Of a stretch of 29,752 nt of DNA, positions 1-29,752 are shown one piece after another. The stretch lies in IMG/VR virus record IMGVR_UViG_3300032164_000055, positions 1 to 29,752 of that record. The stretch is one strand, 5' to 3'. The notes under the pieces were generated by a model, which saw only the letters and a program-made list of their open reading frames with translations, was not told the DNA's origin and searched no databases. Source of the stretch: a virus. Both the position numbers and the translations under genes were made by a program. How positions within the stretch are numbered: position 1 is the stretch's first letter; each line of letters opens with the position of its first letter.

Positions 1-42
1 ATGACTTGGGTTTTCCCTGCTGTCGTCGGCCCCATCCCCTAG
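1..42 (+). CDS. Possible 3' end of a gene entering from the left
   Basis: The first 42 bases read as an open frame ending MTWVFPAVVGPIP then TAG. The window starts exactly on this ATG, so it cannot be decided whether it is the tail of a longer gene or a chance frame. Terminator-like hairpins further right on the same strand (478-504 and 599-645) would fit a plus-strand operon ending here. No family is recognisable from 13 residues. Confidence 0.2.
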   Translation: MTWVFPAVVGPIP

Positions 43-414
43 CAGGAGTCAAGGTGGAACCGGTTACGGCTAGGCCGCAACTTCCTCCGCCCAACCGAAT
101 TTCGCGAGGATCGCGTCTGCTTCGGCAAGCGAAGGGGCCATGTTTTGTACATTGCCTATTGTTGTTTTGATCGACTTTTAAGGCGGCCAACGATCATCCG
201 CCACTTGCTGTGACCAACTGAGATGAGGCGCTCGATACCAGTACACCCCCACTCAAAATTAACCGCCCACACTCCCCAGCCAAATTCGGACTTGCCAAAA
301 TGCCCACACTCCCCAGCCAAATTCAAGACCTTTGCCATGTACGTCCCATACCCCCCAGCCAAATCCCATGTGCCCGCCACCCACATTCCCCAGCCAAATC
401 ACCAACCATGTCTA

Positions 415-438
415 CCCCCCGTTCCCCCACCCTCACCC
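415..438 (-). other. G-quadruplex-capable tract on the minus strand
   Basis: On the plus strand there are C-runs at 415-420, 424-428, 430-432 and 436-438, separated by GTT, A and TCA. The complementary strand therefore has four G-runs of at least three with loops of 3, 1 and 3 bases, which fits the classical intramolecular quadruplex pattern. It overlaps the fifth unit of the repeat array. Confidence 0.55.
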
Positions 439-449
439 AGCCAAATCGC

Positions 450-470
450 CCCGGTTTAAGGAGAACCGGG
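450..470. other. Perfect 7-bp hairpin with SD-like loop
   Basis: CCCGGTT (450-456) is exactly complementary to AACCGGG (464-470). The 7-base loop TAAGGAG contains AAGGAG, a strong Shine-Dalgarno sequence when read on the plus strand, but no credible gene starts just after it. It may be part of a non-coding RNA that ends at one of the two following terminator-like hairpins. Confidence 0.4.
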
Positions 471-477
471 AACCCCT

Positions 478-504
478 CCGCCACAGAGGCGGTCTGTTCC
501 TTTT
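478..504 (+). terminator. Terminator-like hairpin (plus strand)
   Basis: CCGCC (478-482) pairs with GGCGG (488-492) around the loop ACAGA. It is followed by the T-rich run TCTGTTCCTTTT. The stem is short but all G-C. It would end plus-strand transcription entering from the left. Confidence 0.4.
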
Positions 505-598
505 CGCCCCACACTTACCCAGCCAAATTCAAGGCACGGGAAACTGCGCATTTCGCACCGCCCATTGCAGGAAACGATGATAGAGGTTGTTGCCTCCA

Positions 599-645
599 CG
601 CCCGCTGGTATCTCATGCCTTCTGCCAAGCGGGCGCTGCTCTTTT
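599..645 (+). terminator. Terminator-like hairpin (plus strand)
   Basis: CGCCCGCT (599-606) is fully complementary to AGCGGGCG (628-635). Two more G-C pairs (607-608 with 625-626) follow a one-base bulge, leaving a 16-base loop. The plus strand continues CTGCTCTTTT, as expected for an intrinsic terminator. There is no T-run on the other side, so it acts on plus-strand transcripts only. Confidence 0.5.
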
Positions 646-678
646 GGCCAGCTACATGAGCATTTCTGCCCAATTATC

Positions 679-759
679 TGGTCGGGGTGCACACCGGCGG
701 ATCTCGCGTGAAGGGAGCCGGTAACCATGCACCACTGGAGCGCCGCAGGCTTCACCCTG
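679..759 (-). tRNA. tRNA-like sequence, probably degenerate
   Basis: The minus strand between 759 and 679 ends in CCA. Its ends can form an acceptor-like stem (CAGGGTG with CACCCCG, six of seven pairs). It lies 15 bases downstream of the tRNA at 775-852, so it would be a third member of the array. The inner arms do not fold normally: the candidate anticodon and T loops come out at about 11 bases. A competing strong pairing, ACCGGC with GCCGGT, is also present. I treat it as a relic or chance resemblance. Confidence 0.2.
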
Positions 760-774
760 CTTGCTCAGCAAAAT

Positions 775-852
775 TGGTTGCAGGCCGGTGGCGTAACCCA
801 CCGCTTCCGTCGGCTATGAACCGCGCGCGGCCCCTGAACTTGGCTGCCTGCA
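775..852 (-). tRNA. Putative tRNA with CAT anticodon, atypical
   Basis: This 78-nt stretch has a perfect 7-bp acceptor stem (TGCAGGC with GCCTGCA) and an encoded ACCA end. The anticodon loop TTCATAG places CAT at 34-36 with T33 and A37. The T stem CGGTG/CACCG is intact. Odd points are an anticodon stem with only three good pairs next to the loop, a 3-bp D stem and an 8-base T loop. It begins five bases after the initiator-like tRNA ends and so is probably processed from the same transcript. CAT could mean elongator Met, or Ile if the C is modified to lysidine. Confidence 0.6.
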
Positions 853-857
853 TAAAT

Positions 858-933
858 TGGTTGCGGGGAAAGGAGTCGCACCTTCAACCTTCTGGTTATG
901 AGCCAGACGCGCTACTAGTTGCGCCACCCCGCG
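858..933 (-). tRNA. tRNA-Met (CAT), initiator-like
   Basis: A clean 76-nt cloverleaf: acceptor CGCGGGG/CCCCGCA, D stem GCGC/GCGC, anticodon stem TCTGG/CCAGA with loop CTCATAA, variable AGGTT, T stem GAAGG/CCTTT, then A and an encoded CCA. The first pair is C1:A72, the unpaired end that marks bacterial initiator tRNA, and both ends resemble E. coli tRNA-fMet. Two of the three G-C pairs expected next to an initiator anticodon loop are present; the third is T:A. The T loop TGCGACT has G at position 55 in place of the usual T. It is read from the promoter at 952-980. Confidence 0.93.
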
Positions 934-940
934 ATTTCAA

Positions 941-945
941 AGAAC
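941..945 (-). promoter_or_regulatory. GTTCT element, 7 nt before the initiator-like tRNA
   Basis: GTTCT read on the minus strand, seven bases before the tRNA 5' end at 933. It is the only member of the GTTCT set with a good -35/-10 pair in front of it, and it lies where transcription should begin. Confidence 0.45.
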
Positions 946-951
946 AGGGCC

Positions 952-980
952 AATGTAAATGACCCTCTTTAAAACGTCAA
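952..980 (-). promoter_or_regulatory. Sigma70-like promoter of the tRNA cluster
   Basis: Read on the minus strand: TTGACG (980-975), a 17-base spacer, then TACATT (957-952). The -35 box matches five of six consensus positions and the -10 box four of six, with ideal spacing. The predicted start lies near 945, on the G of the GTTCT pentamer, 12 bases before the mature tRNA 5' end. Confidence 0.65.
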
Positions 981-1015
981 CAATAAATTAAACTTTTTTT
1001 TCAGCCAGCGCAAAA

Positions 1016-1756
1016 TTATTTCTTTTTCCACGGCCACGTCAGCATCATCATCCGTTTAGGCGCAAAACCAAGGCCAGTGAAGTGATAAACGTAGGCTTGC
1101 ATGCCCGGTTTGTCCAGGTCTGGAAAAATAATGTTCCAAGTTTCGGGGACGAGCACCAACTTTACGCTTGAGCTGCTCTGCACAATCCAGTTGAACATGG
1201 CCTGTTCGTGCCAGCCGTACGTGCCGAAAATGCCTTCGGCGCAAACTCCAGGCTTGCGGAAGTCGTTGGCGGTCAGAAGCCTTGTTTCTTGCGCCAGGCG
1301 CTCGAAAATACCGAGGTGCATTTCGCTGGCAAGAAAGAAGCCCCCGTTGAAGAAACGGTCCAAGTAGACCGCAGGATCACACGTTTTGCCAAATCGGACC
1401 TGCATCTCCTCGATCCAGTTCGCGCGCACTACGAGGCGGGCTAGGTCGCGGTAACGTTGACTGAAGCGTTCCGAATCGTCGCGGACGGCAACGAATTCGT
1501 CGTAGCCGTAGATGTCAAACGGGTTTGGGGCTTGGTCAGAGATCAGGCAGTCAGCATCGTAGTAAAGGTACCGTTCATAGCCCCGCAGCGAGACGACCCG
1601 TCCAAACTTCTCGAATGAGGGAGCGAGGTGGGGTTCACGACGGTGGGTGCATTCCACGTAGTCGCACCCCCAGCGCTGGGCGGCGGCCAGGTGACTGGCC
1701 CGCGCGTTAGGGCACATGAAGTCGTTGAAATTGATCGTGAAAAATACTTTGTCCAT
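1016..1756 (-). CDS. GT-A fold glycosyltransferase (GT8-like)
   Basis: A 246-residue protein. The N terminus MDKVFFTINFND and the later YLYYDADC (DxD at residues 67-69) fit a GT-A nucleotide-sugar glycosyltransferase, in which the two aspartates bind the metal and UDP-sugar. Downstream, FFNGGFFLAS and GWHEQAMFNWIV resemble the acceptor and metal-binding blocks of GT8-type enzymes. The length is usual for the fold. The frame is open back to 1861, but the longer start would translate through the terminator at 1771-1808, so the ATG at 1756 is preferred; it lies eight bases after a GTTCT element. The substrate is unknown: phage DNA, a virion protein or host surface glycan are all possible. It is the last gene of the left minus-strand group. 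Confidence 0.75.
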   Translation of the reverse strand: MDKVFFTINFNDFMCPNARASHLAAAQRWGCDYVECTHRREPHLAPSFEKFGRVVSLRGYERYLYYDADCLISDQAPNPFDIYGYDEFVAVRDDSERFSQRYRDLARLVVRANWIEEMQVRFGKTCDPAVYLDRFFNGGFFLASEMHLGIFERLAQETRLLTANDFRKPGVCAEGIFGTYGWHEQAMFNWIVQSSSSVKLVLVPETWNIIFPDLDKPGMQAYVYHFTGLGFAPKRMMMLTWPWKKK

Positions 1757-1764
1757 ACGGTGAA

Positions 1765-1769
1765 AGAAC
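1765..1769 (-). promoter_or_regulatory. GTTCT element, 8 nt before the glycosyltransferase
   Basis: The minus strand reads GTTCTTTCACCGT then ATG. It lies directly after the T-run of the terminator at 1771-1808, so transcription of the glycosyltransferase must either read through or start about here. No Shine-Dalgarno sequence is present. Confidence 0.4.
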
Positions 1770-1770
1770 A

Positions 1771-1808
1771 GAAAAGAAAGAGCGCGGTGCCTACGAAACA
1801 CCGCGCTC
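1771..1808 (-). terminator. Intrinsic terminator after the phosphatase gene
   Basis: GAGCGCGGTG (1808-1799 on the minus strand) pairs perfectly over 10 bp with CACCGCGCTC (1789-1780) around a 9-base loop. It is followed by TTTCTTTTC. It lies between the phosphatase stop (1875) and the glycosyltransferase start (1756) and should end the upstream minus-strand operon. Confidence 0.85.
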
Positions 1809-1874
1809 AGGGGCGGTCCGTTGCGGATCGCCGTCCACCAGTTGGTCAAGCGGGCCAACACGCGAATTTTTTTT

Positions 1875-2306
1875 TTACGCTAAGGATCGAACGGATGCCC
1901 GGCAGATGCCCTGTACCGAAAGAGCGTTCTGGACAAGTGCCTCGTGCGGGCTGACGTCGGTTTTGGCTTTTTTGACAAAGGTATAGGCTTCCAGCACGTC
2001 GATGTTCTTGGCGCATGCGAGGTACAGCGCTACGACTGTTGCGGATCGGCTTCGTCCTGAATGGCAGTGGACCAGCACTTTCCTGTGGGTTTTTAGCAGG
2101 CTGTGCAGACAGAGCACGGCGGCGACGATGAGCCCCAGCGCATTGCCTGGTCCATCGATGAGGCCCACTTTGTGCCGCAGGTAGGTGGGATAGCCCACGC
2201 CATGAACGTCGAGGTCAAAAGCCACATTTAGGATCGCGGTTACATCCTCGGGGGCTTTGGCGTCTTGCGAGTTGCCAATAGCGATATTTTCGGTGATGAA
2301 AATCAT
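1875..2306 (-). CDS. Dual-specificity/tyrosine-type protein phosphatase
   Basis: A 143-residue protein with the cysteine phosphatase signature HCHSGRSRS (residues 80-88), matching HCx5R: C81 is the nucleophile and R87 holds the phosphate. D51 in GLIDGPGN is placed like the general acid of dual-specificity phosphatases, and the N-terminal NVAFDLD block is typical too. The length suits a minimal catalytic domain with no added targeting domain. The family removes phosphate from Tyr, Ser or Thr, or from RNA 5' ends or phosphoinositides in some branches; the substrate here is unknown. It is the last gene before the terminator at 1771-1808. Its leader holds a GTTCT element within a small palindrome (2313-2327), and a possible pseudoknot lies further upstream. 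Confidence 0.85.
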   Translation of the reverse strand: MIFITENIAIGNSQDAKAPEDVTAILNVAFDLDVHGVGYPTYLRHKVGLIDGPGNALGLIVAAVLCLHSLLKTHRKVLVHCHSGRSRSATVVALYLACAKNIDVLEAYTFVKKAKTDVSPHEALVQNALSVQGICRASVRSLA

Positions 2307-2312
2307 GCTTGG

Positions 2313-2327
2313 AAGAACGGCGTTCTT
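2313..2327 (-). promoter_or_regulatory. GTTCT element inside the palindrome AAGAAC-GCC-GTTCTT
   Basis: The minus strand reads AAGAACGCCGTTCTT, a perfect 6-bp inverted repeat with a 3-base spacer, ending seven bases before the phosphatase ATG if counted from GTTCT. It could be an operator, or a hairpin in the leader. There is no Shine-Dalgarno sequence in front of this start. Confidence 0.45.
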
Positions 2328-2368
2328 ACTGGTAGCCGTGGTGACACAGATGAATAACCCCTCTTGGA

Positions 2369-2407
2369 ACGTTGACTGGGAGGCGAGAATTTTTCAACGT
2401 ATTCTCG
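2369..2407 (-). ncRNA. Possible H-type RNA pseudoknot between genes
   Basis: On the minus strand, CGAGAA (2407-2402) can pair with TTCTCG (2389-2384), and ACGTTGA (2400-2394) with TCAACGT (2375-2369). The two stems interleave. Loop lengths are 1, 4 and 8 bases, allowed for an H-type pseudoknot with a 6-bp and a 7-bp stem. It starts 14 bases after the stop of the gene ending at 2421 and lies about 63 bases before the phosphatase start. It may be a 3'-end stabiliser or a leader control element. Confidence 0.4.
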
Positions 2408-2420
2408 GCGGCCACTAATT

Positions 2421-2696
2421 TCATGGGCTGGATGGAGCGCTGGATGATGGTGGCAAGGCCATCATCGACAGCTTTTTGGCCCGGGGCTCCACAAACTTGC
2501 GCAGTCTCGTGTAGTAATCGGGGGTCTTGGCCAGGTGCTGCTTGGCGATAGTCGTGGCCAGGCCCTTGTTGGTTGTGTGTTCGCCCTCTTCATCGGTGCC
2601 CAGGGCCAGCTCCTTTTTGCGAAAATGGCCCTTAGGTGTTGGTTTGATCCCGCAGGCATCGAGCATGACCTGGTCCAAAATGTGGCGTGCTTTCAT
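2421..2696 (-). CDS. Small phage protein, DUF5661-like
   Basis: A 91-residue protein. The segment ELALGTDEEGEHTTN, then ATTIAKQHLAKTPDYYTRL (about residues 30-65), follows the pattern I associate with DUF5661: a conserved EH followed by an ia.eHL.e.PDYYtrL block. No function is known for that family. The N terminus MKARHIL closely resembles the VKARQIL start of the metallopeptidase two genes upstream. GGGGG immediately precedes the ATG, one of the few clear purine-rich leaders on this strand. The C terminus is serine/proline-rich. It is in the operon running from the glycosylase to the phosphatase. Confidence 0.65.
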   Translation of the reverse strand: MKARHILDQVMLDACGIKPTPKGHFRKKELALGTDEEGEHTTNKGLATTIAKQHLAKTPDYYTRLRKFVEPRAKKLSMMALPPSSSAPSSP

Positions 2697-2704
2697 CCCC
2701 CTAA

Positions 2705-2938
2705 CTAGTGTTTTGGGCCGCGCAACACTCTGTTGTTAACGGGATCGATGGGGTACCACCGTTTGTCGATGCGGTCAAAGGCTTGGGTGATACCACGTTG
2801 TCTGGCTTCGGGCAAGATGTCCCGTAATTGTCCGTGCAGCTTTTTTCCGTCAAGGAGTTGGATCATCCATTGGGCAGACGGGATGGACGGAACATTGTCG
2901 GGGCTAGTCCTTTTCAGGGCATAATTGGTTCGGCTCAT
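2705..2938 (-). CDS. Small protein of unknown function
   Basis: A 77-residue, basic, soluble protein (MSRTNYALKRTS...RGPKH). I recognise no family. The central AQWMIQLLDGKKLHGQLRDILPEARQRGI is helical in character, and the C terminus is positively charged, which would fit a nucleic-acid or virion contact. It starts 24 bases after the metallopeptidase stop, with a GTTCT element seven bases before the ATG, and ends eight bases before the next gene. Tight spacing on both sides supports a real gene. Confidence 0.6.
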   Translation of the reverse strand: MSRTNYALKRTSPDNVPSIPSAQWMIQLLDGKKLHGQLRDILPEARQRGITQAFDRIDKRWYPIDPVNNRVLRGPKH

Positions 2939-2945
2939 ACTGGGT

Positions 2946-2950
2946 AGAAC
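2946..2950 (-). promoter_or_regulatory. GTTCT element, 7 nt before the 77-aa gene
   Basis: The minus strand reads GTTCTACCCAGT then ATG, in the 24-base gap between two genes, with no Shine-Dalgarno sequence. Confidence 0.35.
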
Positions 2951-2962
2951 AGCATGTGCTCT

Positions 2963-3772
2963 TCAGGCACCGGTGGGCGCTGCTTTACTTTTCTTCCACT
3001 CCTCGAAACTGGGGATCTCGCTCACAATAGCCCAGCCCGTGCGCAGCATGCCATGCGCGACACCGTCTTTTATGGGGTATCCGATGGCGGGAACTATGCC
3101 TAGGCCCACCGTGCTCAAGTCGTAATAGCCGTGGAATACGCCGTGCACAGCCTGCCCTTGCGGATCGCGCATAACGATCGGTAGTCCTGGGGGAGCTTTC
3201 ATGCCAGCGGTGCTTTCCTTGTGCATTTGGTAGGCGTACTTGCCAAAACGTTTACGATTTAGAGGCGTCATCGGGGCGTAACGGTCCAGTTTGCCTCGGC
3301 GCAGCAGGTCGCCCACATCCTTTCCCGCGCGGCGCGCTCCGCCCACGGCGTTGCGGGCCAGGGCCTGCATTTCCAGCGGGTCACGCAGGTACTTGTCGAT
3401 GTCTATTCGCCCGTGTTCATCAGAGTAATGGTCAAGTTTGTCAGCGGTTATCTGTAGAGGATCGCCTCCGCTGGCGCTGGCGCTGAGCATCTGATCGCGA
3501 TGGGTCAATTCGTGCTCGATGACGATGCGCAGGCGCTCGTCTTCCATCCTAAAAATCAGGGGGTTGAGAGTGATCCATTCGCCGTTCATGGCCCCCACCG
3601 CCCCCGTAGCCTTAATGGCGGGGTCGTCGGGGTCGAATCGGATATAGGTGCCTTCCAGCTTCTCGTTGGCGTCCTGCCAGGTAGGCGCGGAACGGATAAT
3701 AGCCAGAATGTCTTCGACCTCGTCGGAGGTCGGTCCAGTCAATAGTTCCAAAATTTGGCGCGCTTTCACCAC
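2963..3772 (-). CDS. Zincin-type metallopeptidase
   Basis: A 269-residue protein with the zinc motif HELTH at residues 87-91 inside the helix RIVIEHELTHRDQM: H87 and H91 bind zinc and E88 is the catalytic base. About 40 residues later YLRDPLEMQALA offers E134 as a likely third ligand, as in many small phage and plasmid zincins. The N terminus MVKARQIL resembles that of the 91-aa protein downstream. Residues 180-269 are not recognised. The start is GTG (a second GTG follows at once) with no clear ribosome binding site. The target is unknown; cleavage of a virion or host protein is possible. It lies 18 bases after the glycosylase gene and is surely cotranscribed with it. Confidence 0.7.
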   Translation of the reverse strand: MVKARQILELLTGPTSDEVEDILAIIRSAPTWQDANEKLEGTYIRFDPDDPAIKATGAVGAMNGEWITLNPLIFRMEDERLRIVIEHELTHRDQMLSASASGGDPLQITADKLDHYSDEHGRIDIDKYLRDPLEMQALARNAVGGARRAGKDVGDLLRRGKLDRYAPMTPLNRKRFGKYAYQMHKESTAGMKAPPGLPIVMRDPQGQAVHGVFHGYYDLSTVGLGIVPAIGYPIKDGVAHGMLRTGWAIVSEIPSFEEWKKSKAAPTGA

Positions 3773-3790
3773 TATAGATATCTGGGCAGG

Positions 3791-4417
3791 CTAGGGGTTT
3801 CCGTCTACCCAGAAGCCAAAGGCTTCCGCCAAATCGGCCCGAAACTGTTCGCGGGCCTTTTCCGTCGTGCTGCGCAGGACGTAGGCAGGGTGCCAGGTAG
3901 GCAGTACGGGCCAATTCTTGAATGTTCGGTATGTGCCTCTCACCTCGCTTATCGATTCGTTGACGCCAAGGCTTTCCAAAGCCGTGCTGCCGAGGGTGAT
4001 GATGATGCCCGGGTCGAGGATCTCAATCTGGGCGTACAGGTAAGACAAGCATTCCACCAGTTCTATCTTGGCAGGAGCACGGTTGGAAACGCCTAGCGGA
4101 GGGTTTGGGCGGCACTTGAGGGCATTGGCCAGAAAGACGTCTTTGCGCTCGATCTCAAATTCGGCCAGGACCTCCATTAGCAGTTGACCAGCTCGGCCCA
4201 CGAAAGGCAGGCCGATGGCGTCCTCGTCCATTCCAGGGGCCTCGCCGATGAAAAGTACGCCATCCCGCCGAACGGAACCCTCCCCGGGCACCGCGAGCGT
4301 GCGCACTTTGCTTAAAGGGCATCGCTGGCAGGTAACGATTTGGCGTTCGAGGTAGGCAAGGCGCTCGGCGATCGTGGCCCCAGAGTACCTAGCGAGGGCA
4401 ATGGAATCTGTTCTCAC
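3791..4417 (-). CDS. Uracil-DNA glycosylase, 4Fe-4S (family 4) type
   Basis: A 208-residue enzyme of the UDG superfamily. Motif A is GEAPGMDED (59-67), followed by GLPFVGRAGQLL, and motif B is HPAY (176-179). Cysteines at 30, 33 (CQRC), 102 (KCRP) and 123 (ECLS) fit the iron-sulfur cluster of family 4 enzymes. The family removes uracil from single- and double-stranded DNA and starts base excision repair. Its presence implies that this phage does not use uracil in place of thymine. The GTG start at 4417 keeps the full family length and lies eight bases after a GTTCT element. It is divergent from the small membrane protein gene at 4441, with 23 bases between the two starts, and is first in the left minus-strand operon. 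Confidence 0.9.
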   Translation of the reverse strand: MRTDSIALARYSGATIAERLAYLERQIVTCQRCPLSKVRTLAVPGEGSVRRDGVLFIGEAPGMDEDAIGLPFVGRAGQLLMEVLAEFEIERKDVFLANALKCRPNPPLGVSNRAPAKIELVECLSYLYAQIEILDPGIIITLGSTALESLGVNESISEVRGTYRTFKNWPVLPTWHPAYVLRSTTEKAREQFRADLAEAFGFWVDGNP

Positions 4418-4425
4418 TTGGTGAA

Positions 4426-4430
4426 AGAAC
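4426..4430 (-). promoter_or_regulatory. GTTCT element, 8 nt before the uracil-DNA glycosylase
   Basis: The minus strand reads GTTCTTTCACC then AA and GTG, nearly the same 11 bases as in front of the glycosyltransferase. It lies in the short gap between two divergent genes. Confidence 0.45.
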
Positions 4431-4440
4431 TGTTTTGTTT

Positions 4441-4734
4441 ATGACAACGTTTACTGCTGTTTGTTTGGCGCTGATAACCGTGTTTGTGGTCCTGGCCATC
4501 GTGTTTGTGCACTGGGGCATCATGGAGAAAAGGCGCAGTCGGGCCTTAAAGACGCTGCAAAAGGAGTGCGCCGATGCCTTGAGAGACTTGGAGGCTGCGC
4601 GTCAGGCGGTGCATGTTCCTTTTGCTGCATCCGAATTGCGATCCGAAATAAAATCCGCTGAGGTTAAGCCTCCTGTTGTTGGTTTAAAAGCCATACCGGC
4701 GGATGCGCCCTTGCGGCCTAGGCCTCGTCGCTAG
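4441..4734 (+). CDS. Small single-pass membrane protein
   Basis: A 97-residue protein with one strong N-terminal membrane segment (TAVCLALITVFVVLAIVFVHWGI, about residues 5-27). A basic stop-transfer patch EKRRSR and a charged helix (about 35-58) follow, then a proline/arginine-rich tail. The topology suggests a short periplasmic N terminus and a cytoplasmic body. An inner-membrane spanin-like or superinfection role would fit the shape, but no partner gene is seen, so this is only a guess. A TTG six bases upstream is also in frame; ATG at 4441 is preferred. Its end overlaps the convergent gene at 4718 by 17 bases. Confidence 0.6.
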   Translation: MTTFTAVCLALITVFVVLAIVFVHWGIMEKRRSRALKTLQKECADALRDLEAARQAVHVPFAASELRSEIKSAEVKPPVVGLKAIPADAPLRPRPRR

Positions 4735-5134
4735 GGTCCTTATCGGTCAGGTCGGTGCGGTCGATATAAAGGTGGTTCTCCAGCCATTGCAGCGCCTCGC
4801 TGACCCGATTTTCGTTGCTTTGCAAATCATCAGCGATCCAGCGGGATCTCGGCGTGTTTTCGTAAAAGCGGAGCGAGTCCAGTACCCTACGCCGGAAGGG
4901 CGTTAATTTGTCTGGCGTTTTTTTGAGCACCTTACCTTTGAGCAAAAAAGGAGAGCGCTTGCCCGTGGTCTTTTTGGGAGATTTAGACGGGCGCGCCTTC
5001 TTTTTGAAATAGCGTTTCCACCGCAAAATACGCTGCTCGACTTCCGCGATCACGTATGGGTTTTTGATGCAGGCTTTTCTGCTTTTCCAGAGATACTCAA
5101 ACTGCTTGAGGTCGCTTGATGTAATTGGTTTCAT
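4718..5134 (-). CDS. Basic protein, possibly winged-helix DNA-binding
   Basis: A 138-residue protein. Residues 1-50 (LKQFEYLWKSRKACIKNPYVIAEVEQRILRWK) look helical. The middle is very lysine-rich (KKKARPSKSPKKTTGKR). The C-terminal 50 residues (LTPFRRRVLDSLRFYENTPRSRWIADDLQSNENRVSEALQWLENHLYI) have the helix-turn-helix rhythm of a winged-helix domain. DNA binding is an inference. The frame is open back to 5254, but the ATG at 5134 follows the upstream stop by four bases and avoids overlap with the TOPRIM gene. It is the last gene of the nine-gene operon. Confidence 0.6.
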   Translation of the reverse strand: MKPITSSDLKQFEYLWKSRKACIKNPYVIAEVEQRILRWKRYFKKKARPSKSPKKTTGKRSPFLLKGKVLKKTPDKLTPFRRRVLDSLRFYENTPRSRWIADDLQSNENRVSEALQWLENHLYIDRTDLTDKDPSDEA

Positions 5135-5138
5135 TTCG

Positions 5139-6035
5139 TTACAGGTTTTCAGTGAGCTCCGTCCATCGGTTGGACACTTCGCGCAGCAGGCGCTTGTGCT
5201 CTCTTTCGGTTTCCACGGCGGCATCCCACTTGTCGTCATCGCGCACACCGACAACCTCGTCGCGGATCAGGTCGGCGATAACCCTAGGCTCCAGGGCATC
5301 CAGCTCCCAGGATTTGTCTCCCCAGTGGGCGATGTAGGATTCGGATCGGCTGTCCGTGATTTTGGCCGGGTTAGGCGGTGGATGATACTGCTCGATCTGC
5401 TCCATTGTGAGGGCAAGGCGGCGTAATTCGATGTCGTGGCCAGCAAACTCAGATAGTCGGGCCTGGATGTCGCGCGTCATGTCAATGCCTGACGGGTCAT
5501 GATCGCCGAAGTGGATCACCAAAGGTTTTTGGCCGTTTTTGGCGTAGGCAGCAAGGCGCATGGCTGCCGACCACATTTCGCTTTGGCTGGTGTAGCCACG
5601 GCAGGAGAAGAAGGGGACACACATCTCGTTGCAGATGCCCTCGATGACGCCGACAAGGGCGTCCTTCTCGATCCAACATTCTACCCGGTAGGGCTGGTCG
5701 TCCCACTTGTCGATCCGAAACTGGGAAGCGCAAGCGGAGATCAGTTCCGTGGGGCTGCCCCAGTGTGATAGACTGCGCAAATTGCGCGTGCGGTCCACGA
5801 TTGATTCCCAGTCGATGAGGCCAGCCAGGCGGGCATCGTTGATGATGTCGCCCAGGTTTTTGTACTCGCGCTGGTTGTTTGGGATCAGGCCCCGGCTGAC
5901 AAACTGGTAGAAAAGCTGGCGGAGCGTGAGCTCGAATCCCTGGGCTCGGTATTCCGCGATGATGGCATTGGCCTTGGTGATCTTGGCCGCGCGGTCGGCG
6001 TTGAAGTTCTTTTTTCGATAACAGATACAGGGCAT
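5139..6035 (-). CDS. TOPRIM-fold protein, conserved in phages
   Basis: A 298-residue protein. The N-terminal half contains LRQLFYQFVSRGLIPNNQREYKNLGDIINDARLAG (38-72), a block conserved in phage and prophage proteins of this type. The C-terminal half has the TOPRIM acid residues: E123 in CWIEKDAL and D178/D180 in HFGDHDPSGIDM. The layout, helical DNA-binding part then TOPRIM, recalls Spo11/topoisomerase VI A subunits, but the catalytic tyrosine cannot be assigned by eye; several tyrosines lie in the N-terminal half (43, 59). It may nick, cleave or rejoin DNA. A good leader (AGGA, ten bases before the ATG) supports the start. It follows a 102-base gap after a run of tightly packed small genes. 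Confidence 0.7.
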   Translation of the reverse strand: MPCICYRKKNFNADRAAKITKANAIIAEYRAQGFELTLRQLFYQFVSRGLIPNNQREYKNLGDIINDARLAGLIDWESIVDRTRNLRSLSHWGSPTELISACASQFRIDKWDDQPYRVECWIEKDALVGVIEGICNEMCVPFFSCRGYTSQSEMWSAAMRLAAYAKNGQKPLVIHFGDHDPSGIDMTRDIQARLSEFAGHDIELRRLALTMEQIEQYHPPPNPAKITDSRSESYIAHWGDKSWELDALEPRVIADLIRDEVVGVRDDDKWDAAVETEREHKRLLREVSNRWTELTENL

Positions 6036-6137
6036 TCTAGTTTCCTGGTTAGACTTTTAAGTGTAGGTTCATGCTTATTCTATACCGTCTGGCGGCGAAG
6101 TTTTAACCCCCAGTTCGCAGATTATTTTTCAACAGCG
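6036..6137 (-). promoter_or_regulatory. Gap that may hold an internal promoter
   Basis: This is the longest gap inside the nine-gene minus-strand operon. On the minus strand TTAAAA, 16 bases, TATAGA is a possible weak promoter ahead of the TOPRIM gene. The match is modest, and no terminator is seen here. Confidence 0.25.
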
Positions 6138-6416
6138 CTAATAATCCTTCACGACGTACAGGGTCATTATTCGCAAAGGTACTCCTGCCAAAACGCTGTG
6201 GTAGGCGTAGCCGTCGTCGGCGGCTCGCTGGAGCAGCTTTTCCATCTCGCGCATCCACTTGTCTGCCGGGGGCAGGGCGCGGCTGGCGCGGACGGTAACC
6301 TTGACCTTTCCACAGGACGGGCATTTGTGGGTGTAGCGGGTGGCTGTAAGGCCATCAGCGGAGGTGCCAACGACGTCTTTTCCTTCCTGTGACCAGGTGT
6401 GGCGGCAGAGGGACAT
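6138..6416 (-). CDS. Small zinc-ribbon-like protein
   Basis: A 92-residue protein starting MSLCRHTWSQEGKD. CRH (4-6) and HKCPSCGKVKV (about 31-41) offer four to five Cys/His ligands, the layout of a small zinc ribbon. The rest (KWMREMEKLLQRAADDGYAYHSVLAGVPLRIMTLYVV) has one helix and hydrophobic strands. I recognise no named family. The frame is open far upstream, but the ATG at 6416 comes four bases after the previous stop and is preferred. The product may bind nucleic acid or a host protein. Confidence 0.55.
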   Translation of the reverse strand: MSLCRHTWSQEGKDVVGTSADGLTATRYTHKCPSCGKVKVTVRASRALPPADKWMREMEKLLQRAADDGYAYHSVLAGVPLRIMTLYVVKDY

Positions 6417-6420
6417 ATTT

Positions 6421-6633
6421 TTAGGCGTGGTAGCCAAAGCCCGGGCTGGCCGTAGCGTCGGAAAAGTTGATTCTGGCGATCTCGGCCTTGGCCTGTCGGC
6501 GCACGAGCTTGCCCGTTTTGCGCTTCCACCGGCGGCGGGCAATGCGCAGGGCCTGGTCGTGGTTGTTCCACGTGTCGTGCGGATTTGCCAGCCGTTCCCG
6601 CAGCCTCGATTCTTTTTTACTTGTAGGTTTCAT
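6421..6633 (-). CDS. Small very basic protein
   Basis: A 70-residue protein rich in arginine and lysine (SKKESRLRERLANPHDTWNNHDQALRIARRRWKRKTGKLVRRQAKAEIARINF). It is almost wholly helical in character and would bind nucleic acid or an acidic partner; no family is recognised. Its ATG follows directly on the TAA of the previous gene (TTTAAATG), and the next gene starts four bases after its stop, so the three are translationally coupled. Confidence 0.55.
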   Translation of the reverse strand: MKPTSKKESRLRERLANPHDTWNNHDQALRIARRRWKRKTGKLVRRQAKAEIARINFSDATASPGFGYHA

Positions 6634-6819
6634 TTAAACGCTGTGCTGTCTGTTCGGCTTGCACGCACTTCTAACATGGATCTCGAATCCAATCTGATGG
6701 CGGGCTTGATAACCGCACCAGCGGCAGACCCAGCCATAATTGTAACGATGACGGACCCATCGAGCCGAACAAGGCGGTGGAGGACAACAGCCTCCCGTTG
6801 AGTCTTTTGGCGTATTCAT
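6634..6819 (-). CDS. Small cysteine-rich, zinc-ribbon-like protein
   Basis: A 61-residue protein with an N-terminal CCPPPPC, a central VCRWCGYQARHQIGFEIH and a C-terminal SACKPN. The CxxC pair plus downstream histidines and cysteine suggest one zinc site. No named family is recognised. The start overlaps the previous stop as ATGA, typical of coupled phage genes. Confidence 0.5.
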   Translation of the reverse strand: MNTPKDSTGGCCPPPPCSARWVRHRYNYGWVCRWCGYQARHQIGFEIHVRSACKPNRQHSV

Positions 6820-7166
6820 AGCTTTCTGGCGGGAGGCTGTGCCTCACCTTGGGCGTTTGGCTGGGTGGGTGTGGGAACGGACAGTGTTTTGGCGTAATGT
6901 TGGTCCCAACCGGGCTTGTGGCTAAAGGGTTCGGCGACTGTTCCTTCGTCAACGAGGAGAAAGGGCTGGAAGCAGCCGCCCGTGTTGGCAAAATAGCCCT
7001 CGTCCTTGAGTGTCGCGCCCTGCATGTTGTGGCCAATGGTTAAGAATGTAAGGCGAACGTGGCCCCTAGTCACGGGACCCCACAGCGCCACGTTGGCATT
7101 TCGGCCACGCCCAACGTACCAGCGGCCTACGATCAACTTTTCCCGAGGAATTTGTTTGAGGGGCAT
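6816..7166 (-). CDS. Small protein with beta-barrel character, unknown
   Basis: A 116-residue protein starting MPLKQIPREKLIVGRWYVGRGRNANVALW. Alternating strands and glycines (IVGRWYVGRGRNANVALWGPVTRGHVRLTFLTIG) suggest a small beta barrel. The last 30 residues are low-complexity (SVPTPTQPNAQGEAQPPARKL). The bases encoding PTQPN match the repeat unit of the 265-528 array. Start chosen four bases after the preceding stop; the frame itself stays open upstream. No named family. Confidence 0.55.
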   Translation of the reverse strand: MPLKQIPREKLIVGRWYVGRGRNANVALWGPVTRGHVRLTFLTIGHNMQGATLKDEGYFANTGGCFQPFLLVDEGTVAEPFSHKPGWDQHYAKTLSVPTPTQPNAQGEAQPPARKL

Positions 7167-7170
7167 AGGC

Positions 7171-7758
7171 TTAGATCGGAGGAGCAGGCGGCGCGCAGCT
7201 CTTGTTTGCTTCGATTTCGGCCAGCATGGCGTCCACTGTCTCGGCAAATTTGTCAGTGATGTAGGGCAGCTTTGAGGTTACGGTTCGAACAATGTCTTCG
7301 GCTAGGTGCACAAAGGTGTCGCGGTCGCTCTTGTTGATGCTGGCCTTTTGATGCATCAGCTTGGCTTCGGCGACGAAGTTGGCACATTGTTCTTTAATCT
7401 TGGCCATTTTTTCCCGGAACTCGGCGGCAACGCGCTCCCGTGGAATGGTTGGATCGGGCGGTGGGTCAATGCTATGGCCATCGAGCCATGTTATGGTGCA
7501 AGGCACGCCACTGCCTCGATTCGAGGTGGTCATAAACTGGGCAAACTGCAAGGGCGACACGTCTACGCTGATCAGACGCTTTGTCTCGCGCACACAATTT
7601 ACGATAGCGCTGTCGTCTTCGACGAGGGCAGCAGCGCTGATCACAATGCGGATGCAGTTGTAACCAGGCACAGCCGTTCCGAATAGCCGTGATCGGCTGC
7701 CGTTGTTGTTGTAGATTGCCGAAATCATTCCGTAGGCGGGATTAGATGTTTCTTTCAT
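7171..7758 (-). CDS. Conserved phage protein of unknown function
   Basis: A 195-residue protein. The blocks NPAYGMISA (7-15), LFGTAVPGYNCIRIVIS, LISVDVSPLQFAQFMTTSNRGSGVPCTI (about 62-89) recall a phage family with the pattern HPAYG...LFGS...I.L.I..A...V.LSP.QFAE.I.S.N.G.GVPCT. I know no function for it. Residues 110-165 are a long charged helix (REKMAKIKEQCANFVAEAKLMHQKASINK), probably a coiled coil. The ATG overlaps the previous stop (ATGA), and a small gene follows four bases after its end. Confidence 0.7.
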   Translation of the reverse strand: MKETSNPAYGMISAIYNNNGSRSRLFGTAVPGYNCIRIVISAAALVEDDSAIVNCVRETKRLISVDVSPLQFAQFMTTSNRGSGVPCTITWLDGHSIDPPPDPTIPRERVAAEFREKMAKIKEQCANFVAEAKLMHQKASINKSDRDTFVHLAEDIVRTVTSKLPYITDKFAETVDAMLAEIEANKSCAPPAPPI

Positions 7759-8405
7759 GCTGGAAACAGGTCAAGGTTTTGGTTGTCGTCGCGGACGAGG
7801 GTGTAACCCATCAGCAACAGGATCATTTCGGTGGTTTTATCGCAGCCACCTGTGATACGAACAGTTTTGTGGGCCGCATCAAATTTCAGGCAGCTGTTGT
7901 TGCGAGGTATAACCCAGGATGTGGACCCAAGGCGCTCGATATGGGCTTTCATCCAGTCGATAGCCTTCTGGAAGCTGGCCTCGTCCTGAAGCAGGAATTT
8001 CTGCTCGGTTTCAGGCAGACGATTGACGCGGAGTTGGCGCACTGATCCAACGCCTGCAAATACGTTTCTGAGGCCATGGACCGCGATGCGGACCACTAGG
8101 CGATGGGCGACGGCATGGAACACAGCGCTATCGCTCTGGAGGACCAGGGAAGCCCTCGCGTTGCTGATGCCAATATTTTGGCCACGCTCGCCTGGGCTAT
8201 GCCCCGGTTGATCTTCGATGGGGAAATCGGCGAGAGCAAAATTCCAGTCGCCGTTGTGACCTTCCCAGAGGCGGGTGCCACCTGGGGCAACGTGTTCAAC
8301 CCACTCAATTTCGCCCCGAAGGCGAGTGCCTAGGTCAAGCGTGAGTTCCTGGTTGTACCCCTCCATGGCGAGCAGGGCAACGAGATCAGCGATGCAGTCA
8401 GACAT
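7755..8405 (-). CDS. Protein of unknown function in the small-gene operon
   Basis: A 216-residue protein, MSDCIADLVALLAMEGYNQEL to DDNQNLDLFPA. The C-terminal 80 residues (EASFQKAIDWMKAHIERLGSTSWVIPRNNSCLKFDAAHKTVRITGG) look like a small folded domain with two helices and strands; the first half has beta character. No family is recognised. A TTG six bases upstream is in frame, but ATG at 8405 is more likely. The stop overlaps the next start (ATGA). The gene follows the 65-aa gene by 17 bases. Confidence 0.55.
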   Translation of the reverse strand: MSDCIADLVALLAMEGYNQELTLDLGTRLRGEIEWVEHVAPGGTRLWEGHNGDWNFALADFPIEDQPGHSPGERGQNIGISNARASLVLQSDSAVFHAVAHRLVVRIAVHGLRNVFAGVGSVRQLRVNRLPETEQKFLLQDEASFQKAIDWMKAHIERLGSTSWVIPRNNSCLKFDAAHKTVRITGGCDKTTEMILLLMGYTLVRDDNQNLDLFPA

Positions 8406-8422
8406 AGTCAAACGGTAATGGG

Positions 8423-8620
8423 TTAAACGATGGTTGTTATCAAGTAGCGGCGGTCAAGGTCATGCACCTGCGATTCAAGGATGGTATCGCCCGGGCGAAA
8501 GAACCGTTCGAAGAGTGCGACTCGGGTGCTGCCTTCGATCTTGGACACGACAAAGGCGGGATCTTTAGGATCGGTGGAATCGACTGTTCTGAGCGTGATT
8601 TTGACTTTTACTGGTGACAT
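8423..8620 (-). CDS. Small protein of unknown function, operon leader gene
   Basis: A 65-residue protein, MSPVKVKITLRTVDSTDPKDPAFVVSKIEGSTRVALFERFFRPGDTILESQVHDLDRRYLITTIV. It is predicted all-beta, with strand-turn-strand alternation, and may be a small barrel. No family is recognised and no Shine-Dalgarno sequence is clear. It is the first gene after the promoter at 8717-8744, with a leader of about 90 bases. Confidence 0.5.
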   Translation of the reverse strand: MSPVKVKITLRTVDSTDPKDPAFVVSKIEGSTRVALFERFFRPGDTILESQVHDLDRRYLITTIV

Positions 8621-8716
8621 ACGGTTTCAGGTTAAGGGGGCCATTTTTGCTGCGCCAGCCCTGTTTTGCGCCCGCCAGCCGTTTTGCTGAACGTGCGCTC
8701 AATTTCGCAGAAAATG

Positions 8717-8744
8717 ATTATCCTGTCTACATAAATTTTAACAA
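8717..8744 (-). promoter_or_regulatory. Sigma70-like promoter of the nine-gene operon
   Basis: Read on the minus strand: TTGTTA (8744-8739), a 16-base spacer, GATAAT (8722-8717). The -10 box matches five of six consensus positions. It lies in the 221-base gap between divergent transcription units and points at the operon starting at 8620. The plus-strand half of the gap is AT-rich but shows no equally good promoter. Confidence 0.5.
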
Positions 8745-8841
8745 AAGTCACAAGTAACTGATAGCCAGCACAATCCAGGCTTAATTATTTTGGGGTTCGG
8801 CATGCTATTTTGAGCCGAGTAATTAGGGGAAAAGGCTCATT

Positions 8842-9216
8842 ATGCCCGTGAAAATATCGAAGATTGATGGCAAGTTCAGGGTTTCGACGCCAAATCAAAC
8901 CCACGCGTTTGGAACAACTAAGGCCAAAGCCAAGAGGCAAAAAAATTTGCTCAACGCGGTCGATCACGGATGGCGTCCAACAGGGCGGCCCGCGCGCGAG
9001 TCGATCCTGGCCGACGCCCACGCCCTGGTGGACCACCTCTTGGCCGAGGACGAAGACACGGATCAAGATCCCGACAAGCCGCTGGAGCGGCACCACACCG
9101 AGCCAACGAAACTGCGCGGGGGCCGCTACGGCAAGGGCGTGCAGGGCAAGGGTAAGACGAGTGGTAAGTTTACGTTTCCTGGGAACTACCGGGTGGGCCA
9201 TGCAATCAAGAACTGA
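8842..9216 (+). CDS. Small basic phage protein, unknown function
   Basis: A 124-residue protein. The first 45 residues (VKISKIDGKFRVSTPNQTHAFGTTKAKAKRQKNLLNAVDHGW) have a strand-strand-helix pattern seen in many small phage proteins, in which a substrate-like beta hairpin precedes TTkkKAekQ..LL.A. After a linker there is an acidic helix (HALVDHLLAEDEDTDQD) and a Gly/Lys-rich tail. AGGGG lies about 13 bases before the ATG. It overlaps the next gene by 17 bases in another frame. A longer open frame starting at 8864 crosses it but begins inside this gene and lacks its own leader. Confidence 0.65.
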   Translation: MPVKISKIDGKFRVSTPNQTHAFGTTKAKAKRQKNLLNAVDHGWRPTGRPARESILADAHALVDHLLAEDEDTDQDPDKPLERHHTEPTKLRGGRYGKGVQGKGKTSGKFTFPGNYRVGHAIKN

Positions 9217-10060
9217 TCTTGAAGGGCAAGATTACCGAATAAAACCAGGCAGGTCTTACTGGTTTGAGTATCGCTGCTATGAAGGGCACGATTCGGCAGA
9301 TGCCCAGCTGTGGTACCGTTCGCACCAGAGAGTAGTGGTCGTAGAAATGGTAGAAGCTGGGGGAGGCAAAGATGAGCAAGAGCGCGGATACAATGGGCAT
9401 CCGGCTGTTTTTAAAATCCGCTTTAGGGACGGATTTGAAGGGGACGCCTGTGAAGATGAACTGCTCGACAGCAGAGTGGAATTTTGTCGTCCAGATCCGC
9501 CAAAAATGACACCAAAATTACAGGCAGAGGCGCTTGTAAACGCGCTCTTGGAGCGGGACGATATAGGCCAGGTGCCCATTCCCCGGTCGGCCAAGGCCTA
9601 CGCGCGCATGCGCAGCCCCATTCTGTTTACGAAAGGTGGCCTGGCCAAGGTGAACCTGTACATCGACCAAGTGGCGGACACAACCAATCAGCAGGACAAG
9701 AAGCAGGGGTTCAAGAACTACGACGGCAGCGCCTACACCGGCAAGCGGGTGAAGGCAAAAGAGCCCAAGTTTGAGGCCGAGGGCGCGAAAAATTGGATGA
9801 AGAAACTCGGGATCAGACGGACGCGCAACATTACGGTCGATCGTGATCCGAACAATGATGGCTGGTTTCGCATCCCAGTCTTCGATCGCAAATTGAGGAT
9901 GTGGAACATGTTCAAGCCCGAAACCAATGCCAAGACGGAGATGAGGGATCGGTTGCAGCTGCTGGTCCGAACGCGGGCGGGGTACGAGCCGGGGGACATC
10001 TTCCTGACACCGTTCGGGCATTTCCTGGTGACGGATAGCCTTGGCATTAAAGAGGTTTAG
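9200..10060 (+). CDS. Two-part phage protein, probable fusion
   Basis: A 286-residue protein. Residues 1-102 (YRIKPGRSYWFEYRCYEGHDSADAQLWYRSHQRVVVVEMV..., then DGFEGDACEDELLDSRVEFCRPDPP) resemble a stand-alone small phage protein that normally stops soon after RPDPP. Here the frame runs on through an internal Met (9506) into a 184-residue second part (MTPKLQAEALVNALLERDD...VTDSLGIKEV) of unknown function that ends in a likely beta domain. The start at 9200 is chosen because upstream codons belong to the preceding gene in another frame. Its stop overlaps the stop of the convergent gene by four bases. Confidence 0.6.
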   Translation: MQSRTDLEGQDYRIKPGRSYWFEYRCYEGHDSADAQLWYRSHQRVVVVEMVEAGGGKDEQERGYNGHPAVFKIRFRDGFEGDACEDELLDSRVEFCRPDPPKMTPKLQAEALVNALLERDDIGQVPIPRSAKAYARMRSPILFTKGGLAKVNLYIDQVADTTNQQDKKQGFKNYDGSAYTGKRVKAKEPKFEAEGAKNWMKKLGIRRTRNITVDRDPNNDGWFRIPVFDRKLRMWNMFKPETNAKTEMRDRLQLLVRTRAGYEPGDIFLTPFGHFLVTDSLGIKEV

Positions 10061-10503
10061 GACTCAGCGATGAGGACCCCAATGATCATGATGACGCCAA
10101 AAATAGTGACAGCAGCCAAAACGGCGAAAACAACTCTGGCCAGAATGAACAAAAAGTTCAGGACAGGGTGCTGCTTAGTGTACTGTTCGCGCTCTTGTTG
10201 TTTTTCAGCGCGGGCAGCATGTTCAGCGTCCTGGGCCGCTGTGACAAGTGATAAACGCTGGCGTTCTTCGGCCTTGGCTAATTCAATCTCGCGGGCAAAT
10301 GCTGCCGTGCTTGCGCGCTGCTTGGCTTCCTCGATTTCAGGGGCGAAGATTCTTCTGAAGGTTGCGTCCGCCAGGTCGTCGTCGGGGCAACGGTGTCTGG
10401 GGACTTCGCGGTCAACGTACACAACTCGTGTCTGTGGGGAGGAATGGGATAGGAATCCAGATACCACTCCTGATACTATGCCGACCTCTAGTAATGGGTT
10501 CAT
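10057..10503 (-). CDS. Membrane protein with long charged helix
   Basis: A 148-residue protein. Residues 1-18 (NPLLEVGIVSGVVSGFL) are weakly hydrophobic. A long charged helix or coiled coil covers about 55-110 (EEAKQRASTAAFAREIELAKAEERQRL). A strong membrane segment lies at about 118-145 (VLNFLFILARVVFAVLAAVTIFGVIMIIGVLI). The C-terminal anchor plus coiled coil would suit a lysis-timing or membrane-remodelling protein, but no family is recognised. The start at 10503 is the first ATG; a TTG 51 bases upstream is possible. It is convergent with the preceding gene (4-base overlap) and divergent from the tape-measure gene. Confidence 0.55.
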   Translation of the reverse strand: MNPLLEVGIVSGVVSGFLSHSSPQTRVVYVDREVPRHRCPDDDLADATFRRIFAPEIEEAKQRASTAAFAREIELAKAEERQRLSLVTAAQDAEHAARAEKQQEREQYTKQHPVLNFLFILARVVFAVLAAVTIFGVIMIIGVLIAES

Positions 10504-10562
10504 GGTTTGAATCTCGCTCAAAACGTTAACGGCGTCAACATAATTATTCAACAAAGTTCAAA

Positions 10563-12923
10563 ATGACCAATTGGGAAGAAACGACGAAGGCGATGAAGGG
10601 CTTGGGCCAGGCGGCCAAGGAGTCTGGACAGCATTTCGAGCATGCACACGAGTCGGTTGTCAGCTTGGGCAATGCGCTGAAATTAGGCGTTGGTTGGGCC
10701 ATCTACCAAAAAGGAAGTGAAATCCTCAAGGGCATTGCTATAACGTCTAAGCAGCAGCTGGCTACGGAAATGAAGACGTTGGAAGAGCGAAAAGAGGCGC
10801 TCCACACCCTCAAAACCGAAATCGACGACGTAAAACAGTCGCTTCTTTGGACCAAGGAGGAACACGATCTTAAGCATGAAACTTACGCTTTAGGCATAGC
10901 GTCCCTAATCCAGCAGGAAAAATACCTCTCGGTAGGCAAAGTTTTTTATACCCTATACTCGGACTACTGGCGTAAGAATTGGCTGCTGGTAGCGGTCACA
11001 GGCACTTGGCTTAAGCTGACCAAGGAGGGAAATCGTGATATCCACCTTCTGAACGAGAGCTTGGCCCAGACAAATGCTAGTTTCAGCGAACGATACCGCT
11101 TAGTCGCGAAAATCAATCTGGTTCAGCGTGATCTGGGGGCCTCAGCCCAAACCATGGCGGACGCTTCGGCAGCGTTGGTGGACTACGGCATGGAACTGGA
11201 AAGCTCTTTTGGGGCCAACCTCAAGCTGGTAACCATGATGAAGGAAGGCCTTAACGTGTCTGCCAGCACCGGCGCGAATTTGGTGACCGTCTTCGAGCGG
11301 GGCCTAAAGCAGTCGGCCAAAGACGTGGCTGACCTGGTGGCCAGGATCGCTTCCCAGACGGGCTTGGCGGCTCAAAAGGCGGCCCAATACGCGGTGGAAC
11401 TGGCCCGGGGCCTGCGCCTGTTGGGGCCTATGCGCGTAGATGCCACTGGCGTGGCTAGAGTCGTCGAGGGTCTTGCCGCGCGCGTAGAGGAGATGGGGGG
11501 CAATTCCGAGGTGGTCGTCCGCATGTACAAGCAGATGCTGGGCGGCACAGCGGAGTCGTTTATGCTGCGGGGTCGCGCGGGAGTTGGGGTTGGTGCCATG
11601 GGCACAGAATCTGGGGCACAGTCAGCCCTGGAGGGATTGGCTAGGTCAATGCAATCAGTTGTGCGGGCCGCGCCAGGGACCAACATGTATGTGGCCCAAC
11701 TCCAGGCAGCGGCGGAGCTGCATGGCATGGCAGCGGAAGACGTGCGAGACTACCTGGAAGCTATCAAGATGAGCGCTCGCCCGCTGACCGAGGTCCAGGC
11801 CTTGCAAAAAGCCTACAACAACCAGACGCAAATGGTGGGCAAGGCTTGGCAGCAGATGCGGGAGTCCTTGATGTCGCTATACACGCGGGCGATGATTCCG
11901 TTTTTGAACTTTTTTGCTCCATTTGTGCGTGGCTTATCCCAGGCCGTTAAATGGGTTGCTGACACGAAGGCAGCCTTGTTCGTGGCTATGTTGGGGGTGA
12001 CCAGCGGCGCGGTAGCTGCGGGGTGGGCCATGGTCGGCCTGAGTAAAGCAATGTGGAAGTTTGCCGTCCAGGCCAATTTAGACGCCATCTGGCCTGGACT
12101 TGGAAAATTAGGTTCCGTTCTGCGTGGGCTCGGTGGGGCGGCCAAGGCTGGGACAACACTGAGCACCTTTGGTGGCTTTGGAACCTCGTTGGGAGGAGGG
12201 GCTGCTCGGGCTGGGTTAGGCCGGTTTGCTGCGTTGGGTATCGGTGGCCCATTGGGGGCTATTTTAGGAGCAGGACTGGCCGGTGCAGCCGTTGGAACGA
12301 TCATCAACCAAATGATGCCCCAGAGCTGGCGGGACACAGTTGGTAACTTGCTTTCCAAAATTGCGGGCAACACTGGACTAGCAGTCAAACTGGCGCAGCC
12401 TAGCAGTTATGGAGTGTCCAAGCAGGTCAAAGTATATGACACGATTGAACGGCTGGCCCGTGTCTTAGCGCAGAAGGTAGTCGCGGGCACAGCAACCACC
12501 GAAGGAACCACCGCTTTGATGAAAGCGTTTGCTTCGCAGACGCGCGTAGACTTAACGTCATCTGGGGCAGCGGCTAGCTTTCAGGCGGAAGTGGCCCGCA
12601 GGGTAAGCGAGAAGGTTCGAAAAGCAGCCTACGGTGAGCAGCTTAAAGGCATAACTGAGTTCGGTCCCGAAAGAGTTCGCGCGGAGAAGTTGAATACAGA
12701 TCTGGAACAGCTGGATGCGCTTATGCGCGGTGTGGACATAAACAAACAAGTGCGGGATACATCCCAAAAGTTGCTGCGTTTGAAACAAGAGCAGGAAATT
12801 GCTCGAAAAGAAGACGAGCAGGCAACCGCATGGTACTGGCTGATGCACCCGTTCGGAGGGCCTTCGGATGATTTTGCTGTAAGGCGGCGGCTTAATGGAT
12901 CTTACGGCTTTGGCAACTATTAA
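10563..12923 (+). CDS. Tail tape measure protein
   Basis: A 786-residue, alanine- and glycine-rich, mainly helical protein. The N-terminal third has coiled-coil segments (KTLEERKEALHTLKTEIDDVKQ). Hydrophobic stretches lie at about 444-495 (FLNFFAPFVRGL, AALFVAMLGVTSGAVAAGWAMVG) and 559-581 (GIGGPLGAILGAGLAGAAVGTII), as in tape measure proteins, which set tail length and may insert into the host membrane. By the usual 0.15 nm per helical residue the tail tube would be near 118 nm, if most of the chain is used. The Shine-Dalgarno signal is weak. The next gene follows six bases later. No second frame typical of tail chaperone pairs lies directly upstream. Confidence 0.75.
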   Translation: MTNWEETTKAMKGLGQAAKESGQHFEHAHESVVSLGNALKLGVGWAIYQKGSEILKGIAITSKQQLATEMKTLEERKEALHTLKTEIDDVKQSLLWTKEEHDLKHETYALGIASLIQQEKYLSVGKVFYTLYSDYWRKNWLLVAVTGTWLKLTKEGNRDIHLLNESLAQTNASFSERYRLVAKINLVQRDLGASAQTMADASAALVDYGMELESSFGANLKLVTMMKEGLNVSASTGANLVTVFERGLKQSAKDVADLVARIASQTGLAAQKAAQYAVELARGLRLLGPMRVDATGVARVVEGLAARVEEMGGNSEVVVRMYKQMLGGTAESFMLRGRAGVGVGAMGTESGAQSALEGLARSMQSVVRAAPGTNMYVAQLQAAAELHGMAAEDVRDYLEAIKMSARPLTEVQALQKAYNNQTQMVGKAWQQMRESLMSLYTRAMIPFLNFFAPFVRGLSQAVKWVADTKAALFVAMLGVTSGAVAAGWAMVGLSKAMWKFAVQANLDAIWPGLGKLGSVLRGLGGAAKAGTTLSTFGGFGTSLGGGAARAGLGRFAALGIGGPLGAILGAGLAGAAVGTIINQMMPQSWRDTVGNLLSKIAGNTGLAVKLAQPSSYGVSKQVKVYDTIERLARVLAQKVVAGTATTEGTTALMKAFASQTRVDLTSSGAAASFQAEVARRVSEKVRKAAYGEQLKGITEFGPERVRAEKLNTDLEQLDALMRGVDINKQVRDTSQKLLRLKQEQEIARKEDEQATAWYWLMHPFGGPSDDFAVRRRLNGSYGFGNY

Positions 12924-12928
12924 TTCCT

Positions 12929-13741
12929 ATGCCTGCAAATTTAAAGCGAAAAAGCTATCCAGGCTGTGGCCGTTTGATTGTTCTACAGCAGCAGGGCAAT
13001 CGACCTCTGTACGACTTGAATGCTACCGAGAACTACCAGGGCATGGTATCGATAAATTTCCCCGCGATGCCTGAAACTATTGAGTTGGTCCGAACAACGG
13101 ATTACCAAGTAGTCACCAACCCAGCTTTTCCTGACGGCATTCATCAGTATAAGGGCACTTCGCCCTTAAAAATTCCAGTTAAATTTGAGCTGCACGCCTT
13201 CGATAAGGAGTACTGCCCCAGAGGCGTTTTAAGTCTTTTGCAAGTTGCGTCAGAATTGCATGCCTTAACTCTTCCATTTGGACCAGAAACTGCACTCGTC
13301 CAGGCAGGTGAGGCCGCGACAACGGTAGATGGCTCTGAAAAAGGCCAAATTCACAATGCTGATCCCAATTCTCCTGCGGGGCGGCTAGAGGGCACCGGAT
13401 ACAACATTTATCCACCAGCTACGTGTTACCTGGAACTGATTATTACCGACCGCACTTCCCCAGGCATTGCTTGTATAGGTTACGTGTCCGAAGTAAATGT
13501 TACCCTGCACGGTCCCTGGCTGCGGGGGCCGGGCGTTGCGCGCAACCTTCCAACGCGCGGTGACTTTTCCTTCACGTTTGTCCACCACCCTGGCCATGGT
13601 AATACCTGGAACTTTGGTCAAAAGGACTACACTGATCAAATGGAGGCCTCGGCCTATGCGAATACGGTCAAAGAGAGGCTGTTTAATACCCACCACCTGC
13701 TGACGCACACCAACTACCATGGGTTTAACGACCCGCTTTAG
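12929..13741 (+). CDS. Tail/baseplate protein after the tape measure (gp48-like position)
   Basis: A 270-residue beta-rich protein. The part ETIELVRTTDYQVV...YKGTSPLKIPVKFELHAFDKEY (about 50-92) followed by RGVLSLLQVASELHALTLPF has the look of tail-tube-derived or baseplate-tube proteins that describe forces along a tail axis. T4 has gene 48, the tube cap/initiator, just after its tape measure gene 29; the position is the same here. The assignment rests on synteny and general character, not on a motif. It ends by overlapping the stop of the convergent SbcC-like gene by four bases. Confidence 0.5.
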   Translation: MPANLKRKSYPGCGRLIVLQQQGNRPLYDLNATENYQGMVSINFPAMPETIELVRTTDYQVVTNPAFPDGIHQYKGTSPLKIPVKFELHAFDKEYCPRGVLSLLQVASELHALTLPFGPETALVQAGEAATTVDGSEKGQIHNADPNSPAGRLEGTGYNIYPPATCYLELIITDRTSPGIACIGYVSEVNVTLHGPWLRGPGVARNLPTRGDFSFTFVHHPGHGNTWNFGQKDYTDQMEASAYANTVKERLFNTHHLLTHTNYHGFNDPL

Positions 13742-15678
13742 TCCCAGCGATAGGTGGTGCCCGTGGTCTCCTTTACCGCCGTCAGGATGTAATCGGCGTA
13801 CGACGCTGCCTCGGGAGTGTGGCTGACCACAAAAATCAAGATGCCGTAGCGGCTGGCGATCTCCTTCATGTAAGCCAGCGCCGAACGGCGCGCTCCCTCT
13901 TCCTGGTTGGCCAGGATCTCGTCGTACCATCGGTAGCCAATCCGCGCAGCAACACCGCCTACTTCGGCCAGGGTTTCCGCGACGATAAGGTTTGTCAGGC
14001 TGGCCTCACCCTTGGAGTTCCCCTCCACGCGGCTGGCCCCGTCAGGGTTGTCCACCGTGATGTTCAATTCGGCCTTGTCACGGCCAGACACAAGCTCGCG
14101 TGAGGTGCTGTAGTTGACCTGGATGCAACCGCCTGTCATCAGCGTGCTTATGCGGCGCGAAGTCTCGTTCAGTGGGCCAATGGTGTCGCGCAGGATCATG
14201 TTCGGAATGCCCGCTGGTCCGAAAGCTTCCTGCCAGTACACCGCTACTTGCAGCGCCTGCTCGTCCTCTACAATTTTAGCCGCTGAGTCGTCTACCGCCT
14301 TCTGGGCGCGTTTTAGATGAATCAGCCTCTCTTTGATTGATGTTTGGGCCTCGATAATCCTCGACTTGTCTGGTCCTTTTCCGTACCGAGCCACGTCGCA
14401 CTCCTGGTTGGCCACGTCTTCGTAAACTTTACGGTTGGTCAATTCCAGATCCTCATACTCCTGGCTCAGCTCGTCCACCGGGGCCTCGGCGCGCAGATCA
14501 GCCAGATTCGTTTCAATTTCTTTCAGTTTGGCCTCTGCTTCGTTTACGGTTTTACCTTTGGCTTGGGTCAGGCCCGAGGCAACGATCAGGGCAGTCTGCG
14601 CCGTTTTGACAGCGGCCTGGGCTTCGCTAAGGCTGGCCTGGGATGCTTGCTCTTCCCAAGGCTTGCCGCAGGTGGGACAGTTTTTTGGGGCGGATTGAAG
14701 GGTGGCCAGATCTTTACGGCAACGGGCCAAGGTCGTTTGGGCGCTCGACTCCGTCGCTTTCAGTGTGGATCGGCTGTCTTTGGCTGCTTCGCATTTATCC
14801 CAGGCGCTGTTGCGCTCGATCTCCAGCGCATGCTCTTTTTCCGCATTGATGCCGATGCGCCGATCAATTTCTTTTTTGATGGTGGCCATTTTCGTTTCGT
14901 TAACGGAAATGGTGCTGCGGCTGTCTTTCAGTCTGGCTTTGGAAACGGCCAAATTGACTTGGTAGGTTTTTGCCTCTTCTTCGTAAACATTTTTTGCTTC
15001 GTCCAGTGAGGCTTGGGCGGCTTCCAAGTCCGTGTTCCGTTCCGCCAAATCGTCTTGGAGATGCTGGTGGCTGTCGCGGCTGGTGCGCAGGTCATTCTTA
15101 AAGCGGTTGACGGTTTGATTGGCTTTGGCCAAGTAATCCGTCCAGGGCGGCTGGGCGAGGGCTGCCATCAGTATTTCGACCGAACTGCGCTGGCTGAGGC
15201 TGCTAAACTTGAGGGAATCACCGTCCAAATACACCGTCCAGGCCGCCAGGTCGGCGGGCACCGTCAGAATTTTGGCTAGGTCAGAGCGGGTGTTGGCAAG
15301 CCGATCCCGCCAAACCTGTTGGCCGTCATAGGTGAAGCGCAGCGCTTCGCTGTCTGGATTTAGCTCTGGGGCTTTGAAGCCAGTTTCGACTTGGAGACTT
15401 TTGCCTTTGTGGGTGCAGTTGAGCACCACCAGGGTGTTGCCCTGCCCTTTGTAGCTGTAGCTGCCCAGCAACGAGTAACGGCCTGGCACGCCCAGGAGAG
15501 TGCGGCTGATCGCCTCTCCCAGGCTCGTTTTCCCCGAGCCGATTGTGCGTAATTTGCTCTTTGACACCAGGTTAAGGCCCTGCACGACAACGAGGCCTTT
15601 TTCTGGAAAGACCAAGGTGGCTTCGCGCACAGTAGCCCAATTGCGGAGCGTGATCGATTTAAGGCACGTGTCAGACAT
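13738..15678 (-). CDS. SbcC/Rad50-type ATPase (T4 gp46-like)
   Basis: A 646-residue ABC-type ATPase with a split head and a central coiled coil. The P loop is GSGKTS (47-52), preceded by QGLN with ten extra residues (LVSKSKLRTI) between N36 and G47. The zinc hook is CPTC (334-337) in mid coiled coil. The C-terminal head has a signature-like NSKGEAS, a Walker B-like YDEIL and the H-loop VVSHTPE. The family works with a nuclease partner (SbcD, Mre11 or gp47) in end processing and recombination. No such partner lies in this window. The ATG is eight bases after a GTTCT element, and the gene is divergent from the SWIM protein gene. Confidence 0.88.
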   Translation of the reverse strand: MSDTCLKSITLRNWATVREATLVFPEKGLVVVQGLNLVSKSKLRTIGSGKTSLGEAISRTLLGVPGRYSLLGSYSYKGQGNTLVVLNCTHKGKSLQVETGFKAPELNPDSEALRFTYDGQQVWRDRLANTRSDLAKILTVPADLAAWTVYLDGDSLKFSSLSQRSSVEILMAALAQPPWTDYLAKANQTVNRFKNDLRTSRDSHQHLQDDLAERNTDLEAAQASLDEAKNVYEEEAKTYQVNLAVSKARLKDSRSTISVNETKMATIKKEIDRRIGINAEKEHALEIERNSAWDKCEAAKDSRSTLKATESSAQTTLARCRKDLATLQSAPKNCPTCGKPWEEQASQASLSEAQAAVKTAQTALIVASGLTQAKGKTVNEAEAKLKEIETNLADLRAEAPVDELSQEYEDLELTNRKVYEDVANQECDVARYGKGPDKSRIIEAQTSIKERLIHLKRAQKAVDDSAAKIVEDEQALQVAVYWQEAFGPAGIPNMILRDTIGPLNETSRRISTLMTGGCIQVNYSTSRELVSGRDKAELNITVDNPDGASRVEGNSKGEASLTNLIVAETLAEVGGVAARIGYRWYDEILANQEEGARRSALAYMKEIASRYGILIFVVSHTPEAASYADYILTAVKETTGTTYRWD

Positions 15679-15686
15679 CAGATGGA

Positions 15687-15691
15687 AGAAC
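15687..15691 (-). promoter_or_regulatory. GTTCT element, 8 nt before the SbcC-like gene
   Basis: The minus strand reads CGTTCTTCCA then TCTG and ATG, with the same ten bases as in front of the phosphatase (CGTTCTTCCA). It lies in the gap between divergent genes, and no Shine-Dalgarno sequence is seen. Confidence 0.45.
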
Positions 15692-15762
15692 GCTATTTAA
15701 GACGATGCGAGTGCTGGTCACATGGTAGGATGACAAATCCTGTTTCATATTTTTTGGCAGAA

Positions 15763-17145
15763 ATGCTGACGTTCGATCAGTTGTTCCGAAAGTCGGACCC
15801 TGGTCGCGTGAAGCGATCCGCTACGGTCCGTGGCCCGCCGCTAGAAATTGACGCGCACAGCGACCACGTCTACCACGTCTTCAACTTCAAATCCTTTCCG
15901 TCTACCACGGGATTGAGGCATCACGGATACATTAAGTTCGTGCGGCCCAAAACTGCGGGAAAGAAAGCCTTGCCGCTGCAACACGTGCCCTGCGTTGTGG
16001 ATTGCACGTGCCCTGACTTTCGTTACCGATTTGCCTGGCTTATCAAGCAGAAGGGCAGCTCCCAGGTAGGCCCGCGCAGCATGAATCAGGCGTGGAATCA
16101 GCCGCCGATCCATACGAACCCGCACAGCCGAATTAGTCTGTGCAAACACATACTCGCCGCGCGCGATTACATCTACGGCATGCTTTCGCACTTCAGCGGG
16201 GAGCCCGACACGGAGGAGAAGCTGACGCAGTTGGTAGGCTATGCCAACCGGCGCTGGAATGATTGGCAGGGTCAGTCGGACAATGCCAAAGAGCGCGAGC
16301 GCTGGTTCAAGGCCGCCAAGGCCGCCAGGGCGCAGGGTCTTCCGCCGCCTCCAGGACCTGTGCCGATGTACCGTCCTGGTGCACCCAAATTAGGTCAGAT
16401 GGCAGCGAGTCCTTCGCCTGAACTGCCGCCCCCAGAAACGGAGCCCCCCAAACCGCGAGGACCGGTGCTGCCCAAGGCGGGCAGGCCAACTACGGGGCCG
16501 TTTCCTCCTCTTCCTAAGCTTCCACCCGAACCGCCGCCATTAGCGGTGCCTCCAGCGGAGCGCGGGAGGGCGCTACCGTCGTATTCGCCGCCTGAATTGC
16601 CACGAGCGGGCATGGCTGGAATCGTTCCTCCCGGTAAACGCGGGCGAGGATTGCCTCCCATAGGAAGAGGCTACCGCGAAAGTTTAGTGAGCAGTGTAGA
16701 TAAATTAAACGGGTCTCGCTACGGCGTAGATCAACAACAAATTGAGAGTATGAGAAATCTCCAAGAAGCCATTAAGGTCGTCGAAGAAATCGAACAGGAC
16801 GAGCTTGCGGCTGCCAGTAACGCGGACAATTTGGGTGGCGCGGACGAGGGTAGCGCCATCGATGTACCGCCTCCGAGCGAGCCACCCGTCAGCGATGACG
16901 CCGTGGGTGCTGACACCCAAGGTAACGTTGTGCTGCAACTTCTGACGAGTATCAATGATCTCCTGGTCCAGCTGGTTGGGGCTGAGGAAGCTGAAATCGA
17001 AGGCGAGCCGCCTCTGCCACCTGAGGGTGAAGAGGACGAAGAGGGCGAAGAGCCCGTGGACGCCTTGCCCATGCCGCCTGACGAGGAGGAGGAAGAGGAA
17101 GACGACGAGTTTAAGCCCGGCCACGCCCCCGTGGCGCAGGACTAG
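15763..17145 (+). CDS. SWIM zinc-finger protein with long disordered tail
   Basis: A 460-residue protein. Residues 81-83 (CTC) and 127-129 (CKH) form a CxC...CxH set, the SWIM zinc-finger pattern. Around it are conserved-looking blocks VKRSATVRGPP, FNFKSFPSTTGLRHHGYIKF and MNQAWNQPP. From about residue 185 the chain is proline-rich, then becomes very acidic (poly-Glu/Asp with prolines, about 410-460). Similar SWIM-domain proteins occur in large phages; I believe they are virion-associated but cannot show it. The frame is open to 15682. ATG 15763 is chosen because MLTFDQLFRKSDPG looks like a native N terminus; ATG 15730 is the alternative. Confidence 0.65.
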   Translation: MLTFDQLFRKSDPGRVKRSATVRGPPLEIDAHSDHVYHVFNFKSFPSTTGLRHHGYIKFVRPKTAGKKALPLQHVPCVVDCTCPDFRYRFAWLIKQKGSSQVGPRSMNQAWNQPPIHTNPHSRISLCKHILAARDYIYGMLSHFSGEPDTEEKLTQLVGYANRRWNDWQGQSDNAKERERWFKAAKAARAQGLPPPPGPVPMYRPGAPKLGQMAASPSPELPPPETEPPKPRGPVLPKAGRPTTGPFPPLPKLPPEPPPLAVPPAERGRALPSYSPPELPRAGMAGIVPPGKRGRGLPPIGRGYRESLVSSVDKLNGSRYGVDQQQIESMRNLQEAIKVVEEIEQDELAAASNADNLGGADEGSAIDVPPPSEPPVSDDAVGADTQGNVVLQLLTSINDLLVQLVGAEEAEIEGEPPLPPEGEEDEEGEEPVDALPMPPDEEEEEEDDEFKPGHAPVAQD

Positions 17146-17184
17146 CTCGACTTCGGACTCCACAATTTAAACAACGGCCAAACT

Positions 17185-17646
17185 ATGAACTATCCCGGCG
17201 AGTACCCTACCCCGTTAATTCGCACAACCAACGTTCAGTGCCCAGTCGTGGCGGGGTACGTTACAGCCCGCCTACAGGTGCAGGGTGCGCCGCTCATCTC
17301 CGCCTCGGGCTGGACGGATAATCTGACGACGGTGAACCTGCACAATACTGGAGCCAATGCGGCGTCAATTTTCTTGCAGGGCACCGACGACTATGTGTCT
17401 GGCCCCCGCGAGAACCTGATCACGGTTCATGCGGGCACTGTGGCAATAGCCCGCGACGGCCACACAAGCCTGACGGTGTACCCGCGCCACACGTTCCTGG
17501 AGGTCAAGGGGTTCTCAGGCACGACCACCCTGCGTATGCAGCTCAGCTCCCGTCTGCGCTGGGACCAGTTGGGCTTCGACAAGACGGATGCTTTCTATCC
17601 GCCTTTCTTGTGGAACAACAAGAATCCAATAACGACATCGGTTTAA
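17185..17646 (+). CDS. Putative virion protein, beta-rich
   Basis: A 153-residue protein of alternating strands (VAGYVTARLQVQGAPLI, TTVNLHNTGANAASIFLQGTDD, HTSLTVYPRHTFLEVKGFSGTTTLRMQLSSR), without cysteine pairs or catalytic motifs. It resembles small phage structural or decoration proteins with an immunoglobulin-like fold, and shares a general pattern with the 118-aa product at 26710. No family can be named. It follows the SWIM gene by 39 bases on the same strand and ends 24 bases before a convergent gene. Confidence 0.55.
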   Translation: MNYPGEYPTPLIRTTNVQCPVVAGYVTARLQVQGAPLISASGWTDNLTTVNLHNTGANAASIFLQGTDDYVSGPRENLITVHAGTVAIARDGHTSLTVYPRHTFLEVKGFSGTTTLRMQLSSRLRWDQLGFDKTDAFYPPFLWNNKNPITTSV

Positions 17647-17670
17647 GCCCGACGTGCGGATAGCTGATTT

Positions 17671-19008
17671 TTAGCCTTCGGGCGCTAGGGCCAAATTGGT
17701 GTCTTGGACCGTTCGGTAAACCCCATTGCCTACGGCTACTCCAGAACCTGTGGTTAATTGAGACGCTCGGGCAGTTTGCAGGTTTAAGTCGTAGCCCGGG
17801 GCATTCTGTTCGTCTTCCAGCAGGTTTATTCCTTGATCGAGCAGGGCATTGGATTGGCCCTTAAGCGCCGTGAGCTCACCGCGATGCAAAATGTAAACGG
17901 AAGTTAGTTGGGACTTGCGCACCAAATGTTCTGCGCTGGCGACCAGCCACAATCCTGACCAGGTCGAGGACTGGCCTGACTTAGGATCAAGGTCAATGTT
18001 GAGAATATCGCCCGCGCGCAGAGGCCTGGTTTTGCTTGTCTGGAACCTGAGCCGATAGGTTTCCGCCCTCGCCGATTCGTACATGTTCTGGGCCAAATTG
18101 ACGGCTTCCAAACCCCTGTTTTCGCTGAGGTGAAAAGGAAAATTGCGTTGTGCTCCGCTGACATTGTCCAGGCGCGATATCCAGTTGGAAAAGCGGGTCG
18201 CATTGCCGGGTACGCTGTTGACCTCCTGGGACTGACCGGTGTAGGGGTCGTGTCCTACCAAGCGGACGCCTGCGGAACCGGCGCTGATGCGTTCTTGGGG
18301 AAGATCTGTCATCTCCAGTCGGCTGGCGGCGCTGTTGTAGTAGGCAAAGTTCTTGACCTCAGACTGATAATCCACCGTGTGGAAGTGAAGGACGTTGTCG
18401 CGCATGAAAAACAGGTAATTGCCCCGCCCACGCGTGCTGCGGGCAATGCGGACCATGCGCCTGCGCACGAAATCAAAGTCCCCGCAGTAACTTTGAATCC
18501 AGAGCCCCTCTGTGTCCGTAGGCTCGATAACCCGATCCGAAATTCCGTTTCTGTCGGCTATTTTGGTCACAATGTCGCTGACTTTGCCCCGGTGGGCCGA
18601 GGTGCGACTGGATCGATCGATCTGGCCCAGGATATCGACTGTGTGGAGATTTATGAAGTGGCCAGCTGTGGGGCCTACGCCCTCAAACAGGCCACTGTAG
18701 CGTTTGACGTAGTGCAGTTGCCACGGCGACCAAACAACGTTGTCGGAGGTGCCAGTTCCGAGGCGAAACCGCAGCAGTGGGGTGCCATTGGCTTCCAGGG
18801 CCTTTAAGACGCGGTCGGCGTAATCGGCGCTGACGGTGTGGATCGCCAGGTCGCTGACCCCATATCCGTAAACATTTTCACTTATGTGGGCCGAATCGAA
18901 GCGAACAATGGAACTGTTCAGCCCCAGGGTATTACTAGACGGCAGAAGCAGCTCGTAGTTGACAAAGGCCTGTCCTTCGACGGGCGCGGTAATATTTTCG
19001 TTGGCCAC
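17671..19008 (-). CDS. Baseplate hub protein (gpD / gp27-like)
   Basis: A 445-residue protein. The order of elements is that of gpD/gp27/VgrG N-terminal hub domains: an N-terminal beta domain, a middle section with HRGKVSDIVTKIADRNGI (about 140-157), SYCGDFDFVRRRMVRIARSTRGRGNYLFFMRDNVLHFHTVD, and a late LRFQTSKTRPLRAGDILNIDL strand block. Such hubs form a trimer joining the tail tube to the spike encoded at 28891-29752. It starts with GTG, with no clear ribosome binding signal. It stands on the minus strand among plus-strand structural genes, 12 bases after the small acidic gene. The assignment rests on sequence character and the presence of the other hub parts. Confidence 0.65.
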   Translation of the reverse strand: MANENITAPVEGQAFVNYELLLPSSNTLGLNSSIVRFDSAHISENVYGYGVSDLAIHTVSADYADRVLKALEANGTPLLRFRLGTGTSDNVVWSPWQLHYVKRYSGLFEGVGPTAGHFINLHTVDILGQIDRSSRTSAHRGKVSDIVTKIADRNGISDRVIEPTDTEGLWIQSYCGDFDFVRRRMVRIARSTRGRGNYLFFMRDNVLHFHTVDYQSEVKNFAYYNSAASRLEMTDLPQERISAGSAGVRLVGHDPYTGQSQEVNSVPGNATRFSNWISRLDNVSGAQRNFPFHLSENRGLEAVNLAQNMYESARAETYRLRFQTSKTRPLRAGDILNIDLDPKSGQSSTWSGLWLVASAEHLVRKSQLTSVYILHRGELTALKGQSNALLDQGINLLEDEQNAPGYDLNLQTARASQLTTGSGVAVGNGVYRTVQDTNLALAPEG

Positions 19009-19020
19009 GCTTTAACTAGG

Positions 19021-19320
19021 TCAGACCTCGTCCACTGTCGCAAAGACCTGTTCCAGGGTGTCAATCACGCGCTCGTCCAGCGACAGGCCGTAGAGTTCGA
19101 TCGCGGCATTTTTTGGTTCGTTTAAGGCGACGAAGAACTGTTCCACGGTAGCAGGAGAGTCCAACAGAAGCAGGCACTCGGCGCTGTCAATTATCAGCGT
19201 TTCGTCTTCAACATCCAGGTAAATTATGGCCTGGCTGTCAGGGATGGCCTGCACGCTGCTGTCAGTCACAGTTTCCTTCAGTTCTTCCAAGAGGTGAACT
19301 AACGCGATAGGCTTTTGCAT
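19021..19320 (-). CDS. Small acidic protein, unknown
   Basis: A 99-residue acidic protein (MQKPIALVHLLEELKETVTDSS...ERVIDTLEQVFATVDEV) with alternating helix and strand character. It lies just upstream of the hub gene on the same strand, 12 bases apart, which may mean a chaperone or assembly partner of the hub; this is inferred from position only. It is divergent from the neck-type gene at 19337, with only 16 bases between the starts. Confidence 0.5.
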   Translation of the reverse strand: MQKPIALVHLLEELKETVTDSSVQAIPDSQAIIYLDVEDETLIIDSAECLLLLDSPATVEQFFVALNEPKNAAIELYGLSLDERVIDTLEQVFATVDEV

Positions 19321-19336
19321 CGTCTATAGTTAGGTT

Positions 19337-19894
19337 GTGCGCTTTCTTGAACGCAAAGAGTGGACGTTTGACCCGCTGGCTTTTGGACGAGCTGATACCC
19401 AGACAGCACTCCGAATCCATCGGGAAGCCACGCGTAAATTTTCGCCAAGGCCCCCTCCCCGCTTCTTCGAGGTAGACCACGCCAGCTGCAAAATTGACTC
19501 GCTATGGCACGTTCCATTGGACAACAGAACGGTATTCAGCCGAACGCTGGACATCCCAGCCGTCAATAAATTCCAAAAGCCTGACTGGCGCTTGACCAAA
19601 ATGGGAATTGTGCCCCAGCGCCGCGACAGTTTTATTCTCGATCATCTACTGCTGCAAGAGTTTGACTACTTTCCCGTCCGAGGTGACATGGTATTCTTTA
19701 ACGGCTACCGCTACATGGTCATAGGCGTGGTGCTGGCCCCAGAAGGCTACTGGCAGCAAACGGGGGTCTGGATGGGGCTGAGCGTGGACTGCATTATTCC
19801 ACCCGAGGGCGACGCCCGTCCGCAGCCCGACCTGAGCGTTGCAGCCCCCAGCGAGATGCCGGTCGTGGCAAAGGGGCCACTTCCTGAGGTATGA
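19337..19894 (+). CDS. Putative neck or head-tail connector protein (gp14-like)
   Basis: A 185-residue protein starting at GTG. The segment RRDSFILDHLLLQEFDYFPVRGDMVFFNGYRYMVIGVVLAPEGYWQQTGVWMGLSVDCII (about 95-155) has the pattern of T4 gp14-type neck proteins, in which a P-R-x-G-D turn precedes strands with a YxI or YMVIGV block. No motif is decisive. A proline-rich segment (FSPRPPPRFFEVD) lies near residue 35. It overlaps the next gene as ATGA. It lies 16 bases from the divergent acidic gene, so the two starts share regulatory sequence. Confidence 0.45.
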   Translation: MRFLERKEWTFDPLAFGRADTQTALRIHREATRKFSPRPPPRFFEVDHASCKIDSLWHVPLDNRTVFSRTLDIPAVNKFQKPDWRLTKMGIVPQRRDSFILDHLLLQEFDYFPVRGDMVFFNGYRYMVIGVVLAPEGYWQQTGVWMGLSVDCIIPPEGDARPQPDLSVAAPSEMPVVAKGPLPEV

Positions 19895-20241
19895 CCCCTG
19901 GCCAAGAAATAGAGCAAACGCTGATGAGCGTCCTGTCCGATGCCCTGCAAGAAGGTTTGCGCAGCGGTAGGCGATCCGAAATAGAAGAGCGTCTGGTGGC
20001 CTGGTTGGATTTTACGGCCCGTAAAAAACCCGTTAGCGACCTGGAGCAGCGGCTGGAGCAAATGCGTAAACGAATTCACGTCCTGGCCCAGAGCTTGGAC
20101 ATAAATTGTGAGAGCGGTGTGGCGGTAGTTAAGGCATCGGGCGAATCGGACAGCACGTTGAAAATGCTGGAGCGTGGAACAGATTGGTTTGATCCCGCTG
20201 ACGATGTGACCGAAATAATCGTAGCGGCAGTTTTAGGCTGA
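19891..20241 (+). CDS. Small protein of unknown function
   Basis: A 116-residue, mostly helical protein (EIEQTLMSVLSDALQEGLRSGRRSEIEERLVAWLDF, then VSDLEQRLEQMRKRIHVLAQSL). The second helix has heptad spacing and may be a coiled coil. No family is recognised. Translationally coupled to the neck-type gene through ATGA, and followed 26 bases later by another small gene. Confidence 0.55.
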   Translation: MTPGQEIEQTLMSVLSDALQEGLRSGRRSEIEERLVAWLDFTARKKPVSDLEQRLEQMRKRIHVLAQSLDINCESGVAVVKASGESDSTLKMLERGTDWFDPADDVTEIIVAAVLG

Positions 20242-20267
20242 AGCAGACATCGAACGTAGATAATTCT

Positions 20268-20537
20268 ATGAAGACGGAACGAATCGAACAAATTTTGACT
20301 GAGTGTGACGGCAGCCCCAGCGCGATCAAAGGAGCCGTTAACCGCATCCTGTCGGAAGACACGGATATCTCCGTTGGTGCCACCGTGGGCGTCGTGGAGG
20401 CGGAAACCTCAATGGGTATGGTCGGCAAGGGCAAGGTCAAATCGTTTTCGGCGGATAAACAGTATGCCGACGTTGAATTTGACGATGGCCGGGTTGTGCC
20501 CTGCCTGACCAACACCCTCTATCTTGTCGGCGCATAG
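20268..20537 (+). CDS. Small protein with SH3-like half, unknown
   Basis: An 89-residue protein. Residues 1-30 are helical (ERIEQILTECDGSPSAIKGAVNRIL). The second half, GKGKVKSFSADKQYADVEFDDGRVVPCLTNTLYLV, has the strand order of a small SH3-like or KOW-like barrel. No function is recognised. It is last before the strong terminator at 20569-20606. Confidence 0.55.
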   Translation: MKTERIEQILTECDGSPSAIKGAVNRILSEDTDISVGATVGVVEAETSMGMVGKGKVKSFSADKQYADVEFDDGRVVPCLTNTLYLVGA

Positions 20538-20568
20538 CGATCGCCCTCGTTCTGCTTCGCATAGGTCC

Positions 20569-20606
20569 AAAAGCCAGTCGTTTGTTGGAACAAACGACTG
20601 GCTTTT
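20569..20606 (+). terminator. Strong intrinsic terminator
   Basis: AAAAGCCAGTCGTTTG (20569-20584) is perfectly complementary over 16 bp to 20591-20606, with the 6-base loop TTGGAA. The A-run on one side and T-run on the other (CTTTTCATTTT) let it work in either direction. It separates the neck-type group from the sheath operon, which therefore needs its own promoter or antitermination. Confidence 0.92.
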
Positions 20607-20624
20607 CATTTTGCTACTTAAGGC

Positions 20625-21947
20625 ATGCCGATCAATCGACCGGATAAGGTGATGGATGTGAGGCCGGGCAGCCTCGACGTCACGTCGATGCGCTACCATG
20701 AACTTTGGTTGCAGCGCTGGCTGTACGCCCACTTTTATGTTCGGGAGGGATATCCAGTGCCAGTGGTCTTCAGCACGCCCATGGATGCGTTCTCTTTGTT
20801 TTCCAAGCTTTGGGCCGACGAGAGCAATCCTTTCGCTTACCTTTTCGGCCTGAAAGATGCCCAGGGGACGCCGCTGTACGAACCCTATCCTTCGCCTGTG
20901 CGCTATCCGTTGATTTCGGTGTCACGCCAGGGCATAAAGTTGCGCTCTTACCAGAATTTCTCCACGCATCGTTGGCGGCACTTGAATTGGCCTACGGTAA
21001 GTGACACTCAGGCCGTCCCGGGCAAAGTTCAGGTGGGGAACGATCTCACCAAGTGCCAGTTGGGTGAGGTGATGGTTTCGCGCATGCCAATGGCCTTCGA
21101 TTACCGGTTTCAAATCGACCACTTTTGCCTGCGTCCCGATACCCAGGCCTACTTTATCGAGAAGCTGCTGAACCAATTTTGGCGCACCGGCGGTGGAATT
21201 TTGCAGACCTGGATGGACATCGAGTACCCAGGGTGGGGCCACCAGTACATCCGAATTTACGCCGAAGGCGATATTGACAACCGCCCTCCAGACGAGACGG
21301 CTAACCAGGATAAGCATGTTGAATTTCGAACCTCGTTCACGCTGGTGATCGAGGGCTTTGATATCGACGTAGCGTACAAAACGTTCCCTGCGCTGTGGAA
21401 GCTGGTGGCCACCAGTGCTCGGATAGACGACTTGGATCGGCTGCTTTTGCCTTCGTTTACAACCGATCTTAGAGTGAACGGCACCAATCAGGTTTTGGAT
21501 AGCCGTGTTGACATCCCGCCGTCAGGAACCTGCCAGTCCAGCATTCGTTACAACGACTATATCGAAAGTGGCAGCCAGCACATCTATGCAGGCATGACGC
21601 TGGGAGGTGGAACGGTCACTTACGCGTCTTACGGCACAGGCACCAATGCCATGGCCCAATACGTGGCCACGGGATCGGTGGTGTCCGCCGAGGCAGACGT
21701 TTTTGGCACCTACTTGATGACCGTTTTTATCAAGCATGGAACCTTTAGCGGGACGGCCTCTAGCACGACCACGACTTTTGGCACCTACGAAAGCGCAATT
21801 GTAGGCGCGGTGGCTGGCCCCGATCAGTTCGCCATGACGGTAAGTACTGTGGGAACGTCCTTGCTCATGGTCTGGGGCACAGATGCGGGCACGGACGCTT
21901 GGGCAAGCGTAAGCAGTTCTGTTTTCGGCACATATCAATTGGCATAG
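20625..21947 (+). CDS. Putative tail completion / sheath-end protein
   Basis: A 440-residue protein. The first 265 residues form a conserved-looking unit: RYHELWLQRWLYAHFYVREGYPVPVVFSTPMDAFSLFSKLW, PYPSPVRYPLISVSRQG, FSTHRWRHLNWPTV and a long beta part. It resembles a family in large phages that I associate with tail completion (T4 gp15-like), but no motif proves this. The last 150 residues are a Thr/Ser/Gly-rich beta region with three FGTY copies, unlike the rest, perhaps a surface-exposed extension. It begins 18 bases after the terminator; the next gene starts one base after its stop. Confidence 0.5.
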   Translation: MPINRPDKVMDVRPGSLDVTSMRYHELWLQRWLYAHFYVREGYPVPVVFSTPMDAFSLFSKLWADESNPFAYLFGLKDAQGTPLYEPYPSPVRYPLISVSRQGIKLRSYQNFSTHRWRHLNWPTVSDTQAVPGKVQVGNDLTKCQLGEVMVSRMPMAFDYRFQIDHFCLRPDTQAYFIEKLLNQFWRTGGGILQTWMDIEYPGWGHQYIRIYAEGDIDNRPPDETANQDKHVEFRTSFTLVIEGFDIDVAYKTFPALWKLVATSARIDDLDRLLLPSFTTDLRVNGTNQVLDSRVDIPPSGTCQSSIRYNDYIESGSQHIYAGMTLGGGTVTYASYGTGTNAMAQYVATGSVVSAEADVFGTYLMTVFIKHGTFSGTASSTTTTFGTYESAIVGAVAGPDQFAMTVSTVGTSLLMVWGTDAGTDAWASVSSSVFGTYQLA

Positions 21948-21948
21948 T

Positions 21949-23139
21949 ATGAATGGAAATGTTTTTCCGACAAGCTACATGGGGCTGCGTGGCGCGATTC
22001 AGGTTAGCGTGCTACAGCGGGGCAGAGTGCTGCTTCGTCGCCCGCCGCAAAGGAATTTAATCCTCAATCAAGGTTTGGATCAATTTGGGTCCACGACGCT
22101 CCTGTCCTGTCTGGCCTATATGACCATCGGGACTGGATCGACGGCTACGGAAGTGGATTCAGGAGCAGTCAATATCTCTACGGCTAGCGGGTTGCTGACA
22201 GCGGGCTCTACTGGATTTTTGGCCGGTGACTCCACAGACGTGGGCAAGACGTTCAAAATGAAAAATCTGGGCAACGTCTACCAGGTTACTGCGCCCAGCA
22301 GCACCACTCAGTGCACGGTGACGCCTACCACGACCGCCGGTCCCGATACCTTCATTTTGTACCACACCCAGCAGACAGGCTTGGAGGCCGAAATAGCCGG
22401 TCAGCGTTCCGCCAGCTACCTGGCGGAAGTAGGGGCCAACGGATCGTCAACCGTGGCTGGGGTTACCACCCATATGCGCACGTACAACGGCTTGGCCCAG
22501 ACCGTGGCCTGCGCCATAAACGAAATTGGGTTCAGCCCAAGCGCGACGGAGACCACCAACCTGTTTTCCCGAATCAAGCTGTCTGAACCGCTTAGCCTGG
22601 ATGTTGGCCAACGGTTGCAAGTTATCTACCGGGTCGAAGTTTTGGTATCGCCCGTAACGCCGCTCACTTATGCCACTTCGCCTATCGGAGGCTGGGCCAG
22701 CGGCACGGGCACGCTACAGCACTCGATTATTCCGTCAGATTACGTCTCATCGGTCGATGGCAGCGCCGCTTTTGGCGTTAATTCGGCTGATGGCCTGCGT
22801 TATTCGTCGGTATTTGAGCCTAAATCGATCAACAACATCTCCGTGCGCCTGGACACGGATTCCAGCGCGCATCCAACCTACGGCAGCCTGGTTAGCACCG
22901 CTGGAACTACAGAGGACGCCGTGGCCTCGCTCAGCACTTACGTGCTTGGGTCCTACACGCGGGATAAGCAGGCGACGTTTGTGGAGGCCTACGGTAATCG
23001 ATCGGATTGGCGCAGCTATTATCTGTACCAAGGTGTGGTGGGTTCAGGCCCCCGTTTTCTTTTTGATTCAGCACAGGCCAAATCAGATTCGTACGTGTTG
23101 ACCTTGGGGGTGCGCACCACGTGGGGGCGCACGCTCTGA
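21949..23139 (+). CDS. Putative virion/tail structural protein
   Basis: A 396-residue beta-rich protein. Near the N terminus, RNLILNQGLDQFG...YMTIGTGST is the pattern of phage tail and fibre-associated proteins that read NLI...GL......IGTGT. The rest is Ser/Thr/Gly-rich with many strands. The 178-aa product at 26146 has an equivalent segment (NLYTDQGRQLLAYAF...FGVGTGT), so the two may be related. It lies between the putative tail completion gene and the sheath gene. The exact place in the virion is unknown. Confidence 0.6.
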   Translation: MNGNVFPTSYMGLRGAIQVSVLQRGRVLLRRPPQRNLILNQGLDQFGSTTLLSCLAYMTIGTGSTATEVDSGAVNISTASGLLTAGSTGFLAGDSTDVGKTFKMKNLGNVYQVTAPSSTTQCTVTPTTTAGPDTFILYHTQQTGLEAEIAGQRSASYLAEVGANGSSTVAGVTTHMRTYNGLAQTVACAINEIGFSPSATETTNLFSRIKLSEPLSLDVGQRLQVIYRVEVLVSPVTPLTYATSPIGGWASGTGTLQHSIIPSDYVSSVDGSAAFGVNSADGLRYSSVFEPKSINNISVRLDTDSSAHPTYGSLVSTAGTTEDAVASLSTYVLGSYTRDKQATFVEAYGNRSDWRSYYLYQGVVGSGPRFLFDSAQAKSDSYVLTLGVRTTWGRTL

Positions 23140-23182
23140 GAGCAAACGTAAACGGCAAGGTGTTCGAGGATCAAACGTAGTT

Positions 23183-23224
23183 ATGGCGAACAAGATGTCG
23201 CGAAAGAAAAACAGAGGTAAGTAA
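23183..23224 (+). CDS. Possible 13-aa leader peptide before the sheath gene
   Basis: ATG to TAA encodes MANKMSRKKNRGK, very basic. Its stop lies three bases before the sheath ATG, and the sheath Shine-Dalgarno sequence AGAGGT (23213-23218) lies inside it. The first three codons give MAN, as in the sheath. It could be a coupling peptide or a chance frame. Confidence 0.3.
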   Translation: MANKMSRKKNRGK

Positions 23225-23227
23225 AGT

Positions 23228-25519
23228 ATGGCAAACAATATTACCGCCAAAACGTTCCCCGGCGTTTACACGAAGATCGTGGACCGAAGCTTTTTGATTC
23301 CGCAGGTGAGCCGGTTTCGTTGCGGGCTCGTCGGCGTTGCGCGCAAAGGGCCTTTCGACACCCCCACTGCGGTTCACTCGCTCACTGAATTTTTGGACAC
23401 GTTTGGACTTCCGTTGGACGGCCAGTACTATCTGGCCAACGCGGTGGCCATCCTGTCCGACATCACCGACGGTATGAAGGTGGTGCGCGTGGGCAAGCAC
23501 CTCCTGGAAAATTCGGGGGCGAAGTTTTATGCGACTACGGCGGAATCGGTCGGCACCATCGCTGGTTATCGCGAGGCCTTGATTTTGAGCCCTACGTTCC
23601 AGGGAGACGTGGTGTACGCCACAATGAAGCAGGCGGGCAAGCCGAGCACCGTCAATGCCCAGGTTGACTCCGTTGGAACCATCACGGATCACCCCACGCT
23701 TTCGGACGCCGCCTTGGTTCGGTTCACGATGAACGCAGGCGATCCGTTTCCAGTCAAAGCGGCCTACGACAGCGCGGGAGCGGACGTTTACTATTCGGTG
23801 GGTGTGCCAGGGGCCAATTCTGCTGAAGCCGTCTTGTACACCACAACGTACGGGTCCAACTCGACGGATTACGAGGACAATCCCATCTATGGTGGCCCGC
23901 TGGCCTTGACCTGTTCTGGCCAGAAAGGTGCCTACGAATTTCAGTTGAGCGCCGCCTGCATCCCGCAGTACGGAGCGCTGGTGGCAAACGACCGCTTGAA
24001 GATCAAGCAGCCCTACCGGTCCACAACCTGGGAAGTCATGGTGAAGCAAGTTTTGCCCACGGGTGTGGTCAAACTTGAAACCAGCGACCGCACGGACAAG
24101 GGATACCAAGCCCTGTCGCTGCAAGACAACTACACCAATGCCACAATCCACCGCAGCTCGGGCAAAGTCGCGCACCTGTACTTGCAGGCTGCCTCAGCAG
24201 GTGATTGGGCAAACGGTGAAGACCCCAGCACGGGATTGTTCGTAAAAGTTCGGCCTGGCGGCCCTTCAGGCACCAAGAAGCTTGAAGTTTACGAAAATGG
24301 CGCTCTTCGGGAAACGATCGACGGCTTGTTTGACGGCGCGAGCACGGGCACAAACAGCTATGTTTCGCGCATCAATGCCAAGTCGGCCTACATCACTGTG
24401 TCCGAGGTCTTTAGCTCTCCGAGTACTGACCCTACCACGCAGTTTATCCCGGCCAATTATGCCTACGGTTGGGCTAGCGGGACGCCGGTTAACGCTGGAG
24501 TCGGCGATAGCGGCGGCTGTTTCAGAGGCGGCTACAACGGTGAGGCCGCGTCCTCTACCGACTTCGTTGGTGGATTCGATACGACGACGGAGCGTTTCAC
24601 GGGTATCCAGTCCTTTGTGGACACCGACAACGTCAAGATCGACATCTTGGCCTGCCCTGGCATCACGGATGCCACGCCTGGCTCGACGCCAAACGATACC
24701 TATGAGCCGTTTAGCGATGCGGACACGACGGGCGTCCATCGCAAGATGGCGGAGGTGGCGCGGGCCGTCAATGCCTTGGCCTTGATCGAGGTACCGCCCG
24801 GCATCAATGCACGAGGCGCGGTTGATTGGCACAACGGCACGGGTCTCTACTCGGGACGTGGCCGAATCGATAGCTGCAATATTTCCTGCTTCTGGAACTG
24901 GTTTACGATCACTGATCCGTTTACGCAGGAAGACAAGTGGGTTCCGCCCACCTTGGGCGCACTGCGCTGTCTGGCCTACACCTTCGACCGCGATAAGCCC
25001 TGGTACGTGGCAGCGGGCGACATTCGCGGGCTTATCCCTGAGGCCAAGACGGTTGAATTTGAGCACGTTAGCGAGGAAACGAAGCAGGCGATGTACGGTA
25101 ATGGCCAGTCGGTCAATCCGATATTGCTGGATGGCGGGCAGATCAAGATCTGGGGCGAGCGCACGATGCAGATCGCCGAAAGCCGCCTGTCGGCTAACCA
25201 CAACGTGATTCTCGTCAATTACGTGGTCAGCAACTTGGCCACTGTTGGCCGTAGGTTCGTATTCGAACCCAACGATCCTGAGCTGTTGATGCGTGTTCAC
25301 TTGGCCTTCACTGAGTTTTTGGAAAAGGTCAAAACCGAACGGGGCCTTGAAGATTACAACTTGGTGATCGACAGCAGCAACAATAACGCGGACACCCGCA
25401 ACCGGCGCGAAGTTATTGTTGATTTGGCCCTGGTTCCTACGGAATCCGTTGAGCGGATTTACATCACGGCTACGGTCTTTGCCAGCGGGGCGAAGATTAA
25501 CGCGCTTACGTCGGAATAG
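23228..25519 (+). CDS. Tail sheath protein
   Basis: A 763-residue contractile sheath protein. The N terminus reads FPGVYTKIVDRSF, the usual sheath start. The C-terminal 200 residues carry the conserved domain: QSVNPILLDGGQIKIWGERTM, ANHNVILVNYVVSNLATVGRRFVFEPNDPELLMRVHLAFTEFL, GLEDYNLVIDSSNNNADTRNRREVIVDLALVPTESVERIYI. The core domain fixes the subunit to tube and neighbours; the middle insertion domains (about 150-450) are expected on the surface. It is longer than T4 gp18 (659 residues), with the extra length in the middle. The ribosome binding site AGAGGT is ten bases before the ATG, one of the two best in the window, fitting very high expression. The tube gene follows after 18 bases. Confidence 0.95.
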   Translation: MANNITAKTFPGVYTKIVDRSFLIPQVSRFRCGLVGVARKGPFDTPTAVHSLTEFLDTFGLPLDGQYYLANAVAILSDITDGMKVVRVGKHLLENSGAKFYATTAESVGTIAGYREALILSPTFQGDVVYATMKQAGKPSTVNAQVDSVGTITDHPTLSDAALVRFTMNAGDPFPVKAAYDSAGADVYYSVGVPGANSAEAVLYTTTYGSNSTDYEDNPIYGGPLALTCSGQKGAYEFQLSAACIPQYGALVANDRLKIKQPYRSTTWEVMVKQVLPTGVVKLETSDRTDKGYQALSLQDNYTNATIHRSSGKVAHLYLQAASAGDWANGEDPSTGLFVKVRPGGPSGTKKLEVYENGALRETIDGLFDGASTGTNSYVSRINAKSAYITVSEVFSSPSTDPTTQFIPANYAYGWASGTPVNAGVGDSGGCFRGGYNGEAASSTDFVGGFDTTTERFTGIQSFVDTDNVKIDILACPGITDATPGSTPNDTYEPFSDADTTGVHRKMAEVARAVNALALIEVPPGINARGAVDWHNGTGLYSGRGRIDSCNISCFWNWFTITDPFTQEDKWVPPTLGALRCLAYTFDRDKPWYVAAGDIRGLIPEAKTVEFEHVSEETKQAMYGNGQSVNPILLDGGQIKIWGERTMQIAESRLSANHNVILVNYVVSNLATVGRRFVFEPNDPELLMRVHLAFTEFLEKVKTERGLEDYNLVIDSSNNNADTRNRREVIVDLALVPTESVERIYITATVFASGAKINALTSE

Positions 25520-25537
25520 GCAATCAAAGGTAAAGAT

Positions 25538-26149
25538 ATGGCATTTCTAAACTACAAGAATGCGTTTGCATCTCAGGTCGATGGTTCTCAGTTGGACCTT
25601 CAACGCGCTGACCTCTTCAAGGTAGTGCTGGAGCTGCCTAGGGCTCTAGGACTCAGGTGGGATGAGCATGTGGAGTTTGCCGTGGAGAAGTTCCCCTTCC
25701 CCGATCGGCAAAAAGAGGTCATTCCCATAAAGTACATGCAGCAGACCAACCTCATGATTGGAGCCGACGCGGCCATGTCGCCGGTTGAAATCCCCGTGCG
25801 CTACGCTTTTGCGCAGCGCACAGCGGAAGCCCTGGAAAAGTGGTTTTACCTGATTGCCAACCCCCTCACCGGCGGCACTGGCCTTACCTCTGCGGTCAAG
25901 TGCATGGGGGAGGTATGGTGGATGGTGCCGAATCAGGCGAAGCAAGAAGCAGACGTATCTGGCACGCCCATGCCAAATGAAGCGACCATGATTCCAGGAG
26001 CACACTACGTTTTGGAAGGTTGCTGGATCAAAGGTTTGTCCTTCATCGAAGCCGACGTTATGGCCAATGCTTACGTCAACATGAAGTTCACGCTCCAGTG
26101 CGACCGCTGGTACCCCAAAAACATTGATAGCCTTCAATTTCTAGGATGA
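25538..26149 (+). CDS. Tail tube protein
   Basis: A 203-residue protein directly after the sheath gene, the usual order (T4 genes 18 and 19). Its length and beta-rich make-up suit a gp19-type tube monomer: DLFKVVLELPRALGL, FPFPDRQKEVIPIKYMQQTNLMIGADAAMSPVEIPVRYAF, RTAEALEKWFYLIANP, then late strands GCWIKGLSFIEADVMANAYVNMKFTLQCDRWYP. Tube monomers stack as hexameric rings inside the sheath. The leader AAAGG is seven bases before the ATG, a strong site. Its stop overlaps the next start (ATGA). Confidence 0.88.
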   Translation: MAFLNYKNAFASQVDGSQLDLQRADLFKVVLELPRALGLRWDEHVEFAVEKFPFPDRQKEVIPIKYMQQTNLMIGADAAMSPVEIPVRYAFAQRTAEALEKWFYLIANPLTGGTGLTSAVKCMGEVWWMVPNQAKQEADVSGTPMPNEATMIPGAHYVLEGCWIKGLSFIEADVMANAYVNMKFTLQCDRWYPKNIDSLQFLG

Positions 26150-26682
26150 GACCCGAGGGATTAGTTACCGTCAGCCGAATCGTTGACTCGACTGGGAAAG
26201 TTATCCCGATCGAGGATGCAATTCGCTATGGCTGGCTGCCTCGCGAAGTGGAGCCTGTGCCTCCTGGGTGGGGAGTTGGGCGCGACGAGGCGTGTCTTGG
26301 GCGCAACCTATACACCGACCAGGGACGGCAGCTGTTGGCCTATGCCTTTGCTTTTCGGTCCCCGATCCAAAATTTCGTTTGCAGCAAGTTTGGGGTGGGA
26401 ACAGGAACGGCGTCGGCCAACGCCTCTGACGTGGCGCTGGAAGCCCCTGTGGCCCTGGCAAGCGGCAGTTTAGTTGGCTCAGTGGACAGCATCGATTTTC
26501 TGTCCGCGTTCGTGGTTCGGATCGCCTTCACCCTGGGCTTGGCCGATTGCAACGGTAGCCTGCTAACCGAGCAGGGCTTGTTTTCGGGCAACGATTCATT
26601 GATCGCGCGACGGGTCCGAACGGTGGGTATCGCAAAGGATTCTACTTTTTCCCCCTCGTTTACTTGGCGCGTTCGTTTTTAG
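26146..26682 (+). CDS. Putative virion protein coupled to the tube gene
   Basis: A 178-residue protein. The N-terminal 50 residues include IVDSTGKVIPIEDAIRYGWLP. From NLYTDQGRQLLAYAFAFR to FGVGTGTASANASDVALEAPV it follows the same pattern as the 396-aa product at 21949 and other phage tail proteins. The end (SLIARRVRTVGIAKDSTFSPSFTWRVRF) is a typical closing strand. The start overlaps the tube stop. Its place in the particle is unknown. Confidence 0.55.
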   Translation: MRPEGLVTVSRIVDSTGKVIPIEDAIRYGWLPREVEPVPPGWGVGRDEACLGRNLYTDQGRQLLAYAFAFRSPIQNFVCSKFGVGTGTASANASDVALEAPVALASGSLVGSVDSIDFLSAFVVRIAFTLGLADCNGSLLTEQGLFSGNDSLIARRVRTVGIAKDSTFSPSFTWRVRF

Positions 26683-26709
26683 TTAAGTAATTTGCATTAA
26701 GGCACTTAT

Positions 26710-27066
26710 ATGATTATTCACTGCACAGATGGCGCAGTTGTGGGCGAAACTTCATCGGTCATGTTTACGATCGGCCCCCAGCAAGGTCCTATCGCCGCGC
26801 TGCTGGTTCTCAAGAACTCTGGGGTGAATACGCTCAACTACCGGCTCCAAGAATTTAACGGATCAACGTGGGTTGACCTGGGTGCCTCGGGAACCGACTT
26901 TTACACAACCCTCAGTGCTAATGAGGTTCGGGCGTTCAAGGTGACCTCCACCTATCCTCAGGTCCAATGTGTGGCTAATGCGAGTGGCGGGGCTTACCTG
27001 GACATTTCGCTGACGAGGTACTACAACCGGCCTTCGGGCGGCTCGTTCCCGATCCTCGCCCTCTAA
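26710..27066 (+). CDS. Small beta-rich virion-type protein
   Basis: A 118-residue protein with strands throughout (AALLVLKNSGVNTLNYRLQEFNGSTWVDLGASG, TLSANEVRAFKVTSTYPQVQCVANASGGAYLDISLTRYYNR). The LKNSGVNTLNYRLQE segment is typical of small immunoglobulin-like phage proteins, such as head or tail decoration. It is last in the sheath operon, and its stop overlaps the convergent nuclease gene by four bases. No family is named. Confidence 0.55.
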   Translation: MIIHCTDGAVVGETSSVMFTIGPQQGPIAALLVLKNSGVNTLNYRLQEFNGSTWVDLGASGTDFYTTLSANEVRAFKVTSTYPQVQCVANASGGAYLDISLTRYYNRPSGGSFPILAL

Positions 27067-27935
27067 TCTTTGGGGATATCCTCTTCGTCGCCATCGATAA
27101 CAGTGGCGGTGCGCTTGCTGTACCGACGGTAAAAAGGTCGATAAAAGTCCATCAGCCCAGGCAAGCGCAACTTTTCGGCCACGGCTAGATCTGCGGGGAC
27201 GATGGGGGCAGGTTCAGGGACATCGGGAACGTCCGTGTGCAGCAGCGTCAGATCCAGATCGGCCAAGAACCCGTCTCGGGTCTGAGCCGGTATTTGAGCC
27301 AAAATAACATCGAATGCTTCCTCGAAGGTCATTTCGGGCGTTACCGCTTCGAACAGCTTTTTTACCTTTGCAGGCCCCCAGCCCTTGATGCCACCTACCA
27401 GGTCCACCTTGTCGCCCAGGATGGCTTGGGCAATGGCTATCTGCCTGGGGCTTTTTACATGCCAGTGATCCAGAATGGCACGGTTATTGAGCACGGCTTT
27501 CTTGTTCAAGGAGTAGTAGAAGGTGTGATGGCCAGCCAGCTGTTGGAGGTCCTTGTCGCCGCTGACCACGTACACAGTGGTATCCTGGGCGCTGTTTTCG
27601 ACTGCCGTGGCCACAATGTCATCGGCTTCGTACCTGTCCGACACGTGCTGGGCGGCATGGAACAGCAGATCAAGGTGCCCTACAACCAGTTCGGCAACGG
27701 CGTAGTAGTCATTGGGCTTGGGCTGCCGGTGCTTGTCGCGCCCCCCAGCGCCATCCCAGGCAAAAAGCAGTCTATCTGGTCGCGATCCTAAATTTCCATT
27801 ATGGTCATTCAGCAGTGCGATGACGGTGTTCAAAGCGGCACACAGGGCGTCGCGGGGATTGCCCGTGGAGGCCTGCACCGCGTAGAAAGCACGGGCGTAA
27901 ACGCTGTTGCCGTCAACGATAAGATCTGTGGTCAT
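27063..27935 (-). CDS. 5'-nuclease, FEN / T4 RNase H type
   Basis: A 290-residue protein of the 5'-3' exonuclease/flap endonuclease family. Metal-binding acids are visible: D8 (IVDGN), D61, E103/D105/D106 (YEADDIVATA), D127 and D129 (VVSGDKDLQQL), D175 and D178 in GDKVDLVGGIKGWGPAKVKKL, which is the helix-three-turn-helix DNA-binding block. The enzyme removes RNA primers and 5' flaps during lagging-strand synthesis. The last 70 residues, with a proline-rich stretch (PDVPEPAPIVP), are less conserved. The start overlaps the previous stop (AAATGA). It is the last gene of the right-hand minus-strand operon with the baseplate hub genes, an odd place for a replication enzyme. Confidence 0.92.
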   Translation of the reverse strand: MTTDLIVDGNSVYARAFYAVQASTGNPRDALCAALNTVIALLNDHNGNLGSRPDRLLFAWDGAGGRDKHRQPKPNDYYAVAELVVGHLDLLFHAAQHVSDRYEADDIVATAVENSAQDTTVYVVSGDKDLQQLAGHHTFYYSLNKKAVLNNRAILDHWHVKSPRQIAIAQAILGDKVDLVGGIKGWGPAKVKKLFEAVTPEMTFEEAFDVILAQIPAQTRDGFLADLDLTLLHTDVPDVPEPAPIVPADLAVAEKLRLPGLMDFYRPFYRRYSKRTATVIDGDEEDIPKD

Positions 27936-28126
27936 TTAGAGGCTAGGTTTTTGTTGTCCTCCACGAGGCGTTCGTTGCGCCAGGTTGTAAACAGGTCCAG
28001 GACATGGTCAGACAGCGTGGCCAGATCAACGACAAAGCCCTTATTGTCGTCCCAGGCGAGATTGAATATTTGCCGCCAGCGCTCGTCTATCCGCGCCGAG
28101 GCGGCCCGAACGAAAAAACTCGGCAT
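27932..28126 (-). CDS. gp51-position small protein, overlapping frame (possible frameshift product)
   Basis: A 64-residue frame (MPSFFVRAASARIDERWRQIFNLAWDDNKGFVVDLATLSDHVLDLFTTWRNERLVEDNKNLASK). It starts inside the end of the gp26-like gene and overlaps it by 86 bases. In T4, gene 51 (baseplate hub assembly) follows gene 26. The ATG has no leader of its own. A run of six T (28118-28113 on the minus strand) lies just after the start, in codons TTT TTT C of the upstream frame. A +1 slip there would fuse this frame to the gp26-like protein. The long helix after residue 10 is plausible for an assembly factor. Alternatives are independent initiation, or a real frame broken by an indel. Confidence 0.55.
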   Translation of the reverse strand: MPSFFVRAASARIDERWRQIFNLAWDDNKGFVVDLATLSDHVLDLFTTWRNERLVEDNKNLASK

Positions 28127-28874
28127 CGAGGGTCATGCGGAAGTAGTATAGGTAGCCACAGTGTGTACAGCGCTGGGGCAGCCTAAGGTCAAGGTGAGGC
28201 GTCAGCAAATCTTCTTGCTGCTCCAAAAAGGCGGCATCACCTGTGGGAAGGGCCAAGTACCACTGCACCATTTCTTGGATGCGTTCAGGCTGCGTTCCGT
28301 TTACGCTAACAATGCCCGCAATTGCGTGGGCAATGTGATCAGAAACCAGAGCCTTGTTTTCGGGAGCGCGGCTGCCTATCTTCAGTTCGTCCTCCACGCG
28401 CAGCGGCCTGAGTTCGATGACGTCCTGGCATTTGGGAAGCGTTAAACTATCCGATCCCTTGTAGTCTGGGCCTTTTGGGCTGATGCAGGTCAAATCCTCC
28501 GATCTTATTTTGTCCACTTCTTCGTTGGCGCAGTCGGGGCAGATTGCTCCGTACTCGATGTAGCTGTCATTTTGGATCGAACGAGAGCACAGCAGCACGG
28601 CATTTACGTCGCCGAGGACAAAATCGTTCAAAAGGCAGCCGTTGAGGTTGCTGACCTTGGCTAGCACATTAAACAGAGCGCCCTGCTTCTCTTCTGGAGT
28701 TCCGCGCTGCATGGTGGTGTTCAGCCAGTCGTCCACGATCGAATCCCACGGAAAGACGGTTATTTTTCCGTCAGGAAAGGCTGTTCGATTGGCATAACCA
28801 CCCGAGGGTAGCACGATCTCCTTTTTGTCTTTTTCGCGGCGGGGCCGCATATCGGATATGTTTGATTTGAGCAT
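28041..28874 (-). CDS. Baseplate hub protein, T4 gp26-like
   Basis: A 277-residue protein. CPDC (112-115) and CTHC (236-239) give a four-cysteine zinc site, as in the T4 gp26 baseplate family, and the closing CGYLYYFRMTLDAEFF is a typical late element. In T4-like phages such proteins act in hub assembly rather than as major structural parts. A GTG 24 bases upstream (overlapping the spike stop) is possible; ATG at 28874 is preferred, being seven bases after a GTTCT element and giving a sensible N terminus. It follows the spike gene and overlaps the gp51-position frame. The last 23 residues past EFF are Arg/Ala-rich and may be the unshifted end product only. Confidence 0.75.
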   Translation of the reverse strand: MLKSNISDMRPRREKDKKEIVLPSGGYANRTAFPDGKITVFPWDSIVDDWLNTTMQRGTPEEKQGALFNVLAKVSNLNGCLLNDFVLGDVNAVLLCSRSIQNDSYIEYGAICPDCANEEVDKIRSEDLTCISPKGPDYKGSDSLTLPKCQDVIELRPLRVEDELKIGSRAPENKALVSDHIAHAIAGIVSVNGTQPERIQEMVQWYLALPTGDAAFLEQQEDLLTPHLDLRLPQRCTHCGYLYYFRMTLDAEFFRSGRLGADRRALAANIQSRLGRQ

Positions 28875-28881
28875 GCGATAT

Positions 28882-28886
28882 AGAAC
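28882..28886 (-). promoter_or_regulatory. GTTCT element, 7 nt before the gp26-like gene
   Basis: The minus strand reads CGTTCTATATCGC then ATG. The spike stop codon lies just upstream, so this site is at the very end of the spike gene. Confidence 0.35.
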
Positions 28887-28890
28887 GGTA

Positions 28891-29752
28891 TTACGCACCG
28901 AATATGGTCGTGGAAAGGATCTCTTGGGTAAGGGGCTGTATCGTTCCGTAGGGCGTAACGATGGGCGGGCTGGTCGGTGATCCGGCCTCTCCGCTGCTGT
29001 GGGTGTGCAGGGCTAGCCAAAGGAGCAAGTTTTCCAGGAACAACCTGAGCCGGTTGCCAAGAACAAACGGCTCGATGCTGCCAACGCCTAGGTTTAGGGT
29101 GGTGCCATAGTCGAGCAACATTTCTGCCGAGCTGGCCACGGTTAGCGCGGCCTGGCCATCAACGCGGACGTCGCCCGACACCAGGAGCTCAAAGTCGGAA
29201 TATCCAGTGATGGATGCGAGGCCCGAAATATAGGCGGTGAGCTGGTTTCCTAGCGTAAGGGTCAGATCACCCGTCATGGTTTCGATAGAGGCATCGTTGC
29301 ACATGACGTTGAGCGACTGCCCCAGCTGGATGTAAAAGTCATCGAGCAGGAAAAGCGTGGCGTCGCGCCCCTCGTCGTTGATCATAAACATCTGGCCTGC
29401 TGCGGTGCGCAGCATGACCTGTCCATCTGGGAAAGCGGTAGATTTATCGAGCAGAAAGATTTGGTAGCCACTGGCTGTGCTCATGGTTATGCTGCCTGCA
29501 TTCCACTCCACGGTGTGGCCATAGCGGGTCCAGGCCCCGCGCTTGGGCTTGCCTACTTTTCCGTCGGTTTCGGTGTACTGGTGAAGCTTGAAGGCCTTGG
29601 CTTGGTCTTTGGTCTGCATCAGCCAGGACCACACGGGTTTTTCGGGTTCCCCGTCCAGGAATTGGACACATACCTGATCCCCCGGCTCGGGCAGCCAGTC
29701 TGCGCCGCCTGATCTGGAAGACCCGCCCGAGGGTAGCCCTAGTGGAATGGCC
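28891..29752 (-). CDS. Baseplate central spike, gp5/VgrG-like (5' end outside window)
   Basis: The minus-strand frame is open to the right edge and so lacks its start. Reading in from 29751 it gives AIPLGLPSGGSSRSGGADW, then LPEPGDQVCVQFLDGEPEKPVWSW, the hallmark OB-fold end of gp5, gpV and VgrG spikes. The last 200 residues are repeated short beta strands (SLNVMCNDASIETMTGDLTLTLGNQLTAYISGLASITG) that would form a trimeric beta helix or prism. No lysozyme domain lies between the OB fold and the beta part, unlike T4 gp5. A GTG at 29634 is only an internal codon. It heads the operon with the gp26-like protein and the 5'-nuclease. Confidence 0.82.
   Translation of the reverse strand, partial: AIPLGLPSGGSSRSGGADWLPEPGDQVCVQFLDGEPEKPVWSWLMQTKDQAKAFKLHQYTETDGKVGKPKRGAWTRYGHTVEWNAGSITMSTASGYQIFLLDKSTAFPDGQVMLRTAAGQMFMINDEGRDATLFLLDDFYIQLGQSLNVMCNDASIETMTGDLTLTLGNQLTAYISGLASITGYSDFELLVSGDVRVDGQAALTVASSAEMLLDYGTTLNLGVGSIEPFVLGNRLRLFLENLLLWLALHTHSSGEAGSPTSPPIVTPYGTIQPLTQEILSTTIFGA

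Follow-up and report, generated by a model that had tools for sequence, protein, structure and literature searches.

Two short boxes before gene starts as probable core promoter elements of nearly leaderless genes in uncultured large phages

What is the function of a pentamer that stands at nearly the same distance before six genes and an initiator tRNA? In a 29,752-nucleotide stretch of viral DNA (IMG/VR record IMGVR_UViG_3300032164_000055; the whole stretch is called the window here), an initial annotation had placed GTTCT before these seven starts on the minus strand. Such a box could address the ribosome, a nuclease or an RNA polymerase. If it is a promoter, then one also has to ask where transcription would begin.

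Results

All seven sites are present at the positions and spacings that had been claimed (Table 1). Three of the genes and the tRNA begin 12 nt after the G of GTTCT, and the other three genes 13 nt after it. Two more short ORFs carry the pentamer (138 and 72 aa), but both share sequence with other ORFs and are doubtful as genes. Two longer matches were said to recur, and both do: GTTCTTTCACC is found twice in the window, at 1765 and 4426, and CGTTCTTCCA twice, at 2314 and 15687. The name "glycosyltransferase" given to the gene at 1016-1756 finds no support in PHROGs or Pfam.

Table 1. Boxes, terminators and tRNA in the window (distances, in nt, run from the G of GTTCT to the gene's first base)
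Feature	Position	Strand	Remarks
tRNA-fMet (CAT)	858..933	-	C1 start, CCA end
A box GTTCT	941..945	-	exactly 12 before 5' end of initiator tRNA (933)
A box	1765..1769	-	distance 13 to ATG at 1756
Intrinsic terminator	1770..1808	-	hairpin 1780-1808, T-rich tract 1770-1779, runs straight into A box; top score among all genes scanned
A box	2314..2318	-	distance 12; dual-specificity phosphatase-like gene 1875-2306
B-like box CTAGTTAGGG	2699..2708	-	precedes 91-aa ORF 2421-2696
A box	2946..2950	-	distance 12; 77-aa ORF 2705-2938
A box	4426..4430	-	distance 13; uracil-DNA glycosylase 3791-4417
A box	9209..9213	-	distance 12; 138-aa ORF 8785-9201, gene doubtful, overlaps plus-strand ORFs
A box	15687..15691	-	distance 13; SbcC-like gene 13738-15678
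B-like box CTAGTTAAAG	19010..19019	-	precedes tail protein 17671-19008
A box	19526..19530	-	distance 13; 72-aa ORF 19299-19517, gene doubtful
Terminator hairpin	20571..20604	+	upstream of 20625
B-like box GCTACTTAAGGC	20613..20624	+	precedes 20625-21947, directly after intrinsic terminator
Diverged B-like box GTAAGTAAAGT	23217..23227	+	precedes tail sheath 23228-25519
A box	28882..28886	-	distance 12; baseplate-hub (gp26-like) gene 28041-28874

Only the placement of GTTCT is unusual in the window. The pentamer as such is not over-represented (43 copies vs 49 expected). Among 35 window genes, predicted by a caller of our own that takes no account of the motif, five have GTTCT 12 or 13 nt before the start codon. 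A first-order Markov model predicts 0.07 (p = 1.2e-8), and dinucleotide shuffles give a mean of 0.069 and a maximum of 2 in 2000. The earlier estimate of about 0.04 was of the right order. When all ATGs that open ORFs of 70 aa or more are scored, GTTCT ranks first among pentamers, with 7 cases in the window (next pentamer 4) and 23 in a 203-kb relative (next 16).

The same placement is found in IMG/VR relatives of 83-211 kb, where GTTCT is the top or a near-top enriched pentamer at this spacing. That no plus-strand gene has GTTCT is correct for the window, but in the relatives both strands use it (11 plus and 12 minus in G004). The initial annotation described GTTCT alone and missed a second box, including B-like copies of it in the window. 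This box B, GTAGTTAAGGC (GTAGTTA), occupies the same position as GTTCT (box A) at other genes and is about as common. Six large relatives show genome-wide enrichment of both boxes, and neither was found in the control Tunturi_5, an Acidobacteria jumbo phage. Tunturi_5 was considered as a possible relative and rejected, being without boxes and having an ordinary AGGAG. A megablast search against a phage collection returned no matching sequence, and in the open-access literature we found nothing matching the motif or leaderless phage programmes.

Box A has the extended form cGTTCTta, often with AnAT and CC before it. Its distances to the start codon comprise six cases at 1-10 nt and then 10, 51, 20, 17 and 11 cases at 11 to 15 nt. 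For B there are two cases at 1-10 nt, then 46, 17, 22, 17, 7 and 6 at 11 to 16 nt, none at 17-20 nt and 19 at 21-34 nt. Both distributions are one-sided with a sharp lower edge, and their modes are 12 (A) and 11 (B). Where the start codon of a B gene is 13-34 nt from the box, position 10 is a pyrimidine in 75% and position 11 a purine in 79% of cases. B also precedes the tail sheath genes of many phages (39-62% identical), where its distance varies: at a few of these genes the spacing is 11 nt, and at most of them it is 22-31 nt, with the sequence of B intact. No -35 partner was found for either box, and the region upstream of B shows no conservation as far as -60. Most called genes lack an exact box, and a search for a third motif at box-less genes found none.

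Gene function splits by box. Class A contains genes for replication (DNA polymerase, DnaB, primase, helicases, SbcC) and class B virion genes (tail sheath, portal). The class is kept between orthologues, which are not independent samples: 95 pairs are AA (17.8 when shuffled), 86 are BB (25.1) and only 8 are mixed (42.3). The DNA polymerase gene is in class A in all six cases. The boxes, their spacing, their conservation and this split come directly from the computations.

The boxes mark the heads of transcription units and not internal genes. They occur at 23/32 divergent neighbors within 60 bp, at 31/144 same-strand neighbors 0-60 bp apart and at 7/104 overlapping genes; divergent genes 14-24 bp apart have a box each. 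Of the terminators in gaps between same-strand genes, the strongest five all adjoin an A or B-like box. Shine-Dalgarno sequences are not enriched, and at box genes they are nearly absent (3/234 vs 65/869).

A sigma-like phage protein is conserved in six relatives. It matches the PHROG late-transcription families PHROG_234 and PHROG_836 with weak profile scores (2.5e-6 and 4.6e-4), and its profile-profile alignment to T4 gp55 (hhalign) is weak. The fold matches of its partly confident structure model (mean pLDDT 63) are mostly sigma factors, with none below 1e-3 in the PDB. For box A no factor was found. PF00940 (single-subunit RNA polymerase) gave no match, in a search whose control also gave none. 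As for the host, 9 of the 10 best bacterial matches of the uracil-DNA glycosylase are from Verrucomicrobiota, which is a hint only.

Discussion

Our results make it probable that the two boxes serve as core promoter elements for two classes of expression in a family of uncultured large phages, with transcription starting at the start codon or just upstream of it. The boxes most likely act in transcription because B varies in its distance to the sheath gene, strong terminators run into boxes, Shine-Dalgarno sequences are not enriched and the sigma-like protein is conserved. Of the options raised earlier, the phage-specific promoter is the one that best fits the sequences. The position of the start is also most likely as proposed, because of the sharp minimum at 11-12 nt and because the pyrimidine/purine step at +11 is present even where the start codon is distant. 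It had been suggested, as one option, that transcription might start at GTTCT itself, giving a leader of about 12 bases. We would instead place the start some 12 nt past the G, at the start codon or at the 5' end of the tRNA.

Each box would stand in for a -10 element, with GTTCT at roughly -12 to -8. RNA polymerase would start 11-12 bp after the G of the box, usually on the start codon or at most 5 nt upstream. The leader would therefore be 0-5 nt long, and the mRNA, leaderless or nearly so, would not need a Shine-Dalgarno sequence. Box A would serve replication and metabolic genes, early or in the middle of infection, and box B virion genes, late. With less confidence, we suggest that host RNA polymerase carrying the sigma-like protein reads B.

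One could also argue that transcription starts in the box or just upstream of it, with leaders of about 11-16 nt. The window tRNA has a sigma70-like TTGACG-17-TACATT whose predicted start lies about 12 nt upstream of the gene, just where this reading would put it, and B genes at 21-34 nt suggest that leaders can be translated. We regard it as unlikely, since it leaves unexplained the lower limit of 11-12 nt, the empty range of B at 17-20 nt and the initiator signature at +11. Quite improbable is a non-Shine-Dalgarno signal, GUUCU or GUAGUUA, to which a ribosome that the phage has perhaps altered would bind some 12 nt ahead of the start codon. Tight spacing and the lack of Shine-Dalgarno enrichment would suit a translation signal, but at most sheath genes an intact B lies too far off for a fixed spacing. 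Ribosome recognition also does not fit the position of boxes at unit heads, the adjoining terminators, a class that follows temporal function or the A box at the same spacing before two initiator tRNAs, and a search of the first nine records found no bS21 (PF01165). Hence, the initial view that GTTCT is probably not a ribosome binding site is borne out by sheath spacing, terminators and operon position.

Endonucleolytic processing of longer transcripts, by an RNase of the phage or the host, would cover the tRNA as well, and the boxes are short and strand-specific. We think it very improbable: a longer transcript would end at the terminators just before the boxes, closely spaced divergent genes have their own boxes, and the initiator signature is present. 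Chance, or common ancestry of a few neighboring genes, might be considered for the roughly seven window cases. It is practically negligible because the pattern recurs in independent genomes, on both strands and at non-homologous genes.

Under the promoter reading, the tRNA gains a possible role. In the relative G010, too, GTTCT precedes the initiator tRNA by 12 nt. That tRNAs in general are targets of A was rejected, as the box is absent from most relatives' tRNAs. According to one report, additional fMet-tRNA stimulates leaderless translation much more strongly than canonical translation (PMC9031893). Tentatively, and with considerable doubt, we suggest a dedicated leaderless programme: two phage promoter classes would yield AUG-first mRNAs, and some members would add an initiator tRNA (and tmRNA) under the same kind of promoter, favoring leaderless initiation.

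Phage-specific promoters are known already. What would be unusual is a family-wide two-box code that sets both time class and start codon and leaves hardly any leader. From sequence alone, one could then read where genes and transcription units begin and to which expression class they belong, in phages that cannot yet be grown, and there would be a testable reason for a phage to carry an initiator tRNA.

How do the boxes compare with known systems? The sigma70 consensus (-35 TTGACA, -10 TATAAT) does not appear in the aligned upstream regions of A or B; the window tRNA is the only case of resemblance. SigmaE, an ECF sigma factor, recognizes G-12 T C-10 (PMC7598289), and A likewise starts with G at -12 and has a C nearby. 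However, A shows no -35, and the PF04542 search found a sigma factor (sigma70/ECF-like) in G007 only. In the large phages phiKZ and AR9, late promoters are likewise short motifs that are specific to a class and lie close to the start site: TATG in phiKZ, G being the start site, and AACA-6N-TA/G in AR9 (PMC5312081, PMC7598289). There a multisubunit RNA polymerase of the phage reads them, whereas none was found here (PF00562; 7 records, control positive in 14/14).

T4 late promoters, which have no upstream or -35 element (PMC2988020), are similar in having a short -10-like element before virion genes. They use a phage sigma factor (gp55), and a conserved protein here weakly matches the gp55 family. 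Unlike T4, whose consensus is TATAAATA, our phages have a different B sequence, a second class (A) and an element placed for a start at the start codon. In leaderless, TA-led bacterial genes, only about 12 nt separate a -10-like signal from the start codon, which leaves little or no leader (PMC3160421). The modes of A and B match this distance, and Shine-Dalgarno sequences are nearly absent from box genes. In contrast to the bacterial TANNNT, the signals here are GTTCT and GTAGTTA, which are phage-specific and divide the genes into two functional classes.

Data and methods

The 29.8-kb IMG/VR record comes from a large phage with a contractile tail. Megablast of the window against the phage collection found no relative, and relatives were collected from IMG/VR via their SbcC and sheath proteins. 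Six large contigs were read whole (G004, 203 kb; G006, 83 kb; G009, 211 kb; G010, 108 kb; G011, 129 kb; G012, 144 kb), as were several fragments. A simple codon-usage caller, blind to the motif, provided the gene calls; gene starts depend on this caller, and alignments concur on those of SbcC, sheath, and hub. As a side observation, the ten bacterial proteins most closely related to the uracil-DNA glycosylase include nine from Verrucomicrobiota (36–41% identity), a hint at what the host may be.

Features discussed in the text
Feature	Record	Positions	Detail
Uracil-DNA glycosylase	window	3791-4417	
SbcC-like gene	window	13738-15678	
Tail sheath	window	23228-25519	
Tail tube	window	25538-26149	
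Initiator tRNA	window	858-933	T-loop TGCGACT, not the usual TTC type
Divergent A/B pair	G004	between 58145 and 58160	CGTTCTTAACTACG
Sigma-like gene with intein	G006	56253-58352 (L027 16253-18352)	
Sigma70/ECF-like gene	G007	25635-26447 (L038 5635-6447)	upstream B box GTAGTTAGCGC
tmRNA	G009	L178 235-652	Rfam RF00023, E 1e-49
tmRNA	G010	L185 15386-15811	Rfam RF00023, E 9e-44
Predicted CTA-anticodon tRNA	G011	11715 (minus)	ARAGORN, labelled Pyl
Predicted CTA-anticodon tRNA	G012	29006	ARAGORN, labelled Pyl

Results

The initial annotation had placed GTTCT (box A) shortly before six genes and a tRNA, and all of these sites were confirmed. Counted from the G of the box, it lies 12–13 nt 5' of the start codon in 5 of 35 called window genes, where 0.07 are expected; 2000 dinucleotide shuffles of the window gave at most 2 such genes. 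The scan of relatives that the annotation had proposed, run as the same test against expectation, found GTTCT above expectation in six relatives: 21 genes versus 0.37 expected in G004, 13 versus 0.48 in G009, 10 versus 0.23 in G011, 6 versus 0.30 in G012, 4 versus 0.14 in G006, and 4 versus 0.16 in G010, all by exact match, which undercounts variant boxes. The same test on Tunturi_5, an Acidobacteria jumbo phage, gave 0 versus 0.62, and its upstream regions show a strong Shine-Dalgarno signal in place of GTTCT. In a 238-kb phage whose SbcC is 42% identical (L167, IMGVR_UViG_3300037264_008423), neither box occurs in the 17.9 kb read, so the trait is not tied everywhere to the SbcC gene.

A motif search of upstream regions returned GTAGTTAAGG (box B) at A's position, before other genes. 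At 11–15 nt it precedes 28 genes in G009, 16 in G004, and 14 in G011; Tunturi_5 has zero occurrences. The exact forms GTAGTTA and GTACTTA are absent within 50 nt of window genes. B-like forms CTAGTTAAAG, CTAGTTAGGG, GCTACTTAAGGC, and GTAAGTAAAGT precede window genes 19008, 2696, 20625, and the sheath gene, respectively, and several relatives have exact B at orthologues of the latter two. Among sheath genes of many phages 39–62% identical to the window's, B is unaltered, mostly 22–31 nt from the ATG and in a few at 11 nt; remoter ones (at most 32% identity) have ordinary Shine-Dalgarno sequences.

The boxes mark two classes of gene function. In G004, A lies upstream of replication genes (DNA polymerase A, DnaB helicase, a second helicase, primase, a replication-initiation-like protein) and those for a GroES-like protein, a nucleotidyltransferase-like protein, the baseplate hub, and SbcC; B precedes those for sheath, portal, and a 1762-aa metallophosphatase. 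Box class is conserved among orthologues: 95 pairs are AA (shuffled mean 17.8, maximum 32), 86 BB (mean 25.1, maximum 48), and only 8 AB (mean 42.3), a large shortfall even though the pairs are not independent. An exception to this conservation is the phosphatase gene, with A in the window and B at its counterpart in G004.

Discussion

The best reading of these patterns, drawn entirely from the sequences of uncultured contigs, is that A and B are promoters. Where divergent genes lie within 60 bp of each other, a box is found in 23 of 32 cases, compared with 31 of 144 same-strand genes 0–60 bp apart and 7 of 104 overlapping genes. Such close divergent neighbors each need a promoter of their own, and in some pairs only 14–24 bp apart one gene has A and the other, on the opposite strand, has B. 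The top five intrinsic terminators in same-strand gaps point the same way: in every case the hairpin ends 16–26 nt short of the start codon and the interval holds an A or B-like box, and at window gene 1756 the terminator's T-rich tract leads directly into GTTCT. An upstream transcript would halt there, which means that transcription of the gene itself has to begin in the last bases before the start codon.

Over 1122 genes, the distances from the G of the box to the start codon have a sharp lower edge. For A, 10, 51, 20, 17, and 11 genes fall at 11 to 15 nt and 6 in total at 1–10; for B, 46, 17, 22, 17, 7, and 6 fall at 11 to 16 nt, 2 in total at 1–10, none at 17–20, and 19 at 21–34. This pattern fits a transcription start at +11 or +12, where an AUG would be tolerated 0–5 nt from the 5' end or past about 10 nt, not in between. 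Where the start codon of a B gene is 13–34 nt away, position 10 is still a pyrimidine in 75% and position 11 a purine in 79%, as is seen at initiation sites. Shine-Dalgarno sequences occur in 3 of 234 box genes versus 65 of 869 others.

What might read the boxes? A PF00562 profile search of seven records found no multisubunit RNA polymerase. A sigma-like protein of 334–339 aa (the G010 call is 296 aa) is common to G004, G006, and G009–G012, with 39–61% identity. Five of seven members match PHROG_836, "late transcriptional activator" (best 2.5e-6), and the protein also matches PHROG_234, "late sigma transcription factor". Its structural model is confident over roughly residues 20–117, and fold searches with it in two libraries returned mostly sigma factors, though with E only around 0.01. 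We infer a link to B, for which this protein is a good candidate reader. An in-frame intein interrupts the G006 gene; it contains a LAGLIDADG endonuclease (LAGLIDADG_2, 1.6e-17; Intein_splicing, 1.1e-6, under its cut-off) and sits between WF and SKCAKHAF in a segment resembling sigma region 2. G007 has a different, sigma70/ECF-like gene close to its tape measure gene, with its own B box.

GTTCT before the window's initiator tRNA was borne out as well, exactly 12 nt from the tRNA 5' end, and A lies exactly as far upstream of the G010 initiator tRNA. Most other tRNAs are without a box and a sigma70-like site is also present at the window tRNA, so the case that A serves these initiator tRNAs is suggestive. 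Initiator tRNAs were found in the window, G009, G010, and G011, and in all four a T-A pair replaces the first of the three usual G-C pairs of the anticodon stem. The G009 and G010 tmRNAs lie a few hundred bases 3' of the initiator tRNA gene, and their predicted tag peptides are unusually long. The predicted CTA tRNAs of G011 and G012 are possible amber suppressors.

Added fMet-tRNA strongly boosts leaderless translation and canonical translation slightly (PMC9031893); hence we propose that the phage initiator tRNA may favor leaderless initiation. Bacterial leaderless genes have a -10-like signal at the same place as the boxes here, that is, at the same distance from the start codon as A and B (PMC3160421).

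Follow-up and report, generated by a model that had tools for sequence, protein, structure and literature searches.

The window analysed here, a stretch of 29,752 nt from a viral record (IMGVR_UViG_3300032164_000055), carries two overlapping reading frames on its minus strand, designated ORF A and ORF B. ORF A (28874 to 28041) encodes a gp26-like protein of 277 residues (PHROG150 / T4_baseplate-like) and is a candidate short tail assembly chaperone gene, and ORF B (28126 to 27932, with a TGA stop at 27934 to 27932) lies in the +1 frame relative to it. The frame of ORF A offers both an ATG at 28874 and a GTG at 28898, and the conserved starts of the relatives indicate that the ATG is probably the one used. 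The GTG, which was the start first listed for this gene, has no counterpart in the relatives. Upstream is a gp5-like baseplate gene with an OB-fold (28891 to 29751, minus strand; PF04717, 2e-5) that runs off the window, and downstream is a 5'-3' exonuclease gene (27063 to 27935, minus strand; PF02739, 1.7e-20) whose ATG overlaps the stop codon of ORF B in the sequence ATGA. The pair sits between these two genes and not beside the tail tube or tape measure gene, and the tail tube and sheath genes of the window are found on the other strand. The first 300 residues of the tail sheath (23228 to 25519, plus strand, 763 aa) are unlike those of most sheaths, and database sheaths align with it only from about residue 313.

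Direct reading of the minus strand places the codons GAG TTT TTT CGT (28121 to 28110) in the zero frame of ORF A, near its end, with the T6 run at 28118 to 28113 and the next C at 28112. This site and the +1 relation of the two frames had been described in the initial annotation and were confirmed, while the 54 codons that it had counted as open past the T6 run were found to be 59 codons, ending at the TGA. Slippage of a phenylalanine tRNA from UUU to UUC had also been proposed, and the sequence permits it: a tRNA-Phe on the second UUU (28115 to 28113) can re-pair one base forward with UUC (28114 to 28112), after which the next codon would be GUU. The +1 C-terminal extension, a T-like domain of 59 codons and a stop (28111 to 27932, minus strand), would then follow residues 1 to 254 of A in a predicted A-B fusion of 313 residues. 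Past the slip, ORF B overlaps ORF A for approximately 23 codons.

Profile comparisons place ORF A in the gp26 / T4_baseplate family (PF12322, PHROG150). ORF A matched PHROG150 ('baseplate hub') with an E value of 5.8e-6, and its score against PF12322 was 18.2 bits, which is under the curated cut-off of 24.5 bits. The gp26-like protein of phage Mel-JY01 matches PHROG150 at 5.8e-11 and has no PF12322 match, indicating that the Pfam cut-off misses distant members. When a clade profile of A was used in profile-profile comparisons, the P value was 5.8e-23 against the family profile and 4.5e-5 against T4 gp26. Profile searches with ORF B gave no family match, and a search of the PDB sequences using the gp26-family profile returned nothing convincing.

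A and B were modelled separately and not as a fusion. The AlphaFold2 model of A had a pLDDT of 84, with confidence collapsing right after the Phe-Phe codons, and its closest folds in the PDB were YqbN (3klu; Z 7.5, rmsd 4.0 over 100 residues), the HK97 tail assembly chaperone (2ob9; Z 5.8, rmsd 4.1 over 97 residues) and 5ir0 (Z 5.2), after which the next match dropped to 3.1. The predicted fold of A resembles those of tail assembly chaperones, a likeness that is suggestive only, as all Z scores are under 8. B, modelled from the copy in a related contig (L128, below), was predicted to be a two-helix hairpin with a pLDDT of 78.

A search with the tail sheath yielded three contigs from related phages, L128 (from a contig of 202,975 bases), L130, which is nearly identical to L128 (99.96%), and L129. 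A second IMG/VR assembly of the same phage, L001, is 99.98% identical to the window. The A proteins of the relatives are 45 to 47% identical to A of the window, and B is 51% identical in L128 and 39% identical in L129 (E values of 3e-14 and 1e-9, respectively), so that ORF B is, by comparison of these sequences, a conserved protein. The +1 relation of the frames is kept in all three relatives, and the 18 nt TTTTTTCGTTCGGGCCGC (28118 to 28101, minus strand), which comprise the T6 run and the next 12 bases, are unchanged in L128, L129 and L130. The codons GAG TTT TTT CGT are likewise invariant among these three apart from the G of GAG. No other 8-codon window of gene A is as well conserved as the stretch represented by TTTTTTCGTTCGGGCCGC, with a nucleotide identity of 0.92 compared with 0.76 for the best window elsewhere. 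The conservation at this locus is far beyond chance. The initial annotation had raised the possibility of an indel in the T run; since the same T6 is present in L001, L128, L129 and L130, a sequencing error in the run was rejected.

The manner in which the overlap varies also points to translation of the +1 frame. Counted at codon positions 1, 2 and 3, the variable sites in the overlap number 9, 4 and 11 in the phase of B and 11, 9 and 4 in the phase of A. Substitutions in the overlap hit the third position of B and largely avoid the second, a pattern opposite to that expected for A; the stretch from the slip to the stop codon of A evolves in the codon phase of B and not in that of A. A profile of B matched the B of +1 relatives with a P value of 4.6e-5. 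As a single sequence, B of the window scored E 1.2 against the profile of distant-relative B (rank 2 of 687 ORFs), which is not significant, and an unrelated frame at 1741 to 1983 on the plus strand outscored it.

Two features of the locus were dropped as evidence for a frameshift. Of 206 alternative frames of the long ORFs in the window, 35 have an overlap of this extent or more, and the geometry of A and B alone is therefore no better than chance. The ATG at 28126 to 28124, a possible start for ORF B, had been reported to lack a ribosome binding site and this had been taken to favour a shift; the first statement holds, as no Shine-Dalgarno sequence precedes the ATG, but the second does not, since most of the window genes checked lack one, ORF A included. 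The scarcity of Shine-Dalgarno sequences among the window genes may say something about the host.

The survey was extended to the wider gp26 family by similarity searches from distant relatives, so that the numbers below are counts of sampled members and not natural frequencies. At least 79 distinct gp26-like genes (less than 95% identity, the window included) have an extension in the +1 frame running across the stop codon, and in all 79 of the distinct +1 members among the matches listed the overlap contains a UUU codon of the zero frame whose next base is U or C. The commonest site, found in most members, is TTT TTT TGG CCT or a close variant, and many relatives have a T7 run. The twelve bases of the window site, GAG TTT TTT CGT, recur unchanged in contig L035, and the site of Bacillus phage SP-15 is GAA TTT TTT CAC. 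The run is only T3 or T4 in some relatives, namely L003 (AAC TTT CTA; AACTTTCTA), Streptomyces phage BRock (CTG TTT CGC; CTGTTTCGC) and L005 (TTCTTTTGG). In L095 (approximately 3700 to 3960) the TTTTTTTGGCCT site is conserved and the extension frame is broken, which probably reflects either degradation of this copy or an indel introduced in assembly. An alignment of 16 sequences was also tried for a profile search, and was too divergent for patterns.

A second group, of at least 11 members, has B in the -1 frame with no separate gene, and 11 of 11 carry an in-frame U-UUU-UUC or U-UUU-UUU near the gp26 stop codon (L028, L030, L032, L033, L116 to L118 and L123 to L126). These include Atu_ph07, Cassandra (PA5oct type), RAS14, XacN1, Munch, GAP32 and Vibrio phage 2.275.O. 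The extension of L032 was observed to be without a start codon.

It is possible that ORF B is instead a separate small gene, translated from the ATG at 28126 by translational coupling and needing no frameshift. Such an ATG is indeed present just upstream of the slip site and in frame in the window and in L129, L003 also has one nearby, and this phage rarely uses Shine-Dalgarno sequences. A separate arrangement does occur in L015 (at approximately 3731) and L020 (at approximately 3722), where the extension is a gene of its own that starts with an ATG just after the gp26 stop codon, and no frameshift is needed in these two. The extension genes of L015 and L020 have extra N-terminal residues. In L128, however, a stop codon closes the B frame three codons upstream of the T run and the ATG is absent; in both L128 and L130 there is no ATG, GTG or TTG for B before the slip, and the first ATG falls in the middle of the domain. 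Separate, well-started genes had been named as the finding that would speak against a shift, and these close relatives have the opposite arrangement. A start codon for B is also missing from 28 of the 79 distinct +1 members among the matches listed, and the conservation maximum in gene A is at the slip codons and not at ATG 28126. A separate start for B is therefore considered unlikely, although the window taken by itself, with its ATG, would also allow an internal start.

Two further explanations accept a change of frame and differ in how it would be brought about. A ribosomal shift of -2 would reach this frame too, adding a further Phe to the product; the T6 run permits -2 re-pairing in this clade, and a -2 shift has been reported for the chaperone of phage Mu. 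The sites CTG TTT CGC and AAC TTT CTA of the relatives, however, give no -2 re-pairing, and we regard a -2 shift as distinctly improbable. Slippage of RNA polymerase on the T run, with one U lost or two added, could also change the frame, and the T6 of the window and the T7 of many relatives are indeed homopolymers. The T3 or T4 runs of L003, BRock and L005 argue against both and favour a +1 shift by the ribosome, leaving polymerase slippage with very little probability. A merely fortuitous open frame for B, with the T6 run an error or a coincidence, has next to no likelihood: overlaps of this length are common in the window, but the T6 is repeated in a second assembly and three related contigs, and B is 39 to 51% conserved.

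A +1 frameshift joining the two frames at the T6 run, as put forward in the initial annotation, is the best explanation of the locus, given the missing B start in L128 and the UUU-U/C codons of the +1 members listed. We consider it highly probable that this is a two-product tail chaperone gene of the gpG/gpGT type, based on a gp26-family protein and operating by +1 slippage at a Phe codon, from UUU to UUC. Most ribosomes would translate ORF A to its stop codon and produce the short chaperone of 277 residues. We infer that in cells a minority of ribosomes would advance by a single base at the two Phe codons close to the end of A and continue in the +1 frame, giving the 313-residue fusion. The most likely slip is that of the tRNA-Phe from UUU to the better-paired UUC, with CGU waiting in the A site. 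In this phage CGU is the rarer codon, used 8.6 times per 1000 compared with 19.4 for GUU. Examination of the slip site revealed no downstream RNA structure beyond that of shuffled sequences (z of 0.1, 0.7 and -0.5), no conserved Shine-Dalgarno-like stimulator and no stop codon.

A forward slip on this codon has precedents. At the error site of E. coli argI, a P-site tRNA on UUU slips forward at UUU-U/C; the argI shift is an error, whereas the shift at the window locus is proposed to be programmed. In prfB (RF2) it is a P-site tRNA on CUU that slips forward, compared with UUU here, and the prfB shift needs a stop codon and a Shine-Dalgarno-like element, neither of which was seen at the window site. 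UUU was among the slippiest codons when the prfB site was randomised, according to a passage in PMC10885494.

The closest functional model is phage lambda, whose gpG and gpGT were reportedly described by Xu, Hendrix and Duda in 2004 as tail assembly chaperones and are reviewed in PMC5009743. As is predicted for the window locus, lambda has a short protein and a minor, frameshifted long form that share an N-terminus and differ by a small C-terminal extension. The lambda shift is -1 and that proposed for the window locus +1, and A differs from the lambda protein in belonging to the gp26 family and in having a Cys-pair (zinc-ribbon-like) part. If the lambda model applies, the tape measure protein would be bound by the A part that both products share and the tail tube protein recruited by the B part, and neither A nor A-B would remain in the virion. 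In SP-15, immuto, Mel-JY01, LIS04 and BRock the pair follows the tail tube gene and precedes the tape measure gene or a large tail gene. This is the place of gpG/gpGT in lambda and it supports the chaperone analogy. The window locus does not have this position, which is usual rather than defining, as T4 lacks it too. The likeness to two-product tail chaperones that had been suggested at the outset is supported by this gene order in the relatives, and the fold predicted for A, although suggestive only, points the same way.

In T4 the same two products come from separate genes with no frameshift, whereas in the window both would come from one gene by the proposed +1 shift. The T4-like chaperones were described by Vladimirov, Gautam and Davidson in 2022 as a short gene and a longer fused copy with no frameshift, as outlined in parts of PMC10885494 and PMC12846349. 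Searches with PF12322 and PHROG150 recovered T4 gp26 as well as gp51, the latter having approximately 46 additional C-terminal residues, and their genes (in L004) are on opposite strands, at 2803 to 3429 (minus) and 3480 to 4229 (plus). The counterpart of A is T4 gp26, and gp51 is equivalent to A with a C-terminal extension. A fusion ending in a gp51-position protein had been predicted, and the fusion stands; B by itself is not the equivalent of gp51, which resembles the whole fusion. The comparison of B with the C-terminal extension of gp51 (P 0.006) is only a hint of homology.

Other tail genes use similar sites. According to a section of PMC6316719, the gp17.5/17.5* chaperone pair of SPP1 is predicted to arise by a -1 shift at UUUUUUC, and the gp17.1/17.1* tail tube pair of SPP1 is made by a +1 shift at CCC-U. 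The UUUUUUC of SPP1 17.5/17.5* is the same seven bases as at the window site, with a -1 shift predicted there, and the U-UUU-UUC heptamer of the -1 members of the gp26 family is that proposed for the SPP1 chaperone. The tail chaperone genes of Vandenendeviridae and Andersonviridae resemble the window in having a conserved T-run, GTTTTT, near the gene end, with an extension frame that is open in all genomes, and unlike the window they shift -1 (PMC12846349).

This bacterial virus very probably makes a second, longer version of its tail chaperone, judging from the sequences compared here, by skipping one base at the U6 run. Chaperone pairs made by frameshift or from two genes are known, and the T4 26/51 pair has been known since 2022; no report of a +1 version of the gp26-family chaperone was found in the open-access literature. 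The frameshifts of tail chaperones are for the most part -1, and phages of the T4 type have been described as the exception that lacks them (PMC5009743; Vladimirov and colleagues as cited in PMC10885494), the lambda-type shifts being widespread 'except T4' in PMC5009743. With a +1 site in at least 79 distinct sequences of the gp26 family, the two genes of T4 look like one solution of three. It seems reasonably likely that one family has reached a short and long pair by three routes, +1 slippage, -1 slippage (in several jumbo phages) and the gene duplication of T4. We lean to a similar degree towards all three routes being placed around the same Phe-Phe codons, the +1 route being that of this phage and many relatives, and it is somewhat favoured that the direction of the slip is set by the local codon phase at the conserved poly-U. 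In the deposited genomes of SP-15, immuto and LIS04 the baseplate hub gene is mis-annotated with respect to its +1 extension, which has been missed or truncated (L031, 3183 to 3383; L026, 3217 to 3440; L029, 3208 to 3439). According to a passage in PMC10885494, a general motif for forward shifting has yet to be identified, and the gp26 family offers natural +1 sites on Phe codons in a set that is well sampled. If the three routes are indeed true, the family would be a natural experiment in which the direction of frameshifting has changed while the fusion protein was kept.
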